From: a virus
IMG/VR virus record: IMGVR_UViG_3300032278_004244
Span: 1 to 42,990 of that record
Reading direction: 5' to 3' (one strand)
Length of the DNA: 42,990 bases
Shown: positions 1 through 42,990 of the stretch, piece by piece
Numbering within the stretch: position 1 is the first letter of the stretch
How the letters are laid out: every line of letters begins with the position of its first letter
Notes under the pieces: generated by a model
Databases searched by the model: none
What the model was told of the DNA's origin: nothing
Seen by the model: only the letters and a program-made list of their open reading frames with translations
Made by a program: the position numbers and the translations under genes

Positions 1-1722
1 TCAGGCCGGGAACAGGTGGGCCGCGAGCCTGCGCGCCCAGAACGCCGCCGCCACGTCGTCGGCCGGGTGGACCTCGGCCTCGTCCAGGAGGTCGCCCCCG
101 CCGGCCGCCAGCGCGGCCTCGCCCGCGCGCCCGAGGTAGTCCGCCGCGTCGGCCGAGCCGGCCAGCGTGAGGTTCTCGTTGTCGGCCCAGAGCGAGACGT
201 ACCCGCATCCGGCGTGGGTCTCGCTCTCCTGCCGGATCGCTTGGAGCAGCGCCTCGTTGTTGTCGGCGCTCACCGAGCCCTGGCCCTGCCCGTGGACGAA
301 CACGACGGCGACCTCGCCGTACCCGGCCGCCGTGGCCAGGCGGACCCACCGCTCGCGGAGCCTCGCGACGAGCGGGCGGAAGTGCTGGACCCGGTCGGCG
401 ACGGACCCCGCCGACGGCGACTGCTCGTTGTTCAGGTGGACCACGACCACGGCCGGCTGGTCGACGTCGAGCCGGACGGCCCCGAGCCACGTCTCGAGGT
501 CGACGTCGCGGAACCGCTTGTCGTCGGCCACGGCCGGGTCCGCGTCGAGCCCCCAACCCTCGTAGCCCCACGACGCCTCGCCGAGGATGAGGTGCGTCGG
601 GCCCGTCGCCCGGTCCGGGCGGTGGACGAGGCACCCGGCGAGGTGGAGGTACTCGTCGAGGTCGGGCGCGGCGCCGGCGGCCTGGCCGTCGAGCGCGAGG
701 AGGGCGCCGTACCACGCCGGCGAGCCGGCCGCGTTGTCGAGCTCGACGTCGGGGAACCGGTAGAACGTCCCCGGCGCCGGGGCGCCGTCGGGGAGGCCGG
801 TCCCCTGGGCCGGGTTGACCGTGGCCACGTTCGGCGAGCCCGAGACGCGGTCGCGGAGGCCGATCGCGGCGTCGAGGAGCGCGCCGGCCGTGTGCGGGGC
901 GTAGGCGACGACGCGGGCCTCGATGGCCTGACCGGCGTCGGCCGGGGCGACGAGCGCGCCGTCGCCGGCCGCCGCGTTCCCCTCCGTCTCGAACCGGAAG
1001 TAGCAGAGCCGCCCGTCGCCTCCCAGGACGAGGGCGTCGGTCACGTGGACCTCGTTCGTCCACGTCGGGAGCCCGACGTGCTCGGCCCCGCCGACGGCGG
1101 CGTACCCGTCGGCCGAGGAGAGCAGCTTGTGCCCGGCCCCGGTCGCGTAGAGGTAGAACCCCCCGAAGTTCCGGACGCCGGCGCCCTCGGCGTTCGTGAG
1201 GTAGAGCCCGCGGAGCGGCGGCGTGTGGCCCTCGGCGGCCCAGAAGTTCGCCGACTGGAACGGGACCCGGTCCGTCGCCGGGTTGCAGTAGCTGTCGCCG
1301 GCCCAGAACACGTTCGCGTTCCGGCGGAGGAGGGCCCTCGCCGGCCCGAGCCCGCCGCGGACGCGCGTCGGGGCCTCGCCGGCCGCCCCGGCCTCGGCGC
1401 CGCGCGGGGCCCACGCGCCGACGAACGCGGCCGGGTCGGGCGCCGGCGCCTCCGGCGTCCCGCGGAAGAGGAGCCGCTGGACGTGGGTGTACTCGAGGCC
1501 CGGCTCGGGGTCGCCGACGCCGACGACGACGGCGTTCGCCCCGAACGCGTCCTCGGCGTAGGCCCGGTACTCGACGGGCGCGAGGAGGACGCTGGCCCCG
1601 TCGTCGTCGACGACGACGGTCACGAGGTTCAGCGCGCGGCCGCCGACGGCGACCGGGACGACGGTGTACGAGGCGACCGTCGGCGACGCGCCGGCCGGGG
1701 CGGGGAACTGGAACTGGGGCAT
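1..1722 (-). CDS. Tail protein with SGNH/GDSL hydrolase-like domain
   Basis: This 573-residue protein closes the leftward tail operon, where receptor-binding proteins usually lie. After about 135 residues comes VFWAGDSYCNP (GDS at about 142-144), which resembles SGNH block I with its nucleophile serine. A VVVHLNNEQ stretch further on could be block III, and DEAEVHP near 547-553 fits the catalytic Asp-x-x-His block V. Phage proteins of this type deacetylate or de-esterify host surface polysaccharide; the substrate cannot be told here. The start is the ATG at 1722, where strong GC3 codon use begins. The reading frame stays open upstream, but other genes occupy that DNA. The hydrolase call rests on motifs only. 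Confidence 0.7.
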   Translation of the reverse strand: MPQFQFPAPAGASPTVASYTVVPVAVGGRALNLVTVVVDDDGASVLLAPVEYRAYAEDAFGANAVVVGVGDPEPGLEYTHVQRLLFRGTPEAPAPDPAAFVGAWAPRGAEAGAAGEAPTRVRGGLGPARALLRRNANVFWAGDSYCNPATDRVPFQSANFWAAEGHTPPLRGLYLTNAEGAGVRNFGGFYLYATGAGHKLLSSADGYAAVGGAEHVGLPTWTNEVHVTDALVLGGDGRLCYFRFETEGNAAAGDGALVAPADAGQAIEARVVAYAPHTAGALLDAAIGLRDRVSGSPNVATVNPAQGTGLPDGAPAPGTFYRFPDVELDNAAGSPAWYGALLALDGQAAGAAPDLDEYLHLAGCLVHRPDRATGPTHLILGEASWGYEGWGLDADPAVADDKRFRDVDLETWLGAVRLDVDQPAVVVVHLNNEQSPSAGSVADRVQHFRPLVARLRERWVRLATAAGYGEVAVVFVHGQGQGSVSADNNEALLQAIRQESETHAGCGYVSLWADNENLTLAGSADAADYLGRAGEAALAAGGGDLLDEAEVHPADDVAAAFWARRLAAHLFPA

Positions 1723-1766
1723 CGGGGCGGGGGCTGGGGCGGCCGGCGGCTCGGCCGAGGCGGGCG

Positions 1767-2840
1767 CTACTCCTCGGGCGGGCGGCGGAGACCGACGACG
1801 GCCACGCGCGAGCCGGCCACGATCGCCCCGGCCGAGACCGAGAGCCGGAGCCGGGTCACCGCGCCGACGGCGTTGTACACCGCGCTCCCGAGCCGCGGGG
1901 CCATCCCCCGCGCGTCGGCCCGCCACGCGACGGGCGTCCGCCGCGTCCCGGTCGCCGGCGGCGGGACCTCGACCGAGAGGAGGACCGGGGAGTAGAACGC
2001 GTTGCAGAGCCGGGCCGCCGTGACGTTCGTCTGGGCCGTGTCGAGCCGGTCGTAGGCGTAGTTCGGCGCCGTGAGGACGGCCCCGCCGTCGAGCGACCAC
2101 TGGGCGAGGACGTCGACGGCCTGGGCCGTGAGCTCGAGCGACGCCCGGACCTCGACCCGCTCGTACCCGGCCGGGACGTCGACCTCGACCGAGGCCCCGT
2201 CGGCCTCGACCACGACGGTCCCGACGGTCTCCCACGCGCCGGAGAGGACCTTCGCGCCGGCCTCGTCGAGGACGTCGCCGTCGCCGTCCAGACGGGCGAG
2301 GAACGGGAGGTCCTCGGCGGCGAGCCCGACGTCGCCGTCCGCGGAGGGCTGGACGCCGTTGACGGACTCGACGGGGCCGACGGCGGCCTCGGCGGCGGAC
2401 TCGGCCGCGGCCTCCGCGCTCTGGGCCGCCTGGAGGCGGAGCGCCTCGACGAGCCCGTAGATCTCGAGGATCCCGTGCGAGAACGACTCGTCGATCGACG
2501 CGAGCGTCCGGTCCTCGACCGGGCCGTCCGACGTCGCCGTGAGGAGGCGGAGGACGTCGGCGAGGACGACGAACGACTGGGCCACGTGGGCCGACGTGAC
2601 CGGCGGGACGAGGACGGCCTCGGCCCGGGCGGCCTCGGCGTCCTCGACGGCCTCGACGAGCCCGCGCGCGAGGACGGTCCCGTCGGAGAGCGTCCGGTCG
2701 GCCTCGTCGTCCGAGCTCCGGGCGCTCGCGAGGAGCGCCGCGTCGTCGATCCCGACGCCGAGGGCGTGGAGGAGGGCGGCGAGGTCCGTCCCCGGCTCGA
2801 GCGCCGGGACCTCGATCTGGGTCCGCGTCGTGCCCGGCAT
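1767..2840 (-). CDS. Probable tail fibre / baseplate-distal structural protein
   Basis: This 357-residue protein lies between two other fibre-like genes downstream of gpI. Its N-terminus (MPGTTRTQIEVPAL) looks like a baseplate-attachment segment. Residues 130-180 are Ala/Glu-rich and likely helical or coiled-coil, and the C-terminal half is rich in beta-forming residues, as in trimeric fibres. The start is ATG, and the upstream gene's stop lies four bases away, so translation is probably coupled. No catalytic motif or known family was recognised; the role comes from position and composition. Confidence 0.6.
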   Translation of the reverse strand: MPGTTRTQIEVPALEPGTDLAALLHALGVGIDDAALLASARSSDDEADRTLSDGTVLARGLVEAVEDAEAARAEAVLVPPVTSAHVAQSFVVLADVLRLLTATSDGPVEDRTLASIDESFSHGILEIYGLVEALRLQAAQSAEAAAESAAEAAVGPVESVNGVQPSADGDVGLAAEDLPFLARLDGDGDVLDEAGAKVLSGAWETVGTVVVEADGASVEVDVPAGYERVEVRASLELTAQAVDVLAQWSLDGGAVLTAPNYAYDRLDTAQTNVTAARLCNAFYSPVLLSVEVPPPATGTRRTPVAWRADARGMAPRLGSAVYNAVGAVTRLRLSVSAGAIVAGSRVAVVGLRRPPEE

Positions 2841-2843
2841 CGG

Positions 2844-3803
2844 CTAGCCCACCTCGAGGGTCATCTGGCGGCGCTCGACGGCGTCCGCGTACTGGAGGAC
2901 GACGTAGTACGACCACACGCCGGCCGGCGGCGTGTCGGACCCCGTCATCGAGAGCGTCCCGGCCGAGTCGACGGCCCCGACGCGCTCGACGTCGACGGCC
3001 ACGACGGCGCCGGACTCGTCGGACCGGGCCAGCGTGATCTGGGGCCGGTAGGCCGGGAGGGCCTGGCCGATCCGCTCGCGCTCGGCCTGCCGGAGCCGCT
3101 CGCGGTCGGCCGCCGCCCCGGCCTCGGCGACGAGGCCGGCCTCGCGGTACGGCGCCGCGGCCGGCCCGGCCGGGGCCTGGGGGAAGTCGGGCGAGACGAG
3201 GTACGGGACGCGGACGTGGTACGTCACGGCCTCGGCCCCGTCGAACGGCTTGTTGTCGACCGAGAGGACGGTCGCGCTCGGCTTCTGGCGCGAGACGTAG
3301 ACGGCCGAGTCGTCGTGCTCGACGTACCGCTTGAGCCGGCGCGGGGGGAGGGCGACCGTCGGGTCCTCGGCCGTCGGGACCTCGACCGTCTGGACCGTCG
3401 CCGCGGGGACCCACCACCGCTCGGTCCCGTCGCCGGACGGCGTCCCCTCGACGGCCCCGGCGACCTGGTCGGCCACGGCCCCGTACGGGTCGGTCGCGCC
3501 GACGGCGTCCTCGGCCGGGACGAGCACGTAGAGCCCGGGCGCGAGGGCGGGCTCGGGCGAGTTGGCCGTGTCGAGGACGACGGCCGTCGCCCCCAGCGTC
3601 CGCGGCCAGTCGGGCCCGGGGAGGAACTCGAGGTCGCCCGGCGTCTGGCAGAAGAACGGGACGCCGCGGGCGAGCGCGGCGAAGTTCGCGTCGACGAGGG
3701 CGTAGACGTCGTCCCACGTCTCGGGCCGGGCCTCCGTGGCCGACGTGTATCCGCCGGCGTTGACGGCCGGGTTCGGGACGAGCGGGGAGAAGTAGACCGA
3801 CAT
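2844..3803 (-). CDS. Probable baseplate/tail fibre protein (gpH position)
   Basis: This 319-residue protein follows gpI in the slot where P2- and Mu-like phages encode their fibre. The N-terminus (MSVYFSPLVPNPAV) is followed by a WDDVYALVDANFAALA helix. A charged Arg/Glu-rich helix lies near residues 230-255. The last 60 residues (about 265-319, ending YADAVERRQMTLEVG) resemble the beta-rich attachment domains of baseplate upper proteins, though this is only a resemblance. Translation is tightly coupled to the next fibre gene. Function is inferred from position. Confidence 0.6.
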   Translation of the reverse strand: MSVYFSPLVPNPAVNAGGYTSATEARPETWDDVYALVDANFAALARGVPFFCQTPGDLEFLPGPDWPRTLGATAVVLDTANSPEPALAPGLYVLVPAEDAVGATDPYGAVADQVAGAVEGTPSGDGTERWWVPAATVQTVEVPTAEDPTVALPPRRLKRYVEHDDSAVYVSRQKPSATVLSVDNKPFDGAEAVTYHVRVPYLVSPDFPQAPAGPAAAPYREAGLVAEAGAAADRERLRQAERERIGQALPAYRPQITLARSDESGAVVAVDVERVGAVDSAGTLSMTGSDTPPAGVWSYYVVLQYADAVERRQMTLEVG

Positions 3804-3818
3804 GATCGGGGCGGCGCC

Positions 3819-3837
3819 CCCGCCTCACCGAGGCGGG
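3819..3837 (-). terminator. Intergenic hairpin between gpI and fibre genes
   Basis: CCCGCCTC and GAGGCGGG pair perfectly around a three-base loop in the 52-bp gap between gpI and the first fibre gene. There is no T-tract on either strand, so it may be an attenuator or an RNA-stabilising hairpin rather than a strong terminator. One arm is a copy of the CCGAGGCGGG decamer found across the window. Confidence 0.4.
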
Positions 3838-3855
3838 CGAGGCCGGCGGGTGTGG

Positions 3856-5112
3856 CTAGGCGGACGGCGGCGGCGGGAGGGTCAGCTGGAGCGAGCGCGA
3901 GCCGTCGACGCCCGTGGCCGTCTCGGCGTCGCGGAGGACGAGGGCCCCGCCGGCGAAGAGGAGCCCGAACGGGCGCGGACGCGCGAGCGCGACGTCGTAG
4001 CCCTGGCCACGGAACGAGCACGCGACGGTCCGGACCGCGAACAACCCGCCGCGGTCGGCCCGGAGCTCGTGGGCGTCGGCCCCGGCCGGTCCGGCCCCGG
4101 GCGTTGTGGCCACGAGGTAGAGCGCCGGCGGGGGGGCGGCCCCCTCGGCCGGCCGGTCCGTCGGCCGCGCGACGACGGCGTCGGCCGCGAGCGTCCACGT
4201 CCCGTCGAGCGCGCGGCGGCCGTCGAGCGTCGGGAGCGTCGAGTACTCGTAGCTCCGGCCGAGGGCGAGCCGGGCGTAGAACTCGGCGACCTCGAGGGCC
4301 CCCTCGTGCTCGGCCGGCGTCGGGTTGAGCGCGTCGTCGGTGACCTGGGGGTCGAAGTAGAACACCCACACGGGCCGCCGGCCGGCCGGGCACGAGAGCC
4401 GGACGGCCCGCTCGACCCACGCGCCCCACGGGCCGGCCGAGCCGGGCTCCCCGCTCGGGGCCCGGTCGACCCGCTCGAGGTCGACGACGACGAACGGGAC
4501 GGCCCACCCGCCCGCGGCCGCGACGGCCTCGGGGTCGTCGCCGGCCGCCTGGCCCCGGAGCGGGAGCGGGAGCCGGTCGGCGAGCGCGGCGTGCCGGGCC
4601 GTCCCCGGCTCGACGAGCTCGAGCGTCGCGCCGGAGGGGTTCGCGTCGCCGAGGAGGGCCGGGTCGACCGTCGTCCCGTCGTCGCCGGCCACGCCGCCGG
4701 CCACGGCCGCGCCGACGGCGTCGAGGGCCCACCGGACCGACCACGGCGTCCCGCGCCGGGCGTGCCACGCGGCCGCGCCCCACACGACGTGGCGGACGTC
4801 GTCGTCGGTCGCCTCGGGCCCGTAGAAGTCGACGCCGAGGAGCGCCGCGGCCCGGTCGAGCTGGGCCCGCGAGAGCGCGCGCGGCCCGGCCTCCCCGACG
4901 CGCGGGAGGACGGCCGCCTCGCGGACGGCGGCGAGGCCGCCGGACCCCGTCGCCAGGGCGGCGAGCTCGTCGCCGACGGCCGCGGCCAGCCGGGCCGTCC
5001 GGGCGTCGGCCGCGAGCGGGGGCGGGAGCGCGGCCGCGACGTCGGCCGGCTCGACCGCGAGCGGGTCGGCGCCGGCGTCCCACGCCTGGAGGTCGGGGTC
5101 GAACGCGCCCAC
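3856..5112 (-). CDS. I: Tail protein I (baseplate), C-terminally extended
   Basis: The first 150 or so residues match the P2 gpI/Mu gp48 pattern: a helical region, then RGTPWSVRWALDAVG, the RGT-x-WAL core of that family. gpI works with gpJ in the baseplate wedge. At 418 residues it is more than twice the usual gpI length. The extra C-terminal half (for example PVWVFYFDPQVTDDALNPTP) is an unrecognised domain that may contact the fibres. The start is GTG at 5112, two bases beyond the gpJ stop; the open frame further upstream overlaps gpJ and was rejected. Confidence 0.75.
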   Translation of the reverse strand: MGAFDPDLQAWDAGADPLAVEPADVAAALPPPLAADARTARLAAAVGDELAALATGSGGLAAVREAAVLPRVGEAGPRALSRAQLDRAAALLGVDFYGPEATDDDVRHVVWGAAAWHARRGTPWSVRWALDAVGAAVAGGVAGDDGTTVDPALLGDANPSGATLELVEPGTARHAALADRLPLPLRGQAAGDDPEAVAAAGGWAVPFVVVDLERVDRAPSGEPGSAGPWGAWVERAVRLSCPAGRRPVWVFYFDPQVTDDALNPTPAEHEGALEVAEFYARLALGRSYEYSTLPTLDGRRALDGTWTLAADAVVARPTDRPAEGAAPPPALYLVATTPGAGPAGADAHELRADRGGLFAVRTVACSFRGQGYDVALARPRPFGLLFAGGALVLRDAETATGVDGSRSLQLTLPPPPSA

Positions 5113-5114
5113 GG

Positions 5115-6215
5115 CTACCGGTCGAGGACGCCGCCCAGCCGGACGCCGTCGTAGCGGAGCCGGACGACCTCGCCGGCCGCGACGGCCACGTGGGCCGCCG
5201 GCTGGGCCACCTCGACGCGGTGGACGCCGGGGTGGGCGGCCTGGACGGCCTGGACGAGCCGGCTCGGCGTGACGTCGCGGCCGAGCCCGCCCTCCTGCCA
5301 CGCCCGGTAGGCGTCGACGGCCCCGAGGACGGCCCGCTCGACCTCGTCGGCCCGGGCGGCGTAGGCCTGGGCGAGGAACCACGTGACGTCGAGGGCGCCC
5401 TCGACGACGGCCGGGGCGGAGACCGAGACCGTGTCGCAGACGAGGCGGACGTCGTCGGCCGAGAGCGCGGCGCCGACGGCGGCCACGGCCGACGCCGACG
5501 GGACGGCCCCGTCTCGGCCGGCCACGGTCACGGCGACGGCGCCCGGGGCCGGGCTCGAGACGGCGGCCTCGTAGACCTCGGGGTGGGCCGCGACGGCGAG
5601 GAGCCGGTAGTGCTGGGCCGTCCCGGCCGCGAGCCGGCTCATCCCGAGCGGGGCCCGCGCCCGGAGCTCGGCGTCGGTCTCGCGGTCGGCGCCGCCCTGG
5701 GTCGCCGTCGCGAGCTGGGCCCGCCCGACGCCGGCGACGGCGTCGAGGACCTCGAGCGGGGCGCCGGCGAGGTACCCGTTCGCGCTCGCGCCCGGGGCCG
5801 CCGCGGTGGCCGCGACGTCGGCGAGCTGGTCGGCCGTGGGGAGGACCGCCTCGGCGTCCGTCGCGAACACGGCGTCGAGGAGCGCGACGCGCGTCCCGGC
5901 CGGGACGACGACGGGCCCGACGAACCCGTCGGCGCGGAAGAGTCGGACGGTCGCCGTGGCCACGGCCGGCTCGCGGCGGCGGACGCCGACGAGGGCGACG
6001 AGGGCGTCGAGGTGGTCGCCGGTCGCGGCGTCGACGGCGTTCTGGTCGACGGCCACCCCGAGGGCCGCGTAGAGCCGGGCGACCTCGGCCGCCGTCGTCT
6101 CGGCCAGGAGGAACTCGGGGTCGGCCCGGGAGAGCGGCGCGCCGGACCGGTCCTCGACGCCGCCGACGAGGCGGGCGAGGACGGCGTCGGGGTCGGTCTC
6201 GGGGAGCGTGGCCAC
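5115..6215 (-). CDS. J: Baseplate J-like protein (gpJ)
   Basis: This 366-residue protein has the baseplate J layout: an N-terminal segment ending in an early helix, VPAGTRVALLDAVFAT (the family's P-x-GT step), a central LATATQGGADRETDAELRAR that matches the conserved G-G-x-D-x-E-x-D-x-x-LR signature, and a final VTPSRLVQAVQAAHPGV. It forms the baseplate wedge with gpI and gpW. The GTG at 6215 was chosen because it begins VATLPETDPD. A further in-frame ATG at 6257 falls inside a conserved intergenic motif and is less likely. Confidence 0.85.
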   Translation of the reverse strand: MATLPETDPDAVLARLVGGVEDRSGAPLSRADPEFLLAETTAAEVARLYAALGVAVDQNAVDAATGDHLDALVALVGVRRREPAVATATVRLFRADGFVGPVVVPAGTRVALLDAVFATDAEAVLPTADQLADVAATAAAPGASANGYLAGAPLEVLDAVAGVGRAQLATATQGGADRETDAELRARAPLGMSRLAAGTAQHYRLLAVAAHPEVYEAAVSSPAPGAVAVTVAGRDGAVPSASAVAAVGAALSADDVRLVCDTVSVSAPAVVEGALDVTWFLAQAYAARADEVERAVLGAVDAYRAWQEGGLGRDVTPSRLVQAVQAAHPGVHRVEVAQPAAHVAVAAGEVVRLRYDGVRLGGVLDR

Positions 6216-6250
6216 GGGGCCAGGGTGCCGCGGATCGGGCGCCGCGGACG

Positions 6251-6261
6251 CGAACATCCCG
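6251..6261 (-). promoter_or_regulatory. Late-module motif, copy 5 (upstream of gpJ)
   Basis: The minus strand reads CGGGATGTTCG, 36 bp before the gpJ start. It is one of five copies (others at 9512, 14982, 24820, 29326) of a motif close to TTCGGGATGTTCGCGGGC, each just ahead of a leftward module. GATGTTCG differs at two positions from the Bacteroidota -7 box TAnnTTTG. A promoter or activator site is inferred, not shown. Confidence 0.5.
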
Positions 6262-6282
6262 AACCCGGGATCCCGAACCCGG
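6256..6282. repeat. Tandem 14-bp repeat
   Basis: ATCCCGAACCCGGG at 6256-6269 is followed at once by a second copy (6270-6282, last G lost). It overlaps the gpJ upstream motif and lies between the leftward gpJ gene and the rightward cassette, so it could bind a regulator of either. Confidence 0.6.
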
Positions 6283-6288
6283 CCGGCC

Positions 6289-6296
6289 TACATTGG
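6289..6296 (+). promoter_or_regulatory. Possible -7 box for the rightward cassette
   Basis: TACATTGG matches the Bacteroidota -7 element TAnnTTTG at five of its six fixed positions and ends 22 bp before the first ATG of the three-gene cassette. No clear -33 element was seen. Weak inference. Confidence 0.3.
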
Positions 6297-6318
6297 CGCG
6301 ACCCGCTGCCCCGATCGA

Positions 6319-6519
6319 ATGAGAGCCGACCAGGTCGAGTACGTCACCGAGGCCGGCCCCTTCACGGCGGCCGAGTACGAGATGGTCCGGCGCCGGCCCT
6401 CCACGCTGCCCGTGGTTCGGCCGCTTCGGGTCGGTCCCGTCGAGGAGGAGTATCGGAGGGCCGTCGAGGAGCGGGCCGCGGAGATCACGCGGCGGCTCCT
6501 GCGTGGCCGGAAGCGATGA
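6319..6519 (+). CDS. Small hypothetical protein, opposite-strand cassette gene 1
   Basis: This 66-residue protein begins MRADQVEYVTEAGPFTAAEY and ends in a basic tail (RRLLRGRKR). It is the first of three small genes facing against the late operon. It overlaps the next gene by four bases (ATGA), showing operon-like coupling. The body is acidic and helical. No family was recognised. Confidence 0.6.
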   Translation: MRADQVEYVTEAGPFTAAEYEMVRRRPSTLPVVRPLRVGPVEEEYRRAVEERAAEITRRLLRGRKR

Positions 6520-6734
6520 CCGCGGCCGAGAAGGCCTCCCGTTGCGCCGCCACCCCGACGACGCCGGAGGGCGTTGCCAGCGTAGCGCACGTCCTGTGGC
6601 CCGACCGGTTCGACGGCCCCGCCACGATCACCGAGGCGGACCCGCTCGGCTCGAGCGTCACGCTCGTGGAGCGCGAGGGCGGGGAGTGGGAGGTCACGCT
6701 GGCCGACGTATGGGAGGCGCTCGGTTTTCACTGA
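6516..6734 (+). CDS. Small hypothetical protein, opposite-strand cassette gene 2
   Basis: This 72-residue protein starts MTAAEKASRCAATPTTPEGV and ends TLADVWEALGFH. The middle alternates beta-like segments (SVTLVEREGGEWEVTL), so a small compact fold is likely. Translation is coupled by ATGA to the gene before, and the next gene starts four bases after its stop. No family was recognised. Confidence 0.6.
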   Translation: MTAAEKASRCAATPTTPEGVASVAHVLWPDRFDGPATITEADPLGSSVTLVEREGGEWEVTLADVWEALGFH

Positions 6735-6738
6735 GCCC

Positions 6739-6951
6739 GTGACCGAACCACGGATGGTCGCCTATCTAGGATGGTGGCGCACGACCGAGGTCGAGGTCGC
6801 GCCCGTCCGCTTCGGGTGCGGAGCCGGCGAGGTCCCATGCTTCGAGTGCGACGGGACGGGCGACTGGACGCCGTTCCACCCGGACCCGCCCCCCGAGGGT
6901 GTCCTGTGCGTCGAGTGCAAGGGGACGGGCCGCGTTCTCATCTCGGTCTAG
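6739..6951 (+). CDS. Small CxxCxGxG zinc-finger protein, cassette gene 3
   Basis: This 70-residue protein carries two CxxCxGxG units, CFECDGTG near residues 34-41 and CVECKGTG near 57-64. That is the zinc-binding repeat of DnaJ, here without a J domain. Two repeats can form one zinc site and such proteins often act as small chaperone or nucleic-acid adaptors; the target is unknown. The start is GTG at 6739; an ATG at 6754 is an alternative. Its TAG stop overlaps the stop of the convergent late gene. Confidence 0.65.
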   Translation: MTEPRMVAYLGWWRTTEVEVAPVRFGCGAGEVPCFECDGTGDWTPFHPDPPPEGVLCVECKGTGRVLISV

Positions 6952-7166
6952 TCCACCTCGGGCGCCGGCGGCGTCGCGTCGCCGATGACCCCGCACTGTC
7001 GGAGCAGCGCGGCGCAGTCCCTCGCGACGGCCGCGGCTTCGTACGCCTCGAGCCGGACGAGCCGGGGCAGGAGGTTCTGCTCGAGGCGGGCGGCGTCGAG
7101 GAGCATCCACCGCCCGCGCCACACGCTCAGCGGCTCGCCCCGGTAGAGCACGTCGTCGCCCGTCAT
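6948..7166 (-). CDS. Small hypothetical protein coupled to gpF
   Basis: This 72-residue, mostly helical protein (MTGDDVLYRGEPLSVWRGRW; then an Ala/Leu/Arg-rich helix) overlaps the gpF stop by four bases (ATGA). It is therefore made with the head genes. No family was recognised. Its stop overlaps that of the convergent zinc-finger gene in a shared CTAG. Confidence 0.6.
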   Translation of the reverse strand: MTGDDVLYRGEPLSVWRGRWMLLDAARLEQNLLPRLVRLEAYEAAAVARDCAALLRQCGVIGDATPPAPEVD

Positions 7167-8107
7167 CGGCCGACCCCGTACGCCTGGGCCCGCTCGGCCA
7201 CCGAGGCCGGCACGGCCGCGAGGTCCTCGACGTCGCGCGCCGCGGCGGCCCACCCCTCCGGCGGCGGCTCGAGCCCCTCGAGGTCTCCGGCCGGCGTAAC
7301 GACGGCCCGGCCCGCCTCGGCGGTCCCTCGGAGGATGGCCCGGATCGTGGAGCGGCACCGGTGGTGGTTCGGCGGGCTCGCGTAGCTCCAGAAGTCGTGG
7401 TCGGCCGGGAGGACCACGCCGTCGTAGCTGTTGCAGAGGTCGGTCGTCCGCTCGTCGCCGACCGCGACGTACTCGAGGTACTCCAGCGCGTCGCCGAGGG
7501 CCCGGAACTGGCGCCACCGGCCGACGCTGTACGCGACCTGGCTGTTGTTCCGGACGACGGTCTCGAGGAGCCACGGCGAGAGCGGGTCGACGCCGGCCGC
7601 TTCGAGCGCCTCCTGAATCACCTTGCCGCGGTCGCGGGCCGTGGCCCCGACCTCGATCGCCTCGGCCAGCGCGTCGCGGACCTCGGCGAGGACGTCGGCC
7701 CCGGTCACGCGCGCGATCGTGAACGCCCGCGTCCGCGCCGCGGCCTCGAGCGCGGCGAACTCGTCGTCGGTCATGGCCACGCGGGCCCGGAGCGCCTCGA
7801 CGGCCTCGGGGAAGGGGACGGCGCCCTCGCCGTCGAGGACGACGTCGGCGAAGTCGGACGAGGTCGACCGGCGCACGTGGTCCATCCCCAAGAGCGCAGC
7901 GACGACCATCGCGCCGGCGAGCTCGTCCTCGACCGCCTGGGCCGCGTCGTCGGGGAGGAGCGTCGCCGACGTGTCCGCGGACACACCCGCCGCGATCGCC
8001 GAGGCGGCCGCGGCCACGAACGGCCCGAGCGCCTCGGTCAGCTCGTCGGCGTAGTCCTCCTCCGAGGCCGGCCCGTCGGAGAACGTCCAAAAGGGGCGTC
8101 GCTGAAT
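7163..8107 (-). CDS. Mu gpF-like head morphogenesis protein
   Basis: The C-terminal half has the gpF/SPP1 gp7 signature: DERTTDLCNSYDGVVLP, then PPNHHRCRSTI (about residues 220-255 of 314). These Cys/His residues resemble a zinc-binding or ADP-ribosyltransferase-related site. Family members are minor head proteins added near the portal, consistent with the portal gene just upstream. The start is uncertain. No ATG or GTG precedes the conserved part; an ATT at 8107 has a GGAGG-like element just before it and gives a 70-bp overlap with portal. A CTG overlapping the portal stop is another option. The N-terminal region contains a VSADT palindrome. Confidence 0.75.
   Translation of the reverse strand: MQRRPFWTFSDGPASEEDYADELTEALGPFVAAAASAIAAGVSADTSATLLPDDAAQAVEDELAGAMVVAALLGMDHVRRSTSSDFADVVLDGEGAVPFPEAVEALRARVAMTDDEFAALEAAARTRAFTIARVTGADVLAEVRDALAEAIEVGATARDRGKVIQEALEAAGVDPLSPWLLETVVRNNSQVAYSVGRWRQFRALGDALEYLEYVAVGDERTTDLCNSYDGVVLPADHDFWSYASPPNHHRCRSTIRAILRGTAEAGRAVVTPAGDLEGLEPPPEGWAAAARDVEDLAAVPASVAERAQAYGVGR
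7971..7984. repeat. Dispersed palindrome GTGTCCGCGGACAC (copy 1)
   Basis: A perfect 14-bp palindrome inside the gpF gene that encodes V-S-A-D-T. Related copies are at 14448, 21091, 21154, 30475 and 41674. Confidence 0.8.
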
Positions 8108-9462
8108 GAGACCTCCGGCTCCTGGCTGGCGGTCGTCGCCGTCACGCGCTCGGCCGTGAACGCGTCGCCGTCGTCGTTCGGCCGGGGCAGGTTGTACACC
8201 GTGTAGAACGCCTCGCGCGAGACGGGGACGCCGGCCTCGGCCGCCCGGAGGTAGTGCTCGAACGACGCCGTCGTCCGCCAGTCGAACGACGCCCGAGGGA
8301 ACGCCGTCCGCGCCCGGTCGCCGAACCGGGCCAGCGCGGTCCACCGCCCGAGCGAGCGCTCGACCGTCCGCGCCAGCTCGGCCCCGTGCCACTGGGCCAC
8401 CCGGTCGACCTCGCGCTCCGAGACCTCGCCCTGGGCCCGGGCCCCGACGTCGGAGAGGTCGACCGTGAGCGTCGTCGAGAGGATGCCCTTCCGCATCCGC
8501 TTCTCGAGGAACGTGCAGAACAGCTCGAAGTCCTTCCCGCTCCCGCCCGTGTCGACCGTCGTCGCGCTCTTCGCCGCGAGCGCCGCGCTCGACCCGCTTT
8601 CGATGGCGGCCAGCCGGGCCGTCACGTCGTCGGCCAGCGCTTGCGCTCGGGACAACGCCTCGGGGTCGCCGGGGTCGCCGATCGCGTCGAGGAGCGCGAT
8701 GATCGACGGGACGCCGAACCGGTCGAGGAGGTCGAGCCAGAGCCCGCCGCCGGCCCGGAGGAGCTTCCAGCTCCAGTAGATCCCGTCGAGCAGGCTCTTC
8801 CCCTCGGGCCGGTCCGGCTCGGGGTCGTAGCGGGCCAGGACGAACTTCCGGTCCATGTCCCCGAGCGGCGGCGTGAGCGGGCGCCACGACCCGGCCCGCC
8901 GCGCGAGGAGCGTCCCGGTCCGGTGGACGCGGAAGTTCTTCCGCTCCTCGGCGATCAGGCGGTCGGGGACCCACGTCCCGACCGGCTCGCCGTAGCGGCC
9001 GTCGCCGGGGCGCCAGACGAGCTGGCCGACGGCGAACCGCCGCGTCTTCGACCGGAACAGGTTCCGGAGGTCGGCCCGGAGGTCGAGCTCGGACCGCGTG
9101 ACGAGGCCGACGTAGTCGGCGACCTCGACGGCGAACGGGTCGCCCTCCATCCCCGGCGGCGGGCTCCACTCGAGGTCTCGACCGAGGACGCGGCTGTCGA
9201 TCTGGAACAGGCAGGCCGAGATCTCCGGGTCGGCCTCCATCCGGCGGTACACGTCGGCCCCCTCCTCGGCGAGCGCGTCGTCGACGTCGGGGAGGAGGGC
9301 CTCGAGGACGTCGTACCCGCGCTGCCAGCGGGGCGTCGTCTGGACGACGCCGGCGAGCTCGCGGTCGGAGGCCGTCCGGTCGCGGTCGTCGACGGGCTCG
9401 ACGTCGAGCCGGCCGGACGAGTCGATCGGGCCGCCGAGGCGGAGGAAGTCGAAGAGGCCCAT
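8038..9462 (-). CDS. Portal protein (Mu gp29-like)
   Basis: This 474-residue protein matches the Mu gp29/DUF935 portal family in order of elements: an N-terminal MGLFDFLRLGGP, ALAEEGADVYRRMEADPEI, then SRVLGRDLEW, a central FVLARYDPEPDRPEGKSLL, WSWKLLRAGGGLWLDLLDRFG, and a helical ILSTTLTVDL segment. Portals form the dodecameric vertex through which DNA is packaged. Its place between terminase and gpF agrees. The start is ATG, 50 bp downstream of a conserved late-module motif. Confidence 0.85.
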   Translation of the reverse strand: MGLFDFLRLGGPIDSSGRLDVEPVDDRDRTASDRELAGVVQTTPRWQRGYDVLEALLPDVDDALAEEGADVYRRMEADPEISACLFQIDSRVLGRDLEWSPPPGMEGDPFAVEVADYVGLVTRSELDLRADLRNLFRSKTRRFAVGQLVWRPGDGRYGEPVGTWVPDRLIAEERKNFRVHRTGTLLARRAGSWRPLTPPLGDMDRKFVLARYDPEPDRPEGKSLLDGIYWSWKLLRAGGGLWLDLLDRFGVPSIIALLDAIGDPGDPEALSRAQALADDVTARLAAIESGSSAALAAKSATTVDTGGSGKDFELFCTFLEKRMRKGILSTTLTVDLSDVGARAQGEVSEREVDRVAQWHGAELARTVERSLGRWTALARFGDRARTAFPRASFDWRTTASFEHYLRAAEAGVPVSREAFYTVYNLPRPNDDGDAFTAERVTATTASQEPEVSFSDAPFGRSPTGRPRRRTTPTS

Positions 9463-9480
9463 GGGCGCGCGTGTGGGGCG

Positions 9481-10953
9481 TTAGAATCCGCGCCGGCCGC
9501 GGCCCGCCCCACGAACATCCCGACGCGGCGCCGTCCCGTAGGTGTGGCGCGGCCGCGGCGCCGTCGTCCCGCCCACGGGGAGCGCCTCCTTCTCTGGCTC
9601 CCTCGCGCCCCACCGGCTGTGCGTCCCGTACCGGCCGGCGTCGACGGCGTGGTCGAGGTACTTGACGACGTCTTCGGTCACCTCGCCGGTCGACCTGTCG
9701 ACCTTCCGGCGGTACGCCCGGGCCTCCTTGAGGAGGTTCGCCGACCGCCTCGTGATGCAGAGGGTGTAGCCGCGGACCGTGACGATCCCCTCCTGGACGC
9801 TCTTGTTGGCCGGCTGGGCGTTGGGGTACCCGTGCTGCTGGAGGTAGCGGATCCGGTCCATCTCGTGGTCCCAGAACTGGTCCCGCCGCCGGTGCTCCTC
9901 GGGGATCGCCTCGTCCATGAGCGCCACCAGCTCGGCGTTCCCCAGCCGGCGCTCGTAGACCAGCTCGTCCCAGTACAGCCGCGGCCGCCGCCCGAGGACG
10001 TCCTCCACCGCGCAGGCCACGAGCGCCGACGGGTTCGTGAACCCGAAGTCCCCGCCGTAGACGACCTCGAGCCCGTCGGGGATCGCGTCGACCTCGACGA
10101 TCGTGGGGTAGACGGCCGCCTTGTGCGTCCCCCGCATCCCGAGGCCCCACACCCGCCACGCCTCGGGGTCGCCGTCGACGAGCTCGGCGCCGTCCCACTC
10201 GGGGAGCTTCGGGTCGTAGTCGAGGCCCCAGTCGACGACGACCTCGCCCGACGGCATGAGGTACCGGGGCGCCCCCTCTTCGACCTCGGCGATCTGGCCG
10301 GCCGGGGCGAACGGGTTGTCGAGGTAGGTCGAGACGTCGAGGTGGGCGTCCTCGCGCTTCATGGCCCGGTCGATCCACTCGACGGCCTCGTCCGGATTCC
10401 AGTCGAGGACGATCTTCAGCGACGTCCGGTACCGGAGCTGGCGCCAGTCCTCGGCCGAGAGCTCGTTGGCCTCGTTGCAGTAGAGGACCTCGCGGGAGTT
10501 CCCGCGGAGCTTCTGCGACTGGTCGGCCCCGAGCCACCCGAGCTCGCAGGCCCCGACGCGGTACCGGTTCTCCGTCTTCTGGTGGAGCCGGTCGTCGTAG
10601 CGCCCGGTCGGCTTGAGGACGTCCTCAAAGAAGTCCTTCATCGCCGTCGCGCGGAGCGTGGCCAGCGCCTTCCGGACCGTCTCGAACTGCCACCGGCCGG
10701 CCTGGGCGGCCGGGTCGTGGGCCGCGACGAGGAGCCCCTGGTTCACGGCGAACGTCTTCCCGCTCCGGGTGCCGCCCTGGAGCCCGAGGATCTTCTTCGG
10801 CCCAATCGGGCCGCCCGGCGCGAAGTCGCCCCGGTCGAAGAGGAAGTCGAGGACGAGCTGGAGCAGCCGCGTCCCCTGGAGGCTGAGGACGCCGGGGACC
10901 GCCGCCCCGGTCGGTCCGCCGGCCGAGGCGCCGAGGCCGGCCGGGTCAGTCAT
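9481..10953 (-). CDS. Terminase large subunit
   Basis: This 490-residue packaging motor has a Walker A GGTRSGKT (residues 60-67), a Walker B-type EVLYCNEANEL (about 155-164) and a C-terminal RNase H-like nuclease start YGGDFGFTNPSALV (Asp302). The second nuclease region contains VKYLDHAVDAGRY (about 445-457). These order and spacing features are those of phage terminase ATPase-nucleases. The small subunit lies upstream and the portal downstream. Its start overlaps the preceding small gene by eight bases. The last 16 codons hold a copy of the late-module motif. Confidence 0.9.
   Translation of the reverse strand: MTDPAGLGASAGGPTGAAVPGVLSLQGTRLLQLVLDFLFDRGDFAPGGPIGPKKILGLQGGTRSGKTFAVNQGLLVAAHDPAAQAGRWQFETVRKALATLRATAMKDFFEDVLKPTGRYDDRLHQKTENRYRVGACELGWLGADQSQKLRGNSREVLYCNEANELSAEDWRQLRYRTSLKIVLDWNPDEAVEWIDRAMKREDAHLDVSTYLDNPFAPAGQIAEVEEGAPRYLMPSGEVVVDWGLDYDPKLPEWDGAELVDGDPEAWRVWGLGMRGTHKAAVYPTIVEVDAIPDGLEVVYGGDFGFTNPSALVACAVEDVLGRRPRLYWDELVYERRLGNAELVALMDEAIPEEHRRRDQFWDHEMDRIRYLQQHGYPNAQPANKSVQEGIVTVRGYTLCITRRSANLLKEARAYRRKVDRSTGEVTEDVVKYLDHAVDAGRYGTHSRWGAREPEKEALPVGGTTAPRPRHTYGTAPRRDVRGAGRGRRGF
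9512..9522 (-). promoter_or_regulatory. Late-module motif, copy 4 (upstream of portal)
   Basis: The minus strand reads CGGGATGTTCG, 50 bp before the portal start and inside the terminase 3' end. It is the only copy in coding sequence. A regulatory role is inferred from recurrence. Confidence 0.45.
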
Positions 10954-11203
10954 CGTAGCCGGGCCGGTAGGTCTGGTCCTCCATCCACTCGGCCAGCTTC
11001 TTCGCCCCGGACACGGCGCCCCGGACGGTCTTGTAGCCCTTCCCGACGCCGACCCGGTTATTCCACGACGCGCGCGGCTCGTCGAGCTGCTCCGCCCGGC
11101 ACGAGTACCCGCCGGACCGCTTCACGACGACGGAGAGGACGTACGGCGCGCCCGTCGGCGGGGCGTCGTAGGGCTCGGTGTGGACGACGTCGCCGGGCCT
11201 CAT
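10946..11203 (-). CDS. Small hypothetical protein between terminase subunits
   Basis: This 85-residue protein starts MRPGDVVHTEPYD and has VLSVVVKRSGGYSC, which suggests a small SH3-like beta fold, then a basic helix (VRGAVSGAKKLAEWMEDQ). It overlaps the terminase small gene by four bases and the large subunit by eight, so all three are translated together. No family was recognised; an accessory role in packaging is possible. Confidence 0.65.
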   Translation of the reverse strand: MRPGDVVHTEPYDAPPTGAPYVLSVVVKRSGGYSCRAEQLDEPRASWNNRVGVGKGYKTVRGAVSGAKKLAEWMEDQTYRPGYDD

Positions 11204-12045
11204 GCGTCCCCTCGCGTCCGGGGCGGGACGATCTCGACGCGGACCTCCCGCAGCGGCTCCCCGCCCGTCGTGAGGTCGAGCCGCTCCGCGAACAGCCCGA
11301 GGTGCTTGCCGAGGAGCTCGTCGGCCTTGGCCGCGTCGTGGAGCTCGACTTTCTGCGACCCGTCGGCGTTCTTCGTCACGCTCTTGACGAGGTGGAGCTT
11401 CCCGGCCTCGCGCATCCGCGCCAGGTCGAACACCGCCCGCTCCCGCGTCTCGGGGTCGCCGTCGACGAGCGCCGTCGCCTCCGGGTCCTCGTCGAGCTCG
11501 ATCTCCATCCGCTCGATCCTGCGCCGCATCGACTTCTGGAGCTGGCGCGACGCCTCGGCCCGCTCCGGGTCCTTCTCGCCGCTGCCGACGCGTCGCTCGA
11601 CTTGGAGCTCGGCCCGGGCCCTCTCGATCGCCTCCGCCAGTGGGACGCGGACCCGCGGCGTGTGCTCGTACTCCTCGAACCGAAGGAAGTCCTCGGCCGT
11701 CGCCGTCGCCCGCTGCTCGATCCGGTAGAGCACGTCGTTCGCCTCGATCCGGAGGGCCGCCAGCTTCTCCGCGATCGCCGTCCGGACGTGGACATTTGTG
11801 GACATCCGCCACCCGTGCTTCCGCGGCGCGGCGTAGCCCATCGCCCTCGAGACGGCCGTGTGGCTCCGGCCCATTGTGAAGTAGAGGTTGACCCACTCCT
11901 GCTCCTTCGGCTTCAAGAGGTCGTACGCCTCGACCCCGTCCTCGCGGCCGTGGTAGGCCTCGCAGAAGTCGCGCTCCCGCTTCTTGAGCTCGAGGAACGC
12001 GCTCGAGCCCGGCTTCGGGACGTCGGTCGTGTCGGGGCGAGCCAT
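11200..12045 (-). CDS. Terminase small subunit (probable)
   Basis: This 281-residue protein has an N-terminal DNA-binding region (LKPKEQEWVNLYFTMGRS, then HTAVSRAMGYAAP) typical of small terminases: an acidic/aromatic helix followed by a helix-turn-helix that recognises pac or cos DNA. A long charged helical middle (residues 110-210) fits the oligomerisation domain. It ends REVRVEIVPPRTRGDA, close to the family's usual C-terminal beta strand. It lies two genes upstream of the large subunit, with coupled starts. The start is ATG at 12045. Confidence 0.75.
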   Translation of the reverse strand: MARPDTTDVPKPGSSAFLELKKRERDFCEAYHGREDGVEAYDLLKPKEQEWVNLYFTMGRSHTAVSRAMGYAAPRKHGWRMSTNVHVRTAIAEKLAALRIEANDVLYRIEQRATATAEDFLRFEEYEHTPRVRVPLAEAIERARAELQVERRVGSGEKDPERAEASRQLQKSMRRRIERMEIELDEDPEATALVDGDPETRERAVFDLARMREAGKLHLVKSVTKNADGSQKVELHDAAKADELLGKHLGLFAERLDLTTGGEPLREVRVEIVPPRTRGDA

Positions 12046-12055
12046 GGGCGACGGC

Positions 12056-12688
12056 CTACCGGAGCGCGCGGTAGGCGAGGTACCGGAGGGCGACGAGGCC
12101 AGCGGCCGTCGCCACGAACACGACCTCCTCGCCGACGCGGCGCGCGAGCTGGTCCGACTCGGCGACCGTCCCCTCGTACCACACGGCTCGGCCGTCCTCG
12201 AGGTTGTAGCCGAGGTCGTAGGCCACCTTGGCCGACATGAGCGAGGCGGCGAGGAGCGCCGTCGTCTCGGTCGCGTCGAGCCGCTCGGACGAGACGACGT
12301 GGGCCGTCGCGACGACGCCGGTCGCGAGGAACAGTCGGCCGACGGTCCGCCGGGCGTGGAAGTCGTCGAGGAGGGCCCGGCACTCGCCGCCGCGGCCGTG
12401 GGCGTCGACGCACCACCCCCAGCGGTTCCGGACGGCGGAGGCGCTCCCGTTGACGGCCTCGCCGGCGACGAGGGGGAGGGCCGCGAGCTCGATGAGGACC
12501 AGGCGGTGGCCGGGGGAGCGCCGAGGGCGGTCGTCGGGGGCGCCCGCCTCGGCGTCGAGCTGGAGGGCGATGGCCTCGAACGTTGGCTCGTCGAGGGCAC
12601 GGTAGCCGACGACGTCCCAGTCCGGGCGGACCGGTTGGGCCGAGAGGCCCACCGAGGCGAGCAGGGCGACGAGGAGGAGCGGCCTCAT
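12056..12688 (-). CDS. Predicted membrane protein with signal peptide
   Basis: This 210-residue protein opens with a signal peptide (MRPLLLVALLASVGLSAQP, likely cut after SAQ). Hydrophobic stretches follow near residues 118-132, 143-158 and 186-204. It lies between DUF1353 and terminase small, next to the lysis genes. A lysis or envelope role is possible, but no family was recognised. It overlaps the gene before it by four bases. Confidence 0.6.
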   Translation of the reverse strand: MRPLLLVALLASVGLSAQPVRPDWDVVGYRALDEPTFEAIALQLDAEAGAPDDRPRRSPGHRLVLIELAALPLVAGEAVNGSASAVRNRWGWCVDAHGRGGECRALLDDFHARRTVGRLFLATGVVATAHVVSSERLDATETTALLAASLMSAKVAYDLGYNLEDGRAVWYEGTVAESDQLARRVGEEVVFVATAAGLVALRYLAYRALR

Positions 12689-13278
12689 AGCGCGTAGCGG
12701 CGGAGGAGGGCGAGGGCGACACCCGGCGCGTTGTCGGCGAGGAGCTGCCAGAGCCGGCTGTAGACGATGGAGTGGGCGTGGCCACGGACGGCGAGGTAGG
12801 CCACGTCGACCTCCTCCTGCGACAGCCCACTCGTGAGCTCGAGCACGCGGCGGAACGCCTCGTCAGCCATCAGGAGGCGGTGGGGGTCCCGGCCCGCCAG
12901 GTGGCGGAGCCAGTCGTGGGCGACGGCGGCCTCGGCCAGCGCGAGCGGGTCGACGTCGAAGACCGCGCAGACGGCGAGGCCGGCCCGGCCGACGGAGGCG
13001 AGGTCCGTACGGAACCCCTTGGGCACGGTGAACCGCTCGTGCTCGGCGTCGAGGCGGGCGTCGCGGCCGAGGTCGAACCGGCAGTCCTCGGCGACCGTGA
13101 ACGCGGCGCCGTCGAGTCGGCGGTCGAGCGTGAGGTCGAGCTCGTCGAGCCGGGCGAGCGACGGCCGTAGGCGGGCGACGGGGAGGGCCGCCTCGGGGAA
13201 CGCGTCGAGCGCGGTCGGGAGCGGCCGGACGCCCCGGGGCGTCACGCGGAGGAGTTCCGGCGGGAGAGCGACGCGCAT
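12685..13278 (-). CDS. DUF1353-family protein
   Basis: This 197-residue protein carries the DUF1353 signature: FTVPKGFRTDLASVG (about residues 87-101) and AAVAHDWLRHLAGRD further on, with a conserved His-Asp-Trp. DUF1353 proteins are common in tailed phages beside lysis or tail genes; their biochemical role is not settled. The gene is coupled by ATGA to the cupin gene upstream. Confidence 0.75.
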   Translation of the reverse strand: MRVALPPELLRVTPRGVRPLPTALDAFPEAALPVARLRPSLARLDELDLTLDRRLDGAAFTVAEDCRFDLGRDARLDAEHERFTVPKGFRTDLASVGRAGLAVCAVFDVDPLALAEAAVAHDWLRHLAGRDPHRLLMADEAFRRVLELTSGLSQEEVDVAYLAVRGHAHSIVYSRLWQLLADNAPGVALALLRRYAL

Positions 13279-13820
13279 CAGACGGCCTCCGGGTCGATCC
13301 CGTGGCGGCGGAGCATGGCGACGACGTCGGCCTCGGCGTACGCCGCCGGCGGCGGCGGGAGCGGGCTCCCCGGCTGGTAGAACCGGACCAGGAGGAGGCA
13401 CCCCTCGGGCCCGGCGACCGTCGCGTGCGGGACCTCCTGGGGGACGATGAAGTAGCCGCCCGGCGCGATCTCGTAGTCGTGGTACCGGGCCCCGTCGTCG
13501 GCCCGGCCGGGGAGCGTCCCGATCCGCATGGTCCCGTCCCCGCGCATGACCCAGACGTCCTCGTGGAAGCTGTGGACGTGGGGCCGGAGCTCGGCGCCGG
13601 GGGCGAACCGGAAGAGCCCGACGTACCACGCGTCGTCGGCGACGTCCTCGACGAGCCGGCCGGTCACGCCGTTGGCCGTCTCGGCCCACGCCTCGGTCAG
13701 GGCCACGGCGTCGATCCGGTCGGGGTACTCCATCTCGACCGACCAGAGGACGGCGTCGATCCGGTCGTTCGCCCGGTGGATCCGGTCGATGGCGTCGTCG
13801 GCGGTGGCGATCCCGAGCAT
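13278..13820 (-). CDS. Cupin-domain protein
   Basis: This 180-residue protein has a cupin barrel. Motif 1 is ELRPHVHSFHEDVWVMRGDG (HxH...HE, about residues 77-96), and motif 2 is APGGYFIVPQEVPHATVAG with a final His. A metal site of three His and one acidic residue is therefore plausible. It lies between DUF1353 and the holin candidate, with coupled starts. Cupins span many enzymes and sugar-binding proteins, so the substrate cannot be assigned; it is not a standard lysis gene. Confidence 0.75.
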   Translation of the reverse strand: MLGIATADDAIDRIHRANDRIDAVLWSVEMEYPDRIDAVALTEAWAETANGVTGRLVEDVADDAWYVGLFRFAPGAELRPHVHSFHEDVWVMRGDGTMRIGTLPGRADDGARYHDYEIAPGGYFIVPQEVPHATVAGPEGCLLLVRFYQPGSPLPPPPAAYAEADVVAMLRRHGIDPEAV

Positions 13821-13824
13821 GGCG

Positions 13825-14163
13825 TCACCCGTGGCTGTGGGGCCCGCCGGGGGGCGGCCCGTGGTTCGGGCCGCCGCCGAACACGGGCGGGCGGACGATC
13901 GTGTCGCGGATCTCGCGCTGGCCCTCGAGGAGCCGCTCGGCGAGCGAGGCGAACCGCTCGAGCCCGCCGGCGGCCTGGGCGAGGGCCTCGGCGTGGGCCT
14001 GGGCCACGCGGAGCTGCTGGCGGTAGAGGAAGACGACGGCGGCGACGAGCGCCGTGCAGGCGGCGACGAGGACGTAGACGAGGGCCGCCGAGGGGTCCAT
14101 CTGGGAGACCTCCCGGGCGACCTCCGTCGTCTGGAGGATGGCGGGCGTGAGCCGGTCGATCAT
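13825..14163 (-). CDS. Holin candidate
   Basis: This 112-residue protein has one strong transmembrane helix (AALVYVLVAACTALVAAVVFLY, about residues 26-47), then a coiled-coil (residues 50-95) and a Gly/Pro/His-rich tail. Its size, single helix and place next to the endolysin fit a holin or a lysis-associated membrane protein. No holin family was firmly recognised. Confidence 0.55.
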   Translation of the reverse strand: MIDRLTPAILQTTEVAREVSQMDPSAALVYVLVAACTALVAAVVFLYRQQLRVAQAHAEALAQAAGGLERFASLAERLLEGQREIRDTIVRPPVFGGGPNHGPPPGGPHSHG

Positions 14164-14200
14164 CGGCGTCCTGCGGTCGTGGTGGGACGGTCGGGCGGGG

Positions 14201-14968
14201 TCACAGGCCGGCGCGGTCGAGGGCCGCCCACGTGTTCGGCCCGGCGAGGCCGTCGACCTCGAGGCCGCGGCGGGCCTGGAAGGCCCGGAGGGCGCGGTCG
14301 GTGACGGGCCCGAAGTCCCCGTCGATCTTGCCGGCGTAGAGCCCGGCCGTCTTGAGCGCGCGCTGGAGGTCGCCGACGTCGCGGCCGCGGGCGCCTCGGC
14401 GGAGGAGCGGACGGGGCTGGGTCGTCACCGAGGCGGGCGGGGTCGGTGTGTCCGTGGACACGTCGCCGGCGTCCCGCGTGGCCATGTGGCGCGCGAGGTC
14501 GCGTCGGACCGCGTCGCAGTCGACCCGGTCGCCGGGGCACGCCTTCTTGGCGCCGGCCTCCCGGTGCCCGATCACGTTCTCGATCGCGATGCCGTAGCGG
14601 TCGACGAGGCCGGCCGCCAGCTCGTGCCAAGCCGCGCGCTGGGCGTCCGTCCACTCCTCGCCCTGGACGCCGTGGTAGTCGTCGCCGTGGTGGCCGGAGA
14701 AGCAGACGCCGACGCTGACGGGGTTCATCCCGCCGTCGCGGCAGTGGGCGCCGACCTGGCCCTCGGCGCGGCCCTCCTCGACCGTCCCGTCCTTCCGTAC
14801 GACGTAGTGGTACCCGATCCTTGAGAACCCGCGTTGCCGGTGGGCCCGGTCGATGTCCGCGGCGGAGGGGTCGCCGGGCCAGGCTGCGGTGTGGAAAACG
14901 AGGTGGGTCGTACGGCGACGCTGAGCCACGGGAGCGCGGGCGGTGTGGGCCCAACCTGGCCCGCACAT
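14201..14968 (-). CDS. Endolysin: N-acetylmuramoyl-L-alanine amidase with peptidoglycan-binding domain
   Basis: The N-terminal part is an Amidase_2/PGRP domain: LVFHTAAWPGDPS holds the first zinc His, GYHYVVRKDGTVEEGR and VGVCFSGHHGDDYHG follow, and GHREAGAKKACPGDRVD gives the second His and the Cys ligand. A linker with VSTDT leads to a C-terminal peptidoglycan-binding domain (GDLQRALKTAGLYAGKIDGDFG). It cuts the amide between MurNAc and L-Ala. The ATG at 14968 is only 14 bp from the late-module motif; the GTG at 14929 (242 residues) is an equally plausible start. Confidence 0.88.
   Translation of the reverse strand: MCGPGWAHTARAPVAQRRRTTHLVFHTAAWPGDPSAADIDRAHRQRGFSRIGYHYVVRKDGTVEEGRAEGQVGAHCRDGGMNPVSVGVCFSGHHGDDYHGVQGEEWTDAQRAAWHELAAGLVDRYGIAIENVIGHREAGAKKACPGDRVDCDAVRRDLARHMATRDAGDVSTDTPTPPASVTTQPRPLLRRGARGRDVGDLQRALKTAGLYAGKIDGDFGPVTDRALRAFQARRGLEVDGLAGPNTWAALDRAGL
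14448..14461. repeat. Dispersed palindrome, variant GTGTCCGTGGACAC (copy 2)
   Basis: It lies in the endolysin linker between amidase and cell-wall-binding domains and encodes V-S-T-D-T. It has one central mismatch to the consensus. Confidence 0.75.
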
Positions 14969-14981
14969 GTGCCCGAGCCCG

Positions 14982-14992
14982 CGAACATCCCG
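14982..14992 (-). promoter_or_regulatory. Late-module motif, copy 3 (upstream of endolysin)
   Basis: The minus strand reads CGGGATGTTCGCGGGC in the short gap between gpW and endolysin. It marks the start of the lysis/packaging block. A promoter or boundary function is inferred. Confidence 0.5.
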
Positions 14993-15015
14993 ATCCCGTG
15001 CCGGGCCCGCCGGCG

Positions 15016-15414
15016 CTACGCCGAGAGGACCTCGATCTCGACCCGGACCGGGACGCGCCCGAGCCGGCCCGTCGCGAGCGCGACGTCGAGGCGGACCGAC
15101 CGGACCCGGACGCCGGGCTCGTCTCGGAGGGCGAGGACGACGGCCTGGCGGAGCAGCGTGGCCCGCGAGGCCGGCGCGTCGAGGAACGCCGTGTCGATCC
15201 CGAACCGGCGGTCGAGCGGGACCGACCCGAGCGGCGTCGTGAGCCGGAGCCGGACGCGCTGGAGGAGCCGGGCCAGCCGGCGCTCGGCGCCCGCCCGCCC
15301 CTCCTCGGACGTCGCGAGCGCGAGGGGGGCGGCCCCACCGGAGGCCCCACCGGCGGCGAACCCCGCAGCGGGGGACTCGGCGACGAGGCCGAACGGGAAG
15401 TCGATCGTGGTCAT
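15016..15414 (-). CDS. W: Baseplate protein W (gp25-like)
   Basis: This 132-residue protein has the GPW/gp25 layout: MTTIDFPFGL, then RLLQRVRLRLTTPLGSVPLDRRFG (TxxGxxxxDRxFG), and a helix RQAVVLALRDEPGVRVRSV leading to beta strands that end VPVRVEIEVLSA. It joins gpJ and gpI in the baseplate wedge. Unlike the usual order, J does not follow: 8.7 kb of lysis and packaging genes intervene. It overlaps gpU by four bases. Confidence 0.8.
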   Translation of the reverse strand: MTTIDFPFGLVAESPAAGFAAGGASGGAAPLALATSEEGRAGAERRLARLLQRVRLRLTTPLGSVPLDRRFGIDTAFLDAPASRATLLRQAVVLALRDEPGVRVRSVRLDVALATGRLGRVPVRVEIEVLSA

Positions 15415-15791
15415 GAGTACTCGGTGAGCTCGACGTCGACGGACACCCGGGTCCCGGCCGCGTCGCGGTGCCGCTCGCGGACCGACGCCACGACGACGTC
15501 GCCGACGACGCGGGCCCCGACGACGAGCGAGCACACGCGGCCGCGGAGCGCGTGGAGCCGGGCGAGCCGCTCAAGTGGGGCCGGGGCCCCCTCGATCGGG
15601 ACGAGCGTGAAGGACACCCGGTGCTCGGCCGGCCGGGGGCCCAGCCGCTCGAGCCGCGTCGCGCCGCCGCCGCGGTGCTCGGCGTACTCGTCGCGGAACG
15701 CCGACTCGAGCTCGTCCGGGGCGAGGTCGGACGAGAACTCGACGGCGTCGGCGACGGGGCCGGCGGCGGGGGAGAGGCTGCCTACGGTCAT
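15411..15791 (-). CDS. P2 gpU-like tail protein
   Basis: This 126-residue protein matches the gpU pattern: ATRLERLGPRPAEHRVSFTLV, then a LxRLxALRGRVCSLVVG segment, GDVVVASVRERHRDAAG and a final VSVDVELTEYS. gpU family proteins cap or terminate the tail tube. The call rests on pattern order, not on a strong motif. It lies between V and W and overlaps W by four bases. Confidence 0.6.
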   Translation of the reverse strand: MTVGSLSPAAGPVADAVEFSSDLAPDELESAFRDEYAEHRGGGATRLERLGPRPAEHRVSFTLVPIEGAPAPLERLARLHALRGRVCSLVVGARVVGDVVVASVRERHRDAAGTRVSVDVELTEYS

Positions 15792-15802
15792 CGGTCGGGC
15801 CG

Positions 15803-16474
15803 CTACGTGGAGTGGGTGTGGCGGCTCCGGAAGTCGGGCCGCGGCGGGAGGATCGGCGGCGTGGGCTGCGGGTGGGCCCCGGGCTGCGTGAGCGCGGCGT
15901 GCTGGTTCAGCGCGCTCTCGATCGAGACGATCCGCTCGAGGAGGACGTCGTGGAGCGCGACCGGCTGGGTCCCGCCCTCCTCGCCGGGCCGGACGCCGAG
16001 GAACACGCCGCGCTCGGAGGCCGCGTAGACCGGGAGCGGCGTGTCGACGGCGACCCCGCGCTCGGGGTGGTACTCGACGCGCGTCCCGTCCGGGTACGCC
16101 GTCGCGTGGGACTCGGGCCGGACGTCGTCGGCGGGGAGCTCGGCCGTGTCGGGGTACACGGCGCCGAGCACAACGGCGTCGCCGGCGCCGACCCGGGCGA
16201 CGACGACGACCTGGTCGACGGCCGGGAGCCGGAGGGCCCGCGTGCCCGAGGCGCCGGCCTGGGGCTGGAGGACGAGGTACGGCCCGTGCTCGGGCGGCTC
16301 GCCGTCGGGGCCGGGGCGGCCGTCGTACCGGACCATGACGGCCGCGAGCGGCCGGCCGGCGGGGTCGGCGGCGTGGGCGGAGACGCGGGCGAAGGAGAGG
16401 TCGAGCGGCGTCCGGCTCGTCGGGGGCAGGTCCGCTTCGGGGTGGTCGCGAGACCCGGGCTCGTTCGTAGTCAT
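15803..16474 (-). CDS. V: Baseplate assembly / spike protein V
   Basis: This 223-residue protein follows the gpV pattern: an early OB-like domain with LQPQAGASGTRALRLPAVDQ and QVVVVARVGAGDAVVLGAVY, then TAYPDGTRVEYHPERGVAV (about residues 133-151), the DG-x-x-x-xY motif at the start of the beta-helical spike. The last 40 residues are Pro/His-rich (HTHST end), which fits a spike tip. It pierces the outer membrane at the tail end. It overlaps gpX by four bases. Confidence 0.75.
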   Translation of the reverse strand: MTTNEPGSRDHPEADLPPTSRTPLDLSFARVSAHAADPAGRPLAAVMVRYDGRPGPDGEPPEHGPYLVLQPQAGASGTRALRLPAVDQVVVVARVGAGDAVVLGAVYPDTAELPADDVRPESHATAYPDGTRVEYHPERGVAVDTPLPVYAASERGVFLGVRPGEEGGTQPVALHDVLLERIVSIESALNQHAALTQPGAHPQPTPPILPPRPDFRSRHTHST

Positions 16475-16689
16475 CGGGCGTTCCGCATCCAGGGCGGGAG
16501 CGAGTCGGGGACGACGGCCGGCGCCGGCGGCGGGAGCTCGGGGACGACGACGGTCGCCCCGGCCGGGCACTCGGCTCGGACGGCCAGGAGGGGGTTGGCC
16601 GCGAGGAGGATCGCCATGTGGCGCTCGGCGCCAAGGAGCTCTGCGGCCAGGGCGTCCCAGGGCGTTGGGTAGGGGACGGTGCGCGTCAT
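16471..16689 (-). CDS. X: Tail protein X (LysM-like)
   Basis: This 72-residue protein (MTRTVPYPTPWDALAAELLG, then HMAILLAANPLLAVRAE) matches the gpX/LysM-like fold, which has a helix followed by a xxNPxL segment. gpX is a small tail or baseplate hub protein in P2-like phages. It lies between D and V, its usual position. Confidence 0.75.
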   Translation of the reverse strand: MTRTVPYPTPWDALAAELLGAERHMAILLAANPLLAVRAECPAGATVVVPELPPPAPAVVPDSLPPWMRNAR

Positions 16690-16703
16690 CGCGGGCGGGG
16701 AGG

Positions 16704-17846
16704 TCACGGGAGCTTGACGACGTTGGCCTCGGTCGTGAACCCGCCGTCGGCGTCCCACCGGTGGGTCACGGCGTCGGCGAGGTACCGGCCGTCGTAGCGG
16801 CCGAACCCCGAGGGCTCGACGACCGACCCGGCCGCGACGCCCGGGGCGCCCTGCGCGAACGTGAGCCGGCCCGAGTGGCCGGCCCTGTTCTCGCGCCGGA
16901 GCGCGGCCTCGGCGATCCGGCGGGCCTCGGCCTCGCTCCCGACCGTCGCCTCGATCCGGAGCGTCTCGGCCGAGTCCTTGAAGTCGGGCGCCTTCGCGGT
17001 GGCCTCGACGACCTCGTTCTTCCGGGGATCGAAGTACGAGCACGTCGCCGCCTTGTACCTGCCGTGGAGCGCCTCGTCGAACGACCAAGCCGAGAGGTCC
17101 GGCGGGAGGACCTCGAACGGGACCTGTCCGGACAGGCCGGCCTCGTCGGCGACGACGAGCCGGACGCCCCCGTCGGTCGTCGACTCGCGGACGCGCATGA
17201 GGAGGCCCGCGCGTCCGCACAGGGCCCGGAGGAACCCGGCGTCGGACACCTCCCGCTGCTCGAGCCCCTTCGGGTAGGCCGGCGTCGGCGCGAGGAAGGA
17301 GAGGCCGAGCCCGTGGCGGTCGGCGATCTCGCCGGCCACCTCGAACAACTCGGTGCCGGGGGGCCAGCTCTGCGAGCGCTTCGTCTTGCGGAACCCGGCG
17401 GCCGAGCCGAGGAGCTCGGCCGACTGGAGCTCGAGCGTGAGCGACGTCGCGGCGCCGCCGGAGGCCCGAACGGAGTCGGCCTCGAACGTCCCCCACGGGA
17501 GGAGGTACGGCTCGCCCGGGGCGTACCAGTTCGTGAGGACGAGCGCGAGGCGGAACCGGTCGCCGCGGAGGACGGGCCAGTACGGGACCTCGCCGCGGGC
17601 GCCCTCGCCGCCCGCGACCGCGACGAGGCCGAGCCCGTCGACGTCGCGGCCGGTGAACCGGCCGTCGGCGTCGGAGAGCGTGAGCGTGGCCGTGTCGGCC
17701 TTCCCGTGGGCGTGGTCCGTGTACGTCGCCGCGGTGACGAACGGCCGGAGGTCGCGGTCCGCGTCGACGCCGGACGTCGGCGAGGCGGCCCCGCCGGTCT
17801 GGCCGGGGAGGTACTCGATGCGGAGGTCGGAGGAGCGCGGGGTCAT
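16704..17846 (-). CDS. D: Late control / tail protein D
   Basis: This 380-residue protein has the gpD layout: an opening beta domain, DADGRFTGRDVDGLG, FRLALVLTNWYAPG, and a central GTELFEVAGEIADRHGLGLS that leads into SDAGFLRALCGRAGLLMRV (about residues 202-220), both family hallmarks. It ends GRYDGRYLADAVTHRWDADGGFTTEANVV. gpD forms the baseplate hub (T4 gp27-like fold). Tape measure lies upstream and X downstream, as expected. Confidence 0.85.
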   Translation of the reverse strand: MTPRSSDLRIEYLPGQTGGAASPTSGVDADRDLRPFVTAATYTDHAHGKADTATLTLSDADGRFTGRDVDGLGLVAVAGGEGARGEVPYWPVLRGDRFRLALVLTNWYAPGEPYLLPWGTFEADSVRASGGAATSLTLELQSAELLGSAAGFRKTKRSQSWPPGTELFEVAGEIADRHGLGLSFLAPTPAYPKGLEQREVSDAGFLRALCGRAGLLMRVRESTTDGGVRLVVADEAGLSGQVPFEVLPPDLSAWSFDEALHGRYKAATCSYFDPRKNEVVEATAKAPDFKDSAETLRIEATVGSEAEARRIAEAALRRENRAGHSGRLTFAQGAPGVAAGSVVEPSGFGRYDGRYLADAVTHRWDADGGFTTEANVVKLP

Positions 17847-17868
17847 CGGGGCGTCAGGCGGCGCGGCG

Positions 17869-20490
17869 TCAGAGCGAGAACGAGCTCCGGCGCTCGAGCC
17901 GGTCCCGCTCGGCGACGGTGTCGAGGATGAGCCGGCGGAGCTCGGGGAGCGACCGCTCGACGCCGGCCCGGGCCGCCTCGGCGACGCCGGGGGCGGGGCC
18001 GCCGGCGACGTGGACGTTCACGGTGAGGTGGATGGGGGCGCCGGCGCGCGCGAGCGGGGGCGCGGCGGGACCAGGCGGGGGCGCCGCGCCGCTGGCGGCT
18101 CCGGCGGCGGCGCCGCTCGGCGCGACGGCGAGGGCCGCGGCGAGGGCCGGCGTCCGGACGGCCGAGAACGCCGACGAGAGCGCCGAGGTCAGCGGGGCCG
18201 GCGTGACCGTCGAGGCGAACAGCTCCATGAGCCCGCGCCCGCCCGTGTTGAACGCGGTGAGCGGGCCCCGCTTGACGGGCGATCGGGCGATGAAGCTGGG
18301 GGCCGTCGCCGTCGCCGCGGTCAGCCCGCGCTCGACGAAGCCCCGGCCCGAGGCGATCCCGTCGCCGAGGAGCCGGGCCACCCCGCGCCCGCCCTCCGAC
18401 ACCGCGCCGCCGACGGCCCCGAGGATCCCGGTCACGCCGTCCTTGAACGCGACGGCCTTGTCGTAGGCCGCCGTGAGCTTCTCGATGAGCCACGAGACGG
18501 CGTCGACGACGGCGCCGACCGCGTCGGCCGCCCGCGTCAGGTTGTCGACGAGCCCGCCCCCGAAGAAGGCCCCGAGCGACTGCGCGTTCTGCTCCGTCGT
18601 CGCCGTCTCGTCGCCGGTCCCAATGAGCTTCTGGACAAGCCCGCCGAGGAGCTGGCGGACGGGCTCCGTGGCATCCCACAGCCGGCCGAGCGACCCGCCA
18701 AGGTCCCGGAGCTTGTCGACGAGGCCGCCCGACTCCGTCGCGCCCTCGACGAGCGACGAGACGAACCCGCCCGCGAACCCGCGGCCGAAGGCGAGCGCCT
18801 CGCGGCCGAGCGAGACGACGAGGTCGCGGGCCGGCCGGGTCCACTCCCAGAACCGGCGGAGCGCGCCGGTCACGGTCTCGACGGCCGGGGCCACCCTCGC
18901 GCCCCACGCCGCCCCGATCGCGGTGAACCGGGCGAGGTCGTCCGCGGCCGGGCCGAGCGCGAGGTCGTCGCCGAACCCGAGCCACCGCTTCACGGCGTCC
19001 CACCCGTCGCGGAACAGGCCGACGAGCGGGGCGAACGCCTCGGCCACCGGGCCCATCGCCGCGACGAACCCGTTCTTGAACGCCTCGACGCGCGGGCCGA
19101 TCTCGTCCCACTGGCGGTACACGGCGACGCCGACGGCGACGAGCGCGCCGAGCCCGAGGGCCCACGGGTTGAACATCATGGACAGCTTGAGCTTCCCGAG
19201 CCTCTGCATGAGCGACCCGGCCGCCTCGATCCCCCGGCCGAGGTTCTCGGCGAGCGCGCCGGTCACCCACAGCGACCCGCCGACGCCGACGAGCGCGGCG
19301 CCGACGGCGCCGACGGCCGCGATCATCGCGCCGAACAGGGCCTTGTTCTCCGAGGCGTACCCGACGAGCCGGCCCATGAGGCCGATCCCGAGGTCGAGCG
19401 CGCCCTTGAGCGGGCCGAGGAACGACGAGCCCGACGCCTGGAACAGCGAGGTGAACCCGCCCTTGAGGATCTGGAGCTTCCCGAAGAACGAGTCCGTCAT
19501 GGCCGCGGCGGCCCGCATGGCCACGCCGGTCGAGTCGCCGAGGTCGGCCGTCCCGTCGCGGAGGCCCTCGACGTCCTGGAGGAGCGGGACGAGCGCGGCG
19601 AACCCGGCCTCGCCGAACGCCCCGCGGAGCTTGTCCTGGACGTCGGGCGTGAGGTCGTCGACGTCGCCCAGGCGCTCGGCCAGGCTCCCGAGCGTCCCGA
19701 CGAGGTCGAGCCCGCCGTCGGCCGTCGTCCGGTAGGTGAACCCGAGGGCCTTCGAGGCCGTGTTCAGCTTGCCCATGACGGCCGTCAGCCCGGTCCCCGC
19801 GCGCGAGCCGCCGAGGCCGGCCGTGTTGAGCATCCCGAGCGCGGCGAACATCTGCTCGACCGGGAGCCGGGCCGACTTCGCCGCGGCCGAGGCGTAGTTG
19901 AACCCCTCGGCGAGCGGGCCCAGGCTCTCGATCTGGTACGCCTGCTGGGTCGCCGTGATGAGGTCCGTGAACCGGGCGCTCTCGTCGGCCGTCGACTTCG
20001 TGTCGTCGGCGAGGTTGTTGAGCGCCGTCCCGAGGAGCCCGGCGAAGCTCGCCGCGTCGCCCATCGTCGCCCGCGCGCCGGTCAGGGCGTCCTCGGTCAC
20101 CGCCACGGCGTCGGACGCCTCGACCCCGGCCGAGATCACGTTGTAGAGCGTCCCGGCGTAGGCGTCGGCGCCCTCGCCGGTCGCCGCCTGGAACCGGAGG
20201 AACGACCCGGTCGCCGAGTCGACGACGGCCGCGGCCTCGGCCCCGAGCGACTTGACCGGCTGGAACGCGGCCTCCATCGAGCCGGCCAGGGCCGCGGGCG
20301 CCGCGGCCGCGGCGAGCATCGACCCGCCGACCTTGGCGACGATCCCCCCGACGTCTTGGAGGTCGCCCCCGACGTCGCGGACCTGGCGGCCCATCTTCTC
20401 GACGGCCGTCCCGGTCGCGGCGAGGCCGCGCCGCATCGTGTCGGCCCCGATGAGGCGGAGCTCGAGCCCGGCGGTGAACGATTTTGACAT
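17869..20490 (-). CDS. Tail tape measure protein
   Basis: This 873-residue protein is the longest in the tail module, as expected of a ruler. Residues 90-300 match the TP901-type tape measure core (SAGVEASDAVAVTEDAL, then NLADDTKSTADESARFTDL and MFAALGMLNTAGLGG). Hydrophobic segments near 385-420 and 435-460 fit membrane-penetrating helices released at infection. The C-terminus is Ala/Pro-rich with a short coiled end. It is followed by gpD and preceded by the E/E' chaperone genes. The length sets the tail length. Confidence 0.88.
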   Translation of the reverse strand: MSKSFTAGLELRLIGADTMRRGLAATGTAVEKMGRQVRDVGGDLQDVGGIVAKVGGSMLAAAAAPAALAGSMEAAFQPVKSLGAEAAAVVDSATGSFLRFQAATGEGADAYAGTLYNVISAGVEASDAVAVTEDALTGARATMGDAASFAGLLGTALNNLADDTKSTADESARFTDLITATQQAYQIESLGPLAEGFNYASAAAKSARLPVEQMFAALGMLNTAGLGGSRAGTGLTAVMGKLNTASKALGFTYRTTADGGLDLVGTLGSLAERLGDVDDLTPDVQDKLRGAFGEAGFAALVPLLQDVEGLRDGTADLGDSTGVAMRAAAAMTDSFFGKLQILKGGFTSLFQASGSSFLGPLKGALDLGIGLMGRLVGYASENKALFGAMIAAVGAVGAALVGVGGSLWVTGALAENLGRGIEAAGSLMQRLGKLKLSMMFNPWALGLGALVAVGVAVYRQWDEIGPRVEAFKNGFVAAMGPVAEAFAPLVGLFRDGWDAVKRWLGFGDDLALGPAADDLARFTAIGAAWGARVAPAVETVTGALRRFWEWTRPARDLVVSLGREALAFGRGFAGGFVSSLVEGATESGGLVDKLRDLGGSLGRLWDATEPVRQLLGGLVQKLIGTGDETATTEQNAQSLGAFFGGGLVDNLTRAADAVGAVVDAVSWLIEKLTAAYDKAVAFKDGVTGILGAVGGAVSEGGRGVARLLGDGIASGRGFVERGLTAATATAPSFIARSPVKRGPLTAFNTGGRGLMELFASTVTPAPLTSALSSAFSAVRTPALAAALAVAPSGAAAGAASGAAPPPGPAAPPLARAGAPIHLTVNVHVAGGPAPGVAEAARAGVERSLPELRRLILDTVAERDRLERRSSFSL

Positions 20491-20523
20491 GGTGTGTCCC
20501 CGCCGCGCGGACTCGTGTGAGGG

Positions 20524-20682
20524 TCAGTCCCCGCGTTCGGCCCGGCGGAGCGCCTCGCGCTCGGCCTCGCGGCGGGCGCGCCGTTCGGCCGCGTGGACCT
20601 CGCCGAGCGTCTCGACGAGGAGCGCGGCGACGTCGGCGTCCTCGTCGAGGACGGAGAGGCCGAGCTCGCGGGCGGCCGTCAC
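20524..20682 (-). CDS. Tail chaperone E' (or C-terminal extension of E)
   Basis: This 52-residue gene starts at a GTG that overlaps the TGA of gene E (GTGA), and encodes a charged helix (SVLDEDADVAALLVETLGEVH, then an Arg/Glu-rich tail). It is in the -1 frame relative to E, and the open frame extends back into E. P2 and Mu express such a segment as a frameshift extension of E, so either coupled reinitiation or a frameshift is possible. No canonical slippery heptamer was seen. Confidence 0.6.
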   Translation of the reverse strand: MTAARELGLSVLDEDADVAALLVETLGEVHAAERRARREAEREALRRAERGD

Positions 20683-21167
20683 GAGCTCGGCGAGGGAGGG
20701 ACCGGGGCGGCCTGGCCCTCGCCCGCGGAGTTGTTGAGGGCGTCGAAGTCGTCGGCGTCGAGGTCGAGGACGTCGTCGGACTTCATGGCCTCCCACGCGT
20801 CGGAGCCCGGGCGGCGGAACCGGGCGGCGTCGGCGATGAGGTTCGCCGCGGCGTAGGCGGCGAGGACGGCCGGGTCGAACGCCTCGGGGGCCGTCCGGCC
20901 GGCCGGCTGGTAGCCCGTCCCCTCGTTGCGGAGCTGGGCCCGGGCGCTGGCCACGGCGCGGACCTGGAGCCGGGCCGTGTGGCGGAGGACGACGAAGTCG
21001 AGGCCGAGGACGGGGAGCGTGCCGGAGGCCCGGACGGTCCGGCCGTCGAGCTCGTCGCCGGCGGCGGGGAGCGCGCCGGCGGCCGACGACGTGTCCGCGG
21101 ACACGTTGAGGCCGTGGGCGTCGAGGACGACAACGGTGTGGGTCGGGTCGGGGGTGTCTGCGGACAC
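20679..21167 (-). CDS. Tail assembly chaperone E-like
   Basis: This 162-residue protein sits between tube and tape measure, where tail chaperones lie. Its middle (ARAQLRNEGTGYQPAGRT, then APEAFDPAVLAAYAAANLIAD) is helical and its end is acidic (SDDVLDLDADDFDALNNSAG). The GTG start at 21167 lies inside a VSADT palindrome and a second copy follows 50 bp later, so the first 30 residues are partly repeat-encoded. The role is inferred from position. Confidence 0.65.
   Translation of the reverse strand: MSADTPDPTHTVVVLDAHGLNVSADTSSAAGALPAAGDELDGRTVRASGTLPVLGLDFVVLRHTARLQVRAVASARAQLRNEGTGYQPAGRTAPEAFDPAVLAAYAAANLIADAARFRRPGSDAWEAMKSDDVLDLDADDFDALNNSAGEGQAAPVPPSPSS
21091..21104. repeat. Dispersed palindrome GTGTCCGCGGACAC (copy 3)
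   Basis: A perfect copy inside gene E, near its N-terminus, encoding V-S-A-D-T. Confidence 0.8.
21154..21167. repeat. Dispersed palindrome, variant GTGTCTGCGGACAC (copy 4)
   Basis: On the minus strand its first GTG is the start codon of gene E, which begins with M(V)-S-A-D-T. One mismatch to the consensus. Confidence 0.75.
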
Positions 21168-21209
21168 GGGGGTCGGGGTGAGTGAGCCGAGGCGGGCGGA
21201 GTGGGGGGG

Positions 21210-21725
21210 CTACAGGAAGCCGCGCTGGTCGGCGTAGAGGTCCTCGCCGTTGACCTTCACGACCTGGTTGAGCGGGTCGACCTCGACGACGTCCTCGCCG
21301 TCCAGGACCAGCTTGTAGTAGCTGACCGAGACCTCGACCTCGACGAGGTCCTCCTGCGTCCGCTGGATGGTCGGCGTGGCCAGCTTCTTCCCCTCGCACC
21401 GGAGGACGGCCCGGTTCCCCCGGCTCACGACGGCCCCGGTCGAGGAGTCGCGGTCGCTCGTCACGATCCGGACGTCGACCTCGATCGTCCGGCCGGGCCG
21501 GATGACGCGGGCGACCTCGGGGCTCAGCGCCCGGAACTTGAACGTGGCCGACATGGCCTGGAGGTCGGCGGGGTCCGTGACCTCGACGGCGCCCGTCGTG
21601 GCCATGTTGCCGATCTCGGTCGTCCCGAACTCGACCTCGGGGAGGTCGACCTCCTCGAGCCCGTCGGACTGGACGCCGTCGAAGTAGCCGCGTGAGGCGG
21701 AGATGCGGGCGGGGATGTTCGGCAT
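21210..21725 (-). CDS. FII: Major tail tube protein (FII-like)
   Basis: This 171-residue protein matches the P2 FII family: an N-terminal MPNIPARISASRGYFDG, then LEEVDLPEVEFGTTEI and a C-terminal VEVEVSVSYYKLVLDGEDVVEVDPLNQVVKVNGED pattern (D-P-x-N xxxxxxG). It polymerises into the inner tube of the contractile tail. The sheath gene lies immediately upstream, with three bases between. The length fits the family. Confidence 0.9.
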   Translation of the reverse strand: MPNIPARISASRGYFDGVQSDGLEEVDLPEVEFGTTEIGNMATTGAVEVTDPADLQAMSATFKFRALSPEVARVIRPGRTIEVDVRIVTSDRDSSTGAVVSRGNRAVLRCEGKKLATPTIQRTQEDLVEVEVSVSYYKLVLDGEDVVEVDPLNQVVKVNGEDLYADQRGFL

Positions 21726-21728
21726 GGT

Positions 21729-22991
21729 CTAGGCGACGAGGGTGCTGAAGAACTCGAGGTCGACGCCGAGCAGGAAGTCGACCTGCTCCATCGGCGTGGC
21801 CGGGAGGAACGCGAGCCGGTACGTCACGCGGCCGTCGGCGAGCTCGGCGGCCGGGTTGTCCTCGGCGAGGAACGCGGCCCGGAAGCCGAGCGAGGCCCCC
21901 TGCCGGACGAGCGCGTTCCCGCGCCGCTGGGCCGCGTCGAGGACCCGGTCGACGCCGGCCCGCGTGATCGGCCCGTCGACGAGCCCGAGCGTGTCGAGGA
22001 CGAGCGCGTTCGCGGCGTAGTTGGCGACGGCCCGGCCCGGGACGAAGCTGTCGCGGGCGACGGCCTCGGCCGTCTCGGCCGTCGGCTCGCCGGCGACGTA
22101 GGCGCTCGTCCGGTTCCCGGCGAACCGGAACCCGCCCGGCCCGAACCGCTGGGCCGTCACGATCCCCGCGTCGCGGACCGACCGGACGTCCTGGAGCGTG
22201 AGGGCCACGGCCGGCTCGGCGGCGAGGAGCGCCGTGTTCGAGGGCGAACGGAGCGGGACCCCGTCGTTCTCGGCCGCCCCGCGCGCGACGGCGCCGGCGA
22301 CGTGGAGCGACATGGGGTCGACGACGAAGACCGGGGACCCGTCGACCTCGGCCACCAGCCGCTTAACGGCCGGGAAGCACGCGACGCCGAACGGGTCGTC
22401 GAGGGCCGCGCCACCGGGCCCGGCCGTGGCCTTCGCCGCGATCCCGGCCGCGGCGTCGTCGCCGGCGAGGTCGACGAAGGCGAGGGCCCGGAAGTACCCC
22501 GTGTGCGAGGCGGCCTTGGCGAGGAGGGCCTCCCGGACGGCCGCCTGGTCGGCGAACCCGGGGGCGACGAGGAGGCTCGGGACGAGGCCGAACGCCGTGA
22601 ACACCTCGTCGACGGTCTCGATGCCCGTCCGCGTCCCGGCCCCGTCGTCGGCGCCGGCGACGTCGGCCGCCGAGACGTTGGCCGTGTCGCCGTCGTGGAC
22701 GCCGGCCGAGGCGTCGTAGACGTTGACGAAGACGACCGGGGCCACGCGGTAGAGCGTGAAGAGGACGTCGGCCGCGGCGTCGAGCGTGTAGTCGTTCTCG
22801 TCGCCGCCGGCGGCGACGCCGAAGGCGGCCCGGTAGTCGGCGAGCGTCCGGCAGAGGACGGGCTCGTTCGCCTCGGCGGTCCCGGTCCCCGGGGCCGTCC
22901 CGACGGCGAAGATGACGGCGCCCGCGACCTGGCGGGCGGGCGGCGTGAGGCCGGCCTGGTCGGTGACGTTGACGCCGTACGGCTGGGGCAT
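21729..22991 (-). CDS. FI: Tail sheath protein (FI-like)
   Basis: This 420-residue protein follows the P2 FI sheath: MPQPYGVNVTDQAGLTPPA, DYRAAFGVAAGGDENDYTLD, central ETVDEVFTAFGLVPSLLVAPGF, FAGNRTSAYVAGEPTAE (near residue 290), and a C-terminal VTYRLAFLPATPMEQVDFLLGVD with a short hydrophobic end. It forms the contractile sheath around the FII tube. It is followed directly by FII. The start is ATG. Family length is 390-480. Confidence 0.9.
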   Translation of the reverse strand: MPQPYGVNVTDQAGLTPPARQVAGAVIFAVGTAPGTGTAEANEPVLCRTLADYRAAFGVAAGGDENDYTLDAAADVLFTLYRVAPVVFVNVYDASAGVHDGDTANVSAADVAGADDGAGTRTGIETVDEVFTAFGLVPSLLVAPGFADQAAVREALLAKAASHTGYFRALAFVDLAGDDAAAGIAAKATAGPGGAALDDPFGVACFPAVKRLVAEVDGSPVFVVDPMSLHVAGAVARGAAENDGVPLRSPSNTALLAAEPAVALTLQDVRSVRDAGIVTAQRFGPGGFRFAGNRTSAYVAGEPTAETAEAVARDSFVPGRAVANYAANALVLDTLGLVDGPITRAGVDRVLDAAQRRGNALVRQGASLGFRAAFLAEDNPAAELADGRVTYRLAFLPATPMEQVDFLLGVDLEFFSTLVA

Positions 22992-23042
22992 GGTCGGGGG
23001 GGTGCTGGGGGCGGGGCGGTCTTCGGGGCGTCGGCCGCGGTG

Positions 23043-23070
23043 GGCGCTACGTGCTGCCGGCGCTACGTGC
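23043..23070. repeat. Two 12-bp repeats near a stop codon
   Basis: GGCGCTACGTGC occurs at 23043-23054 and 23059-23070, with a third degenerate copy GGCTCTACGCC that includes the stop codon of the gene at 23079. A related GCGCTACGTGC overlaps the capsid stop at 26398. They may be stop-codon-context duplications. Confidence 0.5.
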
Positions 23071-23078
23071 GGTCGGCT

Positions 23079-23459
23079 CTACGCCTCGACGATTGTCCCC
23101 TTGTCGAGGAGCGCGCGGACGGCCGGGTCGGCCGAGGGGAGCCGGTAGCGGGCGCCGGGGTGGAGGAGCCGGTGGGCGCCGGCGACGACGGCCGCGAGCT
23201 GGCCTTGGCCCTCGACGAGCCGGAAGTGGCCGAGGCCGTCGTCGTCCGTGTCGGGCGTCGGGGCATCGGCCTCCGCCTCCTCGGCCTCGGCGACCGCGTC
23301 GAGGTAGGCCTCGACGTCGCCCTTGAGGACGTCGCCGGTCTTCCCGGTCGCGGTGATCTGGCCGCCCTCGACGAGCGCGGCGACGTCGAGCCCGTGCTCG
23401 TCGGCCAGCGCCCGGGCGGCGTCGTTGAGGGTCGGGGCGGTGCGGTCGGCGTCGGCCAT
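23079..23459 (-). CDS. Small head-tail joining candidate with PSBD/HeH-like domain
   Basis: This 126-residue protein starts with a helical segment, TLNDAARALADEHGLDVAAL, then GQITATGKTGDVLKGDVEAYL (residues 10-52). That pattern resembles a peripheral-subunit-binding or HeH/SAP-like fold (a short helical DNA- or protein-binding domain). An acidic linker and a C-terminal beta segment follow. It lies between gp37-like and sheath genes, so a connector or structural role is inferred. The exact fold is uncertain. Confidence 0.5.
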   Translation of the reverse strand: MADADRTAPTLNDAARALADEHGLDVAALVEGGQITATGKTGDVLKGDVEAYLDAVAEAEEAEADAPTPDTDDDGLGHFRLVEGQGQLAAVVAGAHRLLHPGARYRLPSADPAVRALLDKGTIVEA

Positions 23460-23496
23460 GGCGGTGGGCGCCCGGGAGCGCGGGGGAGGAGGGGCC

Positions 23497-24138
23497 TTAG
23501 AGGGCGGTGGCGGCCTCGACGACGAAGGGGTCGCCGGGGCCGAGGGAGTCGAGCGGGTTCGGCTCGGGCGCGGCGAGCTCGGGGAGCCGGTCGGCCGCGA
23601 CTGTCCACGAGACGGCCGTCGACCACGTCGCCGTGAACCGGTCCTGGCCCTCGCGGTCCTGGGCGAACCCGGACCGGCCCGGGACGGCCGCCTCGACGCG
23701 GGCCGACGTCGGGCCCACCGTGAGCGTCCGCGGCTCGCGGAGGAGGAGGGCGAGGCAGGCCGAGGCCTCGGCGGCCTCGTCGAGGAACGGGTCGTCGGCC
23801 CCGCCGGCCGAGAGGCCGTAAGACGTGAGCGTGAGCGTAGCCGGGACGCGGAGGAGGACACGGTCGGGCGCCTCGCCGTCCTCGCCGAGCAGGCGCTCGG
23901 CGTCGTCGACGTGCTCGACCGAGGCGGCCCCCGGCGTGAGCGAGATCGTGAGGCCGGCCTCGGGCCCGAGCGGGGGCCCGTAGAGGACGACGCCCTCCCC
24001 GGTCGCCGCGTCGCCGCCGTCGGAGCACGCGGCGGCGAGGGCCGCGCCGAGCGCGCCGAGCAGCCGGGCCGCGGTCTTCGCGGCCCCGCGCGTCGAGGTA
24101 GGCGATAACACTTCGCCAGGGGAGAGCGTCTCGGACAC
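23497..24138 (-). CDS. Mu gp37-like tail/connector protein
   Basis: This 213-residue protein starts at GTG (24138), four bases from the gpG-like stop. It begins with an Ala-rich helix near residues 20-40 (AARLLGALGAALAAAC), then beta-rich segments (LTISLTPGAASVEHV, TLTLTSYGLSAGG). It sits between the gpG-like and connector genes, as gp37 does in Mu. The call is from position and general composition, and could also be a tail terminator. Confidence 0.45.
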   Translation of the reverse strand: MSETLSPGEVLSPTSTRGAAKTAARLLGALGAALAAACSDGGDAATGEGVVLYGPPLGPEAGLTISLTPGAASVEHVDDAERLLGEDGEAPDRVLLRVPATLTLTSYGLSAGGADDPFLDEAAEASACLALLLREPRTLTVGPTSARVEAAVPGRSGFAQDREGQDRFTATWSTAVSWTVAADRLPELAAPEPNPLDSLGPGDPFVVEAATAL

Positions 24139-24141
24139 GGG

Positions 24142-24765
24142 CTAGAGGTCGCCGGCGATGAAGTCGAGCGCGAGCCGGTCGAGCTCGGCCTCGTCCTGGT
24201 CGTCGAGCCCGTAGACCTGGCGCTCGGGGAGCGTGACCGAGTTTCCGCGGCCGGCCCGGTCGGTCCCGGCTGTGATCGCCGCGGCGTAGGGGAGGTTCGA
24301 GCCCCAGGCGGCGTGGTCCGGGCCGGAGTCGACGGACTGGGAGCCGAGGAAGTCGGCGTCGTCGACGAGCGGCTTCGAGCTCCCCTTCCGCGCGACGGTC
24401 GACTCGGCGTTCGGGGCGAGCCGGTCGCCGTCGACGTCGCGGCCGTCCTTGATCCGCTTGACGGTCGAGGACCGGCCGTGCTCGGCGATCCGCCGGGTGA
24501 GCGGGGACGGGTCGGCCACGCGGCGCTCGACGCCGTCGAGGAAGCCGGCGAAGGCCTCGAGGCCGGTGAACTCGGCGCGCATGGTCTCGGCGTCTGTGGA
24601 GGCGGTCTCCGTGGAGGTGTCCGTGGAGGAGCCGGAAGCGGCTCCGGCGTCGAGGCCGACGACCTCGACGGCCGGAGTCGCGGTGTCCGCCTCGGGGACG
24701 GCGTAGGCGGGCGCGGCGACGAGCGCCAGCAGGAGGAGGGCGAGGAGGCGGGGGAGCGTTCCCAT
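24142..24765 (-). CDS. Mu gpG-like / tail completion protein, with signal-peptide-like N-terminus
   Basis: The C-terminal 145 residues match the virion morphogenesis family: LTRRIAEHGRSSTVKRIKDG (residues about 89-108) and LPYAAAITAGTDRAGRGN, ending QDEAELDRLALDFIAG. These proteins complete the head-tail junction. In the full frame from ATG 24765, the first 22 residues (MGTLPRLLALLLLALVAAP) look like a signal peptide, followed by a Thr/Ser/Glu linker with repeated TDT. If the ATG at 24582 is used instead, a normal 146-residue protein results. Confidence 0.75.
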   Translation of the reverse strand: MGTLPRLLALLLLALVAAPAYAVPEADTATPAVEVVGLDAGAASGSSTDTSTETASTDAETMRAEFTGLEAFAGFLDGVERRVADPSPLTRRIAEHGRSSTVKRIKDGRDVDGDRLAPNAESTVARKGSSKPLVDDADFLGSQSVDSGPDHAAWGSNLPYAAAITAGTDRAGRGNSVTLPERQVYGLDDQDEAELDRLALDFIAGDL

Positions 24766-24819
24766 CGGGCGTCGGGGAGGGGTGAGTCGGACGCTACCGG
24801 GGCCGCCCGCCGGCGCCCG

Positions 24820-24830
24820 CGAACATCCCG
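24820..24830 (-). promoter_or_regulatory. Late-module motif, copy 2 (upstream of gpG-like)
   Basis: The minus strand reads TTCGGGATGTTCGCGGGC, the consensus itself, 55 bp before the gpG-like ATG at 24765. It lies in the 145-bp gap after the collagen-containing gene. A promoter role is inferred. Confidence 0.5.
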
Positions 24831-24910
24831 AAGGGCGGCCCCGCTGCGGGCTCGCGGCTCTCCTCCACCCCGCGGTTGTCGGTCAGTGAGACCACGCCGC
24901 CCGACGAGAT

Positions 24911-26254
24911 CTAGGTCAGGGCGAGGAGGACGATCGTTCCGGAGGTGAGGCCGCCGGAGGGGTCGCCCGCCGCGAGCCGGACCGACGAGACGGGGGCCGT
25001 GGAGCGCCAGGACCCGCCGGTGACGTAGGCCCCGGCGTCGTCGCCGGCGAGGCCGCCCTTCATCGTCCCGGTCACGGACTTGTAGCCGGGCGTGTTCGAC
25101 ACGGTGACCTCGCCGGTCTCCGTCTCGTCCGTCCCGCCGAGGACGGCGGCGCCCCGCCCGAGGACGACGCCGTCGGCGCCCTTCGCGGACCGGCCGTCGG
25201 ACCCGGCGCCGTGTCGCCAGCCGAGGAGGGCGTAGTCGTACCGGCCGTTCCCGGCCGCGTCGTCGCCGTTGAACGTGAGGACGTAGTCGCGGCTCGTGAC
25301 CGCGGTCCGGTAGAGGTCGCACCCGATGAGGAGGAGGCGGAACGCGAGGTGGCCCGACCACGCGCCGGCCGAGGGCTCGGAGAACTCGACGGCCGGGACG
25401 AGCCCGTCGACGGTGGCCCGCGCGAGCTCGGTCCACACGCCTCCGGCGCCGGCCGGGCCCGGCTCCCCCTGCGGTCCGGGCGGCCCGGCCTCTCCCTGCG
25501 GCCCAGGTGGACCCTGCTCCCCGTCGGCTCCGCTCGTGAGCATGCCGACCTCGGCGCCGTCCTGAAACACGGTGATGGTGCCGTCGCCGTTGTCCGTCGC
25601 CGTGACGGACGAGCCGTCGGCGCCGTCCTGGCCGTCGGCTCCGGGCAAGGTGGCGGCCCACTGGGCCTCGGAGAGCGGCGGGTCGTCGTCGGTCGTCGAG
25701 AGGTAGCTCTCGTACGCGCTCGGCCCAGGCGGGCCAGGGGCGCCGCCGGTCTGCGGCGCCGGCGACCGGGCAGGGGGCGTCGCCTGGCCGCGCCGGTCGC
25801 GGAGCCGGGCCGATAGACCCGAGCGAGCCATCGGCGCGACGGACGCGACGGGGAGCCGGGGCCGGTCGCCCTCGTCCTCGGACTGGCCGTCGCCGGCGCC
25901 GGCGTCGTAGGCGTTTCCGACGAGGCCCTCGAGGAGGTCGTCGGCCTCGCGGCGCTTGTCGGCCGCCGTCTCCTCGCGCTCGGCCTTCCCCCAGGCCTGA
26001 TACTGTGCCCGTGCGAGGACGGCCTCCCGGAGGATCTCCGCGCGGGTCTCCGCCGCCGCGTCGGCCTTCGCGTCGTCCGTCGGCTCGGGGTCGAAGTCGA
26101 TCGCGAACCCGTGCCGGAGCGCCCGGCTCCGGAGCCACGTCAGGGCCTTCCGGTGCGCGTCGACCTCGAACCCCGTCCCGATGGCGGCCGCGAGCTGCTG
26201 GCGGTGGCGGTGGGAGAACTCGGCGAGGACGTCGTCGGGCGTGGGGGCGGGCAT
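24911..26254 (-). CDS. Collagen-like fusion protein with connector-like N-terminus
   Basis: This 447-residue protein has two parts. Residues 1-115 are helical (VLAEFSHRHRQQLAAAI, then EADDLLEGLVGNAYDAG) and resemble Mu gp36/DUF1320 connectors only loosely. Residues 142-275 contain Gly-x-Pro runs (GAPGPPGP; GEQGPPGPQGEAGPPGPQGE), and the phage collagen-associated motif SAYESYLSTTDDDPPLSEAQW. The remaining C-terminus is beta-rich. It lies between capsid and gpG-like genes, a connector slot, so it may be a head-anchored fibre. A single continuous frame supports a real fusion. Confidence 0.6.
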   Translation of the reverse strand: MPAPTPDDVLAEFSHRHRQQLAAAIGTGFEVDAHRKALTWLRSRALRHGFAIDFDPEPTDDAKADAAAETRAEILREAVLARAQYQAWGKAEREETAADKRREADDLLEGLVGNAYDAGAGDGQSEDEGDRPRLPVASVAPMARSGLSARLRDRRGQATPPARSPAPQTGGAPGPPGPSAYESYLSTTDDDPPLSEAQWAATLPGADGQDGADGSSVTATDNGDGTITVFQDGAEVGMLTSGADGEQGPPGPQGEAGPPGPQGEPGPAGAGGVWTELARATVDGLVPAVEFSEPSAGAWSGHLAFRLLLIGCDLYRTAVTSRDYVLTFNGDDAAGNGRYDYALLGWRHGAGSDGRSAKGADGVVLGRGAAVLGGTDETETGEVTVSNTPGYKSVTGTMKGGLAGDDAGAYVTGGSWRSTAPVSSVRLAAGDPSGGLTSGTIVLLALT

Positions 26255-26285
26255 GGGTCGCGCCCTCCGGCGCGGCGTGAAGGAC

Positions 26286-26321
26286 AGCGGCCCCGCCCCG
26301 GAGTACTAGGGCGGGGCCGCT
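26286..26321 (-). terminator. Strong hairpin downstream of major capsid gene
   Basis: AGCGGCCCCGCCC and GGGCGGGGCCGCT form a perfect 13-bp stem with a 10-base loop. It lies 80 bp beyond the capsid stop and before the next leftward gene. It lacks a T-tract, but it could terminate or attenuate so that capsid exceeds downstream products. Confidence 0.65.
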
Positions 26322-26400
26322 GGGCGGGCCGGGGCCCGCGTGGCGCCGGTGGCTCAGGCCGGCGTGGGGGTGGACCGCGAGCGGCCCGAAACCGGCCGCG

Positions 26401-27447
26401 CTACGTGCTCGAGGCGTCGCCGCGGGAGATGGCCGGGGCCGGGGGAATGAAGAACGGCTTCGACTCGATGAACAGGTCGATCTGGCTCATGTCGTCGGCG
26501 TAGGCCGCGATGACCGAGAGGGCCGACGTGGCCTGGTCGCCGAACTGGTCGAGGCGGACCGAGAGGAGCCGCCACGGCGCGCCGGAGTCGACGGCGAGGA
26601 GCTCCGTGTCGCCGATGACGTCCTTGAACCCGGCCGCGACCGCGCCGCCCGGCTGGCCGAAGTCGGCCAGGCCCGGGTGGTCGTACTGGGCCGCCATCTC
26701 CATGAGGACGAACGACCCGATCTGGATGCCGCCGTCCTCGCGGACCCGGGCCGGCACGCGGGTGTCGTTCGAGATCGCGTTGACCTTCTTGATCAGCGCG
26801 GCGAACACGACCCGGCCGACGTAGATGTCCGTCGTCGCGTACCCGCGGCGGGCCCGGGCCGTCTTGAGGTTCGAGAGGTCGAGGTGGACGACCGAGATGT
26901 CGGTCGCGTCGAGTGTCCAGTCGGCGCTCGGCGTCCACGCGTGGACGTCGCCGTACTTGACCGAGAACACGTCGACGACGGTCCCGGCCTTGTCCGCGAT
27001 CGGGTAGTCGATCCGGCCGGTGAGCGACTGGGCCCCGAGGGCCTCGCGCGTCTTCCGGTGGATGTCGACGTGGCGGCCCGAGATCCGGTCGGCGTAGTTC
27101 TGGACCGACTGCCGGCCGCCCGGGAGGAGCCGGCGGTTGTTGTACTCGGCCGCGCCCATCCCGTCGACCGTCTTGATCGGCTGCGGGCGGATGAGCGAGA
27201 TGCCCGAGCCGTCGCCGGGGACCGAGATGCCGGGGGCGCCGCGGAGGACGAGCGGGACGGCCCGGGTGACCCGGGTGATCTCCTCGACGGGGACCGTCAC
27301 GTCGTCCCAGTAGTCCCGCGTCCGCTCGGGGTAGAACGTGTCGGTCACCGGCGTCCCGTAGGACTCCCGGTTCTCGATGACCTGGGCGATCCGCTCCGGG
27401 CGGAAGAGGCTCTGGACCTCGGTGATGTTCGGGCGGGTGTGCGGCAT
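26401..27447 (-). CDS. Major capsid protein (probable)
   Basis: This 348-residue protein lies between the decoration protein and the connector-type gene, and after the protease: the usual site of the major head gene. It begins MPHTRPNITEVQSLFRPERI and has VTDTFYPERTRDYWDD, VVFAALIKKVNAISNDTRV and FVLMEMAAQYDHPG. The pattern is closer to the lambda E-type capsid family than to Mu gpT, though the family call is tentative. A strong hairpin follows the gene, and an SD-like AGGAG lies before the start. Confidence 0.75.
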   Translation of the reverse strand: MPHTRPNITEVQSLFRPERIAQVIENRESYGTPVTDTFYPERTRDYWDDVTVPVEEITRVTRAVPLVLRGAPGISVPGDGSGISLIRPQPIKTVDGMGAAEYNNRRLLPGGRQSVQNYADRISGRHVDIHRKTREALGAQSLTGRIDYPIADKAGTVVDVFSVKYGDVHAWTPSADWTLDATDISVVHLDLSNLKTARARRGYATTDIYVGRVVFAALIKKVNAISNDTRVPARVREDGGIQIGSFVLMEMAAQYDHPGLADFGQPGGAVAAGFKDVIGDTELLAVDSGAPWRLLSVRLDQFGDQATSALSVIAAYADDMSQIDLFIESKPFFIPPAPAISRGDASST

Positions 27448-27481
27448 CGTGCGGCGCTCCTGTCGGCGCGGTGGGGTCGGT

Positions 27482-27497
27482 GGACCGGTGGGGGTCC
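27482..27497 (-). repeat. GGACC-GGTCC hairpin upstream of capsid
   Basis: A five-base stem (GGACC/GGTCC) in the 96-bp gap before the capsid gene. Similar stems lie at 27955 and 27988, so this looks like a repeated intercistronic element. Confidence 0.4.
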
Positions 27498-27543
27498 TGG
27501 AGGAGCGGGTGAGCCGGGCCCGCCGGTCGAGGGGGGAGGTCGG

Positions 27544-27933
27544 TTAGCGGGGGTAGATCCGGAGGGCCTCCAGCTGGGAGAGCGCGGCGGCGTTCGGGGC
27601 CGCCGTCGCCGAGCCGTCCGCGGCCGTCGCGGCGACGAGGCCGTGGACGGCCACGGTCCCCTCGACGCGGACGAGGGCCGACGTCTGCTCGGCCGTGTCG
27701 ACGTCCTGGTGGTGGACGAACACGCCGGTGACGAGGTCGGCGCTGTCGGTCCCCTGGACCCATCGGACCTTCTTCCCCGCGTCGCCCGCGGTCCCGTCCT
27801 TGAGGAGCGTCCCGAGGACGTAGACGCCGTCGTCGGCCTTGAGCGGCTTCACGAGGTCGACGTCCGGCTTGTTGTGGCCGGTGTTGATGTTCCGCTCGGA
27901 GTGGGTCGTGAGCGTCGTCTTGAAGTCGGACAT
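27544..27933 (-). CDS. Head decoration-like protein
   Basis: This 129-residue protein (MSDFKTTLTTHSERNINTGH, then VKPLKADDGVYVLGTLLKDG and ALVRVEGTVAVHGLV) fits small capsid stabilising proteins (DUF2190/decoration-type), which are beta-rich and sit before the major capsid. The last residues (EALRIYPR) resemble a capsid-binding end. The assignment is by order and pattern. Confidence 0.6.
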   Translation of the reverse strand: MSDFKTTLTTHSERNINTGHNKPDVDLVKPLKADDGVYVLGTLLKDGTAGDAGKKVRWVQGTDSADLVTGVFVHHQDVDTAEQTSALVRVEGTVAVHGLVAATAADGSATAAPNAAALSQLEALRIYPR

Positions 27934-27954
27934 CGGGTCGGTGCGGCGGGGTGT

Positions 27955-28003
27955 GGACCGCTGGCGGTCCGGTGTGGGGCGGGGCGTGGACCGCGGTCGG
28001 TCC
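27955..28003 (-). repeat. Two tandem hairpins upstream of the decoration gene
   Basis: GGACCGC-TG-GCGGTCC (27955-27970) and GGACCG-CGGT-CGGTCC (27988-28003) are similar stems 33 bp apart. They lie between the protease stop and the decoration start and may process or stabilise the head mRNA. Confidence 0.55.
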
Positions 28004-28019
28004 GGGGGCGCGCTCGGCG

Positions 28020-29243
28020 CTAGAGCTTGACGTGGGAGGCCATGACCTTGTCGTCGGCCGCCTCCTCACCGGAGTCGGAGAAGTCGACGGCCCCGCCGAG
28101 GTAGTCCCGCGACGGGATCACGGCGTCGAGGACGGCCGCGAACTCGGCGAGCGGGTCGGCCGCGCGGGCCTGGCCGTCGGCGTCGGCGAAGTCGACCGTG
28201 TCCGCGTCGGCGCCGAACACGGCGTCGGCGAACGCGACGACCCGGTCGACGCCGTCGCCGTCGAGCCGGCCCGCGAGCGTCTGCCGGAGGGCGGCCAGGC
28301 GCTCGGCCTTCCGTTCGTTCCGCATCCGCTCCATCTGGGCCTCCATGGCCCGGAAGCGCGGGTTGTCCGAGAAGTCGTCGGTCTCCGGAGCGGGCGTGCC
28401 CGCGGCCGGCGTGCCCGCGGGCGTGCCCGAGGCGGGCGGCGTCGGCGTCGGGTCGGACGGCGTGGGCTGGCGGGGCGTGGGCGTCGGCATGGTCGTGGGC
28501 GCCGGGTCGGCGAAGTAGAAGTCGTTGGCGTCGACGAGCGTGTTCTCGGCGATCCCGAGGGCCCGTCCGAGCGCGCGGAGGAGGTCGACGTCGGGCGAGT
28601 GGAAGTCGCCGTCGAGGAGGTGTCGGAGCGTGACGGCCGAGACGGTCTCGTCGTCGGTTGAGACGGCCGCGGCCAGCGCGACGAGCGCGGCCGACTGGTC
28701 GGCGTGGCCGTTCGCGTCGCCGTAGCGGGCGACCTCGTTGGCGAGGATCCGCGAGAACGGGCTGTAGCCGTCGGCGAAGGCCACCGGGACGGCCTCGCCG
28801 CCGGCGGTCTCGGACACCCCGACGGTCAGCTCGACGTCGTCGGCCGAGAACGCGAGGTCGGGGAGCCCCTTCACGGCCGGCGGCGTCCCGCCGAGGAGCG
28901 CGACGTGGTGGGCGTAGCGGCGGCCCTGGGGGTCGCGGCCAAAGCCGACGGACCGCTGGTTGTAGAACCCGTCGTTGACGGCGTCCTTGACGGCGTCGAG
29001 CGGCTCGCCGTCGGCGAACAGGCCCGTGACGGTGGCCCCGGTGAAGGGGTGGGTCGTCTGGCCGGCCGAGAAGTTGGTGAACCGGCCGTAGCGCGGGCCG
29101 CCGGTCCCGCGGACGTGGCCGATCGTCATGGGGGCCTCGCCGATCTCGTTCGTGACCGAGGCGGCCTCGGCGAGGTCGGCGTCGGTCAGCGTGTGGCCGT
29201 TGTGGTGCTGGCCGGCGTAGGCGAGGAGGACTCGGCGGGGCAA
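28020..29243 (-). CDS. Mu I-like prohead protease/scaffold
   Basis: This 407-residue protein carries the Mu gpI protease pattern: LLAYAGQHHNGHTLTDADLA, PMTIGHVRGTGGPRYGRFTN and NQRSVGFGRDPQGRRYAHHVALLGG. The C-terminal half is a charged helix (RAMEAQMERMRNERKAERLAA) typical of internal scaffolds. It cuts itself and the scaffold during prohead maturation. The start is TTG at 29243; no upstream ATG fits. It comes first in the head-shell genes, after a late-module motif 83 bp upstream. Confidence 0.75.
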   Translation of the reverse strand: MPRRVLLAYAGQHHNGHTLTDADLAEAASVTNEIGEAPMTIGHVRGTGGPRYGRFTNFSAGQTTHPFTGATVTGLFADGEPLDAVKDAVNDGFYNQRSVGFGRDPQGRRYAHHVALLGGTPPAVKGLPDLAFSADDVELTVGVSETAGGEAVPVAFADGYSPFSRILANEVARYGDANGHADQSAALVALAAAVSTDDETVSAVTLRHLLDGDFHSPDVDLLRALGRALGIAENTLVDANDFYFADPAPTTMPTPTPRQPTPSDPTPTPPASGTPAGTPAAGTPAPETDDFSDNPRFRAMEAQMERMRNERKAERLAALRQTLAGRLDGDGVDRVVAFADAVFGADADTVDFADADGQARAADPLAEFAAVLDAVIPSRDYLGGAVDFSDSGEEAADDKVMASHVKL

Positions 29244-29250
29244 GGGCGGG

Positions 29251-29268
29251 GCGGCACCGTGGTGCCGC
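29251..29268 (-). promoter_or_regulatory. Hairpin in protease leader
   Basis: GCGGCACC and GGTGCCGC pair across a two-base loop, seven bases upstream of the protease TTG start. It lies between the late-module motif and the start, so it may shape the leader RNA. Confidence 0.4.
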
Positions 29269-29325
29269 GGGGACCGTGGGGCGGGAACGTGCCCCCAGGG
29301 TCCGCATCGGCCGATCCCGCCCCCG

Positions 29326-29336
29326 CGAAGATCCCG
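29326..29336 (-). promoter_or_regulatory. Late-module motif, copy 1 (upstream of protease)
   Basis: The minus strand reads TTCGGGATCTTCGCGGGG, one change from the consensus (C for G). It is 83 bp ahead of the protease start and begins the head-shell module. Confidence 0.45.
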
Positions 29337-29355
29337 AACGGGCCCGGCGCGGACC

Positions 29356-29502
29356 TCAGTCGCGGCCGGGCCAGGCGTACACGCGGAAGAACCCGTCGGG
29401 GTAGCCCCGGTGGTACTCGTTCCGGAGGACGCGCGGGACGCCGCGGCGCGAGACCGTGAAGTGGTAGAGGCCGACGCGGACGTTGACGACGAGGTCGCTC
29501 AT
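29356..29502 (-). CDS. Small hypothetical protein (48 aa)
   Basis: This 48-residue gene starts MSDLVVNVRVGLYHFTVSRR and ends PDGFFRVYAWPGRD. It has strong GC3 codon use, an ATG start and lies nine bases after the HTH/zinc gene stop. It is a small beta-rich protein of unknown role. Confidence 0.5.
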   Translation of the reverse strand: MSDLVVNVRVGLYHFTVSRRGVPRVLRNEYHRGYPDGFFRVYAWPGRD

Positions 29503-29511
29503 GGGCGGGGA

Positions 29512-30459
29512 CTAGGCGGCGAGGCCGGGGAGGTTGACCGTGTTGTGCTCGACGAGCCAGAGCCGGACGGCCGGCCGCGCGGCGAGGTACGTCCCGCCGA
29601 CCCGGAACGCCTCGAGCTCGCCCGACGAGACGGCCCGGTAGACCGGGTCCTTCCCCGAGCCGAGGACCTCGGCGATCTCGAGGGGCCGCCAGTACCTCCG
29701 CTCGGGCGGGAACGCCCGGTCGAAGTCCTCGGCGAACCACGCCGGCTCGTCGAGCACGCGGGCCGGGACCACGAGGGTCTCGGCCAGCGCGTGGCGCGGG
29801 GCCGCGACGGCGCCGGCGCCGGCCTCGGCCAGCTCGGCGAGCGTGCCGGCCAGGGCCCGCCACAGCCCGGGCGTCGGGGCCGTGGCCACGTGGGCGTCGC
29901 AGAGCGGGACGGCCGTGAGCGCGGCCGCGTACGACTCGGCGTCGGGGGCGTCCGTCGCGAGCTGGCGCGCGAACCGCTTCGGCCCGTCGGCCCGGCCGCA
30001 GACGCAGCAGGGGAGGGCCCGGACGGCCCCGAGGTGGCGGGCGACGCGGCGGGCCTCGGCCGCCTCGGGGTCCGTCTCCGACGGCCGCCGGAACACCTCG
30101 GCCCGGGCGTGCCGGTACGTCAGGCGGGCCCCGGCCTCGACGGCCCGCTCGGCGGCCGAGGCGGCCCACGTGAGGAACCGGTCCCGGTCGGGCTCGCCGT
30201 CGTCGCCGGCGAAGAGGTCGGCCTCGGCGAACTGGCGCCGGTCCCGGAGCGTCCGGACGGCGAGCCCGGCCGCCTCGGCGAGCTCGGCCGCGGCGACGCC
30301 CTCGGCGACGGCCTCGCGGACGAGGAGCCCCTGGTCGAACCGGGCGGCGACCTCGTCGACGCCGGCCCGGCTCTGCTCGAGCGCGGCGCCGTCGGCGTCG
30401 GCCTCGAGGGCGCGGAGGCGGTCGGCGTAGGGGCCGACGCCCTGGGGGGTGTCGGTCAC
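29512..30459 (-). CDS. Zinc-binding/HTH protein, unrecognised
   Basis: This 315-residue protein has two recognisable regions. Near residues 150-190, ALPCCVCGRADGP followed by VPLCDAH makes a Cys-x-Cys / Cys-x-x-His zinc knuckle like those of HNH or DUF968-type proteins. At 257-300, WRPLEIAEVLGSGKDPVYRA is an excisionase-type (HTH_17) helix-turn-helix ending VGGTYLAARPAVRLWL. The N-terminal half is helical. It is at the head of the late operon and could be a late regulator. The start is GTG at 30459, overlapping the previous stop (GTGA). No function is claimed. Confidence 0.6.
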   Translation of the reverse strand: MTDTPQGVGPYADRLRALEADADGAALEQSRAGVDEVAARFDQGLLVREAVAEGVAAAELAEAAGLAVRTLRDRRQFAEADLFAGDDGEPDRDRFLTWAASAAERAVEAGARLTYRHARAEVFRRPSETDPEAAEARRVARHLGAVRALPCCVCGRADGPKRFARQLATDAPDAESYAAALTAVPLCDAHVATAPTPGLWRALAGTLAELAEAGAGAVAAPRHALAETLVVPARVLDEPAWFAEDFDRAFPPERRYWRPLEIAEVLGSGKDPVYRAVSSGELEAFRVGGTYLAARPAVRLWLVEHNTVNLPGLAA

Positions 30460-30866
30460 GCGGCCTCGCGGGGTGTGTCCGCGGACACGTCGAGGCCGGC
30501 CGCCTCGGTGGGATCCTCGGCGAGGTCCTCCGGCATCGCGATCCCGACGCGGAGGCAGACCGCCGCGAGCTGGCGCCGCCACCGCTCGGCGGTCTGGAAC
30601 TGGGCCACGGCGTCGGCCGCGACGGCCTCGGCGAGGGCGAGCCCGGCCCGCGTCCGCCTCAGCTCGAGGCGGGCCGCGTCGCGGGCGTCGAGGGCCGCGC
30701 TCACGCGCCCGAACCAGTCGAGCCGGTCGCGGACGCGCCGGTAGTGCGCGGCCTCCTCCTCGCAGCGGCGCTCGCGCTCCGTCGTCCGGTCCTGCCGAAG
30801 CCAGAGGCCGGCGGCCGTGGCCCAGCCGGTCAGGCCGAACGCCGAGAGGAGGAGGAGGTCGAGCAA
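30456..30866 (-). CDS. Membrane-anchored coiled-coil protein
   Basis: This 136-residue protein has an N-terminal membrane helix (MLDLLLLSAFGLTGWATAAG) followed by a long charged coiled-coil (residues 28-110), an arrangement seen in i-spanins. It ends LDVSADTPREAA, including a VSADT palindrome. It lies far from the endolysin, so the spanin idea is weak. The start codon is TTG. Confidence 0.5.
   Translation of the reverse strand: MLDLLLLSAFGLTGWATAAGLWLRQDRTTERERRCEEEAAHYRRVRDRLDWFGRVSAALDARDAARLELRRTRAGLALAEAVAADAVAQFQTAERWRRQLAAVCLRVGIAMPEDLAEDPTEAAGLDVSADTPREAA
30475..30488. repeat. Dispersed palindrome GTGTCCGCGGACAC (copy 5)
   Basis: A perfect copy encoding the C-terminal V-S-A-D-T of the coiled-coil gene, 16 bp ahead of the next GTG start. 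Confidence 0.8.
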
Positions 30867-30935
30867 CGCGGTCCGGGGAGGAGCCTCAGGCTATCCCACT
30901 AGACCCCTGTCGCACAACGCACGTACGGCGGGTGC

Positions 30936-31202
30936 CTAACGTAGGCCGCGATCCACGACGACGTACCCGGACGCGAGGGCGACGACGAAGCACCCCAGTA
31001 GCAACAGGAGCGGCCCGCCTCCCGGCGCCCCCTCGGCCTGGGCGAGGTCGTAGAGGACGTTGAAGAACTGACCCGCCGCGACGCCGAACATGGCCCCGGC
31101 CAGGACGGCCTCACGCCTCCGCTTCACGCCGGGGAGGCGGACAGGCCGGAGGCCCGTCTCGACGTGGGTCCTGCTCACGGTCTCGTTGGCGGCGTCGTCC
31201 AT
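30936..31202 (-). CDS. Small two-helix membrane protein
   Basis: This 88-residue protein has an N-terminal cytoplasmic tail, then two hydrophobic helices (AVLAGAMFGVAAGQFFNVLY and PLLLLLGCFVVALASGYVVV). Base composition is lower in G+C than neighbours, suggesting recent gain. It lies in the cluster between the repressor and late genes; a superinfection-exclusion role is conceivable. No family was recognised. ATG start at 31202. Confidence 0.6.
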   Translation of the reverse strand: MDDAANETVSRTHVETGLRPVRLPGVKRRREAVLAGAMFGVAAGQFFNVLYDLAQAEGAPGGGPLLLLLGCFVVALASGYVVVDRGLR

Positions 31203-31235
31203 GGCCGACAACGTACGCCGGTCGATCTCGGCCTG

Positions 31236-31253
31236 GGACCACTCGACTGGTCC
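31236..31253 (-). terminator. Candidate weak hairpin after the 295-aa membrane gene
   Basis: GGACCA and TGGTCC pair across a six-base loop just beyond the stop at 31257. There is no T-tract; it may be an attenuator. Confidence 0.3.
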
Positions 31254-31256
31254 GGC

Positions 31257-32144
31257 TCAACAGGGATCTGATCCTGGAGAGGGCCACTTGGCGTAGTAGC
31301 TCTCGAGCCCGATCGAGTCGAGCACCGCGGGGTCGGTGCCGGTTGCTTCCGCGATCTCGGCCTCGTACAACTCCTCTAGCTCAGTTAAGAGCGAGCCCCG
31401 GCCGTCCATCCATGACTGGAGGTCCTCCTGGGGTGCACCCGGATCCGGCTCGGGGAAGCGGTCGTCGGCCTCGCACCGGGCGCGACGGGCGGCTTCGCCC
31501 ATCCGCCAACGGAGCTCGCGGCGCTCGGTCGGGGTCAGGCCCCATCGATCGCCCGGCGGGTCCAAATGGTACAGGATCGCTGCCCTGTCGAACCGGTACT
31601 CCGGCCCCGAATCGACGGGGGCCTTCCCCGCCATCGCGAGCCAGTCACCGTGACCCGGAAGAGTATGGTTGGGCATGAGGAAGATGGAGTACCCCCTGGG
31701 CTCCGCGTACCAGGACGACGAGAGCGACCGAGCGTGCTCGACCCTCTCGTGCAAGAGCTCGGCCAGAGAGGCCGAGTCGGCCGGGGTCTCCACTCTAAGC
31801 CACTCGATGTAGCGAAGGTCGCCCGGAGAAGACGTCAGCGAGCTGTCCACGACGACGAAGGCCGGGGGTACGGCCGCGGCGGCCCCTGCCCCGCGGTCGT
31901 CGGTGTCCGCCGACGTGACGGCCGCCTCAGCGACAGATTCCTCGCCGCCCTCGTCCTCGAAGAACGAAGCACACATCCCGCACGCGGACAGGACGGCGAA
32001 GATGACGAGGCACCCCAAGGCCGCCTGGCGCTTGTTGTCAGCGCCGTCCTCGGCCTTCCCATCGTCCGAGTAGTTCCGCCGGTTGGGCGGGGCCTGGGGG
32101 ATCTGGGGGCGGCGGAGGTTCTCTGGCTTCTTGTCGTCGGCCAT
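31257..32144 (-). CDS. Single-pass membrane protein, unrecognised
   Basis: This 295-residue protein has a charged cytoplasmic N-terminus, one membrane helix (AALGCLVIFAVLSACGMCAS, residues 41-60), an acidic linker holding TSADTDD, and an outside domain of about 200 residues (for example SWYAEPRGYSIFLMPNHTLP). Composition is less GC-biased than late genes, a sign of transfer. The outer domain was not recognised. The gene follows the lipoprotein closely, and both are downstream of the repressor on its strand. Confidence 0.6.
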   Translation of the reverse strand: MADDKKPENLRRPQIPQAPPNRRNYSDDGKAEDGADNKRQAALGCLVIFAVLSACGMCASFFEDEGGEESVAEAAVTSADTDDRGAGAAAAVPPAFVVVDSSLTSSPGDLRYIEWLRVETPADSASLAELLHERVEHARSLSSSWYAEPRGYSIFLMPNHTLPGHGDWLAMAGKAPVDSGPEYRFDRAAILYHLDPPGDRWGLTPTERRELRWRMGEAARRARCEADDRFPEPDPGAPQEDLQSWMDGRGSLLTELEELYEAEIAEATGTDPAVLDSIGLESYYAKWPSPGSDPC

Positions 32145-32163
32145 CTCGGGGGGAGGGTCAGCG

Positions 32164-32910
32164 CTACCGGTGGTGGTGGCAACGGCCGCTCGGGTGGGTC
32201 GTGGGGTTCCTGCAACGCCGGCCCGCCGAGGCAGCCCACCCCGTGCACTGGCGGGACGTCGTGCGGATCGTGGCCGGGGCCGACCGGCGCTGGATCAGGA
32301 CCGGCGCCGGCCCCTCGTGCAACAGCGACTCGGCCACGTACCCCTCGGTCCAGCCGACGCCGACCGCCCGGTTCTCGACGCGGCACCAGCCGCCGGCGCA
32401 CTCGCGTGCGTAGACCGTGGCGTCGCGGACGAGCTCGCCGACCTCGGCGTTCGACGTGCCGGGGCCGGACCGGACGTTGACCGTCCCGTGGGCGTACCGG
32501 AGGTCGGCCCGGTCGCGGGCGGCCTGCGCGGCGACCGAGTCCGCGCGGGCCTGGGTCTCGGCCGCAAGGCGGGCGCGCTCCGCCTCGGCGGCGGCCCGCG
32601 ACGCCTCGGCCTCGGCGAGGCGCGCGGCCGCCTCCGCCCGCCGGAGCTCCCGTTCGGCCTCGAGCTCGGCGCGCCGCTCGGCCTCCCGCTCCGCGCGCTC
32701 GGCCTCGGCCGCGGCGACCCGGACGGAGTCCTGGCGGCGGCGCTCGGCGTACTCGGCCTGGCGGCGGGCGTCGACCCGGGCCTGCTGCTGGTCGCGGACC
32801 GCGCGCTCGACGGCGTCGGACGCGGTCCGCTCGACGTCGCGGGCGATCCGGTCGACGGACGCGCACCCGGCCAGGATGACCAGGAGCGCGAGGATGGAAA
32901 GGCGGTTCAT
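32164..32910 (-). CDS. SH3b lipoprotein with Cys/His-rich tail
   Basis: This 248-residue protein begins with a lipoprotein signal (lipobox LAGC, Cys16). Residues 20-150 are a long Ala/Glu/Arg coiled-coil. Residues 158-200 form an SH3b domain (HGTVNVRSGPGTSNAEVGEL, VRDATVYAREC). The last 30 residues (RQCTGWAASAGRRCRNPT, then GRCHHHR) hold Cys/His in a zinc-knuckle pattern like that of small plant and phage zinc proteins. It should sit in the outer or periplasmic face of the envelope. The start is ATG. It may be a lysogenic conversion or exclusion factor; that is inference. Confidence 0.7.
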   Translation of the reverse strand: MNRLSILALLVILAGCASVDRIARDVERTASDAVERAVRDQQQARVDARRQAEYAERRRQDSVRVAAAEAERAEREAERRAELEAERELRRAEAAARLAEAEASRAAAEAERARLAAETQARADSVAAQAARDRADLRYAHGTVNVRSGPGTSNAEVGELVRDATVYARECAGGWCRVENRAVGVGWTEGYVAESLLHEGPAPVLIQRRSAPATIRTTSRQCTGWAASAGRRCRNPTTHPSGRCHHHR

Positions 32911-33032
32911 GGTGGGATCGTGTGCCGGAAGCCGTCCGGAGGCGGGGCGGGGTCGGCGCGCCGAGTGCGCGCGGCAAGGGGTTGCGGGAGAACGGGTTGC
33001 GGCGCCCCGTTAGAAGAGCGTCGGCCCGGGTG

Positions 33033-33050
33033 TGACAGAGTTAGGTGTCA
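33033..33050. promoter_or_regulatory. Inverted repeat TGACA-N8-TGTCA between divergent genes
   Basis: TGACA (33033-33037) and TGTCA (33046-33050) flank eight bases in the 167-bp gap between the leftward lipoprotein and the rightward 97-aa gene. This fits an operator, but the pairing arms are short. Confidence 0.35.
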
Positions 33051-33077
33051 GGGGGGGCGGCGTTTTGTCCACACCCC

Positions 33078-33371
33078 ATGAACCGACGTCCGCCACCTCC
33101 GCCGATCCCCGACCACGACGGCCGGCCCGCGCCCGGCCTTGATGAGGCGCTCGCGGAGATCGACCGGCGATACCCGGCCCACCCGATGCGGCGCGCGCTC
33201 CGGGCCGCGGCGGCGTACAACCACGGCGACGCCATGCGGTGGCACGTCGAGATGCAGCTGGCGCTGGACGAGTTCGCGGACGAGCGGGGGCTCACGAGGG
33301 CTCAGGTTGACCAGATGGTTCTCCCTGCGCGGCGGTTTGTTGAGCGCCGGTTGCCACGACGCGAGCCGTAG
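33078..33371 (+). CDS. Small hypothetical protein convergent with the repressor
   Basis: This 97-residue protein has a Pro-rich start (MNRRPPPPPIPDHDG) and a helical body (RRALRAAAAYNHGDAMRWHVEMQL then FADERGLTRAQVDQMVL). Its codons have strong GC3 bias, unlike the repressor on the other strand, which it overlaps by 80 bp at the 3' end. The start is ATG; an upstream in-frame GTG is possible. No family was recognised. Confidence 0.55.
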   Translation: MNRRPPPPPIPDHDGRPAPGLDEALAEIDRRYPAHPMRRALRAAAAYNHGDAMRWHVEMQLALDEFADERGLTRAQVDQMVLPARRFVERRLPRREP

Positions 33372-33795
33372 CGCGGAGGGCGGGGCCTGAGCGGCGGCCC
33401 TCGCCGAGGACGGAAACGGGCACGTGGACCTCGGTGCCTCCGCCAAAGTCGATCACAAGCAGCACGGAAGGTGGGGCCTGCCCAGCCTCGGCGGCTTCCT
33501 CGAGATAACCGAGGCGGTCGGGTCCTCCGCCGGGGAGTCGCGGCGTGAATGAGGCGTCACGAGGTCCTTCTCCTGTTTCGAGCCAGTCTGGGTTGACTTT
33601 AAGCGCCTGGGCAATTGCCTCGACAGTTGACCTGTTTCTCGGCGCCGTGTCGCGTTTGACGTGCCGCTGGATAGTCCTCCTGTCAACAGGAGCGGCTCGC
33701 TCCATGTCGGATGCATCGAAGCCTAAAGCCGCCATGGCTGACTCGAGGCGCGCGCCATAGGAGTCGAGGGGCGATTCAGTCGGGGAAGTGGACAC
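33292..33795 (-). CDS. CI-like phage repressor (XRE-type HTH)
   Basis: This 167-residue protein has a helix-turn-helix (residues 14-72: YGARLESAMAALGFDASDME, then VDRRTIQRHVKRDTAP and EAIAQALKVNPDWLETGEGP). The C-terminal half is low-complexity with no serine/lysine autoproteolysis site seen, so it may not be a LexA-type self-cleaving repressor. Codon use is less GC-biased than neighbours. It lies next to an operator and a divergent Cro-like gene. The GTG start at 33795 leaves the operator outside the gene. Confidence 0.75.
   Translation of the reverse strand: MSTSPTESPLDSYGARLESAMAALGFDASDMERAAPVDRRTIQRHVKRDTAPRNRSTVEAIAQALKVNPDWLETGEGPRDASFTPRLPGGGPDRLGYLEEAAEAGQAPPSVLLVIDFGGGTEVHVPVSVLGEGRRSGPALRATARVVATGAQQTAAQGEPSGQPEPS
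33677..33692. promoter_or_regulatory. Intragenic palindrome with GTTGACA core
   Basis: CTCCTGT-CA-ACAGGAG is a perfect palindrome inside the repressor HTH codons. It shares the GTTGACA core with the main operator at 33823, so may be a second repressor site. Confidence 0.4.
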
Positions 33796-33809
33796 CGGCG
33801 AGAAAGTGT

Positions 33810-33853
33810 GCGGCAAGAGTCGCGCGTAGTTGACAACTGCGCGGCAAGTGTCG
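33810..33853. promoter_or_regulatory. Divergent operator: direct repeats flanking a palindrome
   Basis: Direct repeats GCGGCAAGAGTCG (33810-33822) and GCGGCAAGTGTCG (33841-33853), differing at one base, sit either side of a 21-bp palindrome centred on A33833 with arms CGCG-x-AGTTG and CAACT-x-CGCG. The element lies between the repressor and Cro-like genes. It is likely a repressor/Cro binding region. Confidence 0.7.
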
Positions 33854-33859
33854 TACCCT
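33830..33859 (+). promoter_or_regulatory. Possible rightward early promoter
   Basis: TTGACA (33830-33835) and TACCCT (33854-33859) are separated by 18 bp, within the operator region. If the host is Bacteroidota-like, primary sigma does not use this consensus strictly, so the call is tentative. Confidence 0.35.
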
Positions 33860-33907
33860 ACGGACGGCACCCGCCAAAAGGTTACGCCGCCAGCCCAAGC
33901 CCCGCAA

Positions 33908-34162
33908 ATGGACCAGCCCACCCGCGACCGGATCGACCGCCTCCGCGGACTCAAGGCCAAGCGCCCCCCGCTCACGCACGCCGAGATCGCCGCGGCCTCG
34001 CCCTACACCGAGGCCTACGTCAAGGCCGTGCTCAACGGCCGGGACCTCCCGGTCGAGCCCGGCCCGACGCTCGACCGGATCGAGGCCGCGATCGGGAAGG
34101 CCCGGCGCGAGCAGCGCCCGGTCGAAGACCGCCACGGCCGCGGCTTCGCCGTCGCCGGATAG
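33908..34162 (+). CDS. Cro-like HTH protein
   Basis: This 84-residue protein has a helix-turn-helix at residues 22-45 (LTHAEIAAASPYTEAYVKAVLNGRD), then IEAAIGKARREQRPVEDRHG. It is the first rightward gene from the operator, opposite the CI-like repressor: the Cro position. The ATG at 33908 was chosen as the first ATG after the operator; a longer frame begins inside the operator and was rejected. Confidence 0.7.
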   Translation: MDQPTRDRIDRLRGLKAKRPPLTHAEIAAASPYTEAYVKAVLNGRDLPVEPGPTLDRIEAAIGKARREQRPVEDRHGRGFAVAG

Positions 34163-34166
34163 CCCC

Positions 34167-34182
34167 GGGCCGGCGACGGCCC
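34167..34182 (+). terminator. Hairpin after Cro-like gene
   Basis: GGGCCG and CGGCCC pair around a GCGA tetraloop, just after the Cro-like stop, followed by TTCACG. It resembles the tR1 position in lambda, but no T-tract follows. Confidence 0.45.
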
Positions 34183-34250
34183 TTCACGAGCGCGCCCGCG
34201 GCTGGTGGCACAGCCCGGGCGCACGATGCCACTCACCCAACTACAGACTC

Positions 34251-34868
34251 ATGGCACACGCCGAATCTACGACACGCCGCCGCCACCTCGCCCAGACCTA
34301 CGGGGCCTCGGCCCGCGAGGTCGCCGACCTCGAGGCCGTCGAGAACGACCTGGTCGACCGCGACGTCGAGCGGGGGCTCTCGCCCGACGAGTCGGCCCGC
34401 CTCGATGAGGTCCAACGCCGACTCGCCGAGATCAGCCGCGAGACGTCGCCGTCGCCCGCCGAGGCGGAGGAGCCCGTCGCGCTGGCCGTCGCCGCCGACC
34501 GCCCGCCCGCCCGGGCCCGGCGCGTCCCCCGCCCCCGGATGCCGAGCGCGCCCGGGATGGAGGAGCCGGCCGACGGCTCGTCCCGCCCGGTCCCGCCGTC
34601 GTCGGGCGAGCGCCCGTGGCGCCTGGTCCGCGGCCGTCCCCAGCGTGGGGCCGCTGGCCGGCCCGCCGAGGCGGGCGCCCTCGTCGGCCTCTGCGACCCG
34701 CTCGCCGTCGCCGTCGTCGCCGTGGCCGCCGCGCTCTTCGCCATGGGCGCGACCGGCGAGGTCCCCGACGCGCTCCGGATGCGCCGCTCGCGCCGGCACC
34801 CGGCCTGCGAGTGGGCCGACGGGGTCGGCCTCGGCCGCGGGTGCGCCTTCGTCGCCACGCGCCTCTAG
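34251..34868 (+). CDS. Early hypothetical protein with C-terminal membrane helix
   Basis: This 205-residue protein has a charged N-terminal helix (residues 15-65), a Pro/Arg-rich disordered middle (80-135), and a hydrophobic helix near 148-168 (LAVAVVAVAAALFAMGA). It follows the Cro-like gene. It may be a membrane-anchored early host-takeover protein. No family was recognised. Confidence 0.55.
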   Translation: MAHAESTTRRRHLAQTYGASAREVADLEAVENDLVDRDVERGLSPDESARLDEVQRRLAEISRETSPSPAEAEEPVALAVAADRPPARARRVPRPRMPSAPGMEEPADGSSRPVPPSSGERPWRLVRGRPQRGAAGRPAEAGALVGLCDPLAVAVVAVAAALFAMGATGEVPDALRMRRSRRHPACEWADGVGLGRGCAFVATRL

Positions 34869-34879
34869 CCCCCGGACCG

Positions 34880-35227
34880 ATGAGAGAGATCACCGACCCC
34901 CACACGGACGCCCTCGGCCGCCGCTACCGCGCGCTCGTCGAGATCAACCCGAACGCCGAGGCGGTCCCCTTCGCCGTCTACGCCGGGATGGACGCCGACT
35001 GCCGGCTCTCGTTCGAGGCCGACGCGCTCGGCGCCCCCGTCGTCGAGCTCCCGCGCGAGTGCCTCAAGGCCCGGCCGCCGGCCGCGCGCCCGGCCGCGCC
35101 CGCCTCGGTCGGCCCGCCGGCGGAGCCCTCGTCGGACGCGGCCCTCTGGCTCATGGCGCTGGCCATCGCCCTGTGCGCCGTCGCCGTCATCGCCTACACG
35201 CTCGCCGAGGCGGGGGTGGCCCCGTGA
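34880..35227 (+). CDS. Small C-terminally anchored membrane protein
   Basis: This 115-residue protein has a beta-rich N-terminal domain (ALVEINPNAEAVPFAVYAGM) and a C-terminal membrane helix (AALWLMALAIALCAVAVIAY), with a Pro/Ala linker. It overlaps the next gene by four bases (GTGA). No family was recognised. Confidence 0.6.
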   Translation: MREITDPHTDALGRRYRALVEINPNAEAVPFAVYAGMDADCRLSFEADALGAPVVELPRECLKARPPAARPAAPASVGPPAEPSSDAALWLMALAIALCAVAVIAYTLAEAGVAP

Positions 35228-35484
35228 ACGGCACGCCGACCCCGCCCATCCTCCGGGTCTACCGCGCGAACGGGGCCTACGAGATCGCCCACCTCGCGCT
35301 CGACGGCCCGCCTGCCGACCTCGCCCGCCAGCTCGACCGGGCCTCCTACACCGTCGAGCGCCAGGGGGCCCGCCGGTACCCCACCGAGCACGTCGCCTCC
35401 GACGTGGCCACGCTCGTCCGGAACGGGTGGGTCCACGCCTTCTGCTTCGACTGCCAGCCCCGAGACCCCCGCCGCCATGTCTGA
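35224..35484 (+). CDS. Small hypothetical early protein
   Basis: This 86-residue protein (VNGTPTPPILRVYRANGAYE, then LARQLDRASYTVERQGARRY) ends with a Cys pair (AFCFDCQPRD). It is GTG-initiated and overlaps the gene before it by four bases and Bet by eight. Position before the recombinase suggests a recombination or replication accessory. No family was recognised. Confidence 0.6.
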   Translation: MNGTPTPPILRVYRANGAYEIAHLALDGPPADLARQLDRASYTVERQGARRYPTEHVASDVATLVRNGWVHAFCFDCQPRDPRRHV

Positions 35485-36517
35485 GAACACCGCCCTCCAG
35501 CGCGTCGAGACGGGCGCGCCGGCCCCCGCGCCGGCCCCGTCCTCGAACGCCCTCATCACGTTCGACCGCGAGCAGCTCGACGTCCTCAAGTCGACCGTCG
35601 CCTCTGGCACGTCCGACGCCGAGTTCGCCCTGTTCGTCCAGGTCTGCCAGTCGACCGGGCTCAACCCGTTCCAGCGCCAGATCTACGCGATCGTCCGCGA
35701 CACGTGGAACCCGCAGACGCGGCAGAAGGAGCCGAAGATGACGATCCAGACCGGGATCGACGGCTACCGCCTCATCGCGGCGAGGACCGGCCAGCACGCG
35801 GGGACCGACGACGCCGTGTTCGGGCCCGAGGACGACGCCGGGCACCCGGCCTGGGCCCAGGTCACCGTCTACCGGTTCCTCCCCAACGGCTACAAGGCCC
35901 CGTTTACCGCGACGGCCCGGTGGTCCGAGTACTGCCAGTCGACGCGGGACGGGAAGCTGACGGGGATGTGGTCGAACATGCCGTACGGCCAGCTCGCGAA
36001 GTGCGCCGAGTCGCTGGCGCTGCGGAAGGCGTTCCCGGCCGAGCTCTCGGGCGTGTACACGCGGGAGGAGATGGCGCAGGCCGACAGCGAGGAGGCCGAG
36101 GTCGTCTCCGAGCGGTCCCGTCCGCCTCGGCGCCGAGGCGGGGAGGGCCGAGGCCAGGGCGGCCGCCGCGGCTACCCGGGCGAGTCGCTCCACGCCGGCC
36201 CGACGCCGGAGGAGGTCGAGGCCGCGCGCCAGGCGAAGGGCCAGGCCGCCCCGGCGTCCGCGCCGACCCAGGCGGAGATCATGGCCGAGCTCGTCGCCGC
36301 GCTCGACGCCGTCGAGGCCGCGCGGCTGGACGGCGACCCGGCCGAGGTCTGCATGGAGCCCGTCGACCTCCTCGTCTCGTCCGTCCGGGGCTGGCCCGAG
36401 GCCGCCCTCGACTTCGCCCGCCGCTGCGGCCGGGAGGTCTGCCGGGGCGAGGAGCCGCGGCTGGCCATCCGGAAGGTCTCCGACGAGGTCAAGGCCGAGG
36501 CGGCCGCCGCCAGCTGA
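35477..36517 (+). CDS. bet: Bet/RecT-family single-strand annealing recombinase
   Basis: This 346-residue protein matches the Bet family in residues 25-200: FVQVCQSTGLNPFQRQIYAI, MTIQTGIDGYRLIAARTGQH and ARWSEYCQSTRDGKLTGMWS, with YGQLAKCAESLALRKAFPAEL at the end of the core. It anneals complementary single strands during phage recombination. A low-complexity Arg/Gly linker (210-235) leads to a further helical C-terminus. No partner exonuclease or SSB was seen in the window; it may lie to the right. Confidence 0.85.
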   Translation: MSENTALQRVETGAPAPAPAPSSNALITFDREQLDVLKSTVASGTSDAEFALFVQVCQSTGLNPFQRQIYAIVRDTWNPQTRQKEPKMTIQTGIDGYRLIAARTGQHAGTDDAVFGPEDDAGHPAWAQVTVYRFLPNGYKAPFTATARWSEYCQSTRDGKLTGMWSNMPYGQLAKCAESLALRKAFPAELSGVYTREEMAQADSEEAEVVSERSRPPRRRGGEGRGQGGRRGYPGESLHAGPTPEEVEAARQAKGQAAPASAPTQAEIMAELVAALDAVEAARLDGDPAEVCMEPVDLLVSSVRGWPEAALDFARRCGREVCRGEEPRLAIRKVSDEVKAEAAAAS

Positions 36518-36521
36518 ACCC

Positions 36522-37673
36522 GTGCTCTCCCTCATCCTCAGCCTCGCCCTCGTGGCCGCCAGTCCCTACGTCGCGCCCGGCCTCTACCAGGCCCCCCACC
36601 GGTTCCCCGACGAGCTCATGGCCGACCCCGACGTCCCCGACTGGGCGAAGGTCGTGTGGTGCGCCGTCCGGAAGGTCCAGGCCAACAACGACCGGGCCTG
36701 GGGCGAGGCCGCGTACTACGCCGACCTCTGCGCCAAGTCGCCCGCCCAGGTCCGCAACGGGATCGCGCTCCTCCGCCGCGGCGGGTGGCTCGTCGAGGTC
36801 GGCCGGCGCGGCCGCTCGCCCGAGCTCCGGTGTTACGCCCCGGCCCTCTCGCCGGACGAGGCCGAGGCCGTCGAGCGCAACGAGGGGTTGCGCGAGCCCG
36901 CCCCGGATGTGCAAACGCTCATTGCAGATCGGGCGCCAGAAGCGCAAACGCTCATTGCGCGAGACGACGGAAGTGCAACTGGTGATTGCGCTGAGTGCAA
37001 TGAGGGTTTGCACACCCCCACACCCCCTAATAAGGAACAAGCCTGTCAGGAAGCCGGGATGGGGGATGACGCCGCGCGGGCGCGGGCGCGCGAGGCCCTG
37101 GCCGCCTGGTCGATCTCGAAGCCCGCCGTCGTCGCCGAGGCCGAGGACCGGGCCGAGGCCGGCCGGCCCGACGCCCAGCTCGTCCGGAACGCCCTCCGCC
37201 TCGGGCTCACCGGCCGCCCCCCCGTCGCCGTCGCCGACGCGCTCGACGCGCTCGACGCCCCGGCCGCCGCCGCGCTCGCCGTGGCCACGCTCCGGACCGC
37301 CCGCTCGAAGTCGCCCGACGGCCGCGCCCGCTACCTCCTCTCCCTCGCCGCATCCCTCCAGAGCCATGACACCGAACGCCGATACGCCGACGCCCACCCC
37401 GGACCCGCAGCCGATCCCGCCGAGGGCGGAGGTCGAGGCCCGGTGGGCCGCGCGGGAGCAGAAGCTGGCGGCCCGGACGGACCGGGCGAGGGAGTCGGTC
37501 CGCGACGCGCTCTCGCGGTTCGCGGAGCCGGCGGCGACGACCGCCGTCTCTCGGCCGCCGAGCGCCGGGGCCAGTTCGGCCCCCAGCGTGGGGCGGAGCT
37601 CCTCGCCGCTACCCGTCGTCTCCGCGAACAGCGCGAGGGCGATGGTGGAGCGGGCGACGGTCCAGGACGCTGA
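36522..37673 (+). CDS. Phage replication initiator (lambda O-like), carries iterons
   Basis: The N-terminal part (residues 20-106) is a winged-helix replication domain: QAPHRFPDELMADPDVPDWA, KVVWCAVRKVQANNDRAWGE and AKSPAQVRNGIALLRRGGWLVEV. Residues 115-165 form a linker encoded by five palindromic iterons, as in lambda O, so the protein likely binds its own gene to open the origin. The C-terminal part is helical (ALAAWSISKPAVVAEAEDRAE). The last third (from about 37366) overlaps the next gene in another frame and shows weaker codon bias. It starts at GTG. Confidence 0.75.
   Translation: MLSLILSLALVAASPYVAPGLYQAPHRFPDELMADPDVPDWAKVVWCAVRKVQANNDRAWGEAAYYADLCAKSPAQVRNGIALLRRGGWLVEVGRRGRSPELRCYAPALSPDEAEAVERNEGLREPAPDVQTLIADRAPEAQTLIARDDGSATGDCAECNEGLHTPTPPNKEQACQEAGMGDDAARARAREALAAWSISKPAVVAEAEDRAEAGRPDAQLVRNALRLGLTGRPPVAVADALDALDAPAAAALAVATLRTARSKSPDGRARYLLSLAASLQSHDTERRYADAHPGPAADPAEGGGRGPVGRAGAEAGGPDGPGEGVGPRRALAVRGAGGDDRRLSAAERRGQFGPQRGAELLAATRRLREQREGDGGAGDGPGR
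36875..37013. repeat. Replication origin: five palindromic iterons
   Basis: Five 19-bp units have the form RYGCAA-N7-TTGCRY or a close variant, at 36875-36893, 36909-36927, 36942-36960, 36973-36991 and 36995-37013. Arms are G(C/T)GCAA and TTGC(G/A)(C/G). Two share the full ACGCTCA centre. Centre spacings are 34, 33, 31 and 22 bp. A relatively A/T-rich tract (CCCCTAATAAGGAACAAG) follows at about 37023. The site lies inside the O-like gene, as the lambda ori does. Confidence 0.85.
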
Positions 37674-38136
37674 GGAGGCCGTGGTCGCCGTCATGAGCGC
37701 GCTCGGGCACGAGATGGCCCCCGACCGGATCGGCTACGTCGCCGAGATCGTCGCGGCCGGCGACTGGACCCGGGCCGAGATCCGGGCCACCGTCAACGTC
37801 CTCGCCCGCGACACGAAGCTCCGCGACCACATCCGGTTCGGCGGGACCATCACGCCGGCCGACTTCGAGGGCGCCCGCTCCGGCGAGGACCGGACCGAGC
37901 GGGGGGCGGACGGCGGGCCCGACCGCGTGATCACGACGCTCCGCGGGTTCGCGCTCAAGGTCCGCCGGAACCGGCTGTACTCGTTCGCCGAGGCGCGGGG
38001 GCTGTGGGACGCCGCCGGCCAGCCGGGGAAGCTGTCCGACCACGTCCTGGCCGACGGGACGCTCAAGGTCGAGCCGACCGCCATGTTCACCGTCGTCGAG
38101 GTCGAGGGGACCGGGCGGCGCTTCCGACTCAAGTAG
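37366..38136 (+). CDS. Replication-region protein (P position), unrecognised
   Basis: This 256-residue protein starts MTPNADTPTPTPDPQPIPPR, is disordered to about residue 90, then has a compact domain (VVAVMSALGHEMAPDRIGYV, then VNVLARDTKLRDHIRFGGTI) and ends FTVVEVEGTGRRFRLK. It follows the O-like gene, so a helicase-loader role like lambda P is a positional guess only. Codon bias supports the ATG at 37366, giving a 308-bp overlap with the O frame; ATG 37642 is the alternative. Confidence 0.6.
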   Translation: MTPNADTPTPTPDPQPIPPRAEVEARWAAREQKLAARTDRARESVRDALSRFAEPAATTAVSRPPSAGASSAPSVGRSSSPLPVVSANSARAMVERATVQDAEEAVVAVMSALGHEMAPDRIGYVAEIVAAGDWTRAEIRATVNVLARDTKLRDHIRFGGTITPADFEGARSGEDRTERGADGGPDRVITTLRGFALKVRRNRLYSFAEARGLWDAAGQPGKLSDHVLADGTLKVEPTAMFTVVEVEGTGRRFRLK

Positions 38137-38140
38137 ACCG

Positions 38141-39445
38141 ATGATCACCGACTTCACCTCCGACACGTTCGTGGGCGCCCGGGGCGCCGAGGCCGACAAG
38201 CGCGCCGCCCCGCTCCGCCGCGCCATCGAGGCCGGCGGGTCCGTCCGGCTCACGGCGTTCGGCCACGTCCAGCGCCGGGACCGGACCGGCCGGGTCTGCG
38301 GCGAGTACGGCCGCGACGTCCTCGAGCTGGCGCTGGCCGAGGGCTGGCTCGTCGAGGCCCGGCGGCGGGAGACGCCGGTGGGCGTCGTCGTCGAGTACCG
38401 CCTCGAGGGCGCGCCGGCCGTGCCCGAGCCGGAGCCGGCCAAGCGGGCGTCGAAGCCGAAGCGCGTCGAGCGGACGAAGCGGAAGCCGTCCCCCTCCGCC
38501 TCGGTCGGTCGTCCGACCGACCCGCCGAGGCGGGCGGAGCCCAAGCGGCGGACCGTCTCGAGGCGCGACCCCAGCCTCCCCACCTCGCCCCAGCCGCTCC
38601 CGGACGGCACCGAGTCCCTCTCCGTCGCCGCCGTCGCCGCCCGCTACGGCGTCCCCGAGAAGACGGTCCGCTCGGCCGTCCGCGGCGAGCGCGTCGACCG
38701 CGGGCCGGGCTACCTGCCCGAGGGCTACTCCGGCCGGCCCCGGATGGCCGTCGCGCTGACCGACCGGACCCGGGACTACGCCGCCGAGAACTGGGCGCCC
38801 GACCCGCCGCGCCGCGTCGAGCTGCCCGACGGTGCCGAGGTCCTCCAGCGCGAGCTGACCGACGCGCTCGGGCTCGGCCGCGGCCCGAACGTCGCCGCCG
38901 CGCTGGAGGCCGTCCCGAACCGGTACGTCGTGCCGGGGGCGCCCCGACGTGGCCGGCTCTACCGCGTCGGCCACGAGCTCGTCGAGGCCGCCTCCGCGCT
39001 GGGGCGCTCGCTCGGCCGCCCCGTCGAGGTCGTCCTCCGTCCGCCCGAGGGGGACGAGGCCGAGCCGGCCGTCGACCCGGCCCGCTGGAAGGCGCCGGAG
39101 CCGAAGGCGGGCCCCTGGGAGGGCCGCGAGGTCACGCTCGAGCGCGGGACCGAGCTCGTACAGCGCGAGCTGCTGGCGGCGCTCGGGATGCGGCCGACGG
39201 CGAACAACCGGGCCACCCGCGCGCTCCTCCCGCTCCGGCGGAAGGGCCACGGGAACGCCTGGCTCTACCGCGTCGACGACGAGCTGGTGGAGCTCCTGAA
39301 GGGCCACGGCTTCGCCGTCACGCTGACCCCGCCCGCCTCGGTCGACCAGGCCACCGAGGCGGAGCGCCCCGCGCCCTCCGGCGACGGGCACTGGTCGTCG
39401 CTCCTGCCCGAGACCCGCCCCGTCGACACGCCCCACTTCGTCTAG
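38141..39445 (+). CDS. Repeat-containing DNA-binding protein
   Basis: This 434-residue protein has several HTH-like modules: LSVAAVAARYGVPEKTVRSA near residues 165-185, VLQRELTDALGLGRGPNVAA near 234-253, and a similar VQRELLAALGMRPTANNRAT near 346-365, each followed by an LYR-V-x-x-ELVE end. The last two look like duplicates of one domain. Lys/Arg-rich linkers join them. Repeated DNA-binding modules suggest a replication or regulatory role; no family was recognised. ATG start. Confidence 0.6.
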   Translation: MITDFTSDTFVGARGAEADKRAAPLRRAIEAGGSVRLTAFGHVQRRDRTGRVCGEYGRDVLELALAEGWLVEARRRETPVGVVVEYRLEGAPAVPEPEPAKRASKPKRVERTKRKPSPSASVGRPTDPPRRAEPKRRTVSRRDPSLPTSPQPLPDGTESLSVAAVAARYGVPEKTVRSAVRGERVDRGPGYLPEGYSGRPRMAVALTDRTRDYAAENWAPDPPRRVELPDGAEVLQRELTDALGLGRGPNVAAALEAVPNRYVVPGAPRRGRLYRVGHELVEAASALGRSLGRPVEVVLRPPEGDEAEPAVDPARWKAPEPKAGPWEGREVTLERGTELVQRELLAALGMRPTANNRATRALLPLRRKGHGNAWLYRVDDELVELLKGHGFAVTLTPPASVDQATEAERPAPSGDGHWSSLLPETRPVDTPHFV

Positions 39446-39456
39446 CCCATCGACCC

Positions 39457-42042
39457 ATGCCCACCGTCTACGTCCCCCTCGACCGAGTCCTCGACTCGCC
39501 CTTTCAGACCCGGTCGCACTACGACCTCGAGGCCGTCGCCGAGCTGGCGGACTCGATCGAGCGCGACGGCCAGCTCCAGACGCCGGTCGCGCGCCTGATC
39601 GACACGGACAACCGCACGATGCACGAGCGGTCGTACAAGGCCGCTCGGACCGTTCTCGATCACGACGCCTGGATGGTCAAGTCCGACCTCCGCGTCCAGC
39701 TCGCCTACGGCCACACCCGGGCCCGGGCCTGGAAGCTGATCTGGGAGCGCGCCGCCGCGCCCGACCAGGTCGGGCGCGGCCCCGCCGGCGTCCCCCCGGG
39801 CACGATGCCGGTCGAGCTCCGGCCCCTCACCGACGACGCCATGGAGCGCCTGGCGTGGGAGGAGAACGAGCGCCGGCGGGACCTCGACCCCGTCGACCGG
39901 GCCGCGGCGATCGCCAGCAGGATCGAGCGCCACGGGTGGACGCACGAGGAGGCCGGCGAGGCGCTCGGGCTCGACCGCTCGACGGTGTCCAACATCCTCC
40001 GGTGGTACGAGGCGTTCTCGGCCGACGAGACCGGCGCCGGCGAGTCCGCGCTCGAGGCCATGCGCGACGGGCGGCTCAGCGAATCGAAGGCGCGCGCGCT
40101 CGTCCGGCTCTTCGACGCCCACCGGGAGCACGCCACGATCGTGGCCGGGCTCGTCGAGGAGGGCTTCGCATTCGAGCTCCGGACGGTCGTCGAGTACGCC
40201 GCCGAGGTCGAGTCGGCCGCCTCGGTCCGGTCGCGGGTCGAGACGGAGATGGGGCAGATCGAGGCCGAGGTCGAGGCGGAGCGGAAGCGGCGCGAGCCGG
40301 GGATGTTCGACGACGCGCCCGAGGCGAACGCGCTGACGATCGGAGGGGAGAGGTTCGTCGACTCCGCTACGGGAGAGCCAGTCACGGAACACGGCCAGAT
40401 GGAGGTCGGGCGCAGTTACGTACCAGAGTCGAGGTACGCCCATTTGCCGGACGCCCCGGGACTCGACTCGGCGGAGTGGATCCTGAGCGAGCTGCGGGCC
40501 CGTTCCGGGGGCGCCCACAGCAACTCGGTCCCCGACGTCCGAGCCGCGATCGCGCGCCTTGTTGGACTCCAGGTCGAGTCGGACATCCTGATTGCGAGGG
40601 CAGAGGGGGCGGGCGACGTGCCAGGGTCGGCGGTAATCGGGACGCTCCGGTCTGCCCGGAAGGAAGTCCACGACGCGATCGGCGAAGCTGACGCCAGGCT
40701 CCGAGAACTCGAGGGGAACGTCGACGGCTACGACGACGGCGGGGCTGGGCTCCGGCGCGCGGCCGAGGCCCAGGGGCTCGAGCCGTTCGGCCAAGACGAC
40801 GACGGGGACGACGGGCCGATCATGGTCCCGTATCGCTACTACGACCAGGTCGTCCTGGTCGAGTCCGTCGACGGGTTCCACCACGCCGGCCAGAACTACG
40901 AGGTCTGCCTCTCGGTCGTCCACGTCCGCGACGACGGCTCGGTCGCACAAGGCCACCAGTTCAGCGTCGTCGACGCGGCCGGGGCCATCGTCGTGCACAC
41001 GTGGCCGACCATCGAGGACGCGATCGAACGCGCCCGGCAGAAGCTCGACGAGCAGCTCGAGGCGGCCGGCCCCGGCGAGACGGCGGAGGAGGCCGGCTTC
41101 GACGAGGACCTCGAAGCCCTCGCCGACGAGCTGGCGGAGCCGGCCGACGTTGAGCTCGACTTCTGGCCGCCGGTCCGGACGCCCGACGTCTGGGACGCGA
41201 TCGACGGGATGACGGTGGCCGAGCTCGACGAGGCCTACCACACCTACGCGCTCCCCGTCTTCGTCCGCTACGCCGGGTACTACCAGACATCGCAGCTCAA
41301 GCCCGCGAAGCAGGAGCTCGTCCGCCGCGTCGTCCGTCACAACGCCGACCTCGCGGCCGTCCATCGCCTGACCGACGAGCACCTCGCCATGTTCGGCGAG
41401 TGGTTCGACAGACTGTTCGCCGAGGACAGCGTGTACAGCACGATCACTCAGCGCTCGCGGCGGCACCGGTCGATCCGGACCGGGGCGTTCCGCGACTGGG
41501 GCAAGGGGTGGTACGAGAACGTCCGCTACGCGGGCGAGCTCGCCGGCACCTACGACGCCGCGGCGGAGATCGGGCTGATGACGGCCGGCGAGCTGGCGGC
41601 CCTCAAGCGCGAGACGTACCGGCTGGCCGCGTCGTTCTGCTACTCACTATTCCTGGAGCGGCGCGCGGCCGACGTGTCCGCGGACACGTCGCCCGAGGCG
41701 GAGCCCTCCGGGCCGATCGGGAAGGGGGGCCTTACGGCGCCCGGTGGTGACGCCTCCCCTCCGGAGGGCTCCGCTGGCGGGGAGGATAACGGCGACGAGC
41801 CAAACGGCGGTAGTGCCGAGGGCCCGCCGCTCACGCTCGTCCAGCTCGAGAGGCTGTTCAGCGGCGACGCCGAGCTCGCGGCCACGCTCGACGCCGCCGC
41901 GCTCGACTACGCGTTCATGCGGGCGGTCGAGCGGCGGCTCCCCGTCGAGTCCCGCCAGATGCTGAGCGAGTGGGTCGAGGAGGCCGAGACGCGCGAGGCC
42001 GCCCGCCTCGACGAGCCCGCCGAGGCGGAGGTCCCGGCATGA
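39457..42042 (+). CDS. ParB-like protein with large C-terminal extension
   Basis: The first 260 residues match ParB/Spo0J: SPFQTRSHYDLEAVAELADS (box 1), YGHTRARAWKLI (near 84-95, equivalent to GERRxRA), WEENERRRDLDPVDRAAAIA (near 134-153), and a helix-turn-helix WTHEEAGEALGLDRSTVSNI (161-180). The rest, to 861 residues, is extra. Residues about 290-425 show less biased codons, like an inserted segment. A VSADT palindrome lies in a disordered linker near residue 745. It may act in DNA partition or as a regulator; many phage ParB-like proteins are not partition proteins. Confidence 0.75.
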   Translation: MPTVYVPLDRVLDSPFQTRSHYDLEAVAELADSIERDGQLQTPVARLIDTDNRTMHERSYKAARTVLDHDAWMVKSDLRVQLAYGHTRARAWKLIWERAAAPDQVGRGPAGVPPGTMPVELRPLTDDAMERLAWEENERRRDLDPVDRAAAIASRIERHGWTHEEAGEALGLDRSTVSNILRWYEAFSADETGAGESALEAMRDGRLSESKARALVRLFDAHREHATIVAGLVEEGFAFELRTVVEYAAEVESAASVRSRVETEMGQIEAEVEAERKRREPGMFDDAPEANALTIGGERFVDSATGEPVTEHGQMEVGRSYVPESRYAHLPDAPGLDSAEWILSELRARSGGAHSNSVPDVRAAIARLVGLQVESDILIARAEGAGDVPGSAVIGTLRSARKEVHDAIGEADARLRELEGNVDGYDDGGAGLRRAAEAQGLEPFGQDDDGDDGPIMVPYRYYDQVVLVESVDGFHHAGQNYEVCLSVVHVRDDGSVAQGHQFSVVDAAGAIVVHTWPTIEDAIERARQKLDEQLEAAGPGETAEEAGFDEDLEALADELAEPADVELDFWPPVRTPDVWDAIDGMTVAELDEAYHTYALPVFVRYAGYYQTSQLKPAKQELVRRVVRHNADLAAVHRLTDEHLAMFGEWFDRLFAEDSVYSTITQRSRRHRSIRTGAFRDWGKGWYENVRYAGELAGTYDAAAEIGLMTAGELAALKRETYRLAASFCYSLFLERRAADVSADTSPEAEPSGPIGKGGLTAPGGDASPPEGSAGGEDNGDEPNGGSAEGPPLTLVQLERLFSGDAELAATLDAAALDYAFMRAVERRLPVESRQMLSEWVEEAETREAARLDEPAEAEVPA
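41674..41687. repeat. Dispersed palindrome GTGTCCGCGGACAC (copy 6)
   Basis: A perfect copy on the rightward strand, in the low-complexity linker of the ParB-like gene, again read as V-S-A-D-T. Confidence 0.8.
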
Positions 42043-42341
42043 GCGACGCCATCCACATCGGCGACGTCGTGACGCCGACCGGGTACCTCGAGGACGGCGA
42101 CGGCGAGAACACGCCGCGGGGCGTCATCGCCCGACCCGGCCACCGCCTGGTCGTCGTCGGGACCGACGGCCACTGGCCGCTCTACGTGACCCACGCGCCC
42201 CCGTTCTACCCGGCCCCGCGGCGCTTCGGCGTGAAGCCCGGCGAGGTCCGCCGACTCGTGGACACGTGCGAGCCGCCGCCCCCGCCGTCCTTCCCGGCCG
42301 ACCTCTTCGACGAGCCCGCGCCCGAGGTCGCCGAGGCATGA
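42039..42341 (+). CDS. Small hypothetical early protein
   Basis: This 100-residue protein (MSDAIHIGDVVTPTGYLEDG, then HRLVVVGTDGHWPLYVTHAP) looks like a small beta-barrel or SH3-like fold with a Pro-rich C-terminus. It overlaps ParB-like and the next gene by four bases each. No family was recognised. Confidence 0.6.
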   Translation: MSDAIHIGDVVTPTGYLEDGDGENTPRGVIARPGHRLVVVGTDGHWPLYVTHAPPFYPAPRRFGVKPGEVRRLVDTCEPPPPPSFPADLFDEPAPEVAEA

Positions 42342-42751
42342 GCGACCTCCGCCAGATGCCCGGCTACACCCGCCCGGCCGCGCCAGCCGTCCCCGCCTCG
42401 ACGTCGAGGCCGGAGCACCCGTCCGCCAAGGCCGACGCGCTCCGCGTGTCCGGACAGATCCAGGAGTCCCCGCTCGTCGACCGGCTCCTCGCGCTCTACC
42501 GCCGCGCGGCCAGCCGCGAGCACGTCGACAAGCAGGGCCGCCGGCTCCCGGGGATGACGGATTACGAGGCCGCGGCCATCCTCGGCGTCGAGCGGACCAC
42601 GATCAACGCGGCCCGGAACCAGCTCGTCGACGCCGGCCGGGTCGGGAAGCTCGACAAGCGGTTCTGCCGCTACCGCCCGTCGAACCAGCGCGTCTGGGCT
42701 TGGGCCCTCACGTCCGTCTGCGAGGACCACGCGCGCCGCGAGACCCGATGA
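42338..42751 (+). CDS. Winged-helix DNA-binding protein
   Basis: This 137-residue protein has a helix-turn-helix (MTDYEAAAILGVERTTINAA, then NQLVDAGRVGKLDKRF; residues 74-110), typical of winged-helix phage regulators with a basic wing. It ends VWAWALTSVCEDHARRETR. It could control late transcription or bind the ends of phage DNA. ATG start with four-base overlaps to neighbours. Confidence 0.65.
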   Translation: MSDLRQMPGYTRPAAPAVPASTSRPEHPSAKADALRVSGQIQESPLVDRLLALYRRAASREHVDKQGRRLPGMTDYEAAAILGVERTTINAARNQLVDAGRVGKLDKRFCRYRPSNQRVWAWALTSVCEDHARRETR

Positions 42752-42990
42752 CGCGCGCCGACCACGACCGGGCCCTCGCCCGCCGCGCCGCCCGCCTCGA
42801 GGCCGGGGAGGCCGAGGCGTGGGCGACCGTCAACGGGTTCGCCCGCTACGAGGTCAGCTCGTGGGGGTTCGTCCGGAACCGGAAGACCGGCCGGATCCTC
42901 AAGCCGTTCGTCCACGACGGGTCGTTCCCGGCCAACGGGTACCTCCGCGTCTCGCTCTACAAGGCGTCGGGCCGGAACCGGAAGAACCGT
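42748..42990 (+). CDS. NUMOD4/HNH endonuclease, partial (runs off the window)
   Basis: Eighty-one codons are present with no stop. After a charged start, WATVNGFARYEVSSWGFVRN, RKTGRILKPFVHDGS and NGYLRVSLYKASG match the NUMOD4 start of HNH homing-type endonucleases (YEVS-x-G-x-VR). The HNH catalytic part would lie beyond the edge. Confidence 0.65.
   Translation, partial: MTRADHDRALARRAARLEAGEAEAWATVNGFARYEVSSWGFVRNRKTGRILKPFVHDGSFPANGYLRVSLYKASGRNRKNR

Follow-up and report, generated by a model that had tools for sequence, protein, structure and literature searches.

Five copies of a short motif in the DNA analysed here, a viral stretch of 42,990 bases and 75% G+C (IMGVR_UViG_3300032278_004244; hereafter the window), very probably serve as activator-binding boxes in five late promoters that are switched together, probably by one phage-made protein, a reading that we draw from sequence comparison. 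In the mechanism that we propose, each promoter would combine a box of 13 bp, lying at about −48 to −36, with a −10-like nAnnnT hexamer (−12 to −7), the two being separated by a 23-bp spacer that is not conserved. A phage-encoded protein made earlier would bind the boxes and, once bound, would allow the host RNA polymerase to initiate at the five blocks simultaneously; in each leftward block, transcription is predicted to begin 0–47 nt ahead of the first gene. The binding protein may be an HTH_17 protein encoded at 29512–30459. We infer that the boxes act as promoters and that their effect is activation, not repression.

Results

Five motif copies head the late gene blocks

A pattern search of the whole window with TTCGGGATGTTCGCGGGC, allowing up to three mismatches, returned five matches (6246–6263, 9507–9524, 14977–14994, 24815–24832 and 29321–29338), all on the minus strand, so that every copy claimed in a preliminary description of this DNA was found; dinucleotide shuffles of the window gave a mean of 0.12 matches and never reached five. 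The conserved core of this 18-mer is TCGGGAT(G/C)TTCG, and the final five bases of the motif as first described are weaker. The gene map places the next start codon 30, 44, 47, 49 and 77 nt beyond the 18-mer for the copies at 6246, 9507, 14977, 24815 and 29321, respectively, in agreement with the earlier statement that the first gene of a leftward module follows within 15–85 bp. The gene names given to those modules (J, portal, gpG-like, endolysin and protease) are upheld by protein family matches, and the blocks headed by the sites are protease/capsid, neck/tail, lysis, portal and baseplate-J. The description of the copies as intergenic does not strictly hold for 9507–9524, which runs into the 3′ end of the gene for the large terminase (9481–10953). 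A coding explanation was also considered and rejected: a naive ORF finder takes an ATG within three copies as a start, yet ATC replaces ATG in one copy, and at the 24820 copy the reading frame closes after 10 codons.

A −10-like hexamer lies at a fixed distance from each box

Exactly 23 nt downstream of the 13-nt box (TTCGGGATGTTCG), an nAnnnT hexamer is present at all five window sites, read at an offset that was first seen in a relative, G001. Among 200,000 random five-position sets examined at offsets of 10–39 nt, none gave nAnnnT at all five positions in either genome (window or G001). Loosening the box to three mismatches yields 37 places in the window, with the hexamer at 23 nt only in the five; the same scan of reversed sequences found no match. 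A blind scan, which looked for repeated 11-mers and then for nAnnnT, ranked the same sites top in the window and in G001, and recovered four of the five in a second relative, G844.

When the 15 sites of the three phages are pooled, the hexamer has A at position 2 in 14 and T at position 6 in all 15, and 14 of the sites have the full nAnnnT at the 23-nt offset, against a background rate of 1.1–1.7%. The two positions concerned are the most important of the bacterial −10 element. From background rates, with the sites treated as independent, the pooled result at fixed spacing has a probability of about 10^-25, a figure that overstates the case because related phages have partly inherited the sites that occupy corresponding positions. 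Counted likewise, the window's five sites alone give about 10^-10, and the window's box differs from that of the two relatives. The box columns GG....TCG are invariant across the 15 sites. The window hexamers are weak, with T at position 1 in only one of them (TAGCGT), and the Bacteroidota sigma-A sequence TAnnTTTG is in register in none of the 15.

Predicted starts were placed seven bases past the hexamer and fall 0–47 nt ahead of the first start codon in the window. All of the following features lie on the minus strand. Putative late promoter 1 (box TTCGGGATCTTCG, 29326–29338; hexamer GACCCT, 29297–29302) heads the protease/decoration/capsid block, with a predicted start at about 29290 ahead of the TTG at 29243 that begins the head maturation protease (28020–29243; phrog_976). 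Promoter 2 (box TTCGGGATGTTCG, 24820–24832; hexamer TAGCGT, 24791–24796; predicted start about 24784) would serve the gpG-like virion morphogenesis protein, with its ATG at 24765 (24142–24765; PF05069), and the tail block. Ahead of the endolysin/holin-like/terminase block is promoter 3 (box ATCGGGATGTTCG, 14982–14994; hexamer CAGGTT, 14953–14958; predicted start about 14946), whose first gene encodes an endolysin with Amidase_2 and PG_binding_1 domains (14201–14929, GTG at 14929). The box of promoter 4 (GTCGGGATGTTCG, 9512–9524) is the one that overlaps the terminase gene end; with its hexamer GATTCT (9483–9488) and a predicted start at about 9476, it heads the portal block (portal protein, 8038–9462, ATG at 9462; PF06074). 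At promoter 5 (box TTCGGGATGTTCG, 6251–6263; hexamer CACCCT, 6222–6227), which heads baseplate J (5115–6215; PF04865) and the tail-end block, the predicted start of about 6215 coincides with the GTG of J, so that this transcript would be leaderless or nearly so.

Counted from the hexamer, the start position being predicted, the box extends from about −48 to −36, and the aligned sites show no conserved −35 hexamer (−35 to −30). This layout would fit a class II activated promoter, in which an activator site centred near −41.5 lies over or replaces the −35 element. The window box can be read as a TTCG-N5-TTCG direct repeat, and the G844 box is a perfect CGAC-N5-GTCG dyad.

Two relatives keep the layout and carry another box

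G001 (IMGVR_UViG_2786546972_000001; 49 kb, IMG/VR) was found by a portal search; its terminase is 79% identical to the window's, and its late region is co-linear. The window's motif is absent from G001. The regions upstream of the G001 protease and J genes have CCCGGCGGGGTGTCG in common, and a scan of the genome gives five copies of CGRCGGGGTGTCG, all on the minus strand and heading the same blocks as in the window. With these sites aligned, a hexamer like TAnCGT lies exactly 23 nt downstream, in register in all five. G844 (IMGVR_UViG_3300048630_000722; 51 kb; portal identity 52%) was found through an alignment of the window and G001 portals, not through the motif, and contains exactly five copies of CGACGGGGTGTCG, again all on the minus strand. 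Four of these precede J, portal, lysis and protease genes, and the fifth lies inside the same tail-region gene as its G001 counterpart. The hexamer is in register in four of five, the remaining one being CTATTT, with TATTTG one base on. The two relatives share a box type, CGRCGGGGTGTCG, that differs from the window's TTCGGGATGTTCG, and in both the five-site layout recurs.

In both relatives, the second promoter is intragenic and sits one gene beyond, on the downstream side, the position of the window's site. All three phages retain the lysis-block promoter though their three endolysins match different families. The predicted starts in G001 are at about 13024, 17362, 24298, 33100 and 37553. Both relatives also have a tRNA-Met downstream of the portal promoter and ahead of the portal gene, with the tRNA 5′ end at 17363 in G001 (predicted start 17362) and at 9298 in G844 (predicted start 9297). 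The position of the tRNA played no part in setting the predicted starts, and this agreement to within 1 nt lends them indirect support at the portal promoter; both cases probably go back to a single arrangement that the two phages inherited.

Further searches and the likely host

The exact 16-mer box has 40 matches in viral contigs, and the hexamer was at 23 nt in none of the stretches read, so we regard these matches as background. A search with the G001/G844 box and hexamer (at least 80 matches) gave, among the matches listed, single matches besides the two known phages. One contig (L148) has three copies of this box type 105 nt apart, and in a contig that encodes a tape-measure relative the box falls inside a long open frame and was taken as chance. 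In two distant portal relatives, a search for motifs de novo returned noise only. No close relative was found in the annotated phage collection searched. Terminase searches for more relatives found distant Bacteroidota sequences only, mostly with the terminase alone and unsuited to the present comparison, and there was no terminase match among 244 genomes of the class of one Bacteroidota genome, G240. The distant terminase relatives suggest that the host belongs to the Bacteroidota. Sequence may be missing from the ends of the window.

Discussion

A candidate activator

When all predicted proteins were compared, a single non-structural protein, the HTH_17 protein, was common to the window, G001 and G844. 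Its gene lies directly upstream of the first late promoter and in the window (29512–30459, minus strand) encodes 315 aa, comprising an N-terminal HTH region (phrog_686), a CxxC segment and a C-terminal winged helix (HTH_17). The relatives' proteins (117 and 133 aa) align with the window protein and match its C-terminal domain only, the N-terminal HTH being absent there. To Pfam HTH_17 the G001 protein scores 29.7 bits against a cut-off of 27, and the window protein 18.6, below it. The modelled C-terminal domain of the window protein (pLDDT 78) is a winged helix whose best Foldseek matches include BldC, RacA, a mycobacteriophage excisionase and the phage P2 DNA-binding protein 4lhf, which we take to be P2 Cox, at E-values of 0.02–0.09 that are suggestive only. 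A second structural comparison gives EF-hand proteins scores equal to those of the winged-helix matches, so the assignment of the fold leans on the profile match and on Foldseek. For the G001 protein, single-sequence structure prediction gave a poor model.

G001 and G844 have similar recognition helices (STDTVYAALY and STEAVYAALY), and that of the window protein is different (GKDPVYRAVS). Likeness and difference in the helix follow those in the box, a correspondence that amounts to one paired change among three phages and is thin evidence for the identity of the activator. Taken together, position, conservation and the pairing of helix and box make the HTH_17 protein the best candidate for the activator, and on these comparisons we put the chances about evenly for and against its being the late activator itself. 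One weak cross-phage link other than HTH_17 was seen, between window 37366–38136 and G844.

Alternative readings

The closest competitor keeps the promoters and changes their partner: the boxes could be bound by a regulator of the host, by another regulator of the phage, or by a phage sigma-like factor that has escaped recognition and takes the place of the −35 contact. We regard this as a substantial possibility, short of likely. A constant distance between box and hexamer is expected of any promoter-specificity factor, several other small HTH proteins occur among the three phages, and few of the early genes have an assigned identity. A phage-specific partner is favoured by the difference in box between the window and its two relatives, and the 16-base box (up to two mismatches) is rare in other Bacteroidota genomes, with, for example, 13 occurrences in 4.4 Mb of G240 (sampled DNA 71% G+C) versus five in the 43-kb window. 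Nor were sigma factor, Mor/C or Ogr families found among the 58 early proteins (best 25 of 29 Pfam families; PHROG, best 25 of 40, was also without Mor/C), and the candidate activator has no Mor/C match either. The cross-phage comparison likewise offers this alternative little beyond the single weak link noted above.

It is improbable that the boxes are operators through which a phage repressor silences late promoters in the lysogen. With its integrase and S24-type repressor, G001 is temperate, and operators may overlap the −35 region; the exact 23-nt spacing and the lack of a conserved −35 hexamer nevertheless suit a positive factor, repressor operators are usually variable in position, and every copy serves late blocks only. 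The preliminary description had offered a late promoter, an activator site or a recombination boundary. The first two appear to be one and the same: each late block is headed by an activator-type box and, at a constant distance from it, a −10-like element. The third, in which the boxes would join exchangeable modules, draws on their location at module borders and on the lysis genes downstream of one copy, which differ among relatives. We consider it very unlikely, as it is disfavoured by the use of one strand throughout, by the exact distance to the hexamer, by the intragenic second site in G001 and G844, and by a box that differs at all five equally placed copies jointly. Repeated words and stems are common at high G+C, and a chance or compositional effect of a 75% G+C genome, terminators or hairpins included, might be invoked; shuffle and reversed-sequence controls were almost empty, 70-nt stretches at the 15 sites fold with energies ordinary for these genomes, and replication in G001 and G844 refutes it, leaving this reading next to no likelihood.

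Significance and relation to known systems

The five activated promoters that we propose amount to a concrete circuit for late-gene control, open to testing, in a phage group without a close relative in the annotated collection searched, and the promoter definition (box, 23 nt, nAnnnT) can be used in annotating other phages. If the HTH_17 protein is the activator, a new type of protein joins the list of Mu C and P2 Ogr, and the paired difference in helix and five boxes would be a small natural experiment in which regulator and sites change together. A wider claim, to which we give slightly less than an even chance, is that an excisionase/BldC-like winged helix serves as dedicated late master activator in an undescribed high-G+C phage group with Bacteroidota-like terminases, its specificity re-written at all five operators between relatives in a rewiring of the whole regulon. 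A literature search found no description of this promoter set.

In phage Mu, the late promoters Plys, PI, PP and Pmom are activated by the C protein (PMC4461284). The likeness lies in several late promoters, including those ahead of lysis and gene I, in one phage activator that binds over the −35 region or immediately upstream of it, and in a non-consensus −10 (PMC4461284). Here, by contrast, the families listed for the 58 early proteins and the candidate include no Mor/C-family protein, the box is another one, the five promoters stand at other gene borders, and the candidate activator is an excisionase-like winged helix. The window phage also has a terminase and RecT, and Mu transposase was not seen. 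In P2, the activator site lies near −55, further upstream than the −42 predicted here. The P2 late promoters PP, PO, PV and PF are activated by Ogr, and the two systems have in common multiple late operons, one short common element and one phage activator (PMC3931495). The element common to the sites here has another sequence than the P2 element TGT-N12-ACA, and the Ogr zinc finger CX2CX22CX4C was not found among the families listed for the 58 early proteins.

The model of the window protein's C-terminal domain resembles the P2 protein 4lhf, Pukovnik Xis, RdfS and BldC. No protein of this excisionase/BldC type, to which P2 Cox belongs, is known to us in the role of dedicated activator for a late regulon with several promoters. 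Such proteins also regulate transcription, and RdfS activates promoters (PMC11963761). The HTH_17 gene differs from those of excisionases in its surroundings, as it lies beside the late region here and far from the integrase in G001. The preliminary description had seen a partial likeness to the Bacteroidota −7 box. The motif itself is no −7 or −10 box, and the likeness belongs to the hexamer 23 nt downstream, which has the TA..T positions of TAnnTTTG (PMC9723704) and lacks TTTG, whereas the 13-bp box sits where the upstream promoter element would be. By analogy, we propose that the circuit works like the Mu C and P2 Ogr regulons while being a member of neither.

Predicted late promoters and the genes beside them

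In two relatives of the window phage, G001 (IMGVR_UViG_2786546972_000001) and G844 (IMGVR_UViG_3300048630_000722), a minus-strand tRNA-Met (CAT) gene separates the predicted portal late promoter from the portal gene (L054:17287-17363 in a stretch of G001; L123:9225-9298 in a stretch of G844). Because the 5′ end of this tRNA falls no more than 1 nt from the predicted transcription start of the portal promoter in both relatives, we propose that their portal late transcript may start where the tRNA does. The window has no tRNA genes.

The predicted second late promoter lies within coding sequence in G001 (L055:13136-13150, minus strand) and in G844 (L124:8160-8172, minus strand), and the genes that house it are equivalent. 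In the window, this promoter precedes the gpG-like gene, itself just upstream of the counterpart of the housing gene. The box and hexamer pattern of G001 and G844 also occurs in another viral contig, as three minus-strand copies at 105-nt spacing (L148:18-269) that are probably a tandem repeat.

Endolysins of the window (14201-14929, minus strand), G001 (L055:3088-3957) and G844 (L123:17212-17985) are of different types, with separate family matches, and the promoter position ahead of them is the same. The window's lysis/terminase block also encodes a ChrR-like Cupin-domain protein (13278-13820, minus strand).

Other proteins of the window and its relatives

A protein of 861 aa that combines a ParB N-terminal domain with a ParB HTH domain is encoded in the window's rightward region (39457-42042, plus strand), without a match in G001 or G844. 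Among the matches listed for early proteins of the relatives (L054-L056 and L124-L125, counted as one set with the phages pooled) are a Mom-like DNA modification protein, PAPS reductase domains, a DNA methylase and a Lar-like anti-restriction protein.

A 447-aa window protein carries collagen-like repeats (24911-26254, minus strand); since its counterpart in the relatives is only ~149 aa, the collagen-like fibre part appears to have been either gained by insertion or lost.

Follow-up and report, generated by a model that had tools for sequence, protein, structure and literature searches.

A probable lambda-like replication origin within the gene of an HTH_36-like initiator in a high-GC phage

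The early region of a very GC-rich phage, which was analysed here over its whole record of 42,990 bp (referred to as the window), raises the question of whether five palindromes lying within a single gene form the origin of phage replication, and whether the protein encoded by the same gene acts on them. Such an arrangement has a precedent in phage lambda, whose iterons, inverted repeats of 19 bp bound by O dimers, occupy the central part of the O gene next to an AT-rich region, and in which extra iterons, as found in Stx phages, simply lengthen the O protein (PMC7466680, PMC5043065). A preliminary description of this DNA had already proposed a lambda-type origin arrangement within an O-like gene. 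The arrangement is supported by the architecture of the gene, its base composition, the operon context and independent parallels in other genomes, each of which is discussed below, together with the parts of the proposal that had to be revised.

Palindromes selected as DNA

The five palindromes, each 19 bp in length, are located between 36875 and 37013 with centre spacings of 34, 33, 31 and 22 bp, exactly as had been claimed. Four of them fit the consensus GYGCAA-N7-TTGCRC without exception, namely iteron 1 (GCGCAACGAGGGGTTGCGC, 36875–36893), iteron 3 (GCGCAAACGCTCATTGCGC, 36942–36960), iteron 4 (GTGCAACTGGTGATTGCGC, 36973–36991) and iteron 5 (GTGCAATGAGGGTTTGCAC, 36995–37013), while iteron 2 (GTGCAAACGCTCATTGCAG, 36909–36927) carries one flank mismatch, TTGCAG. 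The shorter pattern GCAA-N7-TTGC occurs five times in the window, every time within this segment, compared with a mean of 0.03 and a largest count of 1 per record in dinucleotide shuffles of the record. When the initiator gene was re-coded synonymously 20,000 times according to the codon usage of the phage, 19,771 versions contained no site and the remaining 229 contained a single one, which was the maximum; permutation of the gene's own codons yielded at most three sites.

The starts of the iterons are spread over all three codon positions, and the peptides encoded at iterons 1 to 5 are RNEGLR, QTLIA, QTLIA, SATGDCA and CNEGLH, respectively. The double occurrence of QTLIA in the iteron linker, which had been pointed out before and was confirmed from the translation, arises because iterons 2 and 3 share a frame. 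Since the iterons make use of all three reading frames, they are not explained by the protein, and the segment is clearly under selection at the DNA level rather than at the protein level. The N7 cores read ACGCTCA at sites 2 and 3, ACCCTCA at site 5 (reversed) and CCCCTCG at site 1 (reversed), showing a C-rich/G-rich asymmetry common to four of the five iterons, with site 4 (CTGGTGA) as the exception. An orientation preference inside a nearly symmetric iteron is a possible reading of this asymmetry, for which five sites are no proof. The helical phasing of the five iterons was not significant (p about 0.11).

The base composition sets the same segment apart. Only over the iterons does third-position GC drop, to about 0.6; it is 0.97–1.00 in the flanks of the same gene and 0.98 across 16 further genes of the phage. 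With 45% AT vs. a phage mean of 25%, the 100-bp stretch starting at 36953 is the richest in AT, and scans of nearest-neighbour stability and AT content located the least stable 100-bp duplex of the phage at 36970–37069, a candidate unwinding region. This low-stability stretch covers iterons 3–5 plus DNA beyond them (iterons 4 and 5 in the case of the 36970–37069 interval). The preliminary description had placed an A/T-rich tract after the iterons. This holds in a modest form: the 100-bp maxima of AT content and of instability do fall at the array, but they overlap the iterons, and the clean AT-rich tract beyond iteron 5, beginning at 37023, is only some 30 bp long and ranks sixth in the phage.

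A divergent initiator in a conserved early operon

The palindromes lie in the open reading frame of the replication initiator (36522–37673, plus strand), which spans 383 aa and carries a coding signal to near 37365, corresponding to about 281 aa. Third-position GC in this frame stays at about 1.0 until ~37360, after which the coding signal is found in the frame of the next gene, into which the initiator frame runs for 308 bp (37366–37673). Were the initiator in a different frame at this point, the ATGA at 37366 would have the form typical of a coupled stop/start. The overrun may be due either to an indel introduced by sequencing or to a genuine overlap of the two genes over a long stretch.

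Against Pfam and PHROG, the initiator gave no match better than chance. A custom profile was built from the HTH_36 domains of the genes surveyed below, and the first 115 residues of the initiator were used as the query, revealing an HTH_36-like winged-helix domain at residues 32–98 (36615–36815, plus strand) that is presumed to bind the iterons. The match scored 16.1 bits, with 7.6 bits for the best of 2000 shuffles, and hhalign assigned a probability of 94% to the alignment of residues 33–97 with the HTH_36 profile. The initiator was absent from the matches of the Pfam HTH_36 model (PF13730) up to an E-value of 5, and it had no match to Phage_rep_O (PF04492) up to an E-value of 1, a model that lambda O matches at 5.7e-36; pairwise BLAST between the initiator and lambda O gave an E-value of 0.79. 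By these sequence comparisons, the initiator is classed as a divergent HTH_36 winged-helix protein (PF13730-like) and not as a member of the lambda O (PF04492) family. The earlier term "O-like" holds for function and layout; it does not hold for the family.

Iteron 1 starts at residue 118, i.e., about 20–22 codons past the end of the HTH_36-like domain at residue 98. The C-terminal region of the initiator (37062–37364, plus strand, about residues 181–281), in which third-position GC is again about 1.0, is presumed to contact the helicase or its loader. No close homologues of the initiator were found in the viral contigs, species genomes and annotated phages searched. Structure prediction without an alignment, carried out for the initiator and a second protein, gave pLDDT values of 42 and 51, which are too poor for use. 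Weak matches to TAL effector repeat proteins in a search of PDB sequences (best E 0.0022) were dismissed as compositional chance.

Directly 5′ of the initiator, the phage encodes a RecT-family ssDNA annealing protein (35477–36517, plus strand; PF03837, 1.5e-30). A search with this RecT led to L143, a 36-kb viral contig with a RecT 58% identical to that of the phage, followed by an unlike initiator-like gene, a DnaC/IstB-like AAA protein, and homologues of the phage genes 38141–39445 (segments at 49% and 35% identity) and 39457–42042 (46% identity in the N-terminal part). The phage and L143 have in common a module consisting of RecT, initiator, loader slot and two more genes; a terminase was looked for in L143 and none was found, the part common to both being the early operon. 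Because the loader follows the initiator in L143, the phage gene at 37366–38136 (plus strand) is assigned to the loader slot by position only, and its product, for which no Pfam or PHROG match was found, may on this positional ground act as a helicase loader.

The initiator-like gene of L143 is unrelated in sequence to the phage initiator. Its middle contains nine GGAACG words (7411–7543), mostly in steps of 10–11 bp, and the repeat array shows a dip in third-position GC like that of the phage initiator, being likely a direct-repeat origin of a different type. One spot in a conserved early operon appears to accommodate two non-homologous initiators, each bringing its own repeats, and the comparison of the phage with L143 shows the putative origin and the initiator being exchanged jointly at this single position, the rest of the operon being conserved.

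Several other features of the phage were observed. The gene at 39457–42042 encodes a ParB-like protein of 861 aa with ParB_N and HTH_ParB matches and a long C-terminal part without assignment. The second most AT-rich region of the phage (33540–33800) is located between the leftward structural and the rightward early genes and adjoins a weak HTH_31 match (33830–34162), likely representing the immunity region and a divergent promoter, and the cumulative GC skew has its maximum at 33850. A Cupin_7-like protein (13278–13820, 1.5e-9) is an unusual cargo amid the structural genes. The Mu/P2-type virion that had been suggested was borne out by PHROG matches to a baseplate wedge, a sheath and other head and tail proteins, confirming a contractile tail.

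Arrays in other genes and other readings of the palindromes

Pattern scans of viral contigs revealed three HTH-domain genes of the HTH_36 type with GCAA-N7-TTGC arrays just past the domain (L018/L196, L021/L194 and L152/L202). The complete copy of the L018 gene is found in L196, and L021 and L152 pair with L194 and L202, respectively. BLAST detected no relatedness of these genes to the phage initiator, and only a weak match between L018 and L021 (E 0.002–0.007). A DnaB helicase is encoded downstream in L194 and L202, within two genes, as well as downstream in L261, and an AAA/DnaA-like protein is encoded downstream of the iteron-bearing gene in L196; for L240, one of the surveyed genes, DNA matches were obtained to phage genes whose annotation reads DNA replication protein O. 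Of the contigs compared, these three carry the GCAA-N7-TTGC pattern in their HTH genes, and L143 lacks it. The other matches of the scan were mostly tandem protein repeats, pentapeptide-repeat genes and arrays that code for little or nothing, and thus the GCAA-N7-TTGC pattern alone is not diagnostic. A scan of genomes for triple GCAA-N7-TTGC arrays returned tandem repeats, with no winged-helix case among the matches listed. Clusters of a related kind, GCAAC-N5-GTTGC palindromes in L007, L009, L012 and L013, lie mostly outside long ORFs and adjoin HTH_3-like (MTHEEV...) proteins; they look like an operator family, in contrast to the intragenic arrays.

HTH_36 genes were surveyed using matches from the genomes of three phyla, with a minimum length of 150 aa per gene and no selection on repeats, the centre genomes of the three draws having come from the earlier GCAA-N7-TTGC pattern scan. 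Palindrome or 9-mer arrays in each gene were evaluated against 150 permutations of its synonymous codons. Significant intragenic arrays were found in 17 of 48 HTH_36 genes, a sample that includes some short genes that are not initiators, and in none of 41 neighbouring ORFs, which were picked by length only, one per locus. The arrays begin 6–64 codons past the HTH_36 domain, and 20–40 codons past it in most cases, with nearly all of them located 20–75 codons from the domain. The 17 positives are not fully independent, because related genes occur more than once in some genomes, several of the positives coming from G367. Lambda O, included as a positive control, scored positive in the palindrome part of this test, at residues 116–131. 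The survey suggests that the lambda-type layout is common in the HTH_36 initiator family, in which the origin may frequently follow the DNA-binding domain directly, a feature that may be less well known. In a search of the open-access literature, no paper was found that states a general rule of intragenic origins for HTH_36 initiators.

These parallels also bear on other explanations of the palindromes. It is improbable that they serve, in place of an origin, as operators for transcriptional control of the early operon by the winged-helix protein or by some other regulator. Winged-helix proteins are often regulators, and largely or wholly non-coding GCAA-type clusters adjoin HTH_3-like genes elsewhere, e.g., in L007 and L013. 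However, the phage iterons are embedded centrally in coding sequence, some 350 bp into the initiator gene, and no sigma-70-like promoter was found nearby in a scan limited to this promoter type. In addition, parallel genes with the same layout precede a DnaB helicase or match replication protein O genes. Even less probable is a role as parS-like partition sites for the ParB-like protein, although ParB sites are palindromic and the 861-aa protein with its ParB_N and HTH_ParB matches is encoded 2.5 kb downstream. L143 retains the 46% identical ParB-like N-terminal part, yet its 36-kb record contains no GCAA-N7-TTGC site, which counts against the palindromes as ParB sites; moreover, such sites come after the initiator's own winged helix in three other contigs, and no ParA was found among the genes scanned. 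The idea of a protein-level feature, i.e., a repetitive linker with incidentally repetitive DNA, could appeal to the doubled QTLIA, but it is refuted by five sites in all three frames with differing peptides and by the loss of the sites upon synonymous re-coding, leaving it hardly any probability.

The proposed origin and known replication systems

We estimate a probability of about 0.87 that the five-iteron segment is the replication origin of the phage, located within the initiator gene in the manner of lambda, where we infer initiator binding and initiation to take place. In this proposal, the N-terminal HTH_36-like winged helix would bind each of the five iterons, probably as a dimer, and the bound array would wrap and strain the DNA, leading to opening of the adjacent AT-richer stretch of low stability (about 36970–37069). 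The C-terminal part of the initiator, alone or together with the 37366–38136 product, would then recruit the replicative helicase of the host to the opened stretch. At the same time, the iterons would code for a tolerant linker between the two domains of the initiator.

It is moderately probable that initiator and origin constitute one cassette, made up of a DNA-binding domain, an iteron linker and a recruiting C-terminus, which is swapped between related early operons, and that HTH_36-type initiators of phages, prophages and plasmids have this layout as a rule. If this cassette rule is true, origins could be read directly from the gene and the layout would not be peculiar to lambdoid phages. 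With the lambda arrangement indicated by the survey to be common in a different winged-helix family, origins, and perhaps initiator specificities, might become predictable from sequence alone. For the phage itself, which has not been studied before, the segment provides a directly testable origin candidate.

Related layouts are known from plasmids. The Rep protein of the staphylococcal plasmid pPR9 sustains autonomous replication and carries an N-terminal pfam13730 domain akin to a phage replication protein (PMC5703833). An N-terminal winged helix of this type is common to the phage initiator and the HTH_36 initiators, i.e., phage replication proteins and pPR9 Rep; however, the phage domain is too divergent for the Pfam model, requiring a custom profile, and the phage is very GC-rich. 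In pSK41 Rep, of the RepA_N family, the winged HTH at the N-terminus recognises four boxes located centrally within rep, and the part encoded by the ori is a dispensable linker from the DNA-binding to the C-terminal domain (PMC5703833). In contrast to the phage initiator, pSK41 Rep has another domain family and belongs to a low-GC plasmid, and no relatedness between the two was found.

A close likeness is also seen to lambda. The proposed phage origin would work like lambda ori, with an initiator outside the lambda O family that is unrelated to O in sequence. The half-sites differ (GCAA..TTGC in the phage vs. TCCC..GGGA in lambda), as do the number and spacing of the iterons, with five at 22–34 bp between centres in the phage and four at 20–24 bp in lambda. 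Lambda ori has an AT-rich region on one side, whereas the phage tract outside the iterons is shorter, and the helicase-loader gene downstream of lambda O may have a positional counterpart in a phage gene that is not lambda P by sequence. What the two systems have in common is a set of iterons, each an inverted repeat of 19 bp, within the initiator gene, placed after the N-terminal DNA-binding domain, running through several reading frames and encoding a linker.
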